Origin: Micromonospora yangpuensis
GTDB lineage: Bacteria; Actinomycetota; Actinomycetes; Mycobacteriales; Micromonosporaceae
Length of the DNA: 64,000 bases
Direction: 5' to 3'
Assembly (NCBI RefSeq): GCF_900091615.1
Contig: NZ_FMIA01000002.1
Coordinates: forward strand, 1,860,001 to 1,924,000
Positions within the stretch are counted from its first letter, which is position 1; every line of letters starts with the position of its first letter. This document shows, piece by piece, positions 1-64,000 of this stretch. The notes below the pieces were generated by a model, which did not search any database, was not told the origin of the DNA, and was given only the letters and a program-made list of their open reading frames with translations. The position numbers and the translations under genes are program-made.

Positions 1-2
1 GC

Positions 3-323
3 AACATCTACGCCGACGAGGCGCTCTGGCGGGCGAAGCTGCACGGCAGCCGACCGACGGACGTGCTGACCCGCCCGGCCGGGACACGGCTGCTCGACCA
101 GGTCCGGGACGTGCTCACCGAGGCCATCAGGGCCGGCGGCACCAGCTTCGACGCCCTCTACGTCAACGTCAACGGCGAGAGCGGGTACTTCGACCGGTCG
201 CTGAACGTCTACGGCCGCGAGGGTCAGCCCTGTCCACGCTGCGCGGCGCCGATCCGTCGGGAGGCGTTCATGAACCGCTCCTCGTACAGCTGCCCTCGCT
301 GCCAGCCCCGGCCACGTCGCTGA
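3..323 (+). CDS. mutM: Formamidopyrimidine-DNA glycosylase, C-terminal part (cut by window edge)
   Basis: This is the last 106 residues of a Fpg/MutM base-excision glycosylase, which removes oxidised purines such as 8-oxoguanine from DNA. The visible part begins inside the helix-two-turn-helix segment (NIYADEALW) and ends with the zinc finger CPRC-x16-CPRC, which grips the DNA opposite the lesion. All four cysteines are present, so the zinc finger looks functional. The N-terminal catalytic proline lies outside the window and cannot be checked. A position just upstream of smc is usual for mutM in actinobacteria. The basic tail (QPRPRR) is short and ordinary. Identification is secure from the zinc finger and H2TH. 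Confidence 0.93.
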
Positions 324-329
324 CCGCGG

Positions 330-392
330 GCGACCCCGCCTGGCAAGCGGCGCCGCCTGCAAGCGACCCCGCCTGGCAAGCGGCGCCGCCTG
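330..392. repeat. Two-copy 30-bp direct repeat after mutM
   Basis: The 30 bases at 330–359 recur exactly at 363–392, giving a period of 33. The copies fill the gap between the mutM stop and the stop of the convergent CAP-domain gene. The unit is GC-rich (it contains GGCGCCGCC) and shows no coding sense. It is probably a slippage duplication. Confidence 0.85.
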
Positions 393-397
393 GCCGC

Positions 398-1576
398 CTA
401 CCGCGGGGCGGCGAAGTTCTGCGTCCAGTACGGTCCGTTGCTCGTCGCGATCCCCACGCCGATCTCGGTGAAGGCGCAGTTGAGGATGTTGGCCCGGTGC
501 CCGGGGCTGTTCATCCAGGCGTCCATGACGGCAGCCGGCGACTGCTGGTTCCAGGCGACGTTCTCGCCGTAGGTCCGCCACGTGTAGCCGACCCGGTCCA
601 GCCGGGTGCCGACGTCGCTGCCGTCGCTGCCGGTGTGCGACATGTTGCGGGTGTCGGCCTGGTCCTGGCTGTGTCGCTGGGCCGCGGTCATCAACTTGTC
701 GTCGATCTGGACCGCCCCGCAGCCGGCCTTGCTCCGCTCGGCGTTGACCAGGTCGACGACCTGCTGTGCCTGGCCGCTGACGGCACCACTGTCGGCGGCG
801 GCGGTGGTGGCCCTGGTGGTGGCGCCGCTGCCGGTGCCGCCACGCTCGACGTTGCGGCGCGACGGCGCGCTGGTGGTCCGGTCCGGCGTCGGCGCGGCCT
901 TGCTGGTCCTGGCCGGTGACGGCGTCGGGCTGGCGGTCGAGGGCGAGGGGCTGGCCGACGCGCTCGGCGTCGGCGAAGCGGTGACCGGAGGGCTGGTCGG
1001 CGTGCCGGCCAGGGTGTCGGGCTGGGCCGGCAGTGCCGGGGCGCTCTGCTCGGCCAGGCCGGTGAAGTCGGGCAGTTCCTCGTCGCCCGGCAGCAGCAGG
1101 GCACCCACTCCCAGGCTCACCACGAGGGTGGCCGCGGCGGCGGCACCACCGATCACGACCGGCCGCGTGAACCGGCGGGGCGGGCGGTGCCGTCCCTGGC
1201 TCCGGACGGGCGCGCCGGCGTCGGGCTCGGCGGTCTCGTTGCTCGCGACGACGGTCACCGGCAGTAACGCGGTGACCGGCTCCCGGACCGCCTCCGGGCC
1301 GGCGTACCGGGCCGGCGGGGCGGGCCGGTCCGTCGGGACGCCGCGCGGGTCCGTCGGGTCACCTGGCCGGTCTGCCGCGACGCCTGGCCGGTCTGCCGCG
1401 ACGCCGCGCGGGTCCGTCGGGGCACCGGACGGCTCGGGTGACTGGTCGGGTTCGTCCCCGAACAGGTAGCTCGACCGGGGCTCGGGACGGTCGGTCAACC
1501 AGGCCGGCTCGTCGGGGTGCGACTCGGTGCGCCGCTGGGTGCGGTCCTGCTCCGTCGGGTCGGTCCAGCCGTACAC
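398..1576 (-). CDS. Membrane-anchored CAP-domain (SCP/PR-1-like) protein
   Basis: The predicted protein has 392 residues in three parts. The first is a Pro/Arg/Asp-rich cytoplasmic segment of about 135 residues with an imperfect nine-residue repeat (GVAADRP, DPTDPRG). The second is one membrane helix at about residues 140–162. The third is a Ser/Thr/Pro linker followed by a CAP domain over roughly the last 120 residues (VVDLVNAERSKAGC … HSQDQA … SPGHRANIL … YWTQNFA). CAP domains of this bacterial type sit outside the cell and their activity is unclear. The GTG at 1576 was chosen because GGAGG lies 8 bases upstream; a TTG at 1642 would add 22 residues without a ribosome site. The gene is convergent with mutM. 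Confidence 0.85.
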   Translation of the reverse strand: MYGWTDPTEQDRTQRRTESHPDEPAWLTDRPEPRSSYLFGDEPDQSPEPSGAPTDPRGVAADRPGVAADRPGDPTDPRGVPTDRPAPPARYAGPEAVREPVTALLPVTVVASNETAEPDAGAPVRSQGRHRPPRRFTRPVVIGGAAAAATLVVSLGVGALLLPGDEELPDFTGLAEQSAPALPAQPDTLAGTPTSPPVTASPTPSASASPSPSTASPTPSPARTSKAAPTPDRTTSAPSRRNVERGGTGSGATTRATTAAADSGAVSGQAQQVVDLVNAERSKAGCGAVQIDDKLMTAAQRHSQDQADTRNMSHTGSDGSDVGTRLDRVGYTWRTYGENVAWNQQSPAAVMDAWMNSPGHRANILNCAFTEIGVGIATSNGPYWTQNFAAPR

Positions 1577-1802
1577 GCCGTCTGCCTCCAGGGTCCGGTG
1601 ATGGGCTGTGGTGACGCTACGTGGGGGGTCGAACAGCAGCAACGTGGCTAAGAAAGAGTTAAGACGAAGACCGCTCGGGCCATGGCCCGAACCCGCGATC
1701 CGGGCGTAGAGTGAGGGCGTCCGGACAGAGTGTGTCCGCGCCTGAGGGTGGCCCCGGCAAGTTGACAGGTCGACGTGGAGATGATCTACGGCCTGCGAGA
1801 AC

Positions 1803-1832
1803 TTGACGAACGAGGGGGTCTCGGCTCAATAT
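1803..1832 (+). promoter_or_regulatory. Candidate promoter and flanking inverted repeat for the coiled-coil gene
   Basis: TTGACG at 1803–1808 and CAATAT at 1827–1832 are 18 bases apart, a fair vegetative-type promoter, about 115 bases before the small gene at 1947. A second candidate, TTGACA-N17-TCTACG, starts at 1762. The −10 lies in CAATATGTA (1827–1835), which is repeated in inverted orientation as TACATATTG (1891–1899). The pair may be operator half-sites or a leader structure. The gap 1577–1946 holds nothing else that I can read as a gene. Confidence 0.45.
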
Positions 1833-1946
1833 GTAGGTGTCGCCAGTCGCGCCCGGTCGTGCCCGCATATCGCGGGTGATGGCAGTCGCGTACATATTGG
1901 GCGCGCGTTGGCCGGCCTTTCCGGCAGCGCATATCAAGGAGTCAGC

Positions 1947-2141
1947 ATGGCGAAGGCCCTCTACGGCCACGTAGGTGCAGCGCCCGACCGGCGTCTGCTC
2001 GACGAGGTCACCCGTTTGCGTGCCAGGGTTCAGGCAATGGAGTTCGAGATCACGCGCCTGCGTGCCGAGAACGATCGGCTCGCGGCGGCTGTGTCGGAGG
2101 CGGACGACCTCCTCCGGCTGGCCGAGCCGGCGCTGACCTGA
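1947..2141 (+). CDS. Small coiled-coil protein of unknown function
   Basis: This is a 64-residue soluble protein. Residues 20–60 form a leucine/arginine heptad pattern (RLRARVQAMEFEITRLRAEN) expected to make a coiled coil. The ATG at 1947 has AAGGA 6 bases upstream; longer in-frame reading back to 1803 lacks a ribosome site. It lies between the CAP-domain gene and smc and is followed by a hairpin, so it is probably transcribed alone. I do not recognise a named family. The shape suggests a small adaptor or a septum or chromosome-associated protein, but that is only a guess. Confidence 0.7.
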   Translation: MAKALYGHVGAAPDRRLLDEVTRLRARVQAMEFEITRLRAENDRLAAAVSEADDLLRLAEPALT

Positions 2142-2181
2142 TCTTCATGGGTTCGCACAACTGAATCGCACCACGCAAAAC

Positions 2182-2210
2182 GCGCGCCGGACACATTCGT
2201 GCCGGCGCGC
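2182..2210 (+). terminator. Hairpin after the small coiled-coil gene
   Basis: GCGCGCCGG (2182–2190) pairs perfectly with CCGGCGCGC (2202–2210), and CAC/GTG extends the pairing toward the loop. A run of four A precedes the stem; no T tail follows. It sits 40 bases after the stop at 2141. Confidence 0.6.
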
Positions 2211-2350
2211 AGCCATGTCCGGGGACCCCCGGTCGACCTTCCGGGGCGGGTCGCGTACCCGAGGGCCCGCAGGGCCGGGTTAGTCTGCGGGTCAACCAGG
2301 TCCGCGCAGCCCGCGACGCCTGCGGCGGCCACCGGACGAGGATCGAGAAG

Positions 2351-5300
2351 GTGCATCTCAAGAGCCTGACGGTGAAGGGGTTCAAGTCCTTCGCCTCCGC
2401 CACGACGTTCAAGCTGGAGCCGGGGATCACCTGCGTGGTGGGCCCGAACGGCTCCGGCAAGTCCAACGTCGTCGACGCCATCGCCTGGGTCCTCGGTGAA
2501 CAGGGCGCCAAGGCCCTGCGGGGCGGCAAGATGGAGGACGTCATCTTCGCCGGCACCGCCGGCCGGGCACCGCTGGGCCGCGCCGAGGTCACCCTCACCA
2601 TCGACAACACCGACGGCGCGTTGCCGATCGAGTACACCGAGGTCTCCATCACCCGCCGGATGTTCCGCTCCGGTGAGAGCGAGTACGAGATCAACGGCGA
2701 CTCCTGCCGGTTGCTGGACATCCAGGAGCTGCTCAGTGACTCCGGCATCGGTCGGGAGATGCACATCATCGTCGGCCAGGGGCGGCTCGACGGCATGCTG
2801 CACGCCAAGCCGGAGGACCGGCGTTCCTTCATCGAGGAGGCGGCCGGGGTCCTCAAGCACCGCAAGCGCAAGGAGAAGGCGCTGCGCAAGCTCGACGCGA
2901 TGCAGGTCAACCTCAACCGGTTGACCGACCTCACCGCCGAGTTGCGCCGCCAGCTCAAGCCGCTGGGCCGCCAGGCCGAGGTGGCCCGTCGGGCCGCCGC
3001 CATCCAGGCCAACCTGCGCGACGCCCGGCTGCGGCTGCTCGCCGACGACCTGGCCACGCTGCGGGCCACCCTGGACAAGGAGATCGCCGACGAGACCGCG
3101 CTGCGGCACCGGCGCGAGCAGGTCGAGGCGGAGCACACCGAGGTGCAGGCCCGCCTCGGTGAGCTGGAGGAGGCGCTCGCCGCCGACGCGCCGCTGCTCG
3201 CCGCCGCCCAGGACACCTGGTACAAGCTCTCCGCTCTCGCCGAGCGGTTCCGCTCCATCGAGCAGCTCGCCCGGGAGCGGTTGCGGCACCTCAGCGCCAC
3301 CGCCGACGACGAACGGCCGGGCCGCGACCCCGACCAGTTGGAGGCCGAGGCCGAGCGGGTCCAGGAGCAGGAGGAGGAGCTGCGTGCGGCGCTCACCGAC
3401 GACCAGATCCGGCTGGCCGAGGCCGTCGAGTACCGGCAGGAGCTGGAACGGCAGCTCGCCGCGGCCGAACGGGAGCTGGTCGCGGCGGCCAAGGCCATCG
3501 CCGACCGGCGGGAGGGGCTGGCCAGACTGACCGGTCAGGTCAACTCGGCCCGGGCCCGGACCACCAGCGCCGGGGAGGAGATCGAGCGGCTCGCCGCCGC
3601 CCACGCCGACGCGCTGGCCCGGGCCGAGCAGGCCCAGGCCGAGGTGGACGCGGTCGCCGAGCAGAGCACCGAGGCCGACCGGGACAACGCCGACCTCGAC
3701 ACCCGGCACGCCGAGGCGGTCGCCGCGCAGGAACGGGCCCAGGTGACCGTCCGGTCGTTGACCGACGCCGAACGCGCCGCCGAGAAGGACGCGGCGACCT
3801 GGAAGGCCCGCGAGGAGGCCCTCGCCCTCGGCCTGCGACGCAAGGACGGCGCGGGCGCCCTGCTGGCCCGCGCCGACGAGGTTCCCGGCCTGCTCGGCAG
3901 CCTCGCCGAGCTGCTCACCGTCGCCCCCGGGCACTCCGCGGCCCTGGCCGCCGCGCTGGGTGGCCTGGCCGACGCGGTCGCGGTCAGCGGCGTGGACGAG
4001 GCCGTCGAGGCGATGCGGCTGCTCAAGATCGCCGACGCCGGGCGGGCCGGCCTGCTGGTCGGCAGCCCCGCCGGGCCGGGCATGACCGGCTCCGCCGACG
4101 CGCTGCGCCCCCGGCTGCCCGAGCACGCCCGGTGGGCGCCGGACCTCGTCGAGTGCACCGCCGAACTGCGCCCCGCGGTGCACCGGGCGCTGCGCGACGT
4201 GGTGCTGGTCGACGACCTGACCGCCGCGTCCGAGCTGGTCGCCGACAATCCGGAGCTGCGGGCGGTCACCGCCGACGGCGACGTCGTCGGGGCGTACGCG
4301 GCGGCCGGTGGGTCGGCCAAGGCGCCCAGCTTCATCGAGGTCACCGCCGCCGTCGAGGAGGCCCGGGCCAACCGGCTCGCCGCCGAGCACGGCGCCGCCG
4401 AACTCCGGGACCAGATCGTCGAGGCCCGCGCCGAGCTGGCCGGGGCCAAGGAGGCGGTGCAGCACGCCGCCGCCGCCAAGCGGGAGGCCGAGAGCCACCG
4501 CAACGCCGCCGCCCGCCGGCTCGCCGAGCTGGGCGCGGCGGCCCGGTCGGCCAGGGCCGAGACGGACCGGCTGGGCGAGTCCCGGTCCCGCGCCGAGGCG
4601 GCCCGGGAACGCGACCTGACCACCTTGGCCGAGCTGGCCGAACGGCTCCGGTTGGCCGAGGAGACCCCGGCCGACGCCGAGCCGTCGACCGAGGACCGTG
4701 ACCAGCTCGCCGCTACGGTGCCGCAGGCGCGGCAGAACGAGATGGAGGTCCGGCTCGCGGTGCGTACCGCCGAGGAGCGGGTCTCCTCGATCGCCGGCCG
4801 CGCCGACTCGCTGCGCCGGCAGGCCACCGCGGAACGGGCCGCCCGGGAACGCGCGGCGGCCCGGCGGGCGGCGCGTACCCGGGGGGCGGGGATCGCCCGC
4901 GCCGTGGCCGGCGGCGCGCGGACGGCGCTGGCCCACCTGACCACCTCGATCGCGCGGGCCGAGGAGCATCGCGACGCCGTGGCGCGCGAACGGGCCACCC
5001 GCGAGGCGGAGCTCTCCGAGGTACGCGGTGCGGCGAAACGGCTCGGCGCGGAGCTGGAGCGGCTGACCGGCCAGGTGCACCGCGACGAGGTGGCCCGGGC
5101 CGAGCAGCGGCTGCGCATCGAGCAGCTGGAGGCCAAGGCGGCCGAGGACTTCGGCCTGGACGTGGCCACCCTGATCGGCGAGTACGGCCCGACCCAGCCG
5201 GTGCCACCGACCCAGGTCGACGTGGCGACCGCCGAGCGGGACGGGCTGCCGGTGCCCGAGCCGGTCGACTACGAGCGTCCGGTGCAGGAGAAGCGGGCCG

Positions 5301-5935
5301 CCAAGGCCGAACGCGAGCTGGCCCTGCTCGGCAAGGTCAACCCGTTGGCGCTGGAGGAGTTCGCCGCGTTGGAGGAACGCTACAAGTTCCTCTCCGAGCA
5401 GTTGGAGGACCTCAAGGCCACCCGCCGGGACCTGCTCACCGTGGTCTCCGACGTGGACGCCCGGATCCTGGAGGTCTTCGCCAGCGCCTTCGCCGACACC
5501 GCCCGCGAGTTCGAGCAGGTCTTCACCGTGCTCTTCCCCGGCGGCGAGGGGCGGCTGATCCTCACCGAACCCGACGACCTGCTGACCACCGGGGTCGAGG
5601 TGGAGGCCCGGCCGCCGGGCAAGAAGATCAAGCGGCTCTCGCTGCTCTCCGGCGGGGAGCGGTCGCTGACCGCGGTGGCGATGCTGGTGGCGATCTTCCG
5701 GGCCCGGCCCAGCCCGTTCTACATCATGGACGAGGTGGAGGCGGCGCTCGACGACGTCAACCTTGGTCGGTTGATCACGTTGCTGGCACAGTTGCGGGAG
5801 AAGAGCCAGTTGATCGTGATCACTCACCAGAAGCGGACGATGGAGGTCGCCGACGCGCTCTACGGGGTCACCATGCGCAGCGGGGTGACCCAGGTGATCA
5901 GTCAACGGATCAACCGGACCGAGGGGGAGGACTAA
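2351..5935 (+). CDS. smc: Chromosome segregation protein SMC
   Basis: This is a full-length condensin ATPase of 1194 residues. The Walker A motif GPNGSGKS is at residues 31–38. A first coiled coil runs to about 490, a hinge domain spans about 500–660 and a second coiled coil extends to about 1010. The C-terminal head carries the ABC signature LSGGE near 1098 and a Walker B ending in YIMDEVEAALDD near 1125. SMC dimers with ScpA/ScpB compact and orient the chromosome, loaded at parS sites by ParB. The GTG at 2351 follows a GAGAAG ribosome site. A HAD hydrolase starts 4 bases after the stop and is probably cotranscribed. Long open frames opposite this gene are GC-driven shadows. Confidence 0.98.
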   Translation: MHLKSLTVKGFKSFASATTFKLEPGITCVVGPNGSGKSNVVDAIAWVLGEQGAKALRGGKMEDVIFAGTAGRAPLGRAEVTLTIDNTDGALPIEYTEVSITRRMFRSGESEYEINGDSCRLLDIQELLSDSGIGREMHIIVGQGRLDGMLHAKPEDRRSFIEEAAGVLKHRKRKEKALRKLDAMQVNLNRLTDLTAELRRQLKPLGRQAEVARRAAAIQANLRDARLRLLADDLATLRATLDKEIADETALRHRREQVEAEHTEVQARLGELEEALAADAPLLAAAQDTWYKLSALAERFRSIEQLARERLRHLSATADDERPGRDPDQLEAEAERVQEQEEELRAALTDDQIRLAEAVEYRQELERQLAAAERELVAAAKAIADRREGLARLTGQVNSARARTTSAGEEIERLAAAHADALARAEQAQAEVDAVAEQSTEADRDNADLDTRHAEAVAAQERAQVTVRSLTDAERAAEKDAATWKAREEALALGLRRKDGAGALLARADEVPGLLGSLAELLTVAPGHSAALAAALGGLADAVAVSGVDEAVEAMRLLKIADAGRAGLLVGSPAGPGMTGSADALRPRLPEHARWAPDLVECTAELRPAVHRALRDVVLVDDLTAASELVADNPELRAVTADGDVVGAYAAAGGSAKAPSFIEVTAAVEEARANRLAAEHGAAELRDQIVEARAELAGAKEAVQHAAAAKREAESHRNAAARRLAELGAAARSARAETDRLGESRSRAEAARERDLTTLAELAERLRLAEETPADAEPSTEDRDQLAATVPQARQNEMEVRLAVRTAEERVSSIAGRADSLRRQATAERAARERAAARRAARTRGAGIARAVAGGARTALAHLTTSIARAEEHRDAVARERATREAELSEVRGAAKRLGAELERLTGQVHRDEVARAEQRLRIEQLEAKAAEDFGLDVATLIGEYGPTQPVPPTQVDVATAERDGLPVPEPVDYERPVQEKRAAKAERELALLGKVNPLALEEFAALEERYKFLSEQLEDLKATRRDLLTVVSDVDARILEVFASAFADTAREFEQVFTVLFPGGEGRLILTEPDDLLTTGVEVEARPPGKKIKRLSLLSGGERSLTAVAMLVAIFRARPSPFYIMDEVEAALDDVNLGRLITLLAQLREKSQLIVITHQKRTMEVADALYGVTMRSGVTQVISQRINRTEGED

Positions 5936-5939
5936 TCTA

Positions 5940-6566
5940 GTGGCTCGGGAACGCGCGACAGCGCTCCTGGTGGACCTCGACGGGGTGCTGCGTCGGTTCG
6001 ACCCGGCCGTGGCGGCCGGGGTGGAGCGGGAGTACGGGCTCTCCGACGGGGTGCTGGGTGAGATCGCCACCCAGTGGGGGCGGCTGCAGCCGGTGCTCAC
6101 CGGCCGGGTCAGCCACGCCGAGTGGATGAGCAGCGTCGCCGACGCGCTCGCCGACTCGGTGGGTGACCCCGAGCGGGCCCGGACGGCGGTCGCCCAGTGG
6201 CAGCGCTACCGGGGCGAGGTGGACCCGGAGGTGCTCGCCTTCCTCCGCGAGGTGCGGGCCACCGGGATCCGGGTCGGGCTGGGCACCAACGCCACCGACG
6301 TGCTCGACGCCGACCTGACCGCGCTGGGGCTGGCCGACGAGTTCGACGTGGTGGTCAACTCCTCGGTGGTCGGGTTCAACAAGCCGGCGAAGGAGTACTT
6401 CCAGGCAGCCTGCGCCGCGTTGGCGACCGCACCGGCCCGGGTGCTCTTCGTCGACGACGAGGACTGGGCGATCCGGGGCGCGCGGGTGGCCGGGCTGTCG
6501 GCGTACCGGTGGAGTGGTCCGGCGGGCCTGCGTTACCTGCGGGCCGCGCTGACGCCGGCCGGCTGA
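5940..6566 (+). CDS. HAD-superfamily hydrolase
   Basis: This 208-residue soluble protein has all four haloacid dehalogenase motifs. Motif I is DLDGVLRR (Asp nucleophile near residue 13), motif II GTNATD, motif III a lysine in FNKPAKEYF and motif IV FVDDEDW. The helical cap between motifs I and II marks subclass I, close to the variant-3 phosphatases. The substrate is unknown; small sugar or nucleotide phosphates are usual for the class. The GTG at 5940 lies just after the smc stop, with GGAGG inside the smc 3' end, which suggests translational coupling. Its last 34 bases overlap the convergent MFS gene. Confidence 0.85.
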   Translation: MARERATALLVDLDGVLRRFDPAVAAGVEREYGLSDGVLGEIATQWGRLQPVLTGRVSHAEWMSSVADALADSVGDPERARTAVAQWQRYRGEVDPEVLAFLREVRATGIRVGLGTNATDVLDADLTALGLADEFDVVVNSSVVGFNKPAKEYFQAACAALATAPARVLFVDDEDWAIRGARVAGLSAYRWSGPAGLRYLRAALTPAG

Positions 6567-8200
6567 GCCACCGGCTGGCGGTTCGGGCCCGGCAGTGGCC
6601 TGTCGGCGCCGACCAGGATCGGGCTGCCGGCGGCCGGTGCCGACGGCTGCCGCGCGACCTCGTCGGCGGGCGGGTCGTCGTGGTGCCGGCGCAGCGGCAC
6701 CTCCCTGATCAGGCTCACCGCGACCAGGGCGATCAACCCGAACGGGGCGGCGGCCAGGAAGATGTCCCCGGCGCCGTCGCCGTACGCGCTCTCCACCACC
6801 GCGCGTACCGGCGCGGGCAGCGCGTTGACGTCGGGCAGGGTGCCGCCGGCGTCGATGGCCGGCACACCGAGCCGGGCCAGGCCGTCGCTGAGGTAGCCGG
6901 TGACCCGGGTCGACAGCAACGCGCCGAGGGCCGAGACGCCGACCGCGCCACCGAGGGTACGGAAGAAGGCGACAAGTGAGCTGGCCGCGCCGAGCTCGTG
7001 CGGGCCCACGCTGTTCTGCACCACCAGCACCAGGTTCTGCATGGTCAGGCCCAGTCCCACGCCGACCAGGACCAGGTATCCGCTGAGCAGCACCAGGTTG
7101 GTGTCGGCGCGCAGCGTGCCCAGCAGCGTGAAGCCGACGGTGAGCAGCGCGGAGCCGGCGACCAGGTACCGCTTCCACCGGCCGGTGCGGCTGATCACCT
7201 GGCCGACCACGGTGGAGGCGATCAGCAGGCCGAGGATCATCGGCAGCGTCATCAGACCTGCCACGGTCGGGCTCTGCCCCCGGCTGACCTGGAAGTACTG
7301 GCCGAGGAAGACCGAGACGCCGAACATGCCGACGCCGACCGCGACGCTGGCGACGGTGGCCAGGGTGATGGTCCGCGAGCGGAACAGGTGCGGGGGGATG
7401 ACCGGTTCGGCGGCCCGGGTCTCCACCAGCACCGCGAGCGCGCCGAGGAGTACCGCGCCGGACACCATGGCCAGACTCGGCCAGGAACCCCAGGCGAACC
7501 GGTCACCGGCGAGGGTGACCCAGATCAGCAGCGTCGAGACGGCGGCGGTGATCAGCGTGGCACCCGTCCAGTCGATCTTCGCCTTCCGGCGGACCACCGG
7601 CAGGTGCAGGGTCCGCTGCAACACCACCAGGGCGGCCAGGGCGAACGGCACCCCGACGTAGAAGCACCAGCGCCAGCCGAGCCACGGGGTGTCGACGATG
7701 ACGCCACCGATCAGCGGGCCGCCGATGGTCGCCACCGCCATCACCGCCCCGAGGTAGCCGCTGTAGCGGCCCCGCTCCCGGGGCGTGATCATCGTCGCCA
7801 TGATCACCTGGGCCAGCGCGGTGAGGCCGCCCGCGCCGATGCCCTGCAACACCCGGCAGGCGATCAACTGGCCGGTGCTCTGGGAGAGCCCGGCCAGCAC
7901 CGACCCGATCAGGTAGATCACCAGGGAGAGCTGGACCAGTGTCTTCTTGTTGGTCAGGTCGGCGAGTTTGCCCCAGATCGGGGTGGTCGCGGTGGTTGCC
8001 AGCAGGGCCGAGGTGATCACCCAGGTGTACGCCGACTGGCCGCCGTGCAGTTCGGTGATGATCCGTGGCAGCCCGTTCGTGACGACCGTGGAGGAGAGGA
8101 TCGCGACGAACATCCCCAGCAACAGCCCGGAGAGTGCCTCCAGGATCTGCCGGTGGCTCATCTGGACCGGGGTCGTACGGATGGTTGCCGCCTGGGTCAT
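6533..8200 (-). CDS. MFS drug-efflux transporter, DHA2 (EmrB/QacA) type
   Basis: This inner-membrane exporter of 555 residues has about 14 hydrophobic helices, as in the proton-coupled DHA2 family. Visible signatures are the motif-A-like GKLADLTNKK after the second helix and the antiporter motif region GAVMAVATIGGPLIGG. The N-terminus is short and the C-terminal 50 residues are polar and Pro-rich. The ATG at 8200 was chosen (MTQAATIR) because the membrane part begins about 20 residues later; an in-frame start at 8266 would lie inside the operator region. A MarR regulator lies upstream and two palindromes sit in the gap, so it is very likely repressed by that protein and induced by a substrate or toxic compound. 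Confidence 0.88.
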   Translation of the reverse strand: MTQAATIRTTPVQMSHRQILEALSGLLLGMFVAILSSTVVTNGLPRIITELHGGQSAYTWVITSALLATTATTPIWGKLADLTNKKTLVQLSLVIYLIGSVLAGLSQSTGQLIACRVLQGIGAGGLTALAQVIMATMITPRERGRYSGYLGAVMAVATIGGPLIGGVIVDTPWLGWRWCFYVGVPFALAALVVLQRTLHLPVVRRKAKIDWTGATLITAAVSTLLIWVTLAGDRFAWGSWPSLAMVSGAVLLGALAVLVETRAAEPVIPPHLFRSRTITLATVASVAVGVGMFGVSVFLGQYFQVSRGQSPTVAGLMTLPMILGLLIASTVVGQVISRTGRWKRYLVAGSALLTVGFTLLGTLRADTNLVLLSGYLVLVGVGLGLTMQNLVLVVQNSVGPHELGAASSLVAFFRTLGGAVGVSALGALLSTRVTGYLSDGLARLGVPAIDAGGTLPDVNALPAPVRAVVESAYGDGAGDIFLAAAPFGLIALVAVSLIREVPLRRHHDDPPADEVARQPSAPAAGSPILVGADRPLPGPNRQPVAQPAGVSAARR

Positions 8201-8231
8201 CGTGCCGTGCCTCCGCCGGGTGTCGAACTGG

Positions 8232-8271
8232 GTGCCTGAGGCAACCGTATGACTTTGTTGCCTCAAGCAAC
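8232..8271. promoter_or_regulatory. Two MarR-type operators upstream of the MFS gene
   Basis: Two related palindromes flank a short AT-rich stretch: TGCCTGAGGCA (8233–8243, perfect around 8238) and TTGCCTCAAGCAA (8258–8270, one mismatch, centre 8264). Centres are 26 bp apart. Reading leftward, TTGCTT and TACGGT could serve as −35 and −10 within the pair. The layout fits binding by the MarR protein encoded immediately upstream. Confidence 0.72.
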
Positions 8272-8342
8272 AACTTGGGACGTCGCGGATCTGTTCCCGC
8301 CACCGGTGGTGTCGGCCCTCGTGGTGACCGCCACCGGCGGTC

Positions 8343-8798
8343 TCAACCCTGGCTGTGGCTGCCCCAGGCGTCGTTGAAGCGGCTCAACAGCCGGGCGAAG
8401 TCCGCCACGTCCTGTTCCGGCCAGCCGTGCACGGTGCGCCAGATCTGGCCCAGCCGGGAGTCGCGGGCGGCGTCGAACCGGTGCTGCCCCTGCTCGGTGA
8501 GGCTGAGCTGGGCGGCCCGTCGGTCGGTGGGATCCGGATCCCGCCGGACCAGCCCGAGCGCCTCCAGCCCCTGGATCTGCCGGCTCAGCGTGCCCTTGCC
8601 GATGCCCAACCGCTCGGCCAGCTCGGTCAGCCGGATCGAGCCGCACCGGCGCAGCCAGAGCAGCAGCCCGTACGCGTTGGGTTCGAGGTTGGGGTGCACC
8701 TCCCGGGCGATCTCCCAGGAGATGGCCCGACCCCGGCGCAGCAGGGCGGTCAGCTCGTGCTCCACCGCCCGCAGCGGCTCCGGCAGGTCCTCGTCCAC
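8343..8798 (-). CDS. MarR-family transcriptional regulator
   Basis: This 151-residue winged-helix regulator has the recognition helix in LTELAERLGIGKGTLSRQI, followed by the wing RRDPDPTDRRAAQLSLTEQG, with its conserved D-x-R-R. MarR dimers usually repress an adjacent exporter and release DNA on binding a phenolic or cationic ligand. The start is uncertain. The GTG at 8798 gives a family-typical length but lacks a ribosome site, while an ATG at 8897 would add a low-complexity segment made by an 11-bp tandem repeat. The neighbouring exporter and palindromes at 8232–8271 are its likely target. Confidence 0.85.
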   Translation of the reverse strand: MDEDLPEPLRAVEHELTALLRRGRAISWEIAREVHPNLEPNAYGLLLWLRRCGSIRLTELAERLGIGKGTLSRQIQGLEALGLVRRDPDPTDRRAAQLSLTEQGQHRFDAARDSRLGQIWRTVHGWPEQDVADFARLLSRFNDAWGSHSQG

Positions 8799-8835
8799 AC
8801 CGAGAAAGAGTACGGTGGCGGCCCGCCCGGCGGTT

Positions 8836-8878
8836 CCCCGTCCACTCCCCGTCCACTCCCCGTCCACTCCCCGTCCGC
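8836..8878. repeat. 11-bp tandem repeat upstream of marR
   Basis: Four near-perfect copies of CCCCGTCCACT lie between the marR start region and the interspersed repeat copy at 8895. If the long marR reading frame were used, this would encode VDGEWTG-like repeats. It is more likely noncoding and slippage-prone. Confidence 0.8.
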
Positions 8879-8894
8879 CGGCGGCAGATGTTTG

Positions 8895-8946
8895 CAAGGG
8901 GCCCCTGCACCACCGAAAGCGATAGGAAGGGGCCCTTCCTTACACC
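8895..8946 (-). repeat. Interspersed repeat, copy A
   Basis: Read on the minus strand it begins 4 bases after the phosphatase stop: GGTGTAAGGAAGGGGCCC, TTCC, then TTTCGGTGGTGCAGGGGCCC. It matches the copies at 17225, 22291, 48430 and 50434. GGAAGGG/CCCTTCC forms a tight hairpin, so it may act as the terminator of the phosphatase gene. Confidence 0.8.
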
Positions 8947-10650
8947 TCAGGTGAGGTGGTGGTGGGCTACCGGGCGTAGCTCGCCGTCGCCGGTGGTGCC
9001 CTCGATGGTCACCGCCGCCGACCGGCCCTCGTGCCGCAGGGTGCTCACCGCGTTGCCGAAGTACGGCCCGGCCAGCTTGCGCCACCGCACGGTCGGGCGA
9101 CGGACCCCGGCGGCGCGGGCCAGGGCGCGGGCGGCCGACGCCGGCCCGGCCGCCCAGCCCAGCTTCATCACCGGGCGCATCCCGGCCGGCACCTGGTTGT
9201 GGATCGGCGAGCAGGTGAGCTGGTGCACCGGGGTGCGCATCTCCGGCTCGGCGAACTGCGCCCGGGCCACGTACGAGTGGTGGACGTCGCCGCCGAGCAC
9301 GCTGATCGACGCCGGTGGGGCGTACGCCGGACCGGCGCCTACCCGGTCGCCGGAGGTGCCCGGCTGCCCGCTGCCGATCCGCACGAAGAGCGCGCCCAGC
9401 GCGTCGAAGGAGCGACGGAACGCCGCCCAGTGTTCCAGGTCCAGCGCGCGGCGCAGGCTCTCCCCGAACTTGGCCACCCAGGCCCGGTCGGACTCGGCCA
9501 GCCGCTCGTTCCACGACTCCACGTGGTGGATGCCCGGCGGCAGCAGCCAGGGCAGCGAGGAGCCCACCACCAGGTGGTCGTAGACGCCGTGGGCCCGGTC
9601 GACGAACCAGGACCACTCGCCGGCGGGCAGCATCGCCCGGTGACCGGGCTCCAGCACCCGGCTGCACCGGTTGTCCAGCATCACCAGCCGGGTGCGGCCC
9701 AGGTCCAGCGAGTAGCTCCACTGGTACTGCACGGCCCGCCAGCGGTCGTTGTCGTGGGCCACGTCCGACTCGGTGTCCACCCGGGCGCCGAACTCGCGCA
9801 GCACCTCGGTGGCGTCCTCGGCGGCGGTGATCTTGGCGTACAGCGGGTCGGCGGTGATCTCGTCCGGCGACAGGTTGCCCAGGTGCTGGTACACCCAGTA
9901 CGAGGCCAGTCCGCTGGCGATCCGCTCGGCCCACCACGGCTGCTCCCGCATGTCCGCGCGCCAGGCCGCGGAGGTGTTCCAGTCGTCGATGACCTCGTGG
10001 TCGTCGAAGATCATCACGCTCGGCACGGTGGAGAGCAGCCAGCGGATCTCCGGGTCCCGCCACGACTCCAGGTACAGCTTGGTGTACTCGTCGAAGCTGA
10101 CCACCTGGTCTGCCGGGGCGTCCTTGGGCCGCCGCCGGCGGCGCTTGAGCAGCCGCTGCATCGTCGGTGAGGTCTCGTCTGCGTACACCTGGTCGCCGAG
10201 GAGCACCAGCAGGTCGGGCCGGCCGGCCTCACCGGCCGCGGTCATCATCCGCCGGGCGTACGCGTCGAGGGCGTCCGGGGGCAGCTTGCGGGTGGTGGCG
10301 TGCTGGGTGGTCTCCCGGCACGAGCCGAAGATCATCCGTACCGGCTGGTCGCGGTCGTCGGCGGCCCGGGTGCGGATGACGCTCGGCGGGAACTCGCTCT
10401 CCGGCAGCGGCCAGGCCACCTCGTCGCCGATCGACACCTGGTAGGTCGTGGCGCTGTCAGGGGTGAGCCCCTCCACCACCACCAACGCGTAGTGGTGGTC
10501 GTACGCGGAGAAGGTGGGGGCGCTGCCGGTGGCGCCGTCGGCGGTGCGGACGGTGACCACGGCGGGCCCGCTCGTCTCCACCCAGATCGTCGCCCTGGTG
10601 TCGACGACCCGTCGCAGCAACGGGCCGATCAGCAGGCGGGACTCAGGCAT
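8947..10650 (-). CDS. PhoD-like alkaline phosphatase/phosphodiesterase
   Basis: The 567-residue protein has the PhoD layout. An N-terminal fibronectin-like domain comes first (ATIWVETSGPAVVTVRT), then a metallophosphatase domain with GSCRE, LLGDQVYADE, FDDHEVIDDWN and a late GDVHHSYV. These carry the Asp, Asn and His ligands of the Fe/Ca centre that hydrolyses phosphodiesters. Unlike classical secreted PhoD it shows no Tat or Sec signal from the chosen ATG at 10650 (GAGGAG 7 bases upstream), so it may be cytoplasmic. A longer frame to 10800 also lacks a signal. It is transcribed leftward, divergent from ftsY, and ends in an interspersed repeat. Confidence 0.87.
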   Translation of the reverse strand: MPESRLLIGPLLRRVVDTRATIWVETSGPAVVTVRTADGATGSAPTFSAYDHHYALVVVEGLTPDSATTYQVSIGDEVAWPLPESEFPPSVIRTRAADDRDQPVRMIFGSCRETTQHATTRKLPPDALDAYARRMMTAAGEAGRPDLLVLLGDQVYADETSPTMQRLLKRRRRRPKDAPADQVVSFDEYTKLYLESWRDPEIRWLLSTVPSVMIFDDHEVIDDWNTSAAWRADMREQPWWAERIASGLASYWVYQHLGNLSPDEITADPLYAKITAAEDATEVLREFGARVDTESDVAHDNDRWRAVQYQWSYSLDLGRTRLVMLDNRCSRVLEPGHRAMLPAGEWSWFVDRAHGVYDHLVVGSSLPWLLPPGIHHVESWNERLAESDRAWVAKFGESLRRALDLEHWAAFRRSFDALGALFVRIGSGQPGTSGDRVGAGPAYAPPASISVLGGDVHHSYVARAQFAEPEMRTPVHQLTCSPIHNQVPAGMRPVMKLGWAAGPASAARALARAAGVRRPTVRWRKLAGPYFGNAVSTLRHEGRSAAVTIEGTTGDGELRPVAHHHLT

Positions 10651-10798
10651 GCGGGAACTCCTCGGGGTGAGACGATCTCTTATTTGTACCCGCTCGGCCG
10701 GCCCGCCACCCCCTGCCAGCGGCAGCGTACCCGCTGGTCGAGCGGTTGCCGGGTGCGGTGCCTGGGACGCCGTCGCCGCCATCTGACAGGATTTCGGC

Positions 10799-11968
10799 AT
10801 GGATTACCTCCTCATCGCCCTCGCGCTGCTCGGTGTGCTGATCCTGGGCGGCATCGGACTGGTGGTGCCGCGGCTGCGCCGCCGGCAGGAGCCACCGCCG
10901 GCACCGGTCGAGCCGGAGCGGACGGCGCCGGAGGTCCAGGCGCCGGAGGCCGACCTCTCCACCGGGGTCGTGGTGGAGGCTCCACCGGTGGTCGAGGCGC
11001 CCGCGCCGACCCTGGAGGTCCCCGAGCCGACCGCCGGCCGGCTGATCCGGCTGCGGTCGCGGCTCTCCCGCTCGCAGAACGCCTTCGGCAAGGGGCTGCT
11101 CGGCCTGCTCAGCCGGGACCACCTGGACGAGGACGCCTGGGAGGAGATCGAGGACAGCCTGATCACCGCGGACGTCGGCATCGACGCCACCCGGGAGATC
11201 GTCGACCGGCTGCGTGAGCGTACCCGGGTCCTCGGCACCCGCTCGGCCGTCGAACTGCGGGCGCTGCTCGCCGCCGAGCTGGTGAACGCCCTCGACCCGG
11301 AGCTGGACCGGTCGCTGAACACCACAGGTAAGCCGGACGCCCCGGCGGTGTTGCTGGTGGTCGGGGTCAACGGGGCCGGCAAGACCACCACCTGCGGCAA
11401 GATCGCCCGGGTGCTGGTCGCCGACGGCCGTACCGTGCTGCTCGGCGCCGCCGACACGTTCCGGGCCGCCGCCGCCGACCAGTTGCAGACCTGGGGTGGC
11501 CGGGTGGGTGCCGAGACGGTACGCGGGCCGGAGGGTGCCGACCCGGCAAGCGTCGCCTTCGACGCGGTCCGGCGGGGCATCGACACCGGCGTGGACACCG
11601 TGCTGATCGACACCGCCGGGCGGCTGCAGAACAAGATCGGCCTGATGGACGAGCTGGGCAAGGTCAAGCGGGTGGTGACCAAGCACGGCCCGATCGACGA
11701 GACGCTGCTCATCCTGGACGCCACCACCGGGCAGAACGGTCTGGAGCAGGCCCGGGTCTTCACCGAGGTGGTCAACGTCACCGGGGTGGTGCTCACCAAG
11801 CTCGACGGCACCGCCAAGGGCGGCATCGTGATCGCCGTGCAACGCAAGCTCGGCATCCCGGTGAAGCTGGTCGGCCTGGGTGAGGGGCCGGACGATCTGG
11901 CGCCCTTCGAGCCGACCCAGTTCGTCGACGCGCTGCTCGGCACCGAGCCGCTCGCCCGGGACGCGTAA
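10799..11968 (+). CDS. ftsY: Signal recognition particle receptor FtsY
   Basis: This SRP receptor GTPase has 389 residues. It starts with a hydrophobic helix (residues 3–23) that anchors it in the membrane, then a short acidic Pro/Glu linker in place of the long A domain of E. coli. The NG domain follows, with P-loop GVNGAGKTTT, the DTFRAAAADQL box, DTAGRLQNK and TKLDGTAKGG. It binds the Ffh–nascent chain complex and passes it to SecYEG; its partner ffh is 5.4 kb downstream. Genes for nitrogen uptake and sensing lie between the two. The ATG at 10799 is the only sensible start. Confidence 0.97.
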   Translation: MDYLLIALALLGVLILGGIGLVVPRLRRRQEPPPAPVEPERTAPEVQAPEADLSTGVVVEAPPVVEAPAPTLEVPEPTAGRLIRLRSRLSRSQNAFGKGLLGLLSRDHLDEDAWEEIEDSLITADVGIDATREIVDRLRERTRVLGTRSAVELRALLAAELVNALDPELDRSLNTTGKPDAPAVLLVVGVNGAGKTTTCGKIARVLVADGRTVLLGAADTFRAAAADQLQTWGGRVGAETVRGPEGADPASVAFDAVRRGIDTGVDTVLIDTAGRLQNKIGLMDELGKVKRVVTKHGPIDETLLILDATTGQNGLEQARVFTEVVNVTGVVLTKLDGTAKGGIVIAVQRKLGIPVKLVGLGEGPDDLAPFEPTQFVDALLGTEPLARDA

Positions 11969-11974
11969 CCTCGG

Positions 11975-12838
11975 GTGACCATCGACGATCGCACCTTCAC
12001 CGGGTGGCGTGATCCGCGCCAGTCGGGGCCGCGCCTCGGGAGACCGTACGTGACTTCGCAGGAGATCCCGCTGCACGGCGGGAACGTCAGCACCGTGGTC
12101 CGGGTGGGCGACACCGTCCGGCGTAACGCCGGCCCGTGGACACCGGCCGTGCACGCCCTGTTGCGCCACCTGGAGTACGTCGGCTTCAGCGGTGCGCCCC
12201 GCGCGCTGGGCATGGACGAGCGCAACCGGGAGGTGCTGTCGTACCTGGAGGGGGAGTGCGGGGAGTACCCGCTCGCCGGGCACTGGGTGACCGACGAGGC
12301 GCTGGTGACGGTCGCCACCATGCTGCGGATGTTCCACGACGCCCAGTACGGTTTCGTGCCCCCGCCCGGGGCGGTCTGGCGCTCGTTCGGCCCGCCGCCG
12401 CCGGACACCGAGGTGATCTGCCATCACGACGCCGCCCCGCACAACGTGATCTGGCGACCGGACGGCACCCTCGGGCTGATCGACTTCGACCTCGCCTCGC
12501 CCGGCGCGCGGATCTACGACGTCGCCTACGCCGCCTGGACCTGGGTGCCGATCTTCTCCGACCGGGACTCGATAACCCTGGGCTGGAAGCGCCCGGACCG
12601 GCCGCGCCGGCTGCGGCTCTTCGCCGACGCGTACGGGCTGATCCCCCGGGACCGGCACCGGCTGATCCGGACCATCCGCAAGCGGATCGTCGACCACGTC
12701 GAGGGGATCCGGCGGATGGCCGCCGCCGGCGAGCCGGCTTTCGTCCGGATCGTGCACAAGGGTCACCTTCGTCGCCCCATGCGTGACCTGCGCCTGCTCG
12801 ACTACGAGCGGCACGCCCTGGAGCACGCGCTGCGCTGA
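11975..12838 (+). CDS. Phosphotransferase of the APH (aminoglycoside/choline kinase-like) family
   Basis: This 287-residue soluble protein carries the kinase-fold catalytic loop HHDAAPHNVIW and the metal-binding LIDFDLAS, which correspond to HGDxxxxN and DxD of the APH family. The N-terminal lobe is small, starting GNVSTVVRVGDTVRR. The substrate cannot be told from sequence; family members act on antibiotics, choline, homoserine or sugars. The GTG at 11975 lies 6 bases after the ftsY stop, so the two are probably cotranscribed. Nothing suggests a dedicated resistance role. Confidence 0.8.
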   Translation: MTIDDRTFTGWRDPRQSGPRLGRPYVTSQEIPLHGGNVSTVVRVGDTVRRNAGPWTPAVHALLRHLEYVGFSGAPRALGMDERNREVLSYLEGECGEYPLAGHWVTDEALVTVATMLRMFHDAQYGFVPPPGAVWRSFGPPPPDTEVICHHDAAPHNVIWRPDGTLGLIDFDLASPGARIYDVAYAAWTWVPIFSDRDSITLGWKRPDRPRRLRLFADAYGLIPRDRHRLIRTIRKRIVDHVEGIRRMAAAGEPAFVRIVHKGHLRRPMRDLRLLDYERHALEHALR

Positions 12839-12908
12839 CCGGGTCGGGGAGACCCCCTCCACCGACCGGTCCGCCGACCTCGGCCGTTGTGCCGATGGTG
12901 CGGTTTTC

Positions 12909-12968
12909 TTCACACGTTGGAAACAAGCCGTCACGCCTTGGAAATCGACGGGGCACGTTCCGTGAAAC
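12909..12968 (+). promoter_or_regulatory. GlnR boxes upstream of amt
   Basis: TTCAC-N6-GAAAC (12909–12924), then five bases, GTCAC-N6-GAAAT (12930–12945), then a weaker GGCAC-N7-GAAAC (12952–12968). The alternating CAC and GAAA half-sites match the GlnR box pattern (gTnAC-n6-GaAAC) known from the amtB promoter of Streptomyces. They sit 90–150 bases before the amt start and imply activation of amt–glnB–glnD under nitrogen limitation. Confidence 0.82.
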
Positions 12969-13058
12969 AGCCGCCGGAGAGAGTTCCGCGCAACCGGCGT
13001 ACGGGCGACGCTGCCCCGGAAGCCGCGAAGGAGGGAACCCCACTTTTAGGAGGCCAGC

Positions 13059-14793
<1,735 letters not shown>

Positions 14794-14808
14794 GTCGGAG
14801 CTGCCACC

Positions 14809-17229
14809 ATGGCCTCGTCGATCAGGAAGAACGTGTCTGCATCCGCCCCGGGCGGTGACGCGCGACGCCTGGTCGACGAGGCCGTCGGCGTGCCCGGCGG
14901 GGTGGGGGCGTCGGCCCGGGCGGCCCGGGCCGATGCGTACGACCGTTGGTTGGGTTCGCTGCTGCCGGCCCGGCCCGGGGTGGCCCTGGTCGCCGTCGGC
15001 GGGCTCGGCCGGCGCCAGTGCGCCCCCTACGGCGATCTCGACCTGGTGCTGTTGCACGCCGGCGTGCCCGGCGTCGACGAGCTGGCCGCGTCGCTGTGGT
15101 ACCCGATCTGGGACGCCGGGGTCCGGCTGGACCACTCGGTGCGCACCGTCGCCGAGGCGCTGTCGGTGGCCCAGGACGACGTCAAGGTCGCCCTCGGCCT
15201 GCTCGACGCCCGGTACGTCGCCGGTGACCGCGAGCTGGCCGACTCGCTGATCCGCACCGCCGCCGACCACTGGCGGCGCACCGCCGTCCGTCAGCTCCCC
15301 GGGCTGCGGGAGATCACCCTGGCCCGCTGGCAGGCCCACGGTGAGCTGGCCTTCCTGCTCGAAGGTGACCTCAAGGAGGCCGCCGGAGGGCTGCGCGACG
15401 TGGGCATCCTGCGGGCGATCGCCACCGCCGGGGTCACCGACGCGCTCCGCCCGGCGGTGCACGCCGCGCACCGCCGGCTGCTGGACACCCGCGACGCCCT
15501 GCACCAGCAGGTCGGCCGCCGGGTGGACCGACTGCTCGCCCAGGAACGCGACGGCGTCGCCGCCCTGCTCGGCCTGCGCGCCCCCGACATCGTCACCGAC
15601 CCGGGCACGGGCCGGCCCGGCGACGGTGGGCCGGACGCGGCGGTGGCCGGCGACGGTGGGCCGGGCGTGGGCCTGACCGGCGGCGGTGCGCTGACCGGCG
15701 ACGGTGGTCCGGGTCTGGTCCGCGACGGTGACCTGGTGCTGCGGCGGGTCGCCGGGGACGCCCGGACGGTCGGGCACGCCCTCGACGACGCCTGGCGGGC
15801 CGCCGACCGGATGCGCTCCGGGCGACGCCGCGGGATCCCCGGGCCGCCGGTGCGTCGACCCGTGGCCCGGGACGTGGTCGAGCACGACGGCGAGCTGGTA
15901 CTGGCCCGTACCGCCATCGGCGCCCGCCCCGACCCCAGCCTGTCGCTGCGGGTGGCCGCGGCGGCGGCCACCACCCGGCTGCCCATCGCCCGGGCCACCT
16001 GCGAGTGGCTGGCGGCGTACTGCCCGGCGCTGCCCGCCCCCTGGCCGCCGGAGGCCCGCGCCGCGCTGCTCACCCTGCTCGGCGCGGGGGCCGGCCTGGT
16101 GCCGGCCTGGGAGGCCTGCGACCGGTACGGCCTGGTCGACCGTTGGCTGCCGGAGTGGACCCGGCTGCGCAGCCTGCCCCAGCACAACCCGGTGCACCGG
16201 TTCACCCTCGACCGGCACCTGGTGCAGACCGCGTACGAGGCGAGCCGGCACACCCGTGACGTCGACCGTCCCGACCTGCTGCTGCTCGGCGCGTTCCTGC
16301 ACGACATCGGCAAGGGCCTCGGCGGCGACCACAGCCTGGTCGGCGCACCGATCGCCGAGGCGATGGCCGCCCGGACGGGACTGCCGGCGACGGAGGCGGC
16401 GCTGATCGGCACCCTGGTCCGGCTGCACCTGCTCCTGCCGGACGTGGCCACCCGCCGGGACCTCTCCGACCCCAAGACCATCGCCGGGGTGGCCGAACGG
16501 GTAGGCGACACCACCACCCTGGACCTGCTGCACGCGCTGGTACGCGCCGACGCCGCCGCCACCGGCCCGGCCGCCTGGTCGGACTGGAAGGGACGGCTGG
16601 TCGCCGAACTCGTCTCCCGGGTGCGTACCGCCCTGGACACCGGGGTGGTGCCGGCGCCACCGGACCCGGATCCGGCGCTGGTGGCCGGGCCACTGCCGGT
16701 CGTACACCTGGCTGCCGACCGGGTGTCGGTGGCCGCGGCGGACCGACGCGGCCTGCTCGCGACGGTGGCCGGTTGCCTGGCCCTGCACCGGCTGGAGGTG
16801 CTCGCCGCGGATGCCGCCACGGTCGACGGCCGGGCCCTGGTCCAGTTCCGGGTGCAGCCCCGGTACGGGCTCGCACCCGACCCGATCGCGCTCACCGCCG
16901 ACCTGCGCCGGGCCGTCAACGGCGACGTCTCGGTCACCCAACGGCTGCGCGGCCGGGCGCTGGCCGCCCGGGGCGAGGGAGCCGCCCCGCGGGTGGTCTG
17001 GCACCGGGAGGCGGCCACCGACGCGGTCCTGCTGGAACTGCGCGCGGCCGACGCCGCCGGCCTGCTCTACCGGGTCGCCTGCGCGCTGGACGAGGCCGGC
17101 GCCCAGGTCCGGGCGGCCCGGATCGCCACCCTCGGCGCCGACGTGGTGGACACCTTCTACCTGGTCGGCGGCGCCCCCACCGACCCCGAACGGGCCCGCT
17201 TGGAGGCCGCCGTCCTCACCGCGGTGTAA
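14809..17229 (+). CDS. glnD: PII nucleotidyltransferase/removing enzyme GlnD
   Basis: This is an 806-residue sensor of glutamine status. The nucleotidyltransferase domain has GGLGRRQCAPYGDLDLVLL near residues 64–82. A central helical region follows, then the HD domain with FLHDIGKG near 490, then two C-terminal ACT domains (about 640–806) that bind glutamine. In actinobacteria it adenylylates and deadenylylates GlnK. Residues about 265–305 are a Gly/Asp-rich insert with an imperfect GDGGPG repeat, absent from the enterobacterial enzyme and probably disordered. The ATG at 14809 has GGAG 8 bases upstream. The stop codon overlaps the start of interspersed repeat copy B. Confidence 0.95.
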   Translation: MASSIRKNVSASAPGGDARRLVDEAVGVPGGVGASARAARADAYDRWLGSLLPARPGVALVAVGGLGRRQCAPYGDLDLVLLHAGVPGVDELAASLWYPIWDAGVRLDHSVRTVAEALSVAQDDVKVALGLLDARYVAGDRELADSLIRTAADHWRRTAVRQLPGLREITLARWQAHGELAFLLEGDLKEAAGGLRDVGILRAIATAGVTDALRPAVHAAHRRLLDTRDALHQQVGRRVDRLLAQERDGVAALLGLRAPDIVTDPGTGRPGDGGPDAAVAGDGGPGVGLTGGGALTGDGGPGLVRDGDLVLRRVAGDARTVGHALDDAWRAADRMRSGRRRGIPGPPVRRPVARDVVEHDGELVLARTAIGARPDPSLSLRVAAAAATTRLPIARATCEWLAAYCPALPAPWPPEARAALLTLLGAGAGLVPAWEACDRYGLVDRWLPEWTRLRSLPQHNPVHRFTLDRHLVQTAYEASRHTRDVDRPDLLLLGAFLHDIGKGLGGDHSLVGAPIAEAMAARTGLPATEAALIGTLVRLHLLLPDVATRRDLSDPKTIAGVAERVGDTTTLDLLHALVRADAAATGPAAWSDWKGRLVAELVSRVRTALDTGVVPAPPDPDPALVAGPLPVVHLAADRVSVAAADRRGLLATVAGCLALHRLEVLAADAATVDGRALVQFRVQPRYGLAPDPIALTADLRRAVNGDVSVTQRLRGRALAARGEGAAPRVVWHREAATDAVLLELRAADAAGLLYRVACALDEAGAQVRAARIATLGADVVDTFYLVGGAPTDPERARLEAAVLTAV

Positions 17230-17280
17230 GGAAGGGCCCCCTGTTAACGCATTCGGTAGAGAAGGGTTCCCCTCTCACCG
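17225..17280 (+). repeat. Interspersed repeat, copy B
   Basis: TGTAAGGAAGGGCCCC then CTGTTAACGC, ATTCGGTAGAGAAGGG and TTCCCC. The TAA of glnD is the TAA of the repeat. It has the same two-part layout as the copies at 8895, 22291, 48430 and 50434. It lies between glnD and ffh and could end the nitrogen operon transcript. Confidence 0.85.
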
Positions 17281-17413
17281 TCCACGCCCGGCGGGCCGGC
17301 CGACCGTGGGCCGGCGCTCAGCGGGGGATACGCGTGGCGGGATACCCTAACGGTGACCGGACCTGCCCGGTCGCGTTGTGCCCGCCGGAACGACTGACAA
17401 ACGGGATGTTCGC

Positions 17414-18967
17414 GTGTTTGACACCTTGAGTGACCGCCTGTCCGGGATCTTCACGAAGCTTCGCGGCAAGGGCCGGCTCACCGACGCCGACATCGACGCC
17501 ACCGCGCGCGAGATCCGGATGGCGTTGCTGGAGGCCGACGTCGCGCTGCCGGTGGTCAAGGGCTTCATCGCGAACGTCAAGGAGCGGGCCCGCAGCGCGG
17601 AGGTCTCCCAGGCGCTCAACCCGGCCCAGCAGATCATCAAGATCGTCAACGAGGAGCTGGTGAACGTCCTCGGCGGCGAGGGCCGGCGGTTGCAGTTCGC
17701 CAAGCAGCCACCGACGGTGATCATGCTCGCCGGCCTGCAGGGCTCCGGTAAGACCACCCTCGCCGGCAAGCTGGCCCGCTGGCTCAAGGGCCAGGGCCAC
17801 CAGCCGCTGCTGGTCGCCGCCGACCTGCAGCGCCCCAACGCCGTCGGGCAGCTCCAGGTGCTCGGTGGCCGGGCCGGGGTCGAGGTGTACGCCCCGGAGC
17901 CCGGCAACGGCACCGGTGACCCGGTGCAGGTGGCGCGGGCCTCGATCGAGCACGCCCGGCGGGCCGCCCGGGACATCGTCATCGTCGACACCGCCGGCCG
18001 GCTCGGTATCGACGCCGACATGATGCGGCAGGCCGCCGACATCCGGGACGCGGTACAGCCGGACGAGGTCATCTTCGTCATCGACGCGATGGTCGGTCAG
18101 GACGCCGTGCGTACCGCCGAGGCGTTCCGCGACGGTGTCGGCATCACCGGTGTGGTGCTCTCCAAGCTCGACGGCGACGCCCGGGGTGGCGCGGCCCTGT
18201 CGGTGCGGGAGGTCACCGGGCAGCCGATCCTCTTCGCCTCCACCGGCGAGAAGCTGGAGGACTTCGACGTCTTCCACCCCGACCGGATGGCCAGCCGGAT
18301 CCTCGGCATGGGCGACGTCCTCACTCTGATCGAGCAGGCCGAGCAGGCCTTCGACACCGATCAGAAGGAGAAGATGACCGCCAAGCTGATGGGCGGTGAG
18401 CAGTTCACCCTGGAGGACTTCCTCGACCAGCTGATCGCGGTCCGGCGGATGGGCCCGATCGCCAACGTGCTGGCCATGATGCCCGGCATGGGGCAGATGA
18501 AGGACCAGCTCGGTGAGCTGGACGACAAGCACTTCGACCGGGTCACCGCGATCATCCGGTCGATGACCCCGGCCGAGCGGAGCACCCCGAAGATCATCAA
18601 CGGCTCCCGGCGGGCCCGGATCGCCGCCGGCTCCGGGGTCACCGTGATGGACGTCAACCAGCTGCTCAACCGCTTCGCCGACGCGCAGAAGATGATGAAG
18701 CAGATGGGCGGCATGATGGGCCTGCCCGGCGGCGGTCGACGCAAGGCGACCAAGTCGCCGAAGAACAAGCGCAAGGGCACCAAGGGCGGCAACCGGCCGC
18801 GCGCCGGGGCGCAGGGTGGGCTGCCTCCGGGCTTCCCGGGCGGCATGCCGCAGCTGCCGCCGGGGATGAACCCGGACGACCTGGCCGGCCAGGGGCTGCC
18901 GCCGGGCTTCAAGCTTCCGAAGATCGACTTCAACAAGCTCGGCAAGGGGGACAAGGGCCCGCGCTGA
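17414..18967 (+). CDS. ffh: Signal recognition particle protein Ffh
   Basis: This SRP GTPase has 517 residues. The N domain is followed by the G domain with P-loop GLQGSGKTT (near residue 107), DTAGRL (near 193) and SKLDGDARGG (near 250). The methionine-rich M domain that binds signal peptides and 4.5S RNA starts near 300, with the RNA-binding region SGVTVMDVNQLLNRF. The tail has basic KNKRKGTKGGNRPR and then a Pro/Gly/Met-rich stretch. The start is the GTG at 17414 (FDTLSDRLSGIF); an upstream in-frame ATG at 17378 would add 12 unrelated residues. It works with FtsY, encoded upstream. Confidence 0.97.
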   Translation: MFDTLSDRLSGIFTKLRGKGRLTDADIDATAREIRMALLEADVALPVVKGFIANVKERARSAEVSQALNPAQQIIKIVNEELVNVLGGEGRRLQFAKQPPTVIMLAGLQGSGKTTLAGKLARWLKGQGHQPLLVAADLQRPNAVGQLQVLGGRAGVEVYAPEPGNGTGDPVQVARASIEHARRAARDIVIVDTAGRLGIDADMMRQAADIRDAVQPDEVIFVIDAMVGQDAVRTAEAFRDGVGITGVVLSKLDGDARGGAALSVREVTGQPILFASTGEKLEDFDVFHPDRMASRILGMGDVLTLIEQAEQAFDTDQKEKMTAKLMGGEQFTLEDFLDQLIAVRRMGPIANVLAMMPGMGQMKDQLGELDDKHFDRVTAIIRSMTPAERSTPKIINGSRRARIAAGSGVTVMDVNQLLNRFADAQKMMKQMGGMMGLPGGGRRKATKSPKNKRKGTKGGNRPRAGAQGGLPPGFPGGMPQLPPGMNPDDLAGQGLPPGFKLPKIDFNKLGKGDKGPR

Positions 18968-19034
18968 CGCGTGTCGGTGACGGCGGGCGACCTCGTGGAC
19001 GCTTAGGGTGAGGTCTCCTCTGGAAGGAGGAGTC

Positions 19035-19613
19035 ATGACCGTGGCACCCATCCTGCCCGAGCGCTCGGAGTGGACGGTCGACGACCTCGGCGACCTGCCG
19101 AAGGACCTTCCGTACGAACTGATCAACGGAAGGTTGATCGTGCCGTCCCCCACCGCGCTCCACCAGGACCTCTGCGTCTGCCTGCTGCTGGCGCTCGGAG
19201 TCGACTGCCCGCCCGACCTCATGGTCAGCATCGACCTGTCCATGCAGGTCGACCGGCGCAACGAACCCCGTCCGGACGTGGTCGCCATCCGGCGGGAGCA
19301 CGCCGACCGCAGCCCGGTACCGATCGCCGACGCGCCGCTGGTGGTCGAGGTGATCTCCCCGTCCTCGGTCTTCCGGGACATGTACGACAAGGCCCGGGTC
19401 TACGCCCGCGCCGGGGTACGGACCTACTGGGTGGTCGAGCCGCTGCACGAGCGGATGACGCTCACCGAGTTCGTGCTCGGCCCGAGGGGCGAGTACGAGG
19501 CAGCCACCCACACCGAGGACCTCTTCGTCACCGAGCGGCCCTGGAAGGTCTCGGTCGACCTGCCGGCGTTGACCGCCCGCCGGGCCGGTCTGCTGACCCG
19601 CGACGGGCAGTGA
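19035..19613 (+). CDS. Uma2-family (DUF820) predicted restriction-like endonuclease
   Basis: This 192-residue protein has the DUF820/Uma2 fold, a PD-(D/E)xK nuclease relative. The core reads RPDVVAIRRE … LVVEVISPSS … KARVYARAGVRTYWVVEP, giving the Asp, Glu and Lys of the active site. These proteins are abundant in cyanobacteria and actinobacteria; no clear cellular role is known. The ATG at 19035 has GGAGGAG 6 bases upstream; a longer frame to 19008 lacks a site. It is a single gene between ffh and the amidohydrolase, with no partner methylase. Confidence 0.85.
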   Translation: MTVAPILPERSEWTVDDLGDLPKDLPYELINGRLIVPSPTALHQDLCVCLLLALGVDCPPDLMVSIDLSMQVDRRNEPRPDVVAIRREHADRSPVPIADAPLVVEVISPSSVFRDMYDKARVYARAGVRTYWVVEPLHERMTLTEFVLGPRGEYEAATHTEDLFVTERPWKVSVDLPALTARRAGLLTRDGQ

Positions 19614-19631
19614 TCCGGTAGGACTGTGCAC

Positions 19632-20714
19632 ATGGCTCTGCATGTGCGCGGTGTGCTCCTGCCCGACGACGAGGTCCGGGACATCTGGCTGGTCGGTGAC
19701 CGGGTCACCTTCGAACCACAGCCCGGCGCGGAGACGATCGTCGACCGGGGGTTCGTCCTGCCCGGTCTGGTCGACGCGCACTGCCACCTCGGCATCGCCC
19801 GGGGCGGCACCCCGATCACCTCGCTCGACCAGGCCCGCGCGCTGGGCCGGACCGACCGGGACGCCGGGGTGCTGGCGATCCGGGACGCCGGTTCGCCGTA
19901 CCCGTACCCGGAACTCGACGACGACCCGGAGTTGCCGCGCCTGGTCCGCGCGGGCCGGCACATCGCCCCGCCCCGGCGCTACCTGCGCGACATCGGCATC
20001 GAGGTGGACGCGGCGCAGGTCGCCGCGACCGTGGCCGAGCAGGCCCGGGCCGGCAACGGCTGGGTCAAGCTGGTCGGCGACTGGATCGACCGGGGCATCG
20101 GCGACCTCGCTCCGGCCTGGGACGCCGCCACGATGACCGCGGCCGTGGCGGCCGCGCACGCCGCCGGGGTACGCGCCGCGGTGCACACCTTCTCCGAGTC
20201 GGCCGTCGAGATCATGGTGCGGGCCGGGGTCGACTCGGTCGAGCACGGCACCGGGCTGAGCCTGGACGTGATCGACGAGATGGCCCGCCGGGGTACCGCG
20301 CTGATCCCCACCATGATCAACATCCGGACCTTCGGCGGGATCGCCGACACCGCCCGCCCCAAGTTCCCCGGGTACGCCGACCACATGATCGCCCTGCGGG
20401 ACCGCTTCCCCGAGGTCGTCCGGGCCGCCCACGAGGCCGGGGTGCCGATCTACGTGGGCACCGACGCCGGCGGTGGCATCGACCACGGGCTGGCCGCCGA
20501 GGAGATGCTCCTGCTGCACGAGCAGGCCGGAATGCCCGTACCCGAGGTGTTGGCCGCCGCCTCCTGGCGGGCCCGGCAGTGGCTCGGCCTGCCCGGCCTG
20601 GTCGAGGGTGGCCTGGCCGACCTGGTCGTCTACCCGGACGACCCCCGACGGGACCTGCGGGTCGTCCGCGCCCCCTCCCACCTCGTCCTGCGGGGTCGCC
20701 CCCGGCGGCCCTGA
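19632..20714 (+). CDS. Amidohydrolase-family metal-dependent hydrolase
   Basis: This 360-residue TIM-barrel enzyme has a small β-sandwich made by both ends. Metal ligands are visible: DAHCHLG (His50, His52), a lysine in GWVKLVGDW that could be carboxylated, HTFSES, VEHGTGL and GTDAGGG. The pattern is that of the imidazolonepropionase/prolidase-like group of amidohydrolases, whose substrates are cyclic amides or dipeptides; the actual substrate is unknown. The ATG at 19632 was preferred over a GTG at 19626 because GGTAGGA is then 8 bases upstream. It follows the Uma2 gene by 18 bases. Confidence 0.82.
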   Translation: MALHVRGVLLPDDEVRDIWLVGDRVTFEPQPGAETIVDRGFVLPGLVDAHCHLGIARGGTPITSLDQARALGRTDRDAGVLAIRDAGSPYPYPELDDDPELPRLVRAGRHIAPPRRYLRDIGIEVDAAQVAATVAEQARAGNGWVKLVGDWIDRGIGDLAPAWDAATMTAAVAAAHAAGVRAAVHTFSESAVEIMVRAGVDSVEHGTGLSLDVIDEMARRGTALIPTMINIRTFGGIADTARPKFPGYADHMIALRDRFPEVVRAAHEAGVPIYVGTDAGGGIDHGLAAEEMLLLHEQAGMPVPEVLAAASWRARQWLGLPGLVEGGLADLVVYPDDPRRDLRVVRAPSHLVLRGRPRRP

Positions 20715-20882
20715 CCGGTCGCCGCGCCGGGTCGCCGCTGACCGGTCGCCCCTGGCCGGTCGTGGCGGCGGTTTCCCGGAGGTGGCGGGGTCGTGGCGAC
20801 GGAAGGCCACGACAGCCAGGAAACCGTCGCATCGGGCTCCCGGGCGCGGGTCCGGGGTGGGTCCCGCATAGGATGTGCGGTC

Positions 20883-22289
20883 ATGGCTCGCGTGCTCACT
20901 CCCCGTGCGGAGGACTTTCCCCGCTGGTACCAGGATCTGATCGCCAAGGCGAAGCTGGCCGACAACGGCCCGGTGCGCGGAACGATGGTGATCCGACCGG
21001 CCGGCTACGCCATCTGGGAGCGGATGCAGGCCGAGATGGACGCCCGGATCAAGGCGGCCGGCGCGGAGAACGCGTACTTCCCGCTGTTCATTCCGGAGAG
21101 CTACCTCAAGCGGGAGGCCCAGCACGTCGAGGGCTTCTCGCCGGAGCTGGCCGTGGTCACCCACGGTGGCGGCAAGCAGCTGGCTGAGCCGGTCGTGGTC
21201 CGCCCCACCAGCGAGACGGTGATCGGCGAGTTCATGGCCAAGTGGGTCGACTCGTACCGGGATCTGCCGTTGCTGCTCAACCAGTGGGCGAACGTGGTCC
21301 GCTGGGAGCTGCGGCCCCGGATCTTCCTGCGTACCAGCGAGTTCCTCTGGCAGGAGGGGCACACCGCGCACGCCACCGAGGCCGACGCCCGCGCCTACGC
21401 GCGCAAGATCCTGCATGAGGCGTACGAGGACCTGATGGCGACCGTGCTGGGCATCCCGGTGCTGGTCGGCCTCAAGACCGCCCGGGAGCGGTTCGCCGGT
21501 GCCACCGCCACGTACACCTGCGAAGGCATGATGGGCGACGGCAAGGCGTTGCAGCTCGGCACCAGCCACGAGCTGGGGCAGAACTTCGCCAAGGCCTTCG
21601 ACATCAGCTACTCCTCGGCCGAGGGCGGCCGGGAGCACGCCTGGACCACCTCCTGGGGCACCTCGACCCGGATGCTCGGCGGTCTGATCATGTGCCACGG
21701 CGACGACAACGGGCTCCGGGTGCCGCCGAGGCTGGCCCCGATCCAGGCGTACGTGATGGTGGTCAAGGACGGCGAGGGGGTCGGCGAGGCCGCGACCGGG
21801 CTGCGCGACGCGCTGCGTGACGCGGGGGTCCGGGTCGCGCTCGACGACCGGACCGACACCGCCTTCGGCCGCCGGGCCGTCGACGCCGAACTGCGCGGCT
21901 ACCCGGTACGCGTCGAGGTCGGCCCCCGCGACCTGGCCGCCGGCAACGCGGTCGTGGTGCGCCGTACCGACGGGTCGAAGTCCCCGACCGCGGTGGCCGA
22001 CGTGGTCGGCGCGGTGCGCGCGGCGCTGGAAGCCGACCAGCAGGCGCTCTACGACCAGGCGCTGGCCCACCGGGAGTCGCGCACCGTCGAGGTGGCCACC
22101 CTCGCCGAGGCGATCGAGGCGGCGGCCACCGGGTGGGCCCGGGTGCCCTGGTCGGCGGTGGGCGTGGCGGGGGAGACCGAGGCCAACGCCCAGGGCGTCA
22201 CGGTCCGCTGCCTGCTGCGCGCCGACGGCTCCGTCCCCGACTCCGAGGACGAGCCGGACCTGCAGGCCATCCTCGCCCGCGCCTACTAG
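20883..22289 (+). CDS. proS: Prolyl-tRNA synthetase, archaeal/eukaryotic type
   Basis: This class II aminoacyl-tRNA synthetase has 468 residues. It contains the motif 2 region RWELRPRIFLRTSEFLWQEGHTAH and lacks the large editing insertion of the usual bacterial ProRS, so it is the short archaeal/eukaryotic-like form. It ends LQAILARAY; a C-terminal tyrosine is typical of that form and reaches the active site. The anticodon-binding domain starts near residue 280. The ATG at 20883 (MARVLTPRAEDF) was chosen; a GTG frame from 20793 adds unrelated residues. An interspersed repeat follows the stop. Confidence 0.95.
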   Translation: MARVLTPRAEDFPRWYQDLIAKAKLADNGPVRGTMVIRPAGYAIWERMQAEMDARIKAAGAENAYFPLFIPESYLKREAQHVEGFSPELAVVTHGGGKQLAEPVVVRPTSETVIGEFMAKWVDSYRDLPLLLNQWANVVRWELRPRIFLRTSEFLWQEGHTAHATEADARAYARKILHEAYEDLMATVLGIPVLVGLKTARERFAGATATYTCEGMMGDGKALQLGTSHELGQNFAKAFDISYSSAEGGREHAWTTSWGTSTRMLGGLIMCHGDDNGLRVPPRLAPIQAYVMVVKDGEGVGEAATGLRDALRDAGVRVALDDRTDTAFGRRAVDAELRGYPVRVEVGPRDLAAGNAVVVRRTDGSKSPTAVADVVGAVRAALEADQQALYDQALAHRESRTVEVATLAEAIEAAATGWARVPWSAVGVAGETEANAQGVTVRCLLRADGSVPDSEDEPDLQAILARAY

Positions 22290-22290
22290 A

Positions 22291-22350
22291 GGTGTAAGGA
22301 AGGGCCCCCTGTTAACGCTTTCTGTATAGGAAGGGCCCCCTCCTAACGCT
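22291..22350 (+). repeat. Interspersed repeat, copy C
   Basis: GGTGTAAGGAAGGGCCCC then CTGTTAACGCTTTCTG, TATAGGAAGGGCCCCC and TCCTAACGCT. This is the clearest two-unit copy, with both halves carrying AAGGGCCCCC and TAACGC. It begins 2 bases after the proS stop. Confidence 0.87.
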
Positions 22351-22415
22351 CCAGCGCCGGTCCGGCGTGGCCGGCGTGACGACGGGGAGATCCACGCGAC
22401 ACCGGGAGGATCAAC

Positions 22416-23063
22416 GTGCGCTTCGAGCCGGGGCGGCTGATCGTGCACCGGAACGTACGGCAGGGCCGGATCGGCTGGGTGCGGACGGCCCGGGTGGTCA
22501 GCGACGACGACCGGGGGCTGCTGATCTTCGTACCCCGGAACGCCCCGGTGGCCAGCGAGGTGACCGCCGACGGACGGGGCATGCGGACGATGCCCTTCGC
22601 CGAGTGGATCACGTCGTCCTACCGGCTCAAGCGGGGTCGCTGGCAGGGGCCACCCCTGCTGAAGTTCCTGCCGGTCGGGGCGGCGCACTCGGTGTGGTGG
22701 TTCCAGGACGACCAGGGCCAGTTCGCCAACTGGTACGTGAACCTGGAGGAACCGGGCGTCCGGTGGGACGACGGGACCCTGGCCGGCGTGGACATCGTCG
22801 ACCAGGACCTGGACGTGGTGGTGCATCCCGACCGCAGCTGGCAGTGGAAGGACGAGGAGGAGTTCGCCGAGCGGCTCGCCCTCGCCGAGCACTACTGGGT
22901 CCCCGACGAGCAGGCGGTACGCGCCGAGGGGCGACGGGTGGCCGCGATGGCGGAGGCGGGCGAGTTCCCGTTCGACGGCACCTGGTGCGACCTCACCCCA
23001 CCGACCGACCGGAGTATGCCGGACGAGCTGCCGCCCGGTTGGGACCGCCCTCCGGCACGCTGA
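22416..23063 (+). CDS. DUF402-domain protein
   Basis: This 215-residue soluble protein matches the DUF402 fold. The core runs from [13 protein letters not shown] through [20 protein letters not shown] to [22 protein letters not shown], with the acidic metal/phosphate-binding residues (YVN, D-x-D-x-D, K-DEEEF) of the family. Characterised members hydrolyse phosphonate-linked or nucleoside diphosphates (FomD-like). Here the substrate is unknown. The GTG at 22416 has GGAGG 6 bases upstream. It ends about 240 bases before rpsP; that gap holds a likely rpsP promoter region and no gene. Confidence 0.82.
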
Positions 23064-23304
23064 GCGTGTTCCTCGTCACCGCCGTCGCCCGGCGAGGGCG
23101 GGTCGGGGTGGGTCCGGTGCGCGGGATCGGCGTCGGGTCTGGCAGAATGGGACGCTGGTATCCGACGGGTGTTCGGCGCCCTCTACCCCGGGCACCTGGT
23201 CAGTCCACCGAGCAGTCTCCGGCCCAACCCCACTGTGCCGGTCGGCTCTCACCCGTGCACCGCCCGTTCGGGCCGGTGAGAATCGCAACAGGAGCGAAAC
23301 AACT

Positions 23305-23784
23305 GTGGCCGTAAAGATCCGGCTCCTGCGGATGGGCAAGATCCGCAACCCGCAGTACCGCATCGTGATCGCCGACTCGCGCACCAAGCGCGACGGCCGG
23401 GCGATCGAGTTCGTCGGGATCTACCAGCCGAAGGAAGACCCTTCGGTGATCGAGGTCAAGTCGGACCGGGTCCAGTACTGGCTCTCCGTCGGCGCGCAGC
23501 CGAGCGAGGCCGTCCAGCGTCTGCTGGAGCTGACCGGTGACTGGCAGCAGTTCAAGGGCCTGCCGGCTCCGCCGCCGCTGAAGGTCGCCGCCGAGCGCGC
23601 CGACCGCAAGGCGGCCTACGAGGCCGAGGCGAAGGCCGCGGCCGGGATCGCCGACACCCCGACCAAGCCGGCGAAGAAGGCCAAGGCCGAGACGCCCAAG
23701 GCCGAGACCCCGAAGGCCGAGACCCCGGCCGAGGCGCCGAAGGCCGAGGAGCAGTCCGGTACGACCTCCGGCGAGCAGGGCTGA
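23305..23784 (+). CDS. rpsP: 30S ribosomal protein S16
   Basis: The first 80 residues are a standard S16 ([24 protein letters not shown]). The total of 159 is about twice the usual length because of an Ala/Lys/Glu-rich tail with a KAETP repeat, found in other actinomycetes and expected to be unstructured. The GTG at 23305 follows CAGGAG. It starts the rpsP–KH–rimM–trmD–rplS group; the KH gene begins 1 base after its stop, so they are cotranscribed. Confidence 0.97.
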
Positions 23785-23785
23785 C

Positions 23786-24019
23786 GTGGCTCTGCGTCCG
23801 GCGCTTGAGCACCTGGTCAAGGGCATCGTCGACCATCCCGACGACGTACGGGTCCGGATGGTCGACTCCCGTCGGGGTAAGCGGCTCGAAGTCCGCGTAC
23901 ACCCGGAGGACCTGGGCACGGTGATCGGCCGCTCCGGCCGAACCGCCAAGGCGCTGCGCCAGGTGATCGGTTCCATCGGCGGGCGCGGGGTACGCGTCGA
24001 CATCGTCGACTCGTACTGA
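23786..24019 (+). CDS. khpA: KH-domain RNA-binding protein (KhpA/YlqC family)
   Basis: This 77-residue single KH domain has the RNA-contacting GxxG loop in VIGRSGRTAKALRQ. Such proteins pair with KhpB in Gram-positives and affect RNA stability and cell-length control. A gene between rpsP and rimM is the standard place for it. The GTG start at 23786 follows the rpsP stop at once, and its TGA overlaps the rimM ATG by one base, a sign of tight translational coupling. Confidence 0.93.
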   Translation: MALRPALEHLVKGIVDHPDDVRVRMVDSRRGKRLEVRVHPEDLGTVIGRSGRTAKALRQVIGSIGGRGVRVDIVDSY

Positions 24020-24621
24020 TGCAGCTCATCGTCGGCAGGATCGGCAAGCCGCACGGCATTCGCGGTGAGGTCACCGTGGAGGTGCGCACCGACGAACCCG
24101 AGGCACGCTTCGCTCCCGGATCGGTGCTGGTCACCGAGCCGGGAGCGGCGCCGCGGTCGGGTTCCGCCGCCACGCCGTCGGGTTCCGCCGGGGCGGAGGT
24201 CGACTCGGTGCCGCCGGTCGGGCCCGAGCCGTACCGGGTACCCGAGCGGTTGACCGTCACCGCGGCCCGCTGGCACCAGAGCCGACTGCTGGTCTGCTTC
24301 GCCGACGTGGCCGACCGCAACGTCGCCGAGGCGCTGCGCGGCACGCTGCTCGCCGTGGACAGCGCCGAGGTCGCCGCGCCGGCGGACCCGGAGGAGTTCC
24401 ACGACCACCAACTCGTCGGGCTCGCCGTGGTCAGCACGACCGGTGAAAGCATCGGCGAGGTGACCCGGATCGACCACGCGCCCGCCTCCGACCTGCTGGT
24501 GGTGCGGCGACCCGAAGGGCGTACCGCGTTGGTCCCCTTCGTCCGCGCGATCGTGCCGGAGGTCGACCTCGCCGGTGGACGCGTCGTGGTCGACCCGCCG
24601 GCCGGCCTGCTCGACCTCTGA
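24019..24621 (+). CDS. rimM: Ribosome maturation factor RimM
   Basis: This 200-residue protein assists assembly of the 30S head and binds S19. The N-terminal RimM barrel starts [14 protein letters not shown]; the C-terminal PRC-barrel part includes [11 protein letters not shown] and [14 protein letters not shown]. Residues about 41–72 are an extra Ala/Ser/Pro-rich loop not found in the E. coli protein. The ATG at 24019 overlaps the stop of the KH gene. trmD follows after 20 bases. Confidence 0.95.
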
Positions 24622-24641
24622 CGGAGCGGGAGCCACCCCCC

Positions 24642-25430
24642 ATGCGTGTCGACATCGTGTCGATCTTTCCGGAGTACTTCACCCCGCTGGACCTCTCGCT
24701 GATCGGCAAGGCCCAGGCCAACGGCACGCTGCGGCTGGCCGTACACGACCTGCGGACCTGGACCCACGACGTGCACCGCACGGTCGACGACACACCGTAC
24801 GGCGGCGGCCCCGGCATGGTGATGCGACCGGAGCCGTGGGGTGCGGCGTTCGACTCGCTGGCCCCGGACGAGCTGACGCCGGACGGGGTCACGTTGCCCC
24901 GGCTGCTGGTTCCCGCGCCGACGGGTGTCCCGTTCGACCAGGCGCTCGCCCAGGAGCTGGCCGGTGAGTCGCACCTGCTCTTCGCCTGCGGCCGGTACGA
25001 GGGCATCGACCAGCGGGTGCTCGACCACGCGGCCACCCGGATGCGGGTCACCGAGGTCTCCCTCGGCGACTACGTGCTCTTCGGCGGCGAGGTGGCGGTG
25101 CTGGTGATCCTGGAGGCGGTCACCCGGCTGCTGCCCGGGGTGCTCGGCAACGCCGGTTCCCTGGACGAGGAGTCGCACGCCCACGGCCTGCTGGAGGGCC
25201 CGGTCTACACCAAGCCGCCGAGCTGGCGGGGCCTCGACGTGCCGGAGGTGCTCCGCTCGGGCGACCACGGCCGGATCGCCCGCTGGCGGCGGGACGAGGC
25301 GCTGCTGCGTACCGCCGGCCGTCGCCCCGACCTGCTGGCCGCCCTGGCACCGGAGAGCCTGGACCGCCTCGACCGCGCGGCCCTGCGCCGGGGTGGGTTC
25401 CCGTCGCCGGACGCGGATGTGGCAGAGTAG
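24642..25430 (+). CDS. trmD: tRNA (guanine-N1)-methyltransferase TrmD
   Basis: This 262-residue SPOUT enzyme uses S-adenosylmethionine to make m1G37 in tRNAs, which prevents frameshifting. Seen are [13 protein letters not shown] at the start, [20 protein letters not shown] and the trefoil-knot segment [17 protein letters not shown], which holds the cofactor. The length matches the family. It is the fourth gene of the rpsP group, and rplS follows after a leader with a small hairpin. Confidence 0.97.
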
Positions 25431-25528
25431 AAGGGTTGCCGCAGTCGACCGCGCCGCGGACGGCTGCGAGGATCACCGACCGGGGTCAGCTCCACCGGCC
25501 GCGACCCGGGGATCAGAATCACCCATTC

Positions 25529-25549
25529 GCGCATCGATTGACGATGCGC
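25529..25549 (+). promoter_or_regulatory. Leader hairpin before rplS
   Basis: GCGCATCG (25529–25536) and CGATGCGC (25542–25549) form an 8-bp perfect stem with loop ATTGA, 23 bases before the rplS start. It may be part of an L19 leader or a processing site between trmD and rplS. Confidence 0.5.
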
Positions 25550-25572
25550 CGTGAGCCTCACGAGGTTGTGCG

Positions 25573-25929
25573 ATGAACATCCTGGACGCCCTTGACGCCC
25601 AGTCGAAGCGGACCGACCTGCCCGAGTTCCGTGCCGGTGACACCGTGAAGGTGCACGCGCGGGTGGTCGAGGGCAACCGGTCCCGGGTCCAGATCTTCCA
25701 GGGCGTGGTCATCCGTCGTCAGGGTGACGGCCTGCGCGAGACCTTCTCGGTCCGCAAGGTCAGCTTCGGCGTCGGCGTCGAGCGGACCTACCCGATCAAC
25801 AGCCCGGCGATCGACCGGATCGAGATCGTCACCCGGGGCGCGGTCCGCCGGGCCAAGCTCTACTACCTGCGCGAGCTGCGCGGCAAGAAGGCCAAGATCA
25901 AGGAGCGTCGCGAGAAGCTGCCGAGCTGA
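25573..25929 (+). CDS. rplS: 50S ribosomal protein L19
   Basis: This 118-residue L19 sits at the 30S–50S interface. The sequence is typical: [48 protein letters not shown] and a basic C-terminus ending in KIKERREK. The ATG at 25573 is clear. Two signal peptidase genes follow, the order also seen in Streptomyces. The gap 25930–26110 holds no gene. Confidence 0.97.
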
Positions 25930-26110
25930 CCACTACCGGCCGCCACGCCGCCTGAGCTGCGCGTGTGTCGCATCGACCGGAGCGCACTACCCTGGTCGGT
26001 ACGGGCGCAGGCGGGCAGCGACGTCGCGACGAACGATGTCCACCACCGCCCGTGGGGCCTTGTGAGAGGCTCCCGGGCGGTGGTGACGTTTATGCGGACC
26101 GGGGAGTGGC

Positions 26111-26995
26111 GTGGTGCGGACGCTTGACGAGGGCGACACAGTCGATCCGTGGCGGCGCAGGTCCCGGCGTACCCGGCGGCAGATGCCGCTCTGGCAGGAG
26201 CTGCCGCTGCTGCTGATCGTGGCCTTCTGCCTGGCCGTGCTGATCCGGACGTTCCTGCTGCAGGCGTTCTTCATCCCCTCCGGGTCGATGGAGGACACCC
26301 TGCTCGTCAACGACCGGGTGCTGGTCAACAAGGTCGTCTACGACACCCGCGACCCGCAGCGCGGCGAGGTGGTGGTGTTCCGGGGCACCGACCGGTGGGT
26401 TCCGCAGGTGGAGTCGGGGCCCGCGCCGGGGCTGGCCGAAAGGTTCGGCCGTACCGTCGGCGACCTGATCGGGTACGGCCGCCCCGGTGAGAAGGACTTC
26501 ATCAAGCGGGTCATCGGCCTTCCCGGTGACCGGGTGCAGTGCTGCGACGAACAGGGTCGGGTCACCGTCAACGGGGTGCCGCTGGACGAGTCGTACGTGC
26601 TGCGCGACTCCCCGCTGGACCTCCCGCCGAACCCGCAGGAGTGCCGCTCCCGCCGCTTCGACGAGGTGGTGGTCCCACCGGGGCAGATCTTCGTGCTCGG
26701 TGACCACCGGCTGGTCTCGCAGGACGCCCGCTGCCAGGGGCCGGTGCCGATCGACAACGTGGTGGGGCGGGCTTTCATGGTTGTCTGGCCGTCCGACCGG
26801 TGGGCCTCGTTGTCGATCCCGGACACCTTCGTCGGGATCTCCAGCCCGGCGGCGGTCTCCGGTGACGTGCCCGCCCCGATCCGAACCACTACCGGTGGAG
26901 GTGTCGTGCTGCTCGTCCCGATCGCGACCGTGGCATCCGTTCTTGCGCGTTCCAGAAGGTCGTTGCACGCCCGGCGACGTAGGCTCCTCCCGTGA
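26111..26995 (+). CDS. lepB: Signal peptidase I (first of two)
   Basis: This type I signal peptidase of 294 residues cleaves Sec and Tat signal peptides outside the membrane. A basic N-terminus precedes a helix at about 30–50, then the catalytic serine in PSGSMEDTL (Ser59) and general base in FIKRVIGLPGD (Lys132). Late box FVLGDHRLVSQDAR is present. A second hydrophobic segment near 260–275 suggests a C-terminal anchor, as in Streptomyces SipX/Y/Z. The start is one of two adjacent GTG codons. Its TGA overlaps the GTG of the next peptidase (GTGA). Confidence 0.95.
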   Translation: MVRTLDEGDTVDPWRRRSRRTRRQMPLWQELPLLLIVAFCLAVLIRTFLLQAFFIPSGSMEDTLLVNDRVLVNKVVYDTRDPQRGEVVVFRGTDRWVPQVESGPAPGLAERFGRTVGDLIGYGRPGEKDFIKRVIGLPGDRVQCCDEQGRVTVNGVPLDESYVLRDSPLDLPPNPQECRSRRFDEVVVPPGQIFVLGDHRLVSQDARCQGPVPIDNVVGRAFMVVWPSDRWASLSIPDTFVGISSPAAVSGDVPAPIRTTTGGGVVLLVPIATVASVLARSRRSLHARRRRLLP

Positions 26996-27627
26996 TTGAC
27001 GAGCAGACCGACAAGCCCCGTAGTTCGTTCTGGAAGGAACTGCCCATCCTGCTGGGGGTGGCGGTTCTGGTCGCGGTGCTGGTACGCGCCTTCGTGCTGC
27101 AGACCTTCTTCATCCCCTCCCCGTCGATGGAGAACACTCTCAAGATCGACGACCGGGTGTTGGTGAACAAGCTGGTCTACCACTTCCGCTCGCCGCACCG
27201 GGGTGAGGTGATCGTGTTCAAGGCACCCACCGAGTGGAGCGGCAACCCCGACGGCGAGGACTTCATCAAGCGGGTGATCGCCGTCGGCGGTGACCGGTTG
27301 GTCTGCTGCGATCCGCAGGAGCGTCTGATCATCAACGGCATGGCGATCGACGAGCCGTACATCTACTCCGCCGACGGCCGGCGGGACCGCCCGGCCGACC
27401 AGGAGTTCGACATCACCGTGCCGGCCGGCCGGCTCTGGGTGATGGGTGACCACCGGGAGGCCTCCGGTGACTCGTTGGAGCACTGGCAGCAGTCGGGCCA
27501 GGACATCAACGCCGCCACGATCAGCGAGAGCGAGGTGGTGGGTCGGGCGTTCACCGTCTTCTGGCCGGTGGACCGGGCCACCCTGCTGACCGTGCCGGAG
27601 CCGTTCGAGGGCGTCCCCAACCCGTGA
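26992..27627 (+). CDS. lepB: Signal peptidase I (second of two)
   Basis: This second type I signal peptidase has 211 residues, an N-terminal helix (about 17–37), the catalytic PSPSMENTL (Ser45) and FIKRVIAVGGD (Lys93), and VMGDHREASGDS. It lacks the long loop and the C-terminal anchor of its neighbour, so the two are diverged paralogues and may prefer different preproteins. The GTG overlaps the upstream stop by 4 bases. rnhB follows after 115 bases. Confidence 0.95.
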   Translation: MIDEQTDKPRSSFWKELPILLGVAVLVAVLVRAFVLQTFFIPSPSMENTLKIDDRVLVNKLVYHFRSPHRGEVIVFKAPTEWSGNPDGEDFIKRVIAVGGDRLVCCDPQERLIINGMAIDEPYIYSADGRRDRPADQEFDITVPAGRLWVMGDHREASGDSLEHWQQSGQDINAATISESEVVGRAFTVFWPVDRATLLTVPEPFEGVPNP

Positions 27628-27742
27628 TCCCCCTCGGCTGACCGCCGGGCGGCATGGGCCTCGTCGGTCCCGTCTGGCAGTCTGGGACGGTGACCGTCTT
27701 CCCGCTTGTCGACGAGGGCTCACCGGCGCCGGGCGGTGCCCG

Positions 27743-28555
27743 GTGCTGACCCCGCCCCGCACGGTGGTGCGCCGCGAGGGTGGCCTCTACGCGCTGGAAT
27801 GGGCCCTGCAACGGCGCGGCTTCCGGCACGTCGCCGGTGCCGACGAGGCCGGTCGCGGTGCCTGCGCCGGGCCGCTGGTCGCCGCCGCCGCGATCCTGCC
27901 CGAGGGGCGGCGGGGCGAGATCGACGGGCTGGCCGACTCCAAGCTGCTCACCCCGGCCAGCCGGGAACGCGTCTACCGGCAGGTGGTGGACCGGGCCCTG
28001 GCGTACGCGGTGGTGGTGATCCCGGCCGAGGAGGTCGACGCGTTGGGGCTGCACGTGTGCAACCTGGCCGCCATGCGCCGGGCGCTCGCCTCGCTGACCG
28101 TCCGCCCCGAGTACGTGCTCAGCGACGGCTTCGGCGTCGACGGACTGGACGTACCCGGGTTGGCGGTCTGGAAGGGTGACCGGGTGGCCGCCTGCGTGGC
28201 CGCGGCCAGCGTGCTCGCCAAGGTCACCCGGGACCGGATCATGGTGGAGCTCGATGCCACGTTCCCCGGTTACGGCTTCGCCGAGCACAAGGGCTACAGC
28301 ACGGCCGAGCACACGGCGGCGCTGCGGGAGCTGGGCCCCTGCCGGGAGCACCGGTTCTCGTACGTCAATGTCGCCGCCGTCTCCGGTCGGGCCACCCGGC
28401 CGCCGCGAGCCAGGCGACCGGCAGGGAAAAGCCCGCACGAGCCGATGGAGCGTCCGGAGGCCTCAGGGGGTACCGTCGGCGTGGCGTTGGGCGAGCAGCC
28501 TCGACCTCCCGCGCCGGTGGGGGAAGATGTCGTCATGGAAGGCGGAGTGCGATGA
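27743..28555 (+). CDS. rnhB: Ribonuclease HII
   Basis: This enzyme cuts RNA in RNA/DNA hybrids and excises single ribonucleotides from DNA. The acidic active site is visible in GADEAGRGACAGPLVAAA, in LSDGFGVDG and in the AKVTRDRIM segment. The fold ends near residue 215 (EHRFSYVNVA); a further 50 Pro/Arg-rich residues are probably disordered. The GTG at 27743 was taken as start; no strong ribosome site is seen. The stop overlaps the next ATG (ATGA). Confidence 0.94.
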   Translation: MLTPPRTVVRREGGLYALEWALQRRGFRHVAGADEAGRGACAGPLVAAAAILPEGRRGEIDGLADSKLLTPASRERVYRQVVDRALAYAVVVIPAEEVDALGLHVCNLAAMRRALASLTVRPEYVLSDGFGVDGLDVPGLAVWKGDRVAACVAAASVLAKVTRDRIMVELDATFPGYGFAEHKGYSTAEHTAALRELGPCREHRFSYVNVAAVSGRATRPPRARRPAGKSPHEPMERPEASGGTVGVALGEQPRPPAPVGEDVVMEGGVR

Positions 28556-28875
28556 GCGCGGAAGATCTCGAGAAGTACGAGACCGAGATGGAGCTGCAGC
28601 TCTACCGGGAGTACCGCGACATTGTCCGCCAGTTCTCCTACGTGGTGGAGACCGAACGCCGGTTCTACCTGGCCAACCAGGTCGACCTGCACGTGCGCAA
28701 CTCCGACGGCGAGGTCTACTTCGAGGTCGAGATGCACGACGCCTGGGTCTGGGACATGTACCGTCCCGCCCGGTTCGTCAAGAACGTACGGGTGATGACG
28801 TTCAAGGACGTCAACGTCGAGGAGCTGGAGAAGCCCGACATCTCGCTGCCCGCCGACTCCGGCTTCGGCAGCTGA
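28552..28875 (+). CDS. DUF2469-family protein
   Basis: This 107-residue acidic protein (MSAEDLEKYETEMELQLYREYRD …) matches the actinobacterial DUF2469 family almost end to end. It is always found next to rnhB and its function is unknown. It has conserved aromatic and acidic residues (VVETERRFYLANQVDLHV, YFEVEMHDAWVWDMYRPARF) and no membrane segment. The ATG overlaps the rnhB stop, so it is translationally coupled. Confidence 0.9.
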   Translation: MSAEDLEKYETEMELQLYREYRDIVRQFSYVVETERRFYLANQVDLHVRNSDGEVYFEVEMHDAWVWDMYRPARFVKNVRVMTFKDVNVEELEKPDISLPADSGFGS

Positions 28876-28890
28876 CCCCACGCTGACCAC

Positions 28891-29005
28891 GCCGGCTGAT
28901 CCTCCGCCCGCCGGCTGGTCCTGCGCCGCCGGCTGATTCGGCGTGCCACCGGCTGGTCCTCCGTCCGCCGGTTGATTCGGCGTGTCGACGTCGGCGGCTG
29001 ATCCC
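28891..29005. repeat. Degenerate tandem repeat after the DUF2469 gene
   Basis: About six imperfect copies of GCCGGCTGATCCTCCGCC (variants with GGTCC and ATTCGG), roughly 18–22 bases each. They fill the first third of the 360-base gap 28876–29235. The rest of the gap shows no gene and presumably carries the promoter of the M23 peptidase. Confidence 0.7.
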
Positions 29006-29235
29006 CGCCCCGCCGAACGGATCGACCGCCGGCAGCGGCCGCGCCCCTGAACCAGGTCGTTGGCAGAGCCACCCTGGTCCACGCTGTCGCGTGGGGTCCT
29101 GACCGTCGGTGCGCCACCCCGACCGCCATAGCAGATCGACGGGGATCGCGGGCGGTTGTCCACAGCAGCGGCGTTGTCCACAACCGACGGCCGGCGGGGC
29201 TGCGTCGGAGCCGCGAAACCGGCAGGCTGCCCGAC

Positions 29236-29961
29236 ATGTCGGCACTCCGTACTGCCGTGTTCGGCCTGGTCGTCCTGCTCACCACGCCGGTACCGGTCCG
29301 CCCGTCCGCCGTCGAGCCGGCGGCCCACGACCGGTTCCCGGTGATCCGCTACCGCCACGACGTCGCCCTGCGATCCGATCCGGTCCACGCCGTCGGGACG
29401 CCGTCCGGTCCGGCCTCTGCTGTCGGGACGCCGTCCGGTCCGGCCCCCGCTGTCCCTTCGTCGTCGGGTGCGGCGCCGGAGGGCGGCACCGCGGCCGTGT
29501 TCCGGTGGCCGCTTCCCGGTCCGCCCCGGCCGGGGCGCGGATTCGAGCCCCCGCCGCGGCGTTGGCTGCCCGGTCACCGCGGTGTCGACCTGGCCGCCGA
29601 GCCGGGCACGATCGTGCGGTCAGCCGGTGCCGGTGTGGTGCACTTCGCCGGCACGGTCGCCGGCCGGCCACTGGTAAGCGTCGCGCATCCCGACGGGTTG
29701 CGCACCACCTACGAGCCGGTCCGGCCCAGCGTCCGGGCCGGCGACCGGGTCGAGGTCGGCGGCGGGCTCGGTGACCTGCTGGCCGGTCACCCCGGATGTC
29801 CGGTCGCCGCCTGCCTGCACTGGGGACTGCGGCGGGACCGGGAGTACCTCGACCCGCTGTCGCTGCTCGGCCTCGGCCCGCTGCGGCTGCTCCCGGTCGC
29901 CGGCACGACCCGGCGTCGTACCGCGCGGCTCAGCGCTGGTCGAGCAGCGCCGGCAGGCTGA
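29236..29961 (+). CDS. Secreted M23 (LytM-like) peptidase, active site altered
   Basis: This 241-residue protein has a signal peptide at 1–24, a spacer with a VGTPSGPA repeat, and an M23 domain from about 90. Zinc ligands His114 and Asp118 are present (HRGVD). In the last motif the usual H-x-H reads C-L-H195, so the catalytic first histidine is cysteine while the zinc-binding one stays. It may be a degenerate LytM protein that activates an amidase or binds wall rather than cutting it. The last 32 bases overlap the convergent aminotransferase gene. Confidence 0.85.
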   Translation: MSALRTAVFGLVVLLTTPVPVRPSAVEPAAHDRFPVIRYRHDVALRSDPVHAVGTPSGPASAVGTPSGPAPAVPSSSGAAPEGGTAAVFRWPLPGPPRPGRGFEPPPRRWLPGHRGVDLAAEPGTIVRSAGAGVVHFAGTVAGRPLVSVAHPDGLRTTYEPVRPSVRAGDRVEVGGGLGDLLAGHPGCPVAACLHWGLRRDREYLDPLSLLGLGPLRLLPVAGTTRRRTARLSAGRAAPAG

Positions 29962-31111
29962 CCGCGAGCCGCTGGTACTCCTCGGCGTGGTTGTAGACCT
30001 GACCGCACAACCGCAGCCAGCCCCGGCCGTTCCAGGCCGTCACCGCCACCTCGGTGGCGAGCCGTTCGGCGATCCGCAGGCGCAACGCCCGAGCCGCGTC
30101 GAAGGTGCCGGCGACACCGGTGGGTAGCGGCACCACCCGCATGGCCACCGCCGGCCCGCGGTGGTCCGGCAGCGCGGTCGGTGGCACCCCGAGCGCCTCC
30201 CCGACCACCCGCTGTCCGTACGCGGCGAGCGCCGCGTTGTGCGCGCGTACCCGGTCGACGCCGAGGCTGCGCAGCGTGAACAGGCCGGCCGGAGCAGCCA
30301 GCCAGGGGGTGTAGTCCAGCGTGGCCTGCCACTCCACCCGGGCGGGAAACCCGGACTCCTGCTCCCAGGAGACCACCAGTGGCTCGATCCGTTCCCGCCA
30401 CCGCTCGGCCACCACCAGCACGGCCGTCCCGCGCGGGGCGTACCCCCACTTGTGCAGGTTGCCCACCCAGAAGTCCGCGCCGACGTCGGCGACCGCGACC
30501 GGCAGCATGCCCGGTACGTGGGCCCCGTCCACCAGCACCGGCACACCCTGCCGGTGGGCCGCCTCGACGATGGCCGCAACCGGAAACAGCCGGGCGGTGG
30601 CCGACGTGAGGTGGTCGACGACCAGCAGCCGGGTCCGACCAGGACGCAGGCCCGCCCGGACGGTCTCGACGACCTCGGTGTCGGTGGCGGCCAACGGCAC
30701 CGGAAGCACCCGGGAGTCCGCACCGGTACGGCGGCACTGCCGGGCGATGGACATGGCCACCGCGCCGTACCCGTGGTCGGTGCTGACCACCTCGTCACCG
30801 GGGCGCAGCCCCAGCGACGCAAGGACCACCGCCACGCCGGTGGTCGTGTTGCCGACCAGGGCGGTGCCGTCCGGATCGGCACCGAGGAACGTCGCCAGAT
30901 GCCGGCGGGCGTGCGCGACGCGTTCGGTCAGCCCCTGGCTGAGGAAGCGCAGCGGGTTGGCCTCCATCTCGTCGCGTAGCCGCTGCTGGACCCGCTGCAC
31001 CCCGATCGGCACCGCGCCGAACGAACCATGGTTGAGGTGACTGACCGCCGGGTCCAGGGAGAAGAGCAACCGGGCACCGGGAATCGGGTCGGGAGGCACG
31101 ACGGCGGTCAC
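29930..31111 (-). CDS. Class V aminotransferase-fold PLP enzyme
   Basis: This 393-residue PLP enzyme resembles isopenicillin-N epimerase and cysteine-desulfurase-like proteins. The start is HLNHGSFGAVP, the cofactor aspartate is in VLVDGAHVPG (Asp205) and the Schiff-base lysine is in GNLHKWGYAPRG (Lys221). The substrate is unknown; no biosynthetic cluster surrounds it. The reading frame begins at 31111 with no strong ribosome site. It is transcribed leftward and its end overlaps the M23 gene. Confidence 0.85.
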   Translation of the reverse strand: MTAVVPPDPIPGARLLFSLDPAVSHLNHGSFGAVPIGVQRVQQRLRDEMEANPLRFLSQGLTERVAHARRHLATFLGADPDGTALVGNTTTGVAVVLASLGLRPGDEVVSTDHGYGAVAMSIARQCRRTGADSRVLPVPLAATDTEVVETVRAGLRPGRTRLLVVDHLTSATARLFPVAAIVEAAHRQGVPVLVDGAHVPGMLPVAVADVGADFWVGNLHKWGYAPRGTAVLVVAERWRERIEPLVVSWEQESGFPARVEWQATLDYTPWLAAPAGLFTLRSLGVDRVRAHNAALAAYGQRVVGEALGVPPTALPDHRGPAVAMRVVPLPTGVAGTFDAARALRLRIAERLATEVAVTAWNGRGWLRLCGQVYNHAEEYQRLAVSLPALLDQR

Positions 31112-31177
31112 CCGACGAGCGTAACCGCCCGGTCGAGTCCCGCCGCCTGGATCACCGCCACCGGCGGCCCCGGCCGG

Positions 31178-32404
31178 TCAGGCCCGGGGATGGGCCTGCC
31201 GGTACGCCGAGCGCAGTCGTTCCACCGAGACGTGCGTGTAGATCTGGGTGCTGGCCAGCGAGGAGTGCCCGAGCAGTTCCTGGACCGCGCGCAGGTCGGC
31301 ACCGCCCTCCAACAGGTGGGTGGCGGCCGAGTGCCGCAGCCCGTGCGGGGTGGTCCGGGGCAGACCAGCGGCGTCGGCCCGCCCGCCCACGATCCGCCGG
31401 GCCATCGTCGGATGCAGGCGACCACCCCGGCTGCCGAGCAGCAGGGCGTCCCCCGAGCCCGACCGGGCCAGCGTGGGCCGGCCGAGGCGCAGCCACCGGT
31501 CGAGGGCCCGCTGCGCCGGCAGTCCATAGGGCACCGACCGTTCCCGGGCACCCTTGCCGAACACCCGGACCACCCGTCGTGCCTGGTCGACGTCGGCGAC
31601 GTCGAGCCCACACACCTCGCTGATCCGCGCCCCGGTGGCGTAGAGCAGTTCGAGCAGTAACCGGTCGCGCAGCGGCACCGGCCCGTCCGCCGGAGCGGCT
31701 CCGTCACCGGTGGGCGGATCCGGCTCGTCGGGCCGGTGCCCTGCCGCGCCGTCGCGTACCCCGTCGAGCAGTGCGGCCGCCTGCTCGGCGCGGAGCACCG
31801 TGGGCAGTTCGCGGTGGGCCTTGGGGCTGGCCAGCGCCGCGGCCACGTCGGTGGGGAGCAGGCCCGACCGGTGGGCCCACACGCTGAAGGTGCGCGCTGC
31901 CGCGGCCCGCCGGGCCAACGACGTACGGGCCAGGCCCATCGTGCGTTGCTTGGCCAGCCAGCTGCGCAACACGGCCAGGTCGAGCTCGGCGGGGGACCGG
32001 CAACCCAGCCGGGTCGCGTGGTCGAGCAGCACCACCAGATCGGCGACGTAGCCCCGGACGGTGTGCTCGGAGCGGCTGCGCACCTGGGCCAGGTGCACCG
32101 CGAACTCGTCCACCGCGTCCCGCATGGCCGCCGGCAACGCCTGGTGCCGGACCCGGGTGCTGCTGCTGTCCCGGCTCATCGCCGACGCGGATCCGTCGGG
32201 TGGTGCCGCCCCGGCTGAGCCCGGCCCGGCTGAGCCCGGCCCGGCTGAGCCCGGCCCGGCTGAGCCCGCCGCGGCGTCTGGCAGACCCACTGCGGCTGGT
32301 GACTGGCCCTTCCGACGTCCACACCCGGCACGGACCCAGCTTACGGCCGAGGCGCACGACCGGCCCGTCCCGACCGGCTCGGCCGCCCCTGCCGGGTGGC
32401 TCAT
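31178..32404 (-). CDS. xerC: Tyrosine recombinase XerC
   Basis: This recombinase resolves chromosome dimers at dif with XerD. The core-binding SAM-like domain is at about 90–180; the catalytic domain carries Arg in YATGARISEV, His/Arg in HGLRHSAATHLL and the nucleophile in STQIYTHV. The ATG at 32404 overlaps the dprA stop (ATGA), giving 408 residues with an odd first 75, including an AGPGS repeat made by a 15-bp tandem array. Starting at the ATG at 32179 gives a more typical 333 residues, so the N-terminus is uncertain. Confidence 0.9.
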   Translation of the reverse strand: MSHPAGAAEPVGTGRSCASAVSWVRAGCGRRKGQSPAAVGLPDAAAGSAGPGSAGPGSAGPGSAGAAPPDGSASAMSRDSSSTRVRHQALPAAMRDAVDEFAVHLAQVRSRSEHTVRGYVADLVVLLDHATRLGCRSPAELDLAVLRSWLAKQRTMGLARTSLARRAAAARTFSVWAHRSGLLPTDVAAALASPKAHRELPTVLRAEQAAALLDGVRDGAAGHRPDEPDPPTGDGAAPADGPVPLRDRLLLELLYATGARISEVCGLDVADVDQARRVVRVFGKGARERSVPYGLPAQRALDRWLRLGRPTLARSGSGDALLLGSRGGRLHPTMARRIVGGRADAAGLPRTTPHGLRHSAATHLLEGGADLRAVQELLGHSSLASTQIYTHVSVERLRSAYRQAHPRA

Positions 32405-33588
32405 GTGGTGGGTGCGGGGGGCTGACGCTGCGGGGTGAGGGCGTAGCCGCCGTCGCGGTGGACCACCAGGCCGAGCTGCTCCAACAGGGCCAGTTTGCGA
32501 AGTGCGGTGCGGACCGCGACGCCGGCCCGGGCCGCGATCGAGTCGAGCCCGGTGACACCGCGCCGGGGCAGTGCCTCCAGCACCATCGTGGCGTCGTCGT
32601 CGAGGTGGTCGGTGGGGCGCACCGGACCACGGGCCGGCGGTGCCAGGTCAGTGCCGATCCGCCCCACCTCCTCCAGTACGTGGGCCAGCCCGGTCACCAG
32701 TCGGGCATCCGGGTACTCCCGGAGCAGCTCGTGCGCGCCGACCGACATCGCGGAGGTCACCGGACCGGGTACCACCATCGCCGGCCGTTTGATGGCCAGC
32801 GCCCGGCGCATGGTCTGGGTGGCGCCGCTGCGTGCCGACGCCTCCACCAGAACGCTTCCCCGAGTGGCCGCGGCGATGACCCGGTTGCGGATCAGGAAGC
32901 GGGGGCGGAAGGGTTCCGAGCCGGGAATCCACTCGCTCACCAGCAGACCCGTCTCGGCGATCCGGTCGAACAGCGCGGTGTTGCCGACCGGGTAGGGCCG
33001 GTCGACACCGCAGGCCAGCACGGCGACGGTCACCGCGCCGGCGGTCAACGCACCCCGGTGCGCGGCGGCGTCGATGCCGAACGCCCCGCCCGAGACCACG
33101 GTCCAGCCCCGCTCGCCGAGGCCGTACCCCAGCTCGGTGGCCACGTGCAGCCCGTACCCGGTGGCGGCGCGGGCACCGACCACCGCGACCGAGCGGTCCA
33201 GAACCTCCGCCAGCGGCCAGCTGCCCCGAACCCACAGGCAGAGCGGCGGAGCGGTGTCCCGGTCCACCTTGCGGTCGGCTCCGTCCAGACTCAGCTGTCG
33301 CAGGTGAGCCACCTTGCCCGGCCACTCCGCGTCGTGCGGGGTGACGAGCCGCGCGCCGAGCCGGTCGGCCCGTTCCACCGCCTCGGCGGCAACCGCCCGG
33401 GGATCGCCGGCGTTGAGCCGTGCCGCCACGGCGCGGCGCAGCGCGTCACTCGGCGCGCCCCCGTCCAGCAGCGCCGCCAGCGTGACGACCGGGCCGACCC
33501 GGTCGACCATCCGGTGCACCGTCCAGGTGCCCGGCTCGGTCAGCCAGGTCAACGCGATCCGGGCCAGCCGGTCCTCCGTGAGGTTCAC
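32401..33588 (-). CDS. dprA: DNA-processing protein DprA
   Basis: This 395-residue protein loads RecA on incoming single-stranded DNA during transformation. Its Rossmann core is VAVVGARAATGYGLH … VVSGGAFGIDAAAHRGAL … SEWIPGSEPFRPRFLIRNR. A winged-helix tail (LDSIAARAGVAVRTALRKL) is the Dpr domain. The GTG at 33588 overlaps the yifB stop (GTGA); the open frame continues upstream to 34059 but that part is a shadow of yifB. It forms a tight leftward set with yraN, yifB and xerC. Confidence 0.94.
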   Translation of the reverse strand: MNLTEDRLARIALTWLTEPGTWTVHRMVDRVGPVVTLAALLDGGAPSDALRRAVAARLNAGDPRAVAAEAVERADRLGARLVTPHDAEWPGKVAHLRQLSLDGADRKVDRDTAPPLCLWVRGSWPLAEVLDRSVAVVGARAATGYGLHVATELGYGLGERGWTVVSGGAFGIDAAAHRGALTAGAVTVAVLACGVDRPYPVGNTALFDRIAETGLLVSEWIPGSEPFRPRFLIRNRVIAAATRGSVLVEASARSGATQTMRRALAIKRPAMVVPGPVTSAMSVGAHELLREYPDARLVTGLAHVLEEVGRIGTDLAPPARGPVRPTDHLDDDATMVLEALPRRGVTGLDSIAARAGVAVRTALRKLALLEQLGLVVHRDGGYALTPQRQPPAPTT

Positions 33589-35105
33589 GAGTCTTCTCCG
33601 GTACGTAGTCCGATGGCCTCCAGGACGTCGTCCCGCCCTGGTCGGGCCCGACCGTCCAGATCGGCGATGGTCCAGGCGAGCCGGATCACCCGGTCGAAGC
33701 CCCGCGCGGACAGCGATCCGCTGTCCAGCCGGCCACGTAGCTGCGTGGTGTCCGCCGGTGGGAGCCGCCAGGGCGGCTGGCGCAGCAGGTGGCCGGGCAT
33801 CTCGGCGTTGAGGCGTCGCCCCAGCCCGGCCCACCGTTCGGCGGCTGCGGCCCGGGCCGCGGCGACCCGGGCGGCCACCACGGCTGACGACTCGTTGCCC
33901 TCGCCGGTCGCCAGCAACTGTGCCGCCCGGACCGGCAACACCGTGACCTGGACGTCGATCCGGTCCAGCAGCGGACCGGAGAGCCGTCCGAGGTAGCGTC
34001 GCCGGGCCAGCGGACTGCACTCGCAGTAGGCGTCCCCGGCGGCGCGCGCGCAGGGACACGGGTTGGCCGCCAGCACCAGCTGCACCTGGGCGGGATACTC
34101 CGTGCCGCCCCGGGCCCGCACCAGCCGGACCCGACCGCTCTCCAGCGGCTGCCGTAGCGCCTCCAGGGCACCCCTGCCGAACTCGGCGGCCTCGTCCAGG
34201 AAGAGCACGCCCCGGTGGGCCAGGGAGAGCGCACCCGGCCGGGCCAGCCCCGTTCCGCCGCCGACCAGGGCGGCAACCGTGGCGGTGTGGTGCGGGGCCT
34301 GGAACGGTGGTCGACGCAGCAGTCGACCGTCCGGTGGCAGCAGCCCGGCTACCGAGTGCAGGGCGGTGACCTCCAGGGCCGCCTCGTCGGTGAGCTCCGG
34401 CAGGACCGAGGGGAGTCGTTCGGCGAGCATGGTCTTGCCGGCCCCCGGTGGCCCGAACAGCGCCAGGTGGTGGCCGCCGGCCGCGGCGACCTCCAGGCCC
34501 CGTCGGCCCAGCCCCTGACCTGCTACGTCGGCCAGGTCCGGGCCGTCGGGCCCCGGCGGCGGCCCGGCCACCGGAGGATCGAGTAGCGGTGTGCCGTCCC
34601 GGACGAAGCTGACCAGCCGGTACAGCGTGTCGACGGCCCGCACCCGGACGCCGGGGATCATCGCCGCCTCGGCGGCGTTCTCGGTCGGGACGATGACGCG
34701 GTCCAGGCCGGCGCGGGCGGCGGCGGTGACCATCGGCAGCACCCCGCGCACCGGCCGGACCGTCCCGTCGAGCCCCAGCTCGCCGAGGAGCACCACCCGC
34801 TCCAGCGCCGTCAGGGGCAGCTCACCGGCACCGCCGAGCAGCGCCGCCGCGATCGCCAGGTCGAACGCCGAGCCGTACTTGGGCAGGTCGGCGGGGAGCA
34901 GGTTGATGGTGATCCGCCGGTTGGGCCAGCGTTGGCCGGAGTTGACCACGGCGGCGCGTACCCGGTCACGGGCCTCGTGCAGGGCGGTGTCGGGCAGCCC
35001 GGAGACCACCACCGCGGGCAACCCCGGTGCGAGATCCGCCTCCACCTGCACCACGTGCCCCGTCACCCCGACCAACCCGACGCAGTGCACCCGGGCGTAG
35101 CTCAT
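33585..35105 (-). CDS. comM: YifB-family magnesium-chelatase-like AAA+ ATPase
   Basis: This 506-residue ATPase is related to ComM, a branch-migration helicase that helps integrate DNA in natural transformation. An N-terminal ChlI/lon-like domain precedes the ATPase with Walker A GPPGAGKTML, Walker B GVLFLDEAAEF and the cysteine set in NPCPCARAAGDAYCECS. The C-terminal helical domain ends RDDVLEAIGLR. It lies between yraN and dprA, the usual actinobacterial order. Confidence 0.93.
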   Translation of the reverse strand: MSYARVHCVGLVGVTGHVVQVEADLAPGLPAVVVSGLPDTALHEARDRVRAAVVNSGQRWPNRRITINLLPADLPKYGSAFDLAIAAALLGGAGELPLTALERVVLLGELGLDGTVRPVRGVLPMVTAAARAGLDRVIVPTENAAEAAMIPGVRVRAVDTLYRLVSFVRDGTPLLDPPVAGPPPGPDGPDLADVAGQGLGRRGLEVAAAGGHHLALFGPPGAGKTMLAERLPSVLPELTDEAALEVTALHSVAGLLPPDGRLLRRPPFQAPHHTATVAALVGGGTGLARPGALSLAHRGVLFLDEAAEFGRGALEALRQPLESGRVRLVRARGGTEYPAQVQLVLAANPCPCARAAGDAYCECSPLARRRYLGRLSGPLLDRIDVQVTVLPVRAAQLLATGEGNESSAVVAARVAAARAAAAERWAGLGRRLNAEMPGHLLRQPPWRLPPADTTQLRGRLDSGSLSARGFDRVIRLAWTIADLDGRARPGRDDVLEAIGLRTGEDS

Positions 35106-35120
35106 CGGTGCGTACCCATC

Positions 35121-35480
35121 TCAGAACGCGCCCTTGAGGTGCTCGACCCGGGCGGGGCCGGCGGTGGCCAAATGGACCGAGAGCACGTCGAAGCGCAGCT
35201 CGTCCGCGGTGGTGCCGGTGGTGGTCAGCCAGCGCACGGCCAGACCCCGCAGGCGGCGGGCCTTGGCCGGCACGATCGCCTCGGCCGGAGTGCCGAAGTC
35301 CGTGCCGCTGCGGGTCTTCACCTCACAGAAGGCGAGCACCTCACCGTCCCAGGCCACGATGTCGATCTCACCGGCGGCGCACCGCCAGTTCCGGTCGATC
35401 GGGCGCAGCCCGGTCAGGAGAAGGTGCCGCAGGGCGCAGCGTTCGCCGTACGCGCCGACGGCCCGGTTCCGCTTCGTCAT
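35121..35480 (-). CDS. yraN: YraN-family (UPF0102) endonuclease-like protein
   Basis: This 119-residue protein has a PD-(D/E)xK-like core: GERCALRHLL, RNWRCAAGEIDIVAWDG, LAFCEVKTRSG. The role is unproven but it travels with yifB and dprA. The ATG at 35480 gives the family length; the open frame extends to 35540 without a better start. The stop is 15 bases from yifB, so the operon order is yraN–yifB–dprA–xerC. Confidence 0.9.
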   Translation of the reverse strand: MTKRNRAVGAYGERCALRHLLLTGLRPIDRNWRCAAGEIDIVAWDGEVLAFCEVKTRSGTDFGTPAEAIVPAKARRLRGLAVRWLTTTGTTADELRFDVLSVHLATAGPARVEHLKGAF

Positions 35481-35693
35481 GCCCTGCACGGTGCCGGAAT
35501 CCGCCGTCGGAGTCGGCGGCCCTGTGGACGACGGGGGCACCTGTGGACAACCGGACGATCATGCCCTCGGTGTGGTACGGCACGGCAGTTCCGTCCGTAC
35601 GGGGGAGGGGTGTGCCCACCGACCGGCGTCGTCGCTCGGTGGGCCGGTCCGTCGACGCCAGCCGCTCGGTCCGATCACCGGTAGCTACCCAGC

Positions 35694-37178
35694 GTGAACG
35701 ACAGGCCGTTACGTCCACCGAATGGCGCGCCGCACCTGGCGTCACATACGGTGCCGGACGTGGACGGACGACGGAGCTTTCCCGAAGATCAGGAGCCGCA
35801 CTGGTATCCCGCGGAGCGCGGATACGGTGAGCCGGAGTGGCAGGCGACGGAGGAGAGCCGCTACCAGACGGACGGCTTCGTCCTGCCGGACCAGCGGACC
35901 GAGCCGGGGCAGCGGCGCTATGACGAGCGGGACGAGCCGACCGTCCGGCGCCCCGGTGACACCGGGCGGTACGGCGCCGACGACCCCCTCGGCGGGGAGG
36001 GCGCGGACACGGACAGCTACCTGCCCACCCGGAGCCGGCGGGGCGAGCCGTCGGGCGAGGTGACCGCCGGTGGCCGGGCTGCCGATTCCCAGCGGCGTCG
36101 GGCGGCCCACACGTCGATGGAGATCGCCCTGCCGGTGCCCCGCCGACCGGTCGCCGTGCCGGTCTCGACGGACCCGTACGCCCCGCCGGCTTCGGCGGAC
36201 CCTTACGCCGTGCCGGTCTCGGCGGACCCCTACGCCCCGCCGGTCTCGGCGGACCCCTACGCCCCGCCGGTCTCGGCGGACCCGTACGCCGCCGAGCGGC
36301 AGCCGGTCGATCCGGTGCGGTCGTCGCCGCTGGCCGGGTACCCGATCGTCGGGCCGAGCCGGGGAGCGGAACCGGGCCGGACGAATCCGCCCACCGATCC
36401 GGCCCGCGGCACGGACCCGGTCGAGCCGCTTGCCGGCCCGGAGCCGGAGCACGCCACCGACCTGGGGCGGGCCATCGACCCGAGCCGGGGTGCTGACCTG
36501 GACCGGGGTGCCGATCCGGGGCGGAACACCGGGCCGGCCCGCTTCGTCGACACCGGCGCAGGGGGGCTGAACCGCCCGGCCGACCTGGGCCGGGACGCAG
36601 CCCAGGGCGTGGCGACCGACCAGGGTACCGAGTCCGGTCGGAGCACGGAGCACGGTCGGGGCGTGGAGCACGGCCCGGGCGCCGTCCCGGGCCAGGGCGC
36701 GCAGGCGGCGTTGGGCACCGGGGGCGGACGGCCGGCCGAGCCGCCGCATCCGCTGGAGCTGCCGACCGGGCCGATGCCGCCGATCGCGCCGCGTCCGGAC
36801 CTGGCCGGGCCGGGTGCCGACCCCGGCGCGTACGGGCCCGACGGGGGGCGGCTGCCCGGTGCCCCGGTGGGGGACGGGGTGTACCGCACCCGCCGTCCCG
36901 CGCTCGCCGTACTGCTCGCGCTTTTGGTCGTCTTCTTCGAGGTGCCGGCGCTGCGGGTGTTCTACAACGGCCTGGTCGGTGACCCGTTGTCGACCGCCAA
37001 CGTGGTGGTCGGCACCTTCCTGGTCGCCGGGTTGCCGATCTTCGCGATCGGGCTCTACGGGCTGCGTACCGGGGGATTGGCGATCTCCGACGGTCGGGGC
37101 TGGCTCCGGCCGCCGACGGCCTACCTGACGGTCGGTCTGGTCCTCTTCCTCGCCGCCGCGCTGGCCGCCGGCTCGTAG
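35694..37178 (+). CDS. Membrane protein with a long Pro/Gly/Asp-rich cytoplasmic region
   Basis: Of 494 residues, the first 400 are hydrophilic and disordered, and the last 95 hold three membrane helices ([50 protein letters not shown]). A nine-residue repeat SADPYAPPV occurs four to five times near 160–200, followed by GRGADP-like repeats. No known domain is seen. The start is unsure: GTG at 35694, or GTG at 35760 (VDGRRSF), neither with a clear ribosome site. It may be a species-specific envelope or division protein; function unknown. Its stop lies inside a tandem repeat. Confidence 0.72.
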
Positions 37179-37276
37179 CGCGCCGCGCTGGCCGCCGGCT
37201 CGTAGGGCGCCGCGCGCCGCCGGCTCGTAGGGCGCCGCGCTGGCCGCCGGCTCGTAGGGCGCCGCGCGCCGCCGGC
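37155..37276. repeat. Tandem repeat carrying copies of the gene's stop codon
   Basis: About four and a half copies of a 24–28-bp unit, GCCGCGCTGGCCGCCGG plus CTCGTAGGGC, with short variants lacking CTGG. The first copy encodes the last residues and TAG stop of the membrane protein; the rest are duplicates of that end. The remaining gap to 37498 holds the rpsB promoter region and no gene. Confidence 0.85.
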
Positions 37277-37498
37277 CCGTTCGGCAGGGCGGACGGCTGC
37301 CGCCGGAGTGGGGGCGTACACTGGGCGACTGGCGACCGCCTTGCGCGGTCGACCTCGCGCGCCTTCTCCACATCTCGTCGTGGGGCGGCGGCCTCCCTGG
37401 TCCCGATCTTGATCGGGCCCACCATGGCCGACGACCGGGCGCCAGGCGTCCGGCCGCCGGCCGGACGGGACAACCAGGGACAATAGGAGTACCCCACC

Positions 37499-38395
37499 AT
37501 GGCCGTCGTGACCATGCGTCAGCTGCTGGAAAGCGGTGTCCACTTCGGGCACCAGACCCGGCGCTGGAACCCGAAGATGAAGCGGTTCATCTTCACCGAG
37601 CGCAACGGTATCTACATCATCGACCTGCGCCAGACGCTCGACTACATCGAGAAGGCGTTCGAGTTCGTGCGGGGCACGGTCGCCGAGGGCGGCAGCATCC
37701 TCTTCGTCGGCACCAAGAAGCAGGCCCAGGAGGCCATCGCCGAGCAGGCGACCCGGGTCGGCCAGCCGTACGTCAACCACCGCTGGCTCGGTGGCATGCT
37801 CACCAACTTCCAGACGGTGTACAAGCGGCTGCAGCGGATGAAGGAGCTGGAGGCCCTCGGTGACCTGAGCGGCACCACCGCCGGCTACACCAAGAAGGAG
37901 ACCCTGCAGCTCTCCCGCGAGAAGATCAAGCTCACCCGTACCCTGGGTGGTCTGCGGGACATGCAGAAGCTGCCGGCCGCGATCTGGGTGGTCGACACCA
38001 AGAAGGAGCACATCGCCGTCGACGAGGCCCGCAAGCTGGGCATCCCGGTGATCGCGGTGCTCGACACCAACTGCGACCCGGACGAGGTCGACTTCCCGAT
38101 CCCGGGCAACGACGACGCGATCCGCTCGGCCGAGCTGCTGACCCGGGTCGTGGCCGCCGCCGTCGCCGACGGCCTGATCGCCCGTTCGGGCCGCCGTCGC
38201 GGTAGCGACGAGAAGCCCGAGCCGGGCCAGGTCGGTGCCGACGAGCCGCTGGCCGAGTGGGAGCGCGAGCTGCTCGAGGAGCCCAAGAAGGCCGACGAGC
38301 CCAAGGCCGACGAGCCGAAGGCCGCCGACGAGCCGAAGGCCGACGAGCCGTCGGAGCCGAAGGTCGAGCAGCCGGCGGCCGCCGCCGCGGAGTGA
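37499..38395 (+). CDS. rpsB: 30S ribosomal protein S2
   Basis: This 298-residue S2 has typical [32 protein letters not shown] and [17 protein letters not shown] segments. The last 60 residues are an acidic/Lys tail with a KADEP repeat, common in actinomycetes. The ATG at 37499 follows AGGAG. A strong hairpin lies between it and tsf, allowing different levels of the two proteins. Confidence 0.98.
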
Positions 38396-38403
38396 CCGCA
38401 CCG

Positions 38404-38440
38404 CCGCTGTCCGCCGTCGGTTCCTGACGGCGGACAGCGG
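38404..38440 (+). terminator. Hairpin between rpsB and tsf
   Basis: CCGCTGTCCGCCGTC (38404–38418) pairs perfectly with GACGGCGGACAGCGG (38426–38440); the loop is GGTTCCT. It begins 8 bases after the rpsB stop. No T tail, as usual in high-GC actinobacteria. Confidence 0.85.
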
Positions 38441-38524
38441 CCGGTACGCCGGGCACATCCGCTCCGGTTCCGGGTAAGCACCCCAGACCAACCCACCGCA
38501 GTCCCAGATACCGAAGAGAGAGTC

Positions 38525-39352
38525 ATGTCCAACTTCACCGCCGCAGACGTCAAGCGGCTCCGCGACCTGACCGGCGCCGGCATGATGGACTCCAAGAAGG
38601 CGCTTACCGACGCCGAGGGCGACTTCGACAAGGCCATCGAGATCCTGCGCGTCAAGGGTGCCAAGGACGTGGGCAAGCGGGCCGGTCGGACCGCCGCCAA
38701 CGGCCTGATCGCCCACTCCGGCAAGGCCCTGCTGGAGCTCAACTGCGAGACCGACTTCGTCGCCAAGACCGACGCCTTCATCGCCCTGGCCCAGCAGCTG
38801 GTCGAGCACGGTGAGCGTAGCGGCGCCCAGAACGCCGAGGAGCTGCTCGCCTCGACGCTGGACGGCAAGACCGTCGCCGACGTGGTGCAGGAGCAGTCGG
38901 CCAAGATCGGTGAGAAGCTGGTGCTGAACCGCTTCGCCAAGGTCGACGGCACCTTCGCCGTCTACCTGCACCGCAAGAGCCAGGACCTGCCCCCGGCCGT
39001 CGGGGTGCTGGTGGAGTACACCGGCAAGGCCGACGAGGCCGGGGACTCCGACGCCCGGGCCGTGGCCATGCAGATCGCCGCGATGCGGCCGAAGTACCTC
39101 ACCCGGGACGAGGTGCCCGCCGACCTGGTCGACGCCGAGCGCCGCATCGCCGAGCAGACCGCCCGCGAGGAGAACAAGCCCGAGGCGGCGCTGCCCAAGA
39201 TTGTCGAGGGTCGGGTGAACGCCTTCTTCAAGGACTACGTCCTGATCGAGCAGGCGTCGGTGGCCGACAACAAGAAGACCGTCAAGCAGGTGCTGGCCGA
39301 GGCCGGCATCGAGGTGACCCGCTTCGTCCGGTTCGAGGTCGGCCAGGCCTGA
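38525..39352 (+). CDS. tsf: Translation elongation factor Ts
   Basis: EF-Ts recycles EF-Tu by GDP/GTP exchange. The 275 residues include the N-terminal UBA-like domain ([19 protein letters not shown]) and the key [14 protein letters not shown] stretch that contacts EF-Tu. The ATG at 38525 has GAGAGAG upstream. Hairpins lie on both sides, so it can be expressed on its own. Confidence 0.98.
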
Positions 39353-39358
39353 GCCGTA

Positions 39359-39383
39359 CCACGGACACCCGGGGTGTCCGTGG
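39359..39383 (+). terminator. Terminator hairpin after tsf
   Basis: CCACGGACACC (39359–39369), loop CGG, GGTGTCCGTGG (39373–39383): an 11-bp perfect stem 6 bases after the stop. Confidence 0.85.
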
Positions 39384-39394
39384 GTGGGAACGTC

Positions 39395-39442
39395 GACGAG
39401 GAGGCCGCCGGTGTACGTGACAGGCACCGCGGCCTCCTCGTC
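39395..39442 (+). terminator. Second hairpin in the tsf–pyrH gap
   Basis: GACGAGGAGGCCGC (39395–39408) pairs with GCGGCCTCCTCGTC (39429–39442), 14 bp, with a smaller inner GGTG/CACC pairing. It may be a second terminator or a leader structure for pyrH, whose start is 73 bases on. Confidence 0.7.
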
Positions 39443-39514
39443 ACATAGGGTCGTCAGCGGCAGGTTCGCAGTACGCAAGCGCACCGGGGACGTGCGTGAG
39501 GAAGGGCGGGGCGG

Positions 39515-40282
39515 ATGACGCAGGTTGTGAGAGACCGGAGCCTTGCGGCGGAGGATCCGACCGCGCCACCACCGGGCCGGGCCCGTCGGGTGGTGCTGAA
39601 ACTCTCCGGCGAGGTCTTCGGTGGCGGGGCGATCGGGGTCGATCCGGACGTCGTACAGGCGATCGCCCGGCAGATCGCGACGGTGTCCCGACGCGGCGTG
39701 CAGGTCTCGGTGGTGGTCGGCGGAGGCAACTTCTTCCGCGGCGCCGAGCTGCAGAAGCGCGGCATGGACCGGGCCCGGGCCGACTACATGGGCATGCTCG
39801 GCACCGTGATGAACTGCCTGGCGTTGCAGGACTTCCTGGAGAAGGAGGGCATCGAGACCCGCGTGCAGAGCGCGATCACGATGGCCCAGGTCGCGGAGCC
39901 CTACATCCCGCTGCGCGCCATCCGGCACCTGGAGAAGGGACGGGTGGTCATCTTCGGCGCGGGTGCCGGCATGCCGTACTTCTCCACCGACACCGTCGCC
40001 GCCCAGCGGGCGCTGGAGATCCACGCCGACGTGGTGCTGATGAGCAAGAACGGGGTGGACGGCGTCTACAGCGCCGACCCCCGCATCGATCCCACCGCCA
40101 GCAAGTTCGACTCGATCACCTTCTCCGAGGTGTTGCGGCGCAACCTGCGGGTTGCCGACGCCGCGGCGTTCAGCCTCTGTATGGAGAACGGCCTGCCCAT
40201 GCTGGTCTTCGGCGCACAGGGCGACGAAACGATCATCCGAGCCGTGGGTGGCGAGAAGATCGGCACCCTGATCACCGCCTGA
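39515..40282 (+). CDS. pyrH: UMP kinase
   Basis: This hexameric bacterial UMP kinase of the amino-acid-kinase fold has 255 residues and phosphorylates UMP to UDP. Seen are [35 protein letters not shown]-equivalent [13 protein letters not shown] and [13 protein letters not shown]. The first 25 residues are an extension. The ATG at 39515 was used. frr follows after 65 bases, the common pair. Confidence 0.97.
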
Positions 40283-40347
40283 GTGACGGCAGCGGTCCTC
40301 CGGTACGACAAGCCACGACGAGCACAAGTAAGGAGGCGAGGAGACCG

Positions 40348-40905
40348 GTGATCGACGACACCCTCCTCGAGGCCGAGGAGAAGATGGAGCGTGCGGTCGA
40401 GCACGCCAAGGAGGAGTTCGGCGCCATCCGTACCGGTCGCGCCAACGCCGCCATGTTCTCCAAGGTCATCATCGACTACTACGGCAGTCCGACCCCGCTG
40501 CCCCAGATGGCGTCCATCGGGATTCCCGAGCCGCGCATGGTCATCATCAAGCCGTACGACAACTCGCAGATCAATGCCATGGAGAAGGCGATCCGCGACT
40601 CCGACCTCGGTGCCAACCCCAACAACGAGGGCAACCAACTGCGCCTGCTGCTCCCGCAGATGACCGAGGAGCGCCGCCGCGAGATGATCAAGGTCGCCCG
40701 GCACAAGGGCGAGGAGGCCAAGGTGGCCATCCGCAACATCCGCCGCAAGGGCAAGGAAGAGCTGGACCGCCTGGTCAAGGACGGTGAGGTCGGCGAGGAC
40801 GAGGGCCGCCGCGCCGAGAAGGACCTGGACGACCTGACCCAGCGGTACGTGGCCACCGTCGACGAGTTGGTCAAGCACAAGGAAACCGAGCTGCTCGAGG
40901 TCTGA
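40348..40905 (+). CDS. frr: Ribosome recycling factor
   Basis: This 185-residue factor splits post-termination ribosomes with EF-G. The sequence is typical: [44 protein letters not shown] and the [15 protein letters not shown] hinge region. The GTG at 40348 has AAGGAGG about 10 bases upstream. The same frame is open far upstream through pyrH, but that part is a shadow. Confidence 0.97.
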
Positions 40906-40960
40906 GCGCCGTACGCCGACCCGGTCGGCTCTGAACGTCCTCGCCGACCCGGTCGGCGGT

Positions 40961-41010
40961 CGTGGCACCGGAACGCCCGCGCCAACAGCCGGGCGTACCC
41001 CGGTGCCACG
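40961..41010 (+). terminator. Long hairpin after frr
   Basis: CGTGGCACCGG (40961–40971) pairs with CCGGTGCCACG (41000–41010), with inner GCCCG/CGGGC pairing. The 375-base gap 40906–41280 also has two copies of GCCGACCCGGTCGGC and a repeated CTGGGCCCCGCG; no gene is seen. Confidence 0.65.
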
Positions 41011-41280
41011 GTCGTTCGGCACCTGGTCTGGGCCCCGCGCCGAGCGCTGGACGCGGTGATCTGGGCCCCGCGTCGAGCGGCGGGTGCGGTAGCCTCGTCC
41101 ACCCGGTCCGGCAGGCGGGTGCAGTAGGCTCGGCACGGTTCCCGGCAGACACGGGCGAACCAACGGGGGTCCTCCGTCCGTCGGGACGGACAACATCAAC
41201 GGAACAGTCGCGCGCCGGTAGGGGATGATTGTGCTCTTGCGTCCTGTGGTGGTACCTGTACCGCGTCCCTTCGGTACGTG

Positions 41281-42489
41281 ATGTCCCACCTCGACCCCTA
41301 CAGCAGTGCCGAGCCGCGTGGTCGGGAACGACCCGAGGGCCGGTCCACGCTGCCCTGGCCGGACCGGGACATCGAGCCGGCTCCGCTGAACTCCCGGCCG
41401 CCGGCGGTCGACCGGTACACCGGGCCACCGGACCGGCTTCGTCTGTCGGCCGGTGCGGAGCCGCCACCGGAGCGGCTCCCCCTGCCGGCTGGTGCGGATC
41501 CGCCACCTCGGCCCGACGACCGACCGACCGCCCAGTTCGCCCCGATCCGGGTCGAGCCCGGTCCCGAGGTGGAGTCCGGCCCGCCGGAGCTGCCGAACCG
41601 GCCACCGGGACGGCGTGAGCCGGGCCGTCGCCGGGCCAGCGCCGAGCGTCCCGCCACCCAGCAGCTCCCACCGAGCCGGGCCGGACGTAACCTGCCGGCG
41701 GCGATCGGTGTCGGGCTGGGGCTCGGCGCGGCCGTCCTCGTCCCGCTCTTCCTCTGGATCCCCGGCTTCATCGCCGTGTTGGCCACCGCGGTGGGCATCG
41801 GCATCTGGGAGATGACCCGGGCGGTGGGCCGCACCGACGCCCGCCCGCCACTGGTGCCCCTGCTCGCCGGCGGGGTGCTGACGGTGGGGATGGCCTGGTG
41901 GGCCGGGCCGGACGCGCTCGTGCTCGGGCTGCTGGTGACCATGCTGGGCACGACGATCTGGCGGCTCGGCGACGGCCTCGCCAATCTGCGTCGGGATCTC
42001 GTGCCGGCCCTGCTGATCGCGGTCTACGTGCCCTTCCTGGCGGGTTTCGCGGCGTTGCTGGCCGGGGCCGAGGGCGACGGGAACTGGCGGGTGCTGGTGA
42101 CCGTGGTCGCGGTGGTCCTCTCCGACACCGGTGGGTACGCGGCCGGGGTCTCGTTCGGTAGGCGTCCGATGGCCCCGTCGATCAGCCCGAAGAAGTCCTG
42201 GGAGGGCTTCGCTGGTTCGGTGGCTGCCGCCGCTGCCGGCAGCGCCCTGCTGATCTGGCTGCTCTTCGACGTGGCACCGTGGTGGGGAGCTCTCTTCGGG
42301 GTGGCCGTCTCCGGTGCCGCGGTCCTCGGTGACCTGGCCGAATCCATGATCAAGAGGGATCTCGGGATCAAGGACATGAGCAACCTGCTGCCCGGCCACG
42401 GTGGCCTGATGGACCGGCTGGACTCGATTCTCTTCGCGGTGCCGACCGCGTACGTCATCCTGGCGGTCCTCGTGCCGGTGGTGGGCTGA
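41281..42489 (+). CDS. cdsA: Phosphatidate cytidylyltransferase
   Basis: This membrane enzyme makes CDP-diacylglycerol from CTP and phosphatidate. Of 402 residues, about 135 form a Pro/Arg-rich cytoplasmic extension, then eight or so helices. The family signature is complete near the end: [19 protein letters not shown] followed by [19 protein letters not shown] is also diagnostic. The ATG at 41281 follows an adjacent GTG at 41278. rlmN lies about 100 bases downstream. Confidence 0.95.
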
Positions 42490-42593
42490 GGGATGAATCA
42501 CGTTGCCCTGCCGCCGCCGACCGGGCGACCGGGGTGGGTTCGGCACCTCCGGACAGGTGCGTCCGGTCCACGACGTGGGAGACTGGACCTGCT

Positions 42594-43742
42594 ATGACGA
42601 GTCTGCCCTTGATCCCCGTCGCCTCCGACGCGCCCGCCCGCCGGGCGGCCATGCCGCCCCGTCACCTCGCCGACCTCGATCTGACCGGCCGGCAGGCCGT
42701 CGTCACCGAGTTGGGTGAGCCGGCGTTCCGGGCCCGGCAGGTCTCCACCCACTATTTCGGCCGACTGGTCCGGGACCCGGAGCAGATGACCGACCTGCCG
42801 GCGGCCACCCGGGAGCGCCTCGCCGAGCGGCTGCTGCCGCCGCTGCTGCACCCGGTGCGGGAGTTGGCCTGCGACGACGGCGCCACCCGCAAGGCGCTCT
42901 GGCGGCTGCACGACGGTTCGCTGGTGGAGAGCGTGCTGATGGGCTACCCCGACCGGGTGACGGTGTGCATCTCCAGCCAGGCCGGTTGCGGGATGGCCTG
43001 CCCGTTCTGTGCCACCGGCCAGGCCGGCCTGACCCGCAACCTCTCCACCGCCGAGATCGTCGACCAGGCGGTGTATCTCGCCGGGGTGGCCGCCTCCGGA
43101 GCCGTCGCCGGCTCCCCGCCACGCCTGTCGCACGTGGTCTTCATGGGCATGGGTGAGCCGTTGGCCAACTACTCCCGGGTGCTGACGGCGATCCGTCGGC
43201 TGGTCGCGCCGGCACCGGAGGGGCTCGGGTTGTCGCAGCGGCACATCACCGTCTCCACGGTGGGGCTGGTCCCGGCCATGCGTCGGCTCGCCGACGAAGA
43301 CCTCTCGGTCACCCTTGCGTTGTCCCTGCACGCCCCCGATGATGAGCTGCGCGACGAACTCGTGCCGGTCAACCAGCGGTGGAAGGTGGCCGAGGTGCTG
43401 GACGCCGCGTGGGCCTACGCGGGCCGCACCGGCCGCCGGGTCTCCATCGAGTACGCGATGATCAAAAACGTGAACGACCAGCCGTGGCGGGCCGACCTGC
43501 TCGGGCGGCTGCTGGCCGGCAGGTTGGCCCACGTCAACCTCATTCCGCTGAACCCGACGCCGGGCAGCCGGTGGGATGCGAGCCCGAAGCCGGTCGAGCG
43601 GGAGTTCGTCCGCCGGCTGCGCGCGGCCGGGGTGTCGACCACCGTGCGTGACACCAGGGGACGTGAGATCGACGGAGCATGTGGGCAGCTCGCCGCCACC
43701 GAGGACAGGGACGCCGGGCCGTCGGGGGAGGCAACGGCGTGA
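42594..43742 (+). CDS. rlmN: 23S rRNA (adenine-2503-C2)/tRNA methyltransferase RlmN
   Basis: This radical-SAM enzyme of 382 residues makes m2A2503 in 23S rRNA and m2A37 in tRNA. The iron–sulfur cysteines are in [38 protein letters not shown] and the second catalytic cysteine in DGACGQL are present. The ATG at 42594 was taken; a GTG frame starts 60 bases earlier. A DivIVA-like gene follows after 31 bases. Confidence 0.96.
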
Positions 43743-43773
43743 CCGGTCGTAGCGAACAGGACCAGGAGACATA

Positions 43774-45246
43774 GTGGCGAGTCAGGGTCAGCGGTTCCGG
43801 CGCAAGGCGCTGCGCCGCGGGTACAAGGTCGACGAGGTCGACGCCTTCCTGGACCGGGTCGAAGCGACCCTCGACGGCCGGTCCGTCGGTGCCCCGGTGG
43901 CTTCCCAGGAGGTCCACGACGTCGTCTTCCGGGTTCGCTTCAACGGCTACGACGAGTGGCAGGTCGACCTCCATCTGGATCGGGTCGAGCGACAGTTGGC
44001 CGAGCTGGAGGAGCGCGGTGGCGCCGCCACCGGCCGCGGTGAGGCGCGGACTCCCGACCGACTCGGCCCGCCGCCGGAGCGGACGGCTCCGGACCGGATG
44101 AACCCCGACCGCATGGGACCGCCGGACCGGGGCGGCGAGGACCGGATGGGTTCCCCGGACCGGATGGCCCTCGACCGGATCGGACCCCCCGACCGGATGG
44201 CCCTCGACCGGATGGGCCCGCCCGACCGCATGGGTCCGCCGGATCGGATGGGCCCCCCTGACCGGATGGGACCTCCTGATCGGATGGGTCCGCCTGACCG
44301 GATGGGACCCCCTGACCGGATGGGTCCGCCGGATCGGATGGGTCCGCCGGATCGGATGGGACCCCCTGATCGGATGGGACCCCCTGATCGGATGGGACCT
44401 CCTGATCGGATGGGTCCGCCGGATCGGATGGGCCCGCCGGATCGGATGGGACCCCCGGATCGGATGGGTCCGCCGATGCGGGATGACCGGGGCATGCCGC
44501 CCGGGCCGCAGCCGATGCCGCCCCGCGCCATGCCGGGGCAGGGCGGGCCGCCGCCGGACCGTTACGGTCGGTACGAGGAGAACACCGGCGGGTTCGCCGC
44601 CGGCTACGACGCGCCGCAACGCGGCGGGTACGACGCACCGCGTACGCCGACCGGTCCGGGGCCCGGGATGGGCGGCCCGGGCGCTCCGATGGGGCCGGGT
44701 GGTCACGGCGGCCCCGCGCCGCGCGGTCTGCCGGCCGGGCCCAGCGGGTACGGCCCGGAGGAGCCCCGCTTCGACGGCTTCGAGGCCGGTCGACACGGGC
44801 GGGCCGACATGACCGCCGAGATCAGGATGCCCGAACACGAGCTGCGTGAGCTGCGCGGGGGCCGGGGTCCGGCTGGTCCGCCACCGGTGCCGTCGCAGGC
44901 GCCAGGTGGCCCACCCATGGCCCCGCCACCGCCGATGGGCGGTCCGCCGCCCGCCGGTCCGCCGATGATCGGTCCGCCGATGGCCGGTCCCCCCGGCAGC
45001 GACCTGCACCAGGTCGACCAGATCCGCCGCAGTTTCCAGGTACGCCGGTTCGGTAGCGGCTACGACCCGGACCAGGTGGACCACTTCTTCGAGAGTCTGC
45101 TCGGCGCGATGGCGGGGCGGGGCCCCATGCCGGTCAACCCGAAGGACCTGGACACTCTCCGCTTCGGTCTGGTGCCCGGCGGGTACTTCGAGGCGGAGGT
45201 CGACTCGGCCCTCAAGGACGTCCAGGACATCCTCTTCGGCCGCTGA
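43774..45246 (+). CDS. DivIVA-like protein with a long DRMGPP repeat
   Basis: This 490-residue protein has two DivIVA-type domains, one at each end. The N-terminal one is FRRKALRRGYKVDEVDAFLDRVEATL; the C-terminal one, FQVRRFGSGYDPDQVDHFFE, has the same GY-x-x-x-x-VD-x-F core. Between them lie about 15 uninterrupted DRMGPP hexapeptides plus variants (residues about 105–235), then a Gly/Pro-rich stretch. DivIVA proteins mark curved membrane and guide tip growth or division. No long coiled coil is visible, so this is not the canonical Wag31. The GTG at 43774 follows AGGAGA. Confidence 0.85.
   Translation: MASQGQRFRRKALRRGYKVDEVDAFLDRVEATLDGRSVGAPVASQEVHDVVFRVRFNGYDEWQVDLHLDRVERQLAELEERGGAATGRGEARTPDRLGPPPERTAPDRMNPDRMGPPDRGGEDRMGSPDRMALDRIGPPDRMALDRMGPPDRMGPPDRMGPPDRMGPPDRMGPPDRMGPPDRMGPPDRMGPPDRMGPPDRMGPPDRMGPPDRMGPPDRMGPPDRMGPPDRMGPPMRDDRGMPPGPQPMPPRAMPGQGGPPPDRYGRYEENTGGFAAGYDAPQRGGYDAPRTPTGPGPGMGGPGAPMGPGGHGGPAPRGLPAGPSGYGPEEPRFDGFEAGRHGRADMTAEIRMPEHELRELRGGRGPAGPPPVPSQAPGGPPMAPPPPMGGPPPAGPPMIGPPMAGPPGSDLHQVDQIRRSFQVRRFGSGYDPDQVDHFFESLLGAMAGRGPMPVNPKDLDTLRFGLVPGGYFEAEVDSALKDVQDILFGR
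44092..44476 (+). repeat. 18-bp in-frame tandem array inside the DivIVA-like gene
   Basis: The unit is GACCGGATGGGACCCCCT, with third-position changes (GAT, GGT, CCG). The encoded DRMGPP stays constant while synonymous sites vary among copies. Outer copies are degenerate (DRMALDRIGPP). Confidence 0.93.
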
Positions 45247-45276
45247 GCCGGCGACCGGGAGCCACGACACGCACGA

Positions 45277-45316
45277 GAAGGTAGGGGCCGCACCGATCGG
45301 TGCGGCCCCTACCTTC
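45277..45316. terminator. Bidirectional terminator, 40-bp perfect palindrome
   Basis: AAGGTAGGGGCCGCACCGA (45278–45296) is followed without any spacer by its exact reverse complement (45297–45315); G45277/C45316 extends it. It sits between the convergent DivIVA-like and DUF2631-like genes, 30 and 42 bases from their stops, so it can end both transcripts. Confidence 0.92.
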
Positions 45317-45357
45317 GACAGGTCGCCAGGATCACCGCCCGAGCGGCGGGCGTCGGG

Positions 45358-45579
45358 TCAGGAACGCAGACCGTTGCGGCGCAGCACCACGTCGCCGATC
45401 ACAATGCCCAGCAGCAGTACGGCGATGCCGACCAGCCAGAGATCCTCGACCCTGCCCTCGTGGTTGCCGCAGATCATCGCCAGCATCGCCAGCGCGGTGA
45501 CCACCGCGCCGATCCGGCCGGCCTTCCGGTGTCCAGGCTTGTGCTGATCGGGCGACGTTACCGGCTCACTGCCTGCCAC
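45358..45579 (-). CDS. Small membrane protein, DUF2631-like
   Basis: This 73-residue protein has a polar N-terminus (MAGSEPVTSPDQHKPGHRKA), two helices (IGAVVTALAMLAMICG and LWLVGIAVLLLGIVIGDVVL) and a short basic end RRNGLRS. It resembles the actinobacterial DUF2631 family, function unknown. It is transcribed leftward from its own promoter, divergent from namH; the gap 45580–45792 holds no other gene. Confidence 0.78.
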   Translation of the reverse strand: MAGSEPVTSPDQHKPGHRKAGRIGAVVTALAMLAMICGNHEGRVEDLWLVGIAVLLLGIVIGDVVLRRNGLRS

Positions 45580-45792
45580 TGTCGGTCCTTCCCTCGCTCT
45601 GCGGATCTCCGATCAGTCTGGCACGTCCGGCCGTCGCGGCTGCGCAGGGTCCACCACGGGGCCGGTGCCACCCGCCGGCAGGGGCCGTTCGGCACGGGGC
45701 GAAGGGCACTACCGGCGTCGCGGGTTGTCGACCACACTGCCTCCGGTAGCGTTCTGACGTACGCCTTGATTGCCTTGTTGAGGGAGACTGCG

Positions 45793-47376
45793 GTGCGAGT
45801 GACCGGTACGGGCCATGCCAGCATGCGGATCGACACGGCCGCGGGCAGCATCCTGTGCGACCCGTGGGTCAATCCGGCCTACTTCGCCTCCTGGTTCCCC
45901 TTCCCCGACAACTCCCTGCTGGACTGGGAGACCCTCGGACAGGTCGACTACCTGTACGTCTCCCACCTGCACCGGGACCACTTCGACGCGAAGCACCTGC
46001 GGGACTTCGTCAGCAAGGACGCCACCGTCCTGCTCCCCGAGTTCCCCACCTCCGAGATGGAGGACGAGTTTCGCGCGCTGGGCTTCACCAAATTTCTCAA
46101 GGCCCCGAACGAGCAGGTCGTCGAGCTCGACGGCGGCCTGAAGATCATGATCCAGGCGTTGACCAGCCCCACCGACGGTCCGATCGGTGACTCCTCGCTC
46201 TGGGTGGAGTACGACGGGGTCCGGCTGCTCAACCAGAACGACGCCCGCCCGACCGACCTGGGCCTCTTCACCGAGTTGGGGCACGTGCACGCCCACCTGC
46301 TCCAGTTCTCCGGGGCCATCTGGTACCCGATGGTCTACGAACTGCCGCAGTCGGCCAAGACCGCGTTCGGCAAGCAGAAGCGGGACCGTCAGTTCGACCG
46401 GACCTGGCGCTACATCGACGACCTGAAGGCCTCGCACGTCTTCCCGATCGCCGGCCCGCCGTGCTTCCTCGACGACGCGTTGTGGCAGTTCAACGACATC
46501 CACGGCGACGAGGGGAACATCTTCCCCGACCAGTCGGTCTTCCTGGCCGAGTACGCCAAGGTCGGCGGGACCAACGGCATCGTGCTGCTGCCCGGCAGCG
46601 TCGCCGAGGTCACCACCTCCGGCGCGACGACCACCCATCCGCAGCCGGTCGAGGAGTTCTTCGCCAACAAGGTCGCCCACCTGGAAGAGATGCGCGAGCG
46701 CAAGCGGCCGGTCATCGAGGCGGAGAAGGCGTCCTGGCGGCACCCGGAGATCGACGTCCTGAAGGAGATGAAGCGGCGGATCGAGCCGCTGCTCGACGAG
46801 TCGATCTACCTGGCCAAGGGGGTGGGTGGCCCGGTCCGCTTCGACCTCGTCAGCCCGGACGGCTCGGGTGGGGAGAGCGTCGAGTCGATCGTGGTGGACT
46901 TCCCGGGCAAGGAGGTCCGTCCGTACGCCGACGAGAAGGTGCGGTACCGGTTCCGTACCGAGCGGGCACTGATCGAGCACCTGTTGCACATCGGCGAGGT
47001 GGACTGGGTCAACTCGCTCTTCCTCTCCTGCCGGTTCTCGGCGGCCCGGATCGGCCAGTACAACGAGTTCGTGTACGCCTTCTTCAAGTGCCTCTCCACC
47101 GAGCGCCTCCAGTACGCCGAGGGCTGGTACGACGAGCACGAGCGGGCGGTCGACGCCGAGGACATCACCCTCGGTGATTGGGTCGTGCAGCGTCGCTGCC
47201 CGCACCTGAAGGCCGACCTGAGCCGGTTCGGCATCGTCGAGGGCGACCAGCTCACCTGTCAGCTGCACGGCTGGAAGTTCGACCTGCCCAGCGGTCGCTG
47301 CCTGACCAGCGTGGGGCACAAGGTCCGGGCGCACCGGGTAGGCGAGGAGGAGGCGACCCCGCAGTCGGCTCCGTAG
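45793..47376 (+). CDS. namH: Metallo-β-lactamase-fold/Rieske protein, probable UDP-MurNAc hydroxylase
   Basis: The 527-residue protein combines an MBL-like N-terminal domain (DPWVNPAYFASWFPFPDN, SHLHRDHFD) with a C-terminal Rieske 2Fe–2S domain (CPHLKADL … CQLHGWKFDLPSGRC, near 470–500). This is the layout of mycobacterial NamH, which hydroxylates UDP-N-acetylmuramic acid to the N-glycolyl form, and of the related CMP-sialate hydroxylase. Glycolylated muramic acid is a known trait of Micromonosporaceae, so the assignment fits. The GTG at 45793 gives MRVTGTGHASMRID. It appears to stand alone. Confidence 0.82.
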   Translation: MRVTGTGHASMRIDTAAGSILCDPWVNPAYFASWFPFPDNSLLDWETLGQVDYLYVSHLHRDHFDAKHLRDFVSKDATVLLPEFPTSEMEDEFRALGFTKFLKAPNEQVVELDGGLKIMIQALTSPTDGPIGDSSLWVEYDGVRLLNQNDARPTDLGLFTELGHVHAHLLQFSGAIWYPMVYELPQSAKTAFGKQKRDRQFDRTWRYIDDLKASHVFPIAGPPCFLDDALWQFNDIHGDEGNIFPDQSVFLAEYAKVGGTNGIVLLPGSVAEVTTSGATTTHPQPVEEFFANKVAHLEEMRERKRPVIEAEKASWRHPEIDVLKEMKRRIEPLLDESIYLAKGVGGPVRFDLVSPDGSGGESVESIVVDFPGKEVRPYADEKVRYRFRTERALIEHLLHIGEVDWVNSLFLSCRFSAARIGQYNEFVYAFFKCLSTERLQYAEGWYDEHERAVDAEDITLGDWVVQRRCPHLKADLSRFGIVEGDQLTCQLHGWKFDLPSGRCLTSVGHKVRAHRVGEEEATPQSAP

Positions 47377-47421
47377 CTGCTCCGTAGCGGCCCCGGCCAT
47401 CGAGTTGATCCACTGGCTACG

Positions 47422-48405
47422 ATGCTGGCCATGCAGCAGCCCTCCGTAAGCATCGCGCCCGGATCCGCGCTCGGCACGGCGATCTCCGCCTACCGCACCT
47501 GTGAGCTGGCAACGCTTGCCAAGGACGGTACGCCGGTCGCCTGGCCGACCTCCGGGCTGCTCCGGCAGGACGGCACGATCATGATCACCACCTCCCTGGG
47601 GTACCCGCAGAAGGCGTTCAACGTACGCCGCGATCCCCGGGTGGCGGTGCTCTTTTCCGACCCCACGGCCAGCGGGCTGACCCAGCCCGAGCAGATCCTG
47701 GTACGCGGCACGGCGGACTGCCCCGACGAGGTGCACACCGAGCCGACCGGAGACCTGGGCGCCTTCTGGGCGCAGATGTTCCAGCGCCAGCCGGTCAGCC
47801 GTACCTACCTCAACTGGCCGGCGACCATGTTCACCGACTTCTACTTCATGCGGCTGTTGATCACCGTCACCCCGACCGAGGTGACCACCCGTCCGCTGCC
47901 GACCACCACCGCCACGGCGGCCGGGGGTGCGGCGTCGACGTCGACCGAGGGCGGCTCACCGGTCGAGGGCCTGGTCGGTGCGCAGGTGCTGGCGGCGTAC
48001 CCGAGTGTGGTGTTGGCGGCCCTGGACGGAAGCGGGGCGCCGCTGTTGGTGCGCACCACCGTGACTGTCGGCGCGGACGGCTACCGGGTGGTGGTGCCGG
48101 ACGGGGTGGAACCCGTCGAGGGCCCGGCCAGCCTGCTGGTCCACCAGCACGACGCGCAGTTGTGGAACCTGCACAACGCCAACGTGCGCGGTGAGCTGGT
48201 CCGCGGTACGGACGGCTGGATGCTGCGCCCGCGGCGACTGATCGAGCCGGCCGCCCGGCACCGGCCCCGCCGGACGGACTCGCTGCGCACGGTGCGTACC
48301 ACCCGGGCCGCCACCCGCCGCTACCTGGAACGGCGCGGCTGGAAGCGCCCCACCATCCCGTGGGCGGTCTACCGCGCCCTGCGCCCCGACGGCAGCAGTC
48401 GGTAG
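47422..48405 (+). CDS. Pyridoxamine-phosphate-oxidase-like FMN-binding protein
   Basis: Of 327 residues, the first 155 form the split-barrel flavin fold (RTCELATLAKDGTPVAWPT, IMITTSLGYPQKAFNVRRDPRVAVLFS). It is followed by a Thr-rich linker and about 150 residues with no recognised domain. The group includes F420- or FMN-dependent reductases of general detoxification; the substrate is unknown. Two in-frame ATGs (47422, 47431) are possible starts. It follows namH by 45 bases and may be cotranscribed with it. Confidence 0.78.
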   Translation: MLAMQQPSVSIAPGSALGTAISAYRTCELATLAKDGTPVAWPTSGLLRQDGTIMITTSLGYPQKAFNVRRDPRVAVLFSDPTASGLTQPEQILVRGTADCPDEVHTEPTGDLGAFWAQMFQRQPVSRTYLNWPATMFTDFYFMRLLITVTPTEVTTRPLPTTTATAAGGAASTSTEGGSPVEGLVGAQVLAAYPSVVLAALDGSGAPLLVRTTVTVGADGYRVVVPDGVEPVEGPASLLVHQHDAQLWNLHNANVRGELVRGTDGWMLRPRRLIEPAARHRPRRTDSLRTVRTTRAATRRYLERRGWKRPTIPWAVYRALRPDGSSR

Positions 48406-48429
48406 CCGAGCCCTTCCTGTCACCGATGG

Positions 48430-48484
48430 TGAGAAGGGTTCCCCGCTAGACCGGAAGCGTTAACAGGGGGCCCTTCCTTACCCC
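48430..48484 (-). repeat. Interspersed repeat, copy D
   Basis: On the minus strand it starts right after the oxidoreductase stop: GGGGTAAGGAAGGGCCCC, CTGTTAACGCTTCCGG, TCTAGCGGGGAACCC, TTCTCACC. The second half carries the AAGGGTTCCCC core of copy B inverted. A partial extra motif (CCCTTCCTGTCACC) follows to the left. Confidence 0.82.
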
Positions 48485-50080
48485 TCAGTGGTCGAGGTCG
48501 GCGAGGATGCGTCGGGCGGCGTTGTGGCCGGCGGCACCGATCACGCTGCCGGCCGGGTGACAGCCGGCGCTGCCCGCGTACACCCCGTCGACCCCGGTCG
48601 CGTACGGCATCCGGTCGGCGAACGAGACGGTGTTGTCGACGTGGTGGATGTGCCCGCCGGTGATGCCGAAGTGCGCCTCGATGCCGGGTGGGGGCAGCGG
48701 CACCGCGTCGGCGATCAGGTCGCCGGTGCCGGGCGCGTACCGTTCGCAGATCTGCACCAGCCGCTCGACGTAGCCGGGCAGCGCCGCGTCCCACGTGGTG
48801 TCGGCAAGATCGTACGGCACCGACTGGACGAAGAGCGCCGACGAGTGGTGCCCGGCCGGGTCGGCCAGCGACGGGTCGACGGTGGTGTGCAGGTACCACT
48901 CGATGGTGGGCTCGGCGGGCAGCCGGCCGGCCCGTACGTCGTCCCACATGGCGCGCAGCGCGGCCATCGGCGGCGCACCCCCACCACCGGTCAGCGACGC
49001 CGACCCGGGCAGCAGGTGGATGGTGGAGCCGAACGGGCTCGGCGCGTCCTGCGGCAGGCAGGAGAACCGGGGCAGGCCGCGCAGGGCCAGGTTGAGCTTG
49101 AGCGTGGTGCCGGTACGCCGCACCGCCGCCATCCGCGCGCTGAGCGGTTCCGGTAGCGCACCGTCGGGCAACAACCCCATCAACCGGTACGGGTCGCAGG
49201 CGCCGAGCACCACCTCGGCGCGGACCGCCCGCCCGTCGGCGAGCACCACCCCGCTGGCCGCCCCACCGTCGAGGGTGATCGCCGTGACGGGTGCGCCGGT
49301 GACGATCCGGGCTCCGGCGGCGCGGGCGGCGTCGGCGAAGGTGCCCGACACGGTGCCCATCCCACCTTCGGCGATCATCCAGGTGCCGCCGGAGCCGGGC
49401 AGCCGGCACATGTTGTGCACCAGGAAGTTGTGCCCCGTCCCGGGGTCGTCCGGCCCGGCGTTCAGCCCGGACAGCCCGTCGGTGACCGCGTACATGCTGA
49501 CCAGCAGCTCGGAGCGGAACTCGAAGCGGGCCAGGTAGTCGGCGACCGAGCCGCCGACCAGGTCGGTGAAGACCTGCCGCAGCGCCGGCCGGACGTAGCG
49601 CTGCGCGGTCTCGGCGACCGGCAGCGGGTCGGCGAGCCAGGCCGGCGCGAGGTCGTCGCGCAGCGCGGCCAGCTCGGCCTGCATGGCCTCGTCGGCGGCC
49701 ACGTCGGCGGGGGAGAAGAACTCCGCGAGCTGCGCCCGGGTCGCCGCCTGGTCACTGCCCATCAACAGGTACGGCGAGCCAGGGCCGCCCGGGGTGGGCA
49801 GGAAGTAGTGCGGGTCGCGGCGCAGCACCGGGATCCGCACGTCGAGCGTGGCCAGCAACTCCGGCGGCATCAACCCCAGCAGGTACGACCCGGTGGAGTG
49901 ACGTAACCCGGGGACCTTCGGAAACGGCCGTTCGGTGCGGGTGGCGCCCCCGATCACCCCGGCGGCCTCCAGCACCAGCACGTCGAGCCCGGCGCGGGCC
50001 AGCAGGATCGCGGAGACCAGCCCGTTGTGCCCGGCCCCGACGATCACCACATCGGCCCGCGCCGGCAGCTGACCCTCCAC
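48485..50080 (-). CDS. Phytoene-desaturase-like FAD oxidoreductase
   Basis: This 531-residue flavoprotein starts with the dinucleotide-binding fold VVIVGAGHNGLVSAILLARAGLDVLVLEAAG, cited here by its GAGHNG core, followed by GGATRTE. It belongs to the crtI/PDS-like amine-oxidase clan, nearest to the PYROXD2-type NAD(P)/FAD proteins. No carotenoid cluster is nearby, so its substrate is open. The GTG at 50080 has AGGA 8 bases upstream; the frame extends to 50245 through low-complexity repeats. It ends in the interspersed repeat copy D. Confidence 0.82.
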   Translation of the reverse strand: MEGQLPARADVVIVGAGHNGLVSAILLARAGLDVLVLEAAGVIGGATRTERPFPKVPGLRHSTGSYLLGLMPPELLATLDVRIPVLRRDPHYFLPTPGGPGSPYLLMGSDQAATRAQLAEFFSPADVAADEAMQAELAALRDDLAPAWLADPLPVAETAQRYVRPALRQVFTDLVGGSVADYLARFEFRSELLVSMYAVTDGLSGLNAGPDDPGTGHNFLVHNMCRLPGSGGTWMIAEGGMGTVSGTFADAARAAGARIVTGAPVTAITLDGGAASGVVLADGRAVRAEVVLGACDPYRLMGLLPDGALPEPLSARMAAVRRTGTTLKLNLALRGLPRFSCLPQDAPSPFGSTIHLLPGSASLTGGGGAPPMAALRAMWDDVRAGRLPAEPTIEWYLHTTVDPSLADPAGHHSSALFVQSVPYDLADTTWDAALPGYVERLVQICERYAPGTGDLIADAVPLPPPGIEAHFGITGGHIHHVDNTVSFADRMPYATGVDGVYAGSAGCHPAGSVIGAAGHNAARRILADLDH

Positions 50081-50122
50081 ACCCACGATCCTAGTGCCCA
50101 CCGCCCGCCCCACCGCGCCCGT

Positions 50123-50430
50123 CGCCGGTGCGGCCTTGCGCGTGGTGCGGCCTTGCGCGTGGTGCGGCCTTGCGCGTGGTGCGGGCCTTGCGTGCGGTAC
50201 GGCCTCCGTGCGTGATGCGGCCCTTGCGTGTGGTGTGGCCTCCATGCGTGGTGCGGCCTACGTGCGTGATGCGGCCTTGCGTGTGGTGTGGCCTTGCGTG
50301 TGGTGGGCCTCCGTGCGTGGGCGGGGTGCCGCGCAGAGCGGCTCTCCGCGCGGGCGGCTCTCCGCGCGGGCGGCTCTCCGCGCGGGCAGGCCTCCGTGAG
50401 CGGGCGGCCCTCCGCGCGGGGAGGGCTCCG
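50123..50430. repeat. Two adjacent intergenic tandem arrays
   Basis: From about 50128 to 50330 a 17-bp unit TTGCGCGTGGTGCGGCC repeats about 11 times with drift (CCTCCGTGCGTGATGCGG). From 50331 a 16-bp unit CTCTCCGCGCGGGCGG follows, about six times. They fill the gap between the divergent oxidoreductase and MMPL genes. Reading frames through them are repeats of the type RPHHAQG and are not credible proteins. Confidence 0.9.
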
Positions 50431-50433
50431 CGC

Positions 50434-50487
50434 GTAAGAAGGGGACCCTTCTCTACCGTATGCGTTAAGAAGGGGCCCTTCCTTTCC
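50434..50487 (-). repeat. Interspersed repeat, copy E
   Basis: Minus strand: AAAGGAAGGGGCCCCTTC-type start, TTAACGCATACGG, TAGAGAAGGGTCCCC, TTCTTACGCG. It is the only copy not placed after a stop: it lies just before the ribosome site of the MMPL gene, in a divergent gap. Confidence 0.82.
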
Positions 50488-50499
50488 TGGAGGCGATGG

Positions 50500-52689
50500 A
50501 TGTTCGGGTGGTGGGGACGGACGGTGGTGCGCGCCCGCTGGGGTGTGCTGGCCGCCGCGGTGGCGTTGGTGGTGCTCGGCGCGACCTGGGGTACGGGCGT
50601 GTTCGGGCAGCTCTCCGGGGGTGGGTTCGACGATCCGGCGAGCGAGTCCAGTCGGGCGGCGGAGCGGATCACCGCCGAGTTGGGGCCGCAGGGCGCCGAC
50701 CTGATCGTGCTCTGGTCGGCGCGGGACCACAGCGTCGACGACCCGGCCTTCCGGGAGCCGGTCGCGGCCACCGTCGCCGGGATCCGCGAGCATCCCGCCG
50801 TCGCCAGCGTCACCACCTGGTACGACACCCAGGCCCCGGCGTTGGTCTCCACCGACCGGCGGGCCACCTACGCGCTTGTGCAGTTGGCCGCCGGTGACGA
50901 GGACGGCAAGCTCGCCGGGTACGAGCAGGTGCGTCCGCAGCTCGACGCGTCCGGTCTGCGTACCGAGGTCGGTGGGGCGGTGGCGTTCCTGGAGACGGTC
51001 AACACGCAGACCACCCGGGACATCTTCCGCGCCGAGTTGATCTCCATGCCGGTGCTCCTGGTGCTGCTCGTGTTGATCTTCGGCGGGTTGGTCGCCGCCG
51101 CGATGCCGCTGCTGATCGGCGGGGTGGCCATCCTCGGCGCGTTCGTCGCGGTCCGGTTGGTCAACCTCTTCACCGATGTGTCGATCTTCGCGATCAACGT
51201 GATCACGCTGATCGGGCTGGGGATGGCCGTCGACTACTCGCTCTTCGTGGTCAGCCGGTTCCGGGAGGAGGTCGCCAACGGTCGGGGCACGGCCGACGCG
51301 ATCGCCCGCACCATGGTCACCGCCGGCCGGACCGTACTGGTCTCCGGGTTGACCATCGCCCTGGCCATGGCCAGCCTGCTGATCTTCCCGCAGGCGTTCC
51401 TGCGGTCCATCGCCCTGGGCGGGATGGCCGCGGTGCTGGTCGCCATGCTCGGCGCGCTGACCGTGCTGCCGGCCCTGCTGGTGGTGCTCGGGCGGCGGAT
51501 CGACGCGCTGCGGGTGCCGTTGCCGTGGCGGCGTCGGGGTGCCGGCCGGCCGGCCGAGCCGGGCACCGGCGCGTGGGCCCGGATCGCGCACAGCGTGATG
51601 CGCCGGCCGGTGCCGTACCTGCTCGGGGTGACGGTCCTGCTGCTGGCCCTGGCCACCCCGTTCCTGCGGGTCGAGTTCGGTGGGGTCGACGAGCGGGTCC
51701 TGCCGGCCGACGCCGCCCCGAGGCAGGTGGCCGAGCGGATCGCCGGCGACTTCCCCGGTGGCAGCATCGCCCCGATCGACGTGCTGGTCTCCGGCGCGTC
51801 GGCGCAGACCGTACAGGCCTTCTCCGACCGGATCGCCGCGCTGCCGGGGGTGACCGGGGTGACCCCGACGGCGAACCGGGGCGACTCGACCCTGCTGGCG
51901 GTCAGTTACCCGGGCGAGCCGACCGGCGAGGAGGCCCACGACACGGTCCGGGCGCTGCGGGCCCTGCCCGCGCCGGACGACGCCGAGGTGCTGGTCGGTG
52001 GGCGTCCCGCCGCCGACCGGGACCTGCTGGACAGCCTGGTCGACCGGCTGCCCTGGATGGCGGTGCTGATGGCGGTGGCCATCCTGGTCCTGCTCTTCCT
52101 GGCCTTCGGCTCGGTGCTGCTGCCGATCAAGGCGGTGTTGATGAACCTGGTGTCGATCGGGGCGTCCTTCGGTGTGGTGGTCTGGATCTTCCAGGACGGG
52201 CACCTCTCCGAGCTGCTCGGCTTCACCCCGACCGGCTTCATCGAGCCGACCAACCCGATCCTGATGCTCGCCGTGCTCTTCGGCCTGGCCACCGACTACG
52301 AGGTGTTCCTGCTCTCCCGGGTCCGTGAGGAGTGGGACCGTACCGGGGACAACACCGCCGCGGTCGCCGCCGGACTGCAGTACACCGGGCGGATCATCAC
52401 CGCCGCCGCGTTGCTGCTGATCGTCGTGGTCGCCGGCTTCGCCACCGGCGGCATGACGTACCTGAAGCTGATCGGCATCGGGATGATCGTGGCGATCGTG
52501 GTCGACGCCACCCTGGTCCGGATCCTGCTGGTGCCGGCGACCATGCGGCTGATGGGTCGGTGGAACTGGTGGGCGCCGGGCCCGTTGGGCCGGGTCTACC
52601 GCCGGTGGGGGATCCGGGAGGCCACCGACGAGGAGCTGGCGGCCGACGCCACGTCGACGGCGGAGGGTCACTCGACGTTCACCCGGTAG
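50500..52689 (+). CDS. MMPL-family (RND-type) transporter
   Basis: This 729-residue protein has the duplicated RND layout: one helix, an exterior domain, five helices, then the same again. The helix-rich parts include GLGMAVDYSLFVVSRFREE and LFGLATDYEVFLLSRVREEW, each holding the paired Asp-Tyr of the proton relay. Members export lipids or small molecules; its cargo is unknown. The ATG at 50500 has GGAGG 6 bases upstream; the frame runs back to 50128 only through repeats. It may be self-standing. Confidence 0.92.
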   Translation: MFGWWGRTVVRARWGVLAAAVALVVLGATWGTGVFGQLSGGGFDDPASESSRAAERITAELGPQGADLIVLWSARDHSVDDPAFREPVAATVAGIREHPAVASVTTWYDTQAPALVSTDRRATYALVQLAAGDEDGKLAGYEQVRPQLDASGLRTEVGGAVAFLETVNTQTTRDIFRAELISMPVLLVLLVLIFGGLVAAAMPLLIGGVAILGAFVAVRLVNLFTDVSIFAINVITLIGLGMAVDYSLFVVSRFREEVANGRGTADAIARTMVTAGRTVLVSGLTIALAMASLLIFPQAFLRSIALGGMAAVLVAMLGALTVLPALLVVLGRRIDALRVPLPWRRRGAGRPAEPGTGAWARIAHSVMRRPVPYLLGVTVLLLALATPFLRVEFGGVDERVLPADAAPRQVAERIAGDFPGGSIAPIDVLVSGASAQTVQAFSDRIAALPGVTGVTPTANRGDSTLLAVSYPGEPTGEEAHDTVRALRALPAPDDAEVLVGGRPAADRDLLDSLVDRLPWMAVLMAVAILVLLFLAFGSVLLPIKAVLMNLVSIGASFGVVVWIFQDGHLSELLGFTPTGFIEPTNPILMLAVLFGLATDYEVFLLSRVREEWDRTGDNTAAVAAGLQYTGRIITAAALLLIVVVAGFATGGMTYLKLIGIGMIVAIVVDATLVRILLVPATMRLMGRWNWWAPGPLGRVYRRWGIREATDEELAADATSTAEGHSTFTR

Positions 52690-52754
52690 TGGGGTTGGTC
52701 GATGCCCGGCAGCCCTAGGGTCACCTCCGGGCATCGACTCACCGGGAGGCCGGA

Positions 52755-53921
52755 ATGGACCGTCGTACCGTGTTGCGCGCCACCGTCCTGGGCGCGGGGA
52801 CCGCCACCTTCGCCGGGGCCCTCTGGCAGCAGGCGTTCGCCGCCGTCGCCCAGCCCGGCCCCAGCCCGTACGGGGCGCTGCTGGCCGCCGACGCCAACGG
52901 CATCCAGTTGCCGGCCGGTTTCACCAGTCGGGTGGTCGCCCGCTCCGGGCAGCGGGTCGGCGGCACCTCGTACGTCTGGCACCGGGCCCCCGACGGCGGG
53001 GCCTGCTTCGCCGCCGGCACCGGCTGGATCTACGTCTCCAACTCGGAGATCCCGCTGACCGGCGGCGCGTCGGCGATCCGGTTCGCCGCCGACGCCTCGA
53101 TCGTCTCGGCGTACCGGATCCTCGGTGGCACCAACGTCAACTGCGCCGGTGGCGCGACCCCGTGGGGTACCTGGCTCTCCTGCGAGGAGGTGCCGCTCGG
53201 GCGGGTCTTCGAGACCTGGCCGGACGGCAGCCGGACGGCCGAGGAGCGGACCCGGATGGGCCGGTTCACCCACGAGGCCGCCGCCTGCGACCCGCACCGT
53301 CAGGTGGTGTACCTGACCGAGGACGAGCCCGACGGCTGCTTCTACCGGTTCGTCCCGGACACCTGGGGCGACCTGCGGACCGGTCGGGTGCAGGTGCTCT
53401 GCGCCCCGGCCGACCAGGTCGCCGGGCCGGTCACCTGGCGTGACGTGCCGGACCGCGACGGCGTCCCGATCCCCACCCGGCTCCAGGTAGGCGCGGCGAA
53501 GCACTTCAACGGCGGTGAGGGCTGCTGGTACGACCGGGGCACCTGCTGGTTCACCACCAAGGGCGACAACCGGGTCTGGGCGTACGACGCGGTCAACCAG
53601 CGCATCGACCTGGCGTACGACGACGACCTCGTGCCGGCCGGCACCGCGCCGCTGACCGGGGTGGACAACATCACCGGCACCGGCGGCGGGGACCTCTACG
53701 TGGCCGAGGACGGCGGCAACCTGGAGATCAACATCATCACTCCCGCCGGGGTGGTCGCCCCGATGCTACGGATCGTCGGGCAGGACGGCTCCGAGATCAC
53801 CGGCCCGGCGTTCTCCCCGGACGGCCGGCGGCTCTACTTCTCGTCCCAGCGCGGCATCTCGGGGGCCAGCAGCGGCAGCGGCGGCATCACCTACGAGGTG
53901 ACCGGCCCCTTCCGTTCCTGA
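52755..53921 (+). CDS. PhoX-like (DUF839) secreted protein, Tat signal
   Basis: This 388-residue protein begins MDRRTVLRATVLGAG, a twin-arginine signal, cleaved after AFA-x. The body is the DUF839 β-propeller of PhoX-type phosphatases: GGTNVNCAGGATPWGTWLSCEE, FTHEAAACDPHRQVVYLTEDE, HFNGGEGCWYD, AEDGGNLEINI. True PhoX needs Fe/Ca ligands I cannot confirm one by one. The ATG at 52755 follows GGGAGG. It overlaps the convergent gene by 31 bases. With the PhoD-like gene it gives two phosphatase types in the window. Confidence 0.85.
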   Translation: MDRRTVLRATVLGAGTATFAGALWQQAFAAVAQPGPSPYGALLAADANGIQLPAGFTSRVVARSGQRVGGTSYVWHRAPDGGACFAAGTGWIYVSNSEIPLTGGASAIRFAADASIVSAYRILGGTNVNCAGGATPWGTWLSCEEVPLGRVFETWPDGSRTAEERTRMGRFTHEAAACDPHRQVVYLTEDEPDGCFYRFVPDTWGDLRTGRVQVLCAPADQVAGPVTWRDVPDRDGVPIPTRLQVGAAKHFNGGEGCWYDRGTCWFTTKGDNRVWAYDAVNQRIDLAYDDDLVPAGTAPLTGVDNITGTGGGDLYVAEDGGNLEINIITPAGVVAPMLRIVGQDGSEITGPAFSPDGRRLYFSSQRGISGASSGSGGITYEVTGPFRS

Positions 53922-54838
53922 CCTGCGGTTCCGCCGGCCGACGGGCGGGGCGGTCCGGCGGTGGCCTCGTCGCCGGCCGGCCGGCGGGGCGGTTCGCCGG
54001 CCGGGGCGACCCGGGCGCGACCGGCCCGCCAGGCCGACAGGGCCAGGGTGGCGGAGTAGCCGGCGAGCACGATCACGTGGAACAGGTACAGCCAGAGCAG
54101 CACCGCCACCCCCGCGCCGATCTCGAAGAACCCGCCGAACGGCACGCCCAGGTCCAACGGCAGCGAGCAGAAGAGCACGAAGCCGTGCAGGAAGCCGGAG
54201 AGGTTCGCCGCGGTGAACGAGCCGACGCCGAGCGAGGAGAGCCAGTCCGGCGAGGCCGGCCCGACCACCCGGAACACCCAGAGCAGCACCGGGGTCAGCA
54301 CCAGCCACACCCCCAGGAACGACAGCACGATGCCGCCGAAGGCGACCCAGCCGCCCTGCTCGACCAGCCGGGTGGTGGTGGGCAGGGCGATCAGGATGCT
54401 GAGCAGCAGGGCCGGGGCGGGGGCGAGCAGGGGCAGCAGCAACAACCGGCCCCGCCAGCCGACCAGCGACTCGTCGTGGTGCGGCCGGGCCACCGAGACG
54501 AACGCCCGGCGCAGCCCCTCGCCGTACAGCGAGGCGGGCAGCAGCGAGGCCAGCGCCAGCAGCGGGGTCAACTCCACCCCGGCATTGACCAGCGCGTCCA
54601 CCGCCCGGGGCGCGCCGATCGCGTCCGGCAGGGTCTGCACCGCGTACGAGGTGAGCCGGCGGACCCGGTCCGCCCCGGCGACCAGCCCGGTCAACCAGAT
54701 CGCCAGCAGTGCCACCGGCACCACCGCGATCGCCCCGTAGAAGGTGATCGCCGCCGCGTGCAGCGACAGGTCCCGACCCCGTACCGGCCGGAACGCGGCA
54801 CTGGTGATCCGTTTCGTCCGCTGCCATGCGCTGCCCAT
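53891..54838 (-). CDS. YihY/BrkB-family membrane protein
   Basis: This 315-residue protein has about six helices and the family-typical start LHAAAITFYGAIAVVPVALLAIW, which precedes further membrane segments. Function of the family is unclear (formerly called ribonuclease BN by error). The basic/Pro-rich cytoplasmic tail is disordered. The ATG at 54838 was used; a GTG at 54871 would add 11 residues. Its end overlaps the PhoX-like gene. Confidence 0.85.
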   Translation of the reverse strand: MGSAWQRTKRITSAAFRPVRGRDLSLHAAAITFYGAIAVVPVALLAIWLTGLVAGADRVRRLTSYAVQTLPDAIGAPRAVDALVNAGVELTPLLALASLLPASLYGEGLRRAFVSVARPHHDESLVGWRGRLLLLPLLAPAPALLLSILIALPTTTRLVEQGGWVAFGGIVLSFLGVWLVLTPVLLWVFRVVGPASPDWLSSLGVGSFTAANLSGFLHGFVLFCSLPLDLGVPFGGFFEIGAGVAVLLWLYLFHVIVLAGYSATLALSAWRAGRARVAPAGEPPRRPAGDEATAGPPRPSAGGTAGQERKGPVTS

Positions 54839-54889
54839 CGCGCGGTAATTCCCCCTCGGCTGCCACGCCACTCATTAAGATCGCCCGCC

Positions 54890-55045
54890 ATGAGCGTTGT
54901 CACCACCGAGCGACTCGTCGTGCGGGACTGGACCGACTCGCACGCCGGACCGTACGGCACCTGGGCGGTCGAGGTACGCGACACGGCGGTGGTGGTCGGC
55001 GCGGAGCTGGAGACCTTCGTTCGGCAGAACCCGGACGGGGCGTAG
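54890..55045 (+). CDS. Small protein of unknown function
   Basis: This 51-residue open frame (MSVVTTERLVVRDWTDSHAG …) has an ordinary actinobacterial composition and an ATG with a likely promoter in the divergent gap to the BrkB-like gene. No family or membrane segment is recognised. A WAVEVRDTAVVVGAE strand pattern suggests a small β fold. Reality as a gene is moderately likely. Confidence 0.5.
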   Translation: MSVVTTERLVVRDWTDSHAGPYGTWAVEVRDTAVVVGAELETFVRQNPDGA

Positions 55046-55143
55046 CCGGTCCGTCGACCGGAACCCGGCGCCGGTCTCGGTCACCGGGTTCCGTGCCGAC
55101 GGTGGTGCTCAGCCGGCCCGGTCGATCACCGTGTCGTACCCGG

Positions 55144-55581
55144 TCATCTGGCCCGGTGCAGGACGTTGCGGTCGTGGTCCTGCTGCTGCTCGTGGTGTTC
55201 GTGGTGGTCCTGGTGGTCGAACGGCCGGCTGGGCTCGCTCCTGGGGATGTCGTGGCGTTCCCGCCACTCCTGCCACTCCCGCTCCTCCTGGTGGCGGTAG
55301 CTGGCGATCGCCGACAGGCGCAGCGCCGCGACCTGCCCGGCCGTCAACGGCCGCAGGGTACGCGCCAACGCCAGGGCCCGGCACGCCTCCCGGTACAGCG
55401 GCGAGGACTGCAGCCCGTGGTCGGTGAGGATGCCGACGACCTGGTTGATGGCCTGGATCTCGCGGACACGATCCAGTCCGGCGGGCGTCGTCCGGTCGGT
55501 GAGGTCCGGCCGGGTCGGCGCATCCAGGAGCGCGTTCGCGCCGGTGCGTTCTCGGTGCTGCATGCTGTGGTACACGGTCAT
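55144..55581 (-). CDS. Hypothetical protein with a His-rich tail
   Basis: This 145-residue protein has an N-terminal 95-residue helical part (REIQAINQVVGILTDHGL … LYREACRALALARTLRPL) and a charged tail ending in a His/Gln/Asp-rich stretch (HQDHHEHHEQQQDHD) that could bind metal. No family recognised. The ATG at 55581 has GGGAGGGG 8 bases upstream, which supports it. Confidence 0.6.
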   Translation of the reverse strand: MTVYHSMQHRERTGANALLDAPTRPDLTDRTTPAGLDRVREIQAINQVVGILTDHGLQSSPLYREACRALALARTLRPLTAGQVAALRLSAIASYRHQEEREWQEWRERHDIPRSEPSRPFDHQDHHEHHEQQQDHDRNVLHRAR

Positions 55582-56193
55582 GTCGGGGCCCCTCCCGGAC
55601 GTTGGTCGACGTTGCTCCCCACCTACGTTCCGCGTTCAACGCCGGTTCGACGGAAACCCGTACGAAATCTGTGGCCCACCTCATCGCCACGAAACGCCGG
55701 TGACGGTGGACAAATGTTCGCGCGGTCTTTATCAGTGCTGTCGGTACGGGTGTCTTGGGTCACTCCGTCGCGCGGGTCGAATGGGCATCATGGCCCCTGT
55801 CGAGCTGAGTCGGTAACCACATCAGGCCGTTGTCGTCGGTGCCCGAGAATATAAGCACCACTTATGTTCGTCGCGAAGCCGCAGCTCAGGCGGCATCTAC
55901 CGGGTCGACAATGGTGGCTCTGCCGCCACCTTCTACCCCCTTCCGCGGCACCCCGGCCACGGAGTTCAGCGGGCCGCCTGCCGGGCGCGACCCGGGCGGG
56001 TGCCCTCCTATGGTTGATCGGTGGAAGGGCGGCCCGTCGAACCGAGTGAGAGAGTTTCGTGTCCCGGCTCACTGTATCGACCGGGATGCGTAGCATTCTC
56101 GCGTTCCCATGTGGTTCGGGGCTCGCTTTTCCGCCCGGTTACCGAAACGCCTGACCAGGCCGAGGAATCAACGGCAAGGGGGCATGTGAGCAG
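55582..56193. other. Intergenic region before the HTH gene
   Basis: No secure gene. At 55849–55866 there is ATAAG-CACCA-CTTAT, a 5-bp inverted repeat that could be an operator. A plus-strand frame 55830–56093 (87 codons) and an opposite one are open but show neither ribosome sites nor family features; I leave them uncalled. The stretch is less GC-rich before 55870. Confidence 0.5.
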
Positions 56194-56499
56194 ATGACCG
56201 CTCCGGTCAGCGGCGCGCGGTTGGCCGAGATCCGCCGGCACCTCGGCATCACCCAGACCCAACTGGCCGGGGCCGCCGGGCTCTCCCAGGCCCGGATCAG
56301 CCAGATCGAAAGCGGCGCGGTGACGAACCTGGCCACACTGCTCGCCTACGTCACCGGCCTCGGCGGCCACCTCGACGTGGTGGTCCGGATCGGCGACCTT
56401 CATCTCGACGTCGCCGGAGAACGGGCGCGCGGGTGCCCGGCGACCGACCCGGGGCAGGCAACCGCACCGGGTCCGGCTCTGCCGCCGCCAACATCCTGA
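56194..56499 (+). CDS. XRE-family HTH regulator, HigA-like
   Basis: This 101-residue protein has a Cro/C1 helix-turn-helix at 9–60 (LAEIRRHLGITQTQLAGAAGLSQARISQIESG, cited by parts: GITQTQLAG, SQARISQIESG), then a strand segment LDVVVRIGDLHLDVA and a Pro-rich tail. The size and layout are those of HigA-type antitoxins or small phage-like repressors. No HigB toxin is seen beside it. The ATG at 56194 has AAGGGGG about 15 bases upstream, which is long. It is the first gene of the accessory region. Confidence 0.8.
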   Translation: MTAPVSGARLAEIRRHLGITQTQLAGAAGLSQARISQIESGAVTNLATLLAYVTGLGGHLDVVVRIGDLHLDVAGERARGCPATDPGQATAPGPALPPPTS

Positions 56500-56552
56500 G
56501 TCGTCCCCGGCATCCTGGGTCGTCCCCCGACATCCTGGGTCATCCCCGACAT
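56496..56552. repeat. Three-copy 20-bp tandem repeat after the HTH gene
   Basis: CATCCTGAGTCGTCCCCGG, CATCCTGGGTCGTCCCCCGA, CATCCTGGGTCATCCCCGA follow one another, starting in the last codons of the HTH gene. Confidence 0.85.
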
Positions 56553-57091
56553 GAGCTCGACAGCGCCGGCCGGTGCCGCGCCGGAGCACGTTCCGGCGGG
56601 CAGGCAGTCGGTGGCGAGCAACGGCTGGTCTACCCGGTCTGCTGGTCGCTCAGTTGGGCGGACCTCGTCGGCCTTGAATCGCGGGCAGGAAGCTGACCCA
56701 GGCGTCGCCCGGGGGCCGCTCCGGTCCTTGTTCGTCCGGTACGCCCGACCGGGCCGCCGCCGAAGCGCGCCTCACCGCAGTTGGCGTTGTCGGGGCTGCG
56801 GTTCGGTGTGGACCAGCCACGGTCGGTGGGGTGGACGGCTGCGGCGGTGGCGACGTCACGTCCGGTGCAAGCCCCCAGAGCCGCCGGCAGGTCGTCTGTT
56901 GTGACGCCTTGTAGCGCTGCGGGTAGTTGCCGTCACAGATGTTGCGCACCTACCAGGATGTTGTCCCCACGAACCCGCCCGACCTGGCGTCGGCCATCGG
57001 CGCTGAGGACACGCCCGTCCTCATGTCTTGACAATTAGGTCCGAGGAGCGGCGCACTGCGAGGAAAGTTGGCAAACTTCGGCAGTTTGCTA
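56553..57091. other. Noncoding or decayed stretch
   Basis: No convincing gene in 540 bases. Open frames on both strands lack ribosome sites and look like GC shadows. A plus-strand fragment (about 56939–57031, LRTYQDVVPTNPPDL … VLMS) ends in TGA and could be the tail of a lost gene. The sequence changes to lower GC near 57020. Confidence 0.4.
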
Positions 57092-57604
57092 CTACGCACC
57101 GACACCACCGTTTCGACTTGCCAGGAAAAGGCCGGTGTCGCAGAAACGTCGCACGTCAGAGTAGGCCACAGGCCATTCGGATATACGATTTCCATTCTCG
57201 TCCATAACAGAATGCGGTTCGACAGAAAGCCATGGCTTGTCCGGATCGAAGGCCGCACTCAGCTCCTGGAGAAAGATGATGGCGTTCTGCACGAGGACGG
57301 TATCGCCAATCCGATAGAGGGGCCAACAGTTTACAAAATTTCCTTTTTGTGGATCGACCATGGATGCAACGAGGCACGCCACAGCATTCTCGGAATCCTC
57401 CAAGAGTGCTAGCGCCCGCTTCCAACTCGCAACATACTCATCAACACTCCAATAACTCAAACCCATCGGGAACTTCTCCCGGAAACCTCCAACACTGATC
57501 AGGCCTATCGCTTCATCAGCTGAATCGAATCCGGACAACGGGGGCCACCCAATAGCCCGAATGGCGAAATTGTCATTCTTTGAGGTAGTTGAGGTCTGCA
57601 TCAT
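57092..57604 (-). CDS. Immunity-like protein fused in frame to a HINT remnant
   Basis: Starting at the ATG pair 57604/57601 this gives 170 residues of a soluble protein rich in Trp (GLSYWSVDEYVASWKRAL, GNFVNCWPLYRIGDTVLVQN). I do not know the family; the size, composition and place directly after a HINT domain fit an immunity protein of a contact-dependent toxin. The same frame continues upstream into the HINT remnant (to 57946) without a stop, so the toxin domain has been lost between them. GC is clearly lower than the chromosome average. A plain open frame with sensible codons argues that it is still intact. Confidence 0.6.
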   Translation of the reverse strand: MMQTSTTSKNDNFAIRAIGWPPLSGFDSADEAIGLISVGGFREKFPMGLSYWSVDEYVASWKRALALLEDSENAVACLVASMVDPQKGNFVNCWPLYRIGDTVLVQNAIIFLQELSAAFDPDKPWLSVEPHSVMDENGNRISEWPVAYSDVRRFCDTGLFLASRNGGVGA

Positions 57605-58040
57605 ACGTTCCGATCCGTTGGCCTCTTCGCCTCCGCAGTTGTGAACCAACACCGGAGCCGTGCCGGCGAGTACATGGTACGTGTGGGTGTTGGCGACGGT
57701 GGAGCGTTGGGTGGTGTAGCGGGTGATGACGGTTATCTGGACGTGAGTGCCGGTGCTGTTCTGGAGCCACGGTCCGGCTTTCAGCTTGGTGGCGTCGATC
57801 CATTGGCGGAGGTCGGGTTGCCAGAAGGGGTGGTTGTCGGTGTCGGTGCCGTGGTCGCCGTCGGTGGCGATGGTGCCGCTTCTGATATATGGACCCGCCA
57901 AAACCGGCGCGACGGCGCGACAACCGGCTATCCGAGCATATTCCATCAGCTATTAAGACCGTGGTCCCCTGCACGAAATTGTTCGTCCGGCAACTACCTC
58001 CCTTCGACGCCGCCGAACCACCACCACGAGACGGATTGCC
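57605..58040 (-). pseudogene. Pretoxin-HINT domain remnant
   Basis: The N-terminal HINT motif is seen in one frame near 58040–57950 (GGSCRTNNFVQGTTVLIADG). The rest continues in another frame (IATDGDHGT … NHPFWQPDLRQWIDATKL … THTYHVLAGTAPVLVHNCGG). A central part is missing and the frame has shifted. Compared with the second copy at 58882–59808, five codons (HNLTT) are absent before THTY. HINT domains cleave toxins from polymorphic toxin proteins. Nothing N-terminal to the domain remains. Confidence 0.75.
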
Positions 58041-58145
58041 AATACAACGCGCATTCCTTTTTTCCGTACCACCCCACCATAAAGCTACCGAACAAGCTAG
58101 TTCCGATCACACGTTTAGTGCATCCAGACTAACGCGACCGCCGCT

Positions 58146-58524
58146 TCAACGCGGATCATCCAAGTGCAGAGATGTGTCGATCATGTCTTCGACTGCCGCT
58201 TTAAGCCATTCCCAAAAACCTGAGAAAACGGCGCCTATCTCTGAGCCGGCACTTGCAAAATCGTGAACAATCAAAACTCTTCCTGCCACACACTCTGCGC
58301 TAGAACGGAGCACGGCGCACGGACGTCATCAGCATCTTGACGCTCCGCGAAACAGAGCATTTCTTTTCCGGGGTATCTTTCGTTCTCTGCCAGGTTTCTA
58401 GCGGCAACTTGCTCATCAGCTGTGATCGAGATCCAGGGGTCTAGAGCCGCATGAGCCCCAGGGGGGTTCCATTCGTCAAACCCGGAAGGAAGTCGCGCAA
58501 CTCAGCATCCCATTGATCTAGCAT
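58146..58524 (-). pseudogene. SUKH (SMI1/KNR4)-type immunity protein, two frameshifts
   Basis: Three overlapping frames rebuild one protein of about 125 residues: MLDQWDAELRDFLP (from ATG 58524), then PSGFDEWNPPGAHAALDPWI … NERYPGKEMLCFAE, then AGRVLIVHDFASAGSEIG … FWEWLKAAVEDMI, ending at 58146. The last part is typical of actinobacterial SMI1/KNR4 proteins, a large immunity superfamily. Frames change near 58470 and near 58300. It lies directly after another immunity-like gene. Confidence 0.68.
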
Positions 58525-58558
58525 CTTATCTGATTGACTTCTATTTGAACAAGGAAAT

Positions 58559-58906
58559 CTAACCGCCGCCACCCTCTATCCGGTCAGCCTGACCCTGCAG
58601 TTCATACGCATACACATCCCAATCGGGGCCGAACGACAGAAGGTCAGCCGCTGCCTCCCGCAGGATCGCCACGTCAGTGGGGAGCTGAAGGCAGGCCAGC
58701 CTAAAAGCCAGGTTCCGAGCCCACGGGGGCATCGCCATCCAGTCTTCAGTCGCAATTTCACGTAGAACGGACACAATCTCATCAGCTGAGGCAAAAGTGA
58801 CTCGCTCGACAAATGTCCGCATCGCACCGACCTTGTCGTTCAGCCCGCTTTCTTGACTAGCGACGATCAGTTTCCTGGCAGCTACATCGAGGTCATGCAT
58901 CGGCAT
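58559..58906 (-). CDS. Probable immunity protein of the adjacent toxin
   Basis: This 115-residue, mainly helical acidic protein (MPMHDLDVAARKLIVASQES …, AMPPWARNLAFRLACLQL) has no recognised family. The ATG at 58906 overlaps the end of the toxin reading frame by 25 bases, the usual tight toxin–immunity layout, and ribosome-site-like AGGTG lies upstream. The frame is intact. Its neighbour to the left is the broken SUKH gene. Confidence 0.62.
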   Translation of the reverse strand: MPMHDLDVAARKLIVASQESGLNDKVGAMRTFVERVTFASADEIVSVLREIATEDWMAMPPWARNLAFRLACLQLPTDVAILREAAADLLSFGPDWDVYAYELQGQADRIEGGGG

Positions 58907-59808
58907 CGCCGCACCTCACTCCCAGCTGTGGTTCCAGTAGGTTGGAACATTGAATGCGCCATCGGCGTATTGGTCACACCATACCCAATCTTGGCGCCAC
59001 CCACGTTGACATATCTTTCGACGGGCCCTCTGAAGCCGGACGTACTTGGAACTGGAATTTGACCTCCGCTCGCTCTGAAGGCATTCACGTCACGAGCAAT
59101 CGCGGTCTCGACTTGATCTGCCGTCAATGTTGTGCTTCGAAGATCATTCATTCCGCTAGGACCTTCATGAGCGCAATTAAACCCATGACCGATATTGAAT
59201 CTCTAGGTCTCACCATCGATTTCTGCGGTACGCCGAAGGTCAAGCCCTGCACCCTTCGAAACAAAATTGATGCATCCACCGGTGTTGTGTACGAGGACCG
59301 GCGTCGTGCCGGCTATCACATGGTACGTGTGGGTGTTGGCGGTGGTGAGGTTGTGGACGGTGGATCGTTGGGTGGTGTAGCGGGTGATGGCGGTGATCTG
59401 GATGTGGGTGGCGGTGCCGGTTTGGAGCCATTGGCCGGGGTTGAGGTCGGTGGCGTCGACCCATTGGTTGAGGTCGGGGGCCCAGAAGGGGTGTCTGTCG
59501 GTGGCGGTGATGTCTGCGGTGTGGGTGCCGTGCTCGCCGTCGGTGTCGATGGTGATGGTGACGAGGTGTTTGGTGCCGGTGCCGGTGCCGGTGCCGGTGC
59601 CGGTGGCGGTGGCGGTGGCGGTTTAGGTGTGGCCGGTGTCGGGGTCGGTGGCGATTACTTGGTCGCCGGTGTGGACGTCTTCGATGGGTTTGGTGGTGCC
59701 GTCGGCCATGAGGACGTGGGTGCCGGGGGTGAAGCTGTTGCTGGGGTCCTGGCAGGGTCCTCCGGTGGCTTTGCCGTTCCCACCGCCGCCGCTGGTGCGC
59801 GCGCACAC
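58882..59808 (-). pseudogene. Pretoxin-HINT plus toxin C-terminus, broken by two in-frame stops
   Basis: One frame runs through a complete HINT domain: SNSFTPGTHVLMADGTTKPI, DVHTGDQVIATDPDTG, then HLVTITIDTDG, RHPFWAPDLNQWVDATDL, THTYHVIAGTTPVLVHN. A toxin segment of about 115 residues follows (… FRGPVERYVNVGGAKIGYGV …). TAA at 59623–59625 and TAG at 59203–59205 interrupt it. A 51-bp hexamer repeat lies next to the first stop. The toxin fold is unassigned. It is inactive unless read-through occurs. Confidence 0.78.
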
Positions 59809-60176
59809 TGTTCGGGACGAAGCCGGGCCGCGCGCACGCGCTACGGCCTACGGTCCCGCGCGCGCCAGGATCGCCGCAGCCCACTGCCCAGCAGTGCAGA
59901 CGATGAGCCGGTCGAGGCCGAGGACAGCTTTCACCAACCGTGTTGCACGAGCGGCTCCGCACCCAACGTCGCCACCGTCATCCCCCACGCGATGACTTAT
60001 CGCCTGACGCCTGAAGCCGCGCCCCATTGGCAAGTCGTCGACGATGGCCGATTACCGGTGAGGCGTGTCGGCAACCGTGACGGCAACACGAGCGGACCGC
60101 TACGCACCCTGAGACTCATCGCCCACTCTCAGTGATCGGTGGGTCGCGATCATGGTTGAGCGCTCACTGTATCAAA
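59809..60176. other. Decayed sequence upstream of the second HINT domain
   Basis: A minus-strand frame 59848–60033 ends LIVCTAGQWAAAILARAGP, which may be the linker that precedes HINT in such toxins, but a stop separates it from the domain. No other gene seen; the repeat-rich body of the toxin is missing. Confidence 0.45.
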
Positions 60177-60563
60177 TCACTCGATCTCTATGATCAAATT
60201 CCCACCAGTAGAACCAACTAGCAATTGCCGGCCGCCCAGCACGAACCGGACTTCAAAAAGCTCCGCAGCGTCATTGTGTCGGGGGACCACCTCGCCAACT
60301 TCAAAGCTCAGGTCAGAAAGTTCGGGAATCACAATCCTAACCCTCTCTTCGGGCAGCCAGAGATATTCCGGCACAGCGATGTCAGACCTGAGTTCTACTG
60401 TGAGACTCCAGTCGGTCCAAACCGTAAGCGTTAAGGACCGGTCATCGGAGAAAACCAGCTGGACAGCTTCAAGTGAACCATCATCGCCACATATTCTGAC
60501 AACCTCGAAGATCTTACAACCTTGCACGTCAAGCGCGTCCGCGCCCTCAGCTAGTAGCGCCAT
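60177..60563 (-). CDS. Probable immunity protein
   Basis: This 128-residue acidic protein is rich in β strands (LEAVQLVFSDDRSLTLTVWTDWSLTVEL … FEVRFVLGGRQLLVGS). No family recognised. The ATG at 60563 has GAGGGTG upstream and lies 18 bases after the stop of a toxin-like tail, which suggests a toxin–immunity pair. The frame is intact and its GC is moderate. Confidence 0.6.
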   Translation of the reverse strand: MALLAEGADALDVQGCKIFEVVRICGDDGSLEAVQLVFSDDRSLTLTVWTDWSLTVELRSDIAVPEYLWLPEERVRIVIPELSDLSFEVGEVVPRHNDAAELFEVRFVLGGRQLLVGSTGGNLIIEIE

Positions 60564-60581
60564 TCAAGTCACCCTCACCCG

Positions 60582-60842
60582 CTACCTACACCCGCAAGGG
60601 ATTTGAGTGGCCCCATTGAACCAATCGTTACCGCTTGCGCCTGGGAACATGGTCACAAAGCTTCCATCACCGCGCGTCACAAGAAGATCCTCGCCTTTCC
60701 GGTAGAACCAGTAATCGGTCCCCCCGCCATTCTCCGGATTCCAAGAACCACGCAAGCTCAGGGTGAGTAAGTCGGCACCTCGCGTAACTCCGGTCCCGCT
60801 GGCCCAGCTGCGGCACTCGGCGGCCCCGACCAGGGACTTCAT
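60582..60842 (-). pseudogene. Toxin C-terminal fragment
   Basis: The readable part is about 70 residues: GSWNPENGGGTDYWFYRKGE, LLVTRGDGSFVTMFPG, NDWFNGATQIPCGCR. The short strand pattern with a late MFPG-x-x-x-N-W resembles tips of small RNase-type polymorphic toxins, but I cannot assign it. Upstream of about 60790 the sequence changes to GC-rich and an in-frame TAG lies at 60849, so no N-terminus remains. An IS element starts 85 bases further. Confidence 0.5.
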
Positions 60843-60919
60843 CGAGGCCTACGATCAGACGATGGGCGGCTGAACGCCCAACCGGATGTCCCGTGTCCGG
60901 GAACCCGGACGCACACCCC

Positions 60920-62326
60920 GACGCGACGGGACTGCGTAGATTTCCGTGTTTGACCTGGGTGTGGTCCGTTGGACAGGACGTCGATCCTGTCCAGGAAGGA
61001 CCACGTCATGGCAGACAAGAAGAATCCGGTTCAGCTTCCGGGGCCGTCGGTGGCGGAGCGGGAGTTCGCCCAGCAGTTGGTCGAGCGGGCCAAGGCCGAC
61101 GGAGTCTCGTTGGTCGGATCGGGTGGGCTCCTCGCCGGGATTACCCGCACCGTCCTGGAATCAGCGCTCGACGCCGAGTTGGACGCCCACCTCGACGACG
61201 CCGGTGTTGACGAGGAGACCGGTCGGCGGGTCAACATCCGTAACGGTCACGGGGTGAAGACGGTGCAGACCGAGGTCGGGCCGGTGCGGATCCAGGTCCC
61301 TCGGGACCGGGCCGGGTCGTTCACCCCGCGGATCGTGCCGAAACACGCCCGCCGCCTTGACGGCTTCAACGAGGCGATCCTGTCGTTGTACGCGAAAGGG
61401 TTGACGACCGGGGAGATCTCCGCGCATCTCGCCGATGTGTATGACGCCGAGGTGTCCCGGGAGTTGATCAGCCGGGTCACCGACAGTGTCCTGGCCGACA
61501 TGGAAGCGTGGCGGCAACGCCCCCTGGACCGGATCTATCCGGTGGTGTTCATCGACGCCCTGGTGATGAAGATCCGCCAGGGGCAGGTCGCGAACCGACC
61601 CGTCTACGTCGTCGTGGGGATCAGCCTCGACGGGGAACGCGACGTGCTCGGCATGTGGGCCGGCACCGGCGGTGAGGGCGCCAAGCAGTGGGCCGCCTAC
61701 CTCACCGAACTGCGTAACCGGGGCGTCGAGGACGTGTTCATGGTCTGCTCCGACGGACTCAAGGGCATGACCGACGCGATCGAACAGGTGTGGCCGCTCG
61801 CGGTGCATCAGCAGTGCGTCGTCCACCTCGTCAGAGCCAGCCTGCGCTACACCAACCGCAAGGACTGGCAGAAGATCACCCCCGCGTTGCGGGAGATCTA
61901 CACCGCGCCCACGGTGGCCGCCGCCGAGACCCGGTTCGAGGCGTTCGCCGCCGAGTTCGGCGACCGCTACCCGGCCGTCATCAAGCTGTGGCGCCAGTCC
62001 TGGCCCCAGTTCGTGCCGTTCCTGGACTACAACCACGAGGTCCGCAAAGTCCTCTACACCACCAACATCATCGAGTCCCTGAACGCCCGGTTCCGGCAGG
62101 CCGCCCGCCGCCGCGGGCATTTCCCGACCGAGCAGGCCGCGATGAAGGTCCTCTACCTCGTCGTCCAGCAGAAACGCCGGGGCGGCGGGAGTATCACCGG
62201 CCGGGTCTACGGTTGGGCCAAGGCCCTCAACGCCCTGATCCTGGCCTACAGCGACCGGATCACCATCTAACAACCTCGATCACACCACAGGCCCAAACAC
62301 GGAAATCGCCACACTCCCGACGCGAC
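60920..62326. mobile_element. IS256-family insertion sequence with 8-bp target duplications
   Basis: The element spans 60928–62318 (1391 bp). Its ends are imperfect inverted repeats, GGGACTGCGTAGATTTCCG on the left and GGGAGTGTGGCGATTTCCG read inward from the right. GACGCGAC is duplicated at 60920–60927 and 62319–62326, the 8-bp length expected of IS256 elements. One transposase gene fills it. Exact duplications and an intact gene indicate a fairly recent insertion. It landed at the base of the terminator of the FG-GAP gene. Confidence 0.93.
61008..62270 (+). CDS. IS256-family transposase
   Basis: This 420-residue Mutator-like DDE transposase has Asp173 in VVFIDALVMK, Asp239 in VCSDGLKGM and Glu336 in TTNIIESLNARFRQ. 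The C/H element VHQQCVVHLVR near 247 and the signature around NIIESLNAR are typical. The ATG at 61008 has AGGAAGGA 7 bases upstream; the frame opens at 60969. No frameshift or stop is seen, so it can be active. Confidence 0.95.
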   Translation: MADKKNPVQLPGPSVAEREFAQQLVERAKADGVSLVGSGGLLAGITRTVLESALDAELDAHLDDAGVDEETGRRVNIRNGHGVKTVQTEVGPVRIQVPRDRAGSFTPRIVPKHARRLDGFNEAILSLYAKGLTTGEISAHLADVYDAEVSRELISRVTDSVLADMEAWRQRPLDRIYPVVFIDALVMKIRQGQVANRPVYVVVGISLDGERDVLGMWAGTGGEGAKQWAAYLTELRNRGVEDVFMVCSDGLKGMTDAIEQVWPLAVHQQCVVHLVRASLRYTNRKDWQKITPALREIYTAPTVAAAETRFEAFAAEFGDRYPAVIKLWRQSWPQFVPFLDYNHEVRKVLYTTNIIESLNARFRQAARRRGHFPTEQAAMKVLYLVVQQKRRGGGSITGRVYGWAKALNALILAYSDRITI

Positions 62327-62327
62327 G

Positions 62328-62353
62328 GGCCCGAGCAGGAATCTGCTCGGGCC
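62328..62353 (-). terminator. Terminator of the FG-GAP gene
   Basis: GGCCCGAGCAG (62328–62338), loop GAAT, CTGCTCGGGCC (62343–62353): an 11-bp perfect stem 24 bases after the minus-strand stop at 62377. The right end of the IS lies next to it. Confidence 0.88.
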
Positions 62354-62376
62354 AGTTCGTTCGCCGATGGGTACGG

Positions 62377-63999
62377 TCAGCCGAAGGACTTCATGCCGCT
62401 CCAGTCCGAGCCCAGTACGACCTTCACTGCGGCACCCGTGCTGGTACGGGAGGGGTAGTAGAGCCGGATCTGGCCGTCGGTACCGGAGCGGGTCCAGAAG
62501 TCGGGCACTCCGTCCCCGCTGACGTCCGGGATGGTGATCAGTGCGCTGATGTTCGCCTCCGACCATCCGGTGCCGTAGGAGACGTCGCCGTCGCGGGAGG
62601 CGGCGGCCTGCTTGAGGGAGTTGAGGTCAACGCTGCCGGGGACCGGGCCCGGCCGGCCGTGGCGGACGTACATGTTGCCGTTGTCCAGGTTGCGCCAGAG
62701 GAGGTCCGGGGTGCCGTCCTGGTCGATGTCGGCGACGTTTGCGGCGTCCCGGCGGGCCCAGGCGGTGCCCTCCATCAGGGTGGCCTCCTGGAAGCTGGCG
62801 CCGGTGTAGCCGGAGAGGGCCCACAGGGCGGTGCCGGCCCGGACGAACAGGTCCGGCAGGGTGTCGCCGGTGACGTCACCGACTGCCTTGAGCTGGGTCC
62901 AGGTCGCCGGGTCCGGTGCGTTGGCAGGCAGCAGGACCCGTAGCCGGCGGTCGACGTCGAAGCTGCCGTAGCCGTCGCCGGGGTAGAGCCAGAACCGGCC
63001 GTCGGGGGTACGGGCGAACAGGTCGGTGGAGCCGTCGCCCGGGTACGCGTCGGCATGCTTGGTGATCAGGGCGGCTTTGCCGGTGGCCGGGTCGTACCAG
63101 TGGCCGGACGGGTTCAGGGTGTTGTCCTTGGTGTACGAGGCGGCGAGCCAGGAGTAGATCTCGCCGCCCTCGTCGCCGACGTAGTTGCGCAGGTTGCCCT
63201 CGGGTGTCACCACGAACAGGTCGGGGATCTGGTCGCCGGTGGTGTCGCCGGGCTGGTCGGCGGTGTCCCTCGGTGGTACGTAGAAGGTGTAGTCGGTGCG
63301 CACGCTGCGGTTGCCGGCGGCGTCGTAGGCGTACACGTGCAGGGTGTTGGGGCCGGCGTGGCGTGGGCGGAGGCCGGTGACGGTGGCCTCGCCGCCCGAG
63401 GCGGGGACCGGCTCGCTGCCGATGCTCTCGAAGGAGTACGTGAAGCTGGTCGCGCCAGCGGCGGTGAAGCGGACCGTGCCGGTTCCGCCGAACTTCACCG
63501 TCGACCAGGTGGCCCCGTCAGGGGTGGCCTCCAGGAACTGTTCGCTGGAGACGTCCGGTGCCGGGGGTGCCGAGGCGTCGATGGTGAAGCGGCAGGGTTC
63601 GGTGCCGGGTGGGTAGTACGACGAGTTGGCGTTCGAGTGGTCCTCGGCCCGGACGTCCCAGGAGTAGGTGGCCTGGTCCACCAGGGAACTGGCCTGGATC
63701 GTCAGGGACGCCTTGCCGGTGCTGCTCGTGGTGACGAGGGTGCCGGCGGGCACCGTGGTGCCGGTGCGCCAAAACCGGAACCGCAGTCCCTTGAGGTTGC
63801 CGTCCTTGTCGGAGGCGGTCGCCGACAGGGTGATGGCGGTGCGGGCGATGGTGGCTCCGGCACCGGGGCCGGGTACGCAGGCACCACCGGGCGAGGTCCG
63901 GCCGTCCTTCGGCTCGGTCGGCGGGGTGTTGTAGACGACCTCCAGCTCGGCGCTGTTGGCCCGGAACTTGCGCCAGGTGAGGGTGTCGGACTCGCTGGT
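62377..63999 (-). CDS. FG-GAP/VCBS-repeat surface protein (N-terminus outside the window)
   Basis: The last 540 residues of a large extracellular protein. Two Ig/cadherin-like segments (LSATASDKDGNLKGLRFRFW; WDVRAEDHSNANSS; TVTGLRPRHAGPNTLHVYAYDAAGN) are followed by five FG-GAP-type blades with Ca-binding D-x-D/N-x-D-G motifs (GDTTGDQIPDLF, GDGSTDLFART, GDVTGDTLPDLF, DIDQDGTPDLLW, DVSGDGVPDFW). It ends in GSDWSGMKSFG. Related actinobacterial proteins lie upstream of RHS-like toxin genes, which fits the toxin remnants here. Own terminator present. Confidence 0.88.
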   Translation of the reverse strand, partial: TSESDTLTWRKFRANSAELEVVYNTPPTEPKDGRTSPGGACVPGPGAGATIARTAITLSATASDKDGNLKGLRFRFWRTGTTVPAGTLVTTSSTGKASLTIQASSLVDQATYSWDVRAEDHSNANSSYYPPGTEPCRFTIDASAPPAPDVSSEQFLEATPDGATWSTVKFGGTGTVRFTAAGATSFTYSFESIGSEPVPASGGEATVTGLRPRHAGPNTLHVYAYDAAGNRSVRTDYTFYVPPRDTADQPGDTTGDQIPDLFVVTPEGNLRNYVGDEGGEIYSWLAASYTKDNTLNPSGHWYDPATGKAALITKHADAYPGDGSTDLFARTPDGRFWLYPGDGYGSFDVDRRLRVLLPANAPDPATWTQLKAVGDVTGDTLPDLFVRAGTALWALSGYTGASFQEATLMEGTAWARRDAANVADIDQDGTPDLLWRNLDNGNMYVRHGRPGPVPGSVDLNSLKQAAASRDGDVSYGTGWSEANISALITIPDVSGDGVPDFWTRSGTDGQIRLYYPSRTSTGAAVKVVLGSDWSGMKSFG

Positions 64000-64000
64000 G

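Follow-up and report, generated by a model that had tools for sequence, protein, structure and literature searches.

A palindromic repeat family placed at stop codons in Micromonospora yangpuensis

The genome of Micromonospora yangpuensis contains several hundred copies of an imperfect palindrome of about 54 nt, most of which begin at or next to the stop codon of a gene on the same strand. In its overall distribution the family looks like a gene-end signal, present hundreds-fold in its own genome, that related species, for the most part, either keep widely or lack. The explanation tentatively favoured here, judging from sequence comparison, is that these are REP-like gene-end palindromes, probably old in part of the Micromonosporaceae, largely inherited in place, kept by selection and acting at translation termination. 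Counted in its favour are the anchoring at stops, the sharing of gene ends between species, the conservation of the left arm, the stability of the fold, the presence of facing pairs and an apparent relaxation of the element in one genome (G089), whereas the unanchored copies and the absence of a clear enrichment at convergent gene ends are counted against it.

A repeat family at gene ends

All five copies claimed by the original prediction were found in the window, the 64,000-nucleotide stretch of DNA analysed here, although position 8895, given for copy A, falls within its distal part, in the right arm. Distances to stops give the offset, in gene direction, of the first G of GTAAGG relative to the end of the stop codon.

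Copy A, approximately 8890–8943, minus strand: left arm 8919–8943, at +3 from the TGA stop of a PhoD-like phosphatase gene (8947–10650, minus strand)
Copy B, approximately 17226–17279, plus strand: at −4, its own TAA (17227–17229) being the stop codon of glnD (14890–17229, plus strand)
Copy C, approximately 22294–22347, plus strand: at +4 from the TAG stop of proS (20883–22289, plus strand)
Copy D, approximately 48430–48481, minus strand: left arm 48457–48481, at +3 from the TGA stop of an FAD/amine-oxidase-like gene (48485–50080, minus strand)
Copy E, approximately 50434–50486, minus strand: no stop before it, reversed in the 5′ region of an MMPL gene (50500–52689, plus strand)

Four of the five copies do lie near a same-strand stop, and the TAA common to glnD and the repeat is confirmed. 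Copy E stands 13 nt from the MMPL start codon as set by the gene caller used. The ‘opposite orientations’ formerly ascribed to the core in copies B and D are an effect of strand only, A to D all pointing along their own gene with the conserved arm first. In each element a left arm that hardly varies (AAGGAAGGGCCCC...TAACGC) is separated by a short central part from a right arm that does vary, and the two arms form imperfect terminal inverted repeats. The left head is GTAA, replaced in some copies by GCAA or GAAA, and GTAG opens the right half in many copies, if not all.

Genome-wide, the left-half pattern has 349 matches at up to three mismatches, as against none for the reversed pattern used as control, bearing out the proposed amplified family; the matches divide into 182 forward and 167 reverse, so that overall strand bias is absent. 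In an 844-kb sample of this genome 35 of 50 left halves lie at a same-strand stop (31 of 43 without the window's copies), an excess of about 35-fold over the roughly 2% of random non-coding positions equally placed. Thus neither of the two outcomes named beforehand as speaking against the family, few copies elsewhere and no excess after stops, was observed. Specifically, 16 anchored copies lie at −4, where the TAA of the repeat is the stop of the gene (16 of the 52 TAA stops in the sample), and 19 at 0 to +9 nt. In three facing pairs each of the two convergent genes has a left arm of its own (at +7/+9, +8/+30 and +6/+1). No clear enrichment at convergent gene ends is seen, these making up 17 of 35 ends with the element and 147 of 389 others. 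By the gene caller 15 of 50 copies are unanchored, nine of them reversed ahead of a divergent gene. Only 35 of the 712 called gene ends in the sample carry the element, and most genomes of the genus have next to none, which indicates that it is not essential.

The repeat matched no Rfam family at gathering thresholds. Among the publications listed on repeats in Micromonospora and its kin, no title or opening of an abstract concerned it, and a literature match to the core sequence returned no paper on bacteria, as judged by title.

Distribution and conservation in the genus

Among 106 genomes of the genus, 30 have at least 54 matches, 71 have 0–5 and five lie between. Anchoring recurs in other carriers, with five of eight copies at stops in G006 and six of seven in G021, each with one more at −2, and 31 of 34 copies at 16 named carrier loci positioned at −5 to +9 of the stop. 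The element is found at the end of glnD in at least ten other species, eight of which have the identical shared TAA, at the end of proS in 11 and at that of the PhoD-like phosphatase gene in five; at the FAD oxidase end, for which 90 other genomes were searched and 29 of their loci read, six loci have a copy (with up to five mismatches). Since these gene ends are common to several species, many present copies look inherited. For copy E such counterparts are nearly lacking: in 28 of these 29 loci the 500 nt ahead of the FAD gene contain no match. The idea that an insertion truncated glnD or proS was considered and found unsupported, as most carriers and non-carriers, though not all, have the same last codons there; at the FAD oxidase end the last codons differ in some carriers.

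Conservation is unequal along the element. In a glnD alignment of 13 rows, two of them mis-registered, mean pairwise identity (ungapped) is 0.87 for the left 25 nt and 0.61 for the right 29 nt, and in the flanks 0.60 for the last 60 nt of the gene and 0.36 for the next 56 nt. An invariant 13-nt core of the left arm is present in all 35 copies located via the right arm alone. In its own genome, 35 gene ends have 0–2 mismatches and none 3–5. The intermediate genome G089, sampled in stretches away from the chromosome centre, shows 0, 2, 2, 3, 5, 6 and 6 mismatches per copy, and the argument for decay comes from this one genome and its seven copies; G006 likewise has one copy with four mismatches. 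Among 329 gene ends of the non-carrier G002, relics of the element do not rise above shuffled patterns, and a search of its enriched 11-mers yielded no comparable substitute repeat family after stops.

Mobility and selfish origin

The repeat is short, palindromic, high in copy number and mostly intergenic, as are the repeats of the GTAG REP/RAYT system, and it may be, somewhat less probably than the reading favoured above, a selfish REP- or MITE-like element moved by a transposase in trans, for which gene ends are the least harmful insertion sites and the left arm a transposase recognition sequence. Its GTA(A/G)-headed palindromes, its composites and hundreds of copies, and a fairly uniform ‘dialect’ inside one genome are what such an element would show. 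GTAG REPs and BIMEs of other phyla are described as short high-copy palindromes near gene 3′ ends, often supplying the TAG stop, and as composites of opposed units (PMC3733652); in the present family GTAG opens the right half of many but not all copies. These REPs are reported from Proteobacteria, Cyanobacteria, Chloroflexi and the PVC group, and the word Actinobacteria is absent from the main text of that account as available (PMC3733652). The present family differs from them in its mostly GTAA head, in its species-shared gene ends, in the asymmetric conservation of its arms and in its lack of an accompanying Y1 transposase.

Mobility as first proposed is not demonstrated by the tests made. 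Of the two enzyme families searched, Y1_Tnp (the RAYT domain) is absent from the own genome and occurs in five of 30 element-rich genomes compared with ten of 20 with few or none, while reverse transcriptase (RVT_1), present in 13 of 36 genomes, does not track with the element. No register of target-site duplication exceeds shuffled pairings among 48 copies, in which old duplications may have eroded, the exact pattern has no match in viral contigs, and plasmids gave no match. Also at odds with a selfish origin are the gene ends common to several species, the right arm that drifts while the left stays constant, and the sparseness of copies at 2.3–4.1 Mb (three in 200 kb from this region, picked post hoc from the counts, versus 47 in 644 kb), as expected if copies travel with core genes. 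An actinobacterial parallel at gene edges, including the −4 geometry, is offered by the MIRUs of Mycobacterium; as described in the available account, these insert at start codons and carry a gene-coupled ORF, whereas the present repeat is mainly at stops (PMC12548453).

Folding and a possible role in termination

The statement that both halves can fold holds in part: among 50 own-genome left-half copies the minimum-energy fold has the halves folding separately in 11 and the arms pairing with each other in 39, and two separate hairpins are on this ground the less likely main structure. Stability exceeds that of mononucleotide shuffles (mean z −3.7, 65 copies). The pairing part of the favoured explanation is weakened by a long-hairpin pairing of 77.1% versus 76.3% in shuffles (18 of 500 shuffles as high), by slid controls some of which outscore the long hairpin in covariation, by RNAalifold, which retains six pairs, and by a scan for compact strong stems, which found one at none of 35 element ends but at 115 among 402 other gene ends (107 starting at +5 to +44 and seven at −4 to +4). 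Strong covariation support was found for neither the long hairpin nor the separate folds. The first paired base lies within 4 nt after the stop at 28 of 35 element ends versus 324 of 413 others; with positions so alike and no compact stems at element ends, the notion of a structure nearer to the stop than ordinary hairpins was dropped. The stem and first-paired-base results shift a little weight from hairpin-based readings to the selfish one.

Of the earlier ‘terminator-like’ label, the ability of the arms to pair stands. An ordinary intrinsic terminator hairpin, repetitive by chance, would account for this and for the sense-strand place behind genes, and some non-carriers have other hairpin repeats at the same gene ends (e.g., L107, L129, L136). 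This reading is improbable nonetheless: none of 35 copies has six or more T in the following 12 nt, so that a U-tract is missing along with the compact stem, the left arm is kept beyond the needs of pairing, and the element is flush with the stop, too near for a coupled system. In E. coli, terminator efficiency dropped from ~90% to <10% when the distance between stop and terminator was shortened from 28 to 5 bp (PMC4824070), and at −4 to +9 a coupled ribosome would mask the hairpin, making a terminator role doubtful.

Equally remote is a recognition site acting at the DNA level, resembling an uptake sequence or organising the chromosome, maintained by molecular drive and tolerated at gene ends. 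Uptake sequences of Neisseria do occur in gene-end hairpins, lineage dialects exist (GGGCACCTTCTTAACGC in many of the matches listed for genus g38), and copies within one species are slightly more alike (0.82, 17 pairs) than copies at one locus (0.77, 159 pairs), but a DNA-level site needs neither the gene-following orientation nor a left end pinned to the stop, and overall strand bias is lacking.

In the favoured reading, a conserved gene-end palindrome, the element would act in the mRNA at translation termination, its left arm being recognised by its sequence, whether by a protein, by an RNA or by the ribosome as it terminates, with loose pairing of the arms assisting. The outcome may be insulated termination, with ribosomes less often re-initiating or scanning on into the 3′ UTR, or an mRNA 3′ end that is marked or protected, or both. 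The reader of the left arm could be a putative lineage-specific trans-acting factor, suggested by conservation beyond the need for pairing and by the one genome seemingly relaxing many copies together. A bolder and rather doubtful version makes the element a ‘stop-codon cap’, a sequence-specific RNA element defining the ends of ~5% of genes and read by such a factor during termination, whose loss would lead to joint decay, the system being present or absent as a whole. Ribosome termination structures likewise follow stop codons directly and are proposed to limit re-initiation, but as presented in the source available they are any stable structure in many genes, whereas here one sequence is repeated, with a conserved arm and loose pairing (PMC7518266).

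To our knowledge, termination is poorly mapped in this group. If true, the favoured reading would mean a conserved signal linking the end of translation to the 3′ end of the mRNA. The patchy presence of the element among relatives, in which orthologous genes frequently share their final codon whether or not they carry it, is a natural experiment, each species pair supplying many matched gene ends. The element is also relevant to transcription–translation coupling in these bacteria: where the two are coupled, a terminator directly adjoining the stop would be expected to fail.

Copies of the element and the stop codons they follow

All five copies of the repeat in the original prediction were confirmed in the window sequence. 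Each is about 54 nt long and runs from a conserved left arm (GTAAGGAAGGGCCCCYTGTTAACGC, with variants) through a short centre to a variable right arm, e.g., GGTATAGCGGGGCACCCCTCTCAC. Distances are measured in gene direction from the end of the stop codon to the first G of GTAAGG, -4 denoting a shared TAA.

Copies of the element in the window
Copy A, 8890-8943, - strand: left end at +3 from the stop of a PhoD-like phosphatase gene
Copy B, 17226-17279, + strand: left end at -4 from the glnD stop
Copy C, 22294-22347, + strand: left end at +4 from the proS stop
Copy D, 48430-48481, - strand: left end at +3 from the stop of an FAD/amine-oxidase-like gene
Copy E, 50434-50486, - strand: unlike A-D, reversed and ahead of an MMPL gene

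Other repeats in the window comprise an 18-bp tandem repeat at 44152-44529 (reported as 15 overlapping registers), GC-rich 17/18-bp tandem repeats at 50112-50320 that adjoin copy E between two divergent genes, a 27-bp tandem repeat at 36125-36318 within a called gene, and a 36-nt inverted repeat (83%) at 60917-60952 and 62294-62329, on both sides of a called gene.

Anchoring was assessed in an 844-kb sample of the M. yangpuensis genome (the window together with 39 roughly evenly spaced 20-kb stretches, omitting L032, a stretch picked for a cluster), with gene ends from a simple purpose-written gene caller and composite elements counting as more than one left half. Sixteen of 50 left halves lie at -4, so that the gene stops at the TAA of GTAAGG, and 19 at 0 to +9; for non-coding positions drawn at random, strand included, the shares are 0.2% and 1.8%, respectively. 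With the window, a stretch selected for its copies, set aside, 31 of 43 are stop-anchored. The other 15 include nine reversed before a divergent gene, two second halves of window copies, two in a gene end reading on into the element, one at +30, and one antisense inside a called gene. TAA stops are rare (52 of 712 called gene ends), and the element provides 16 of them. Anchoring recurs in two other species (5/8 and 6/7 left halves, each with one more at -2) and in 16 named carrier loci (31/34). The gene context of element ends is unremarkable, 17 being convergent and 18 tandem, compared with 147 and 242 of other ends having at least 60 nt before the next gene.

Copy number and distribution among genomes

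At up to 3 mismatches the left half gave 349 matches (182 forward, 167 reverse) in the 6.52 Mb and two contigs of the M. yangpuensis genome, against none for a reversed-pattern control; since one site can give several matches, left halves were also counted in stretches with overlaps removed, yielding the 50 per 844 kb. The predicted amplification holds, as does placement after stop codons, with 35 of 50 anchored against about 2% at random, and the earlier observation of a stop-codon repeat is confirmed and strengthened. Leaving the route aside, the family must once have multiplied. Copy density is about five times lower at 2.3-4.1 Mb than elsewhere, a region picked after the counts were known. 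In assembly G000, element matches in contig C1 (24 kb) and at the start of C2 keep a constant offset of 10132, so that C1 looks redundant, a seeming repeat of the C2 start.

Among 37 Micromonospora genomes, M. yangpuensis included, 16 held at least 47 matches at up to 2 mismatches, five held 1-12 and 16 none; 24 genomes from other families of the order gave no match. When 300 genomes of the family were sampled, 86 had a match, and these belonged to 8 of the 44 genera. The 106 Micromonospora genomes in this wider sample divided into 30 with at least 54 matches, five with 11-47, 25 with 1-5 and 46 with none, and intermediate counts were common in other genera, in part owing to dialects that mismatch the M. 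yangpuensis pattern. Across the phylum, 396 genomes, a draw including two of the family, gave a match in M. yangpuensis alone. Carriers are scattered on a tree of 79 rows (the window and 78 loci), requiring 11 changes against a mean of 15.6 for shuffled labels (4 of 500 as low); there is thus repeated loss or gain of the element. Each species was scored as carrier or non-carrier at a single locus no longer than 22 kb, so that some carriers can be missed.

Mismatches in M. yangpuensis number 0-2 at 35 gene ends and 3-5 at none, while seven copies in G089, a genome with an intermediate match count, carry 0, 2, 2, 3, 5, 6 and 6. This pattern suggests that constraint may have been released genome-wide in G089, and because of that apparent release a trans-acting factor is proposed, on ground that is thin as yet.

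Folding and conservation of the two arms

In 39 of 50 M. yangpuensis copies, and in 7/8 and 7/7 copies from two other species, the minimum-energy fold joins both parts in a long imperfect hairpin; element folds exceed mononucleotide shuffles in stability (mean z -3.7). Covariation support for this pairing is weak. A scan for compact strong stems was positive for 115 of the 402 other gene ends, against 12 in shuffled windows, and for none of 35 element ends; no U-tract was found after the element, which therefore does not resemble an ordinary terminator, leaving its predicted terminator-like character doubtful. Among copies picked by the right arm alone, AAGGAAGGGCCCC is invariant in 35/35 and the right arm variable. 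Mean pairwise identity of glnD-end copies across species is 0.87 for the left 25 nt and 0.61 for the right 29 nt, with 0.60 for the gene's final 60 nt and 0.36 for the following 56 nt (values ungapped, 2 of 13 rows mis-registered). To judge from these alignments, what is kept seems to be sequence rather than pairing.

Descent, mobility and relation to known repeats

Among the best 80 of 532 loci, at least 10 species have the element at the glnD end (at -4 in 8 and at +8 in 2). The proS end is occupied in 11 species and the phoD-like end in 5; at the FAD-oxidase end a pattern allowing up to 5 mismatches detects the element in 6 of the 29 other loci inspected, with two further loci resembling altered copies by eye. 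In non-carrier species glnD and proS mostly stop at the same codon as in carriers, with exceptions. The sister species M. marina and M. chalcea have common locus-specific variants at proS, suggesting that copies may have descended in place, although within-species copy identity (0.82), slightly above same-locus identity (0.77), counts against purely vertical descent.

Several loci hold other structures nearby. In L107, L129 and L136, other long hairpin repeats (GTTGATCATGAGGTT... and GATCTGTGGCAGT..., near 12300 and 17400) lie behind glnD and proS, the element site of relatives, but farther from the stop. A palindrome like CTACGTCC..GGACGTAG, perhaps a promoter element of ffh, recurs in several species between glnD and ffh (L079, L096, L101, L118). 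The pattern finds no match at L091, where the element site 3' of proS holds another hairpin (GGTGTAGGGACGCACC...CCCTTCCTGACGCC), possibly a remodelled copy, and in L074 glnD is followed by GTGTAAGGAGGG and then unrelated sequence, which looks like the first bases of the element with the remainder gone.

The predicted mobility is unproven: no target-site duplication was found at element copies, Y1 transposase is absent from the M. yangpuensis genome, neither such a transposase nor a reverse transcriptase tracked the element across the genomes searched, and viral contigs and plasmids gave no match. PMC3733652 places REPs of other phyla near gene 3' ends, where they often provide a TAG stop, which removes part of the element's novelty. 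Structure directly after stop codons, limiting re-initiation, is already described in PMC7518266; in E. coli, according to PMC4824070, ribosomes suppress a terminator sited 5 bp past the stop; and MIRUs appear in PMC12548453 as mobile repeats at start codons with -4 spacing. On the favoured reading, the element is REP-like, inherited and under selection, and the stop codon is where its sequence would be read in the mRNA; its function and any factor reading it are inferred.
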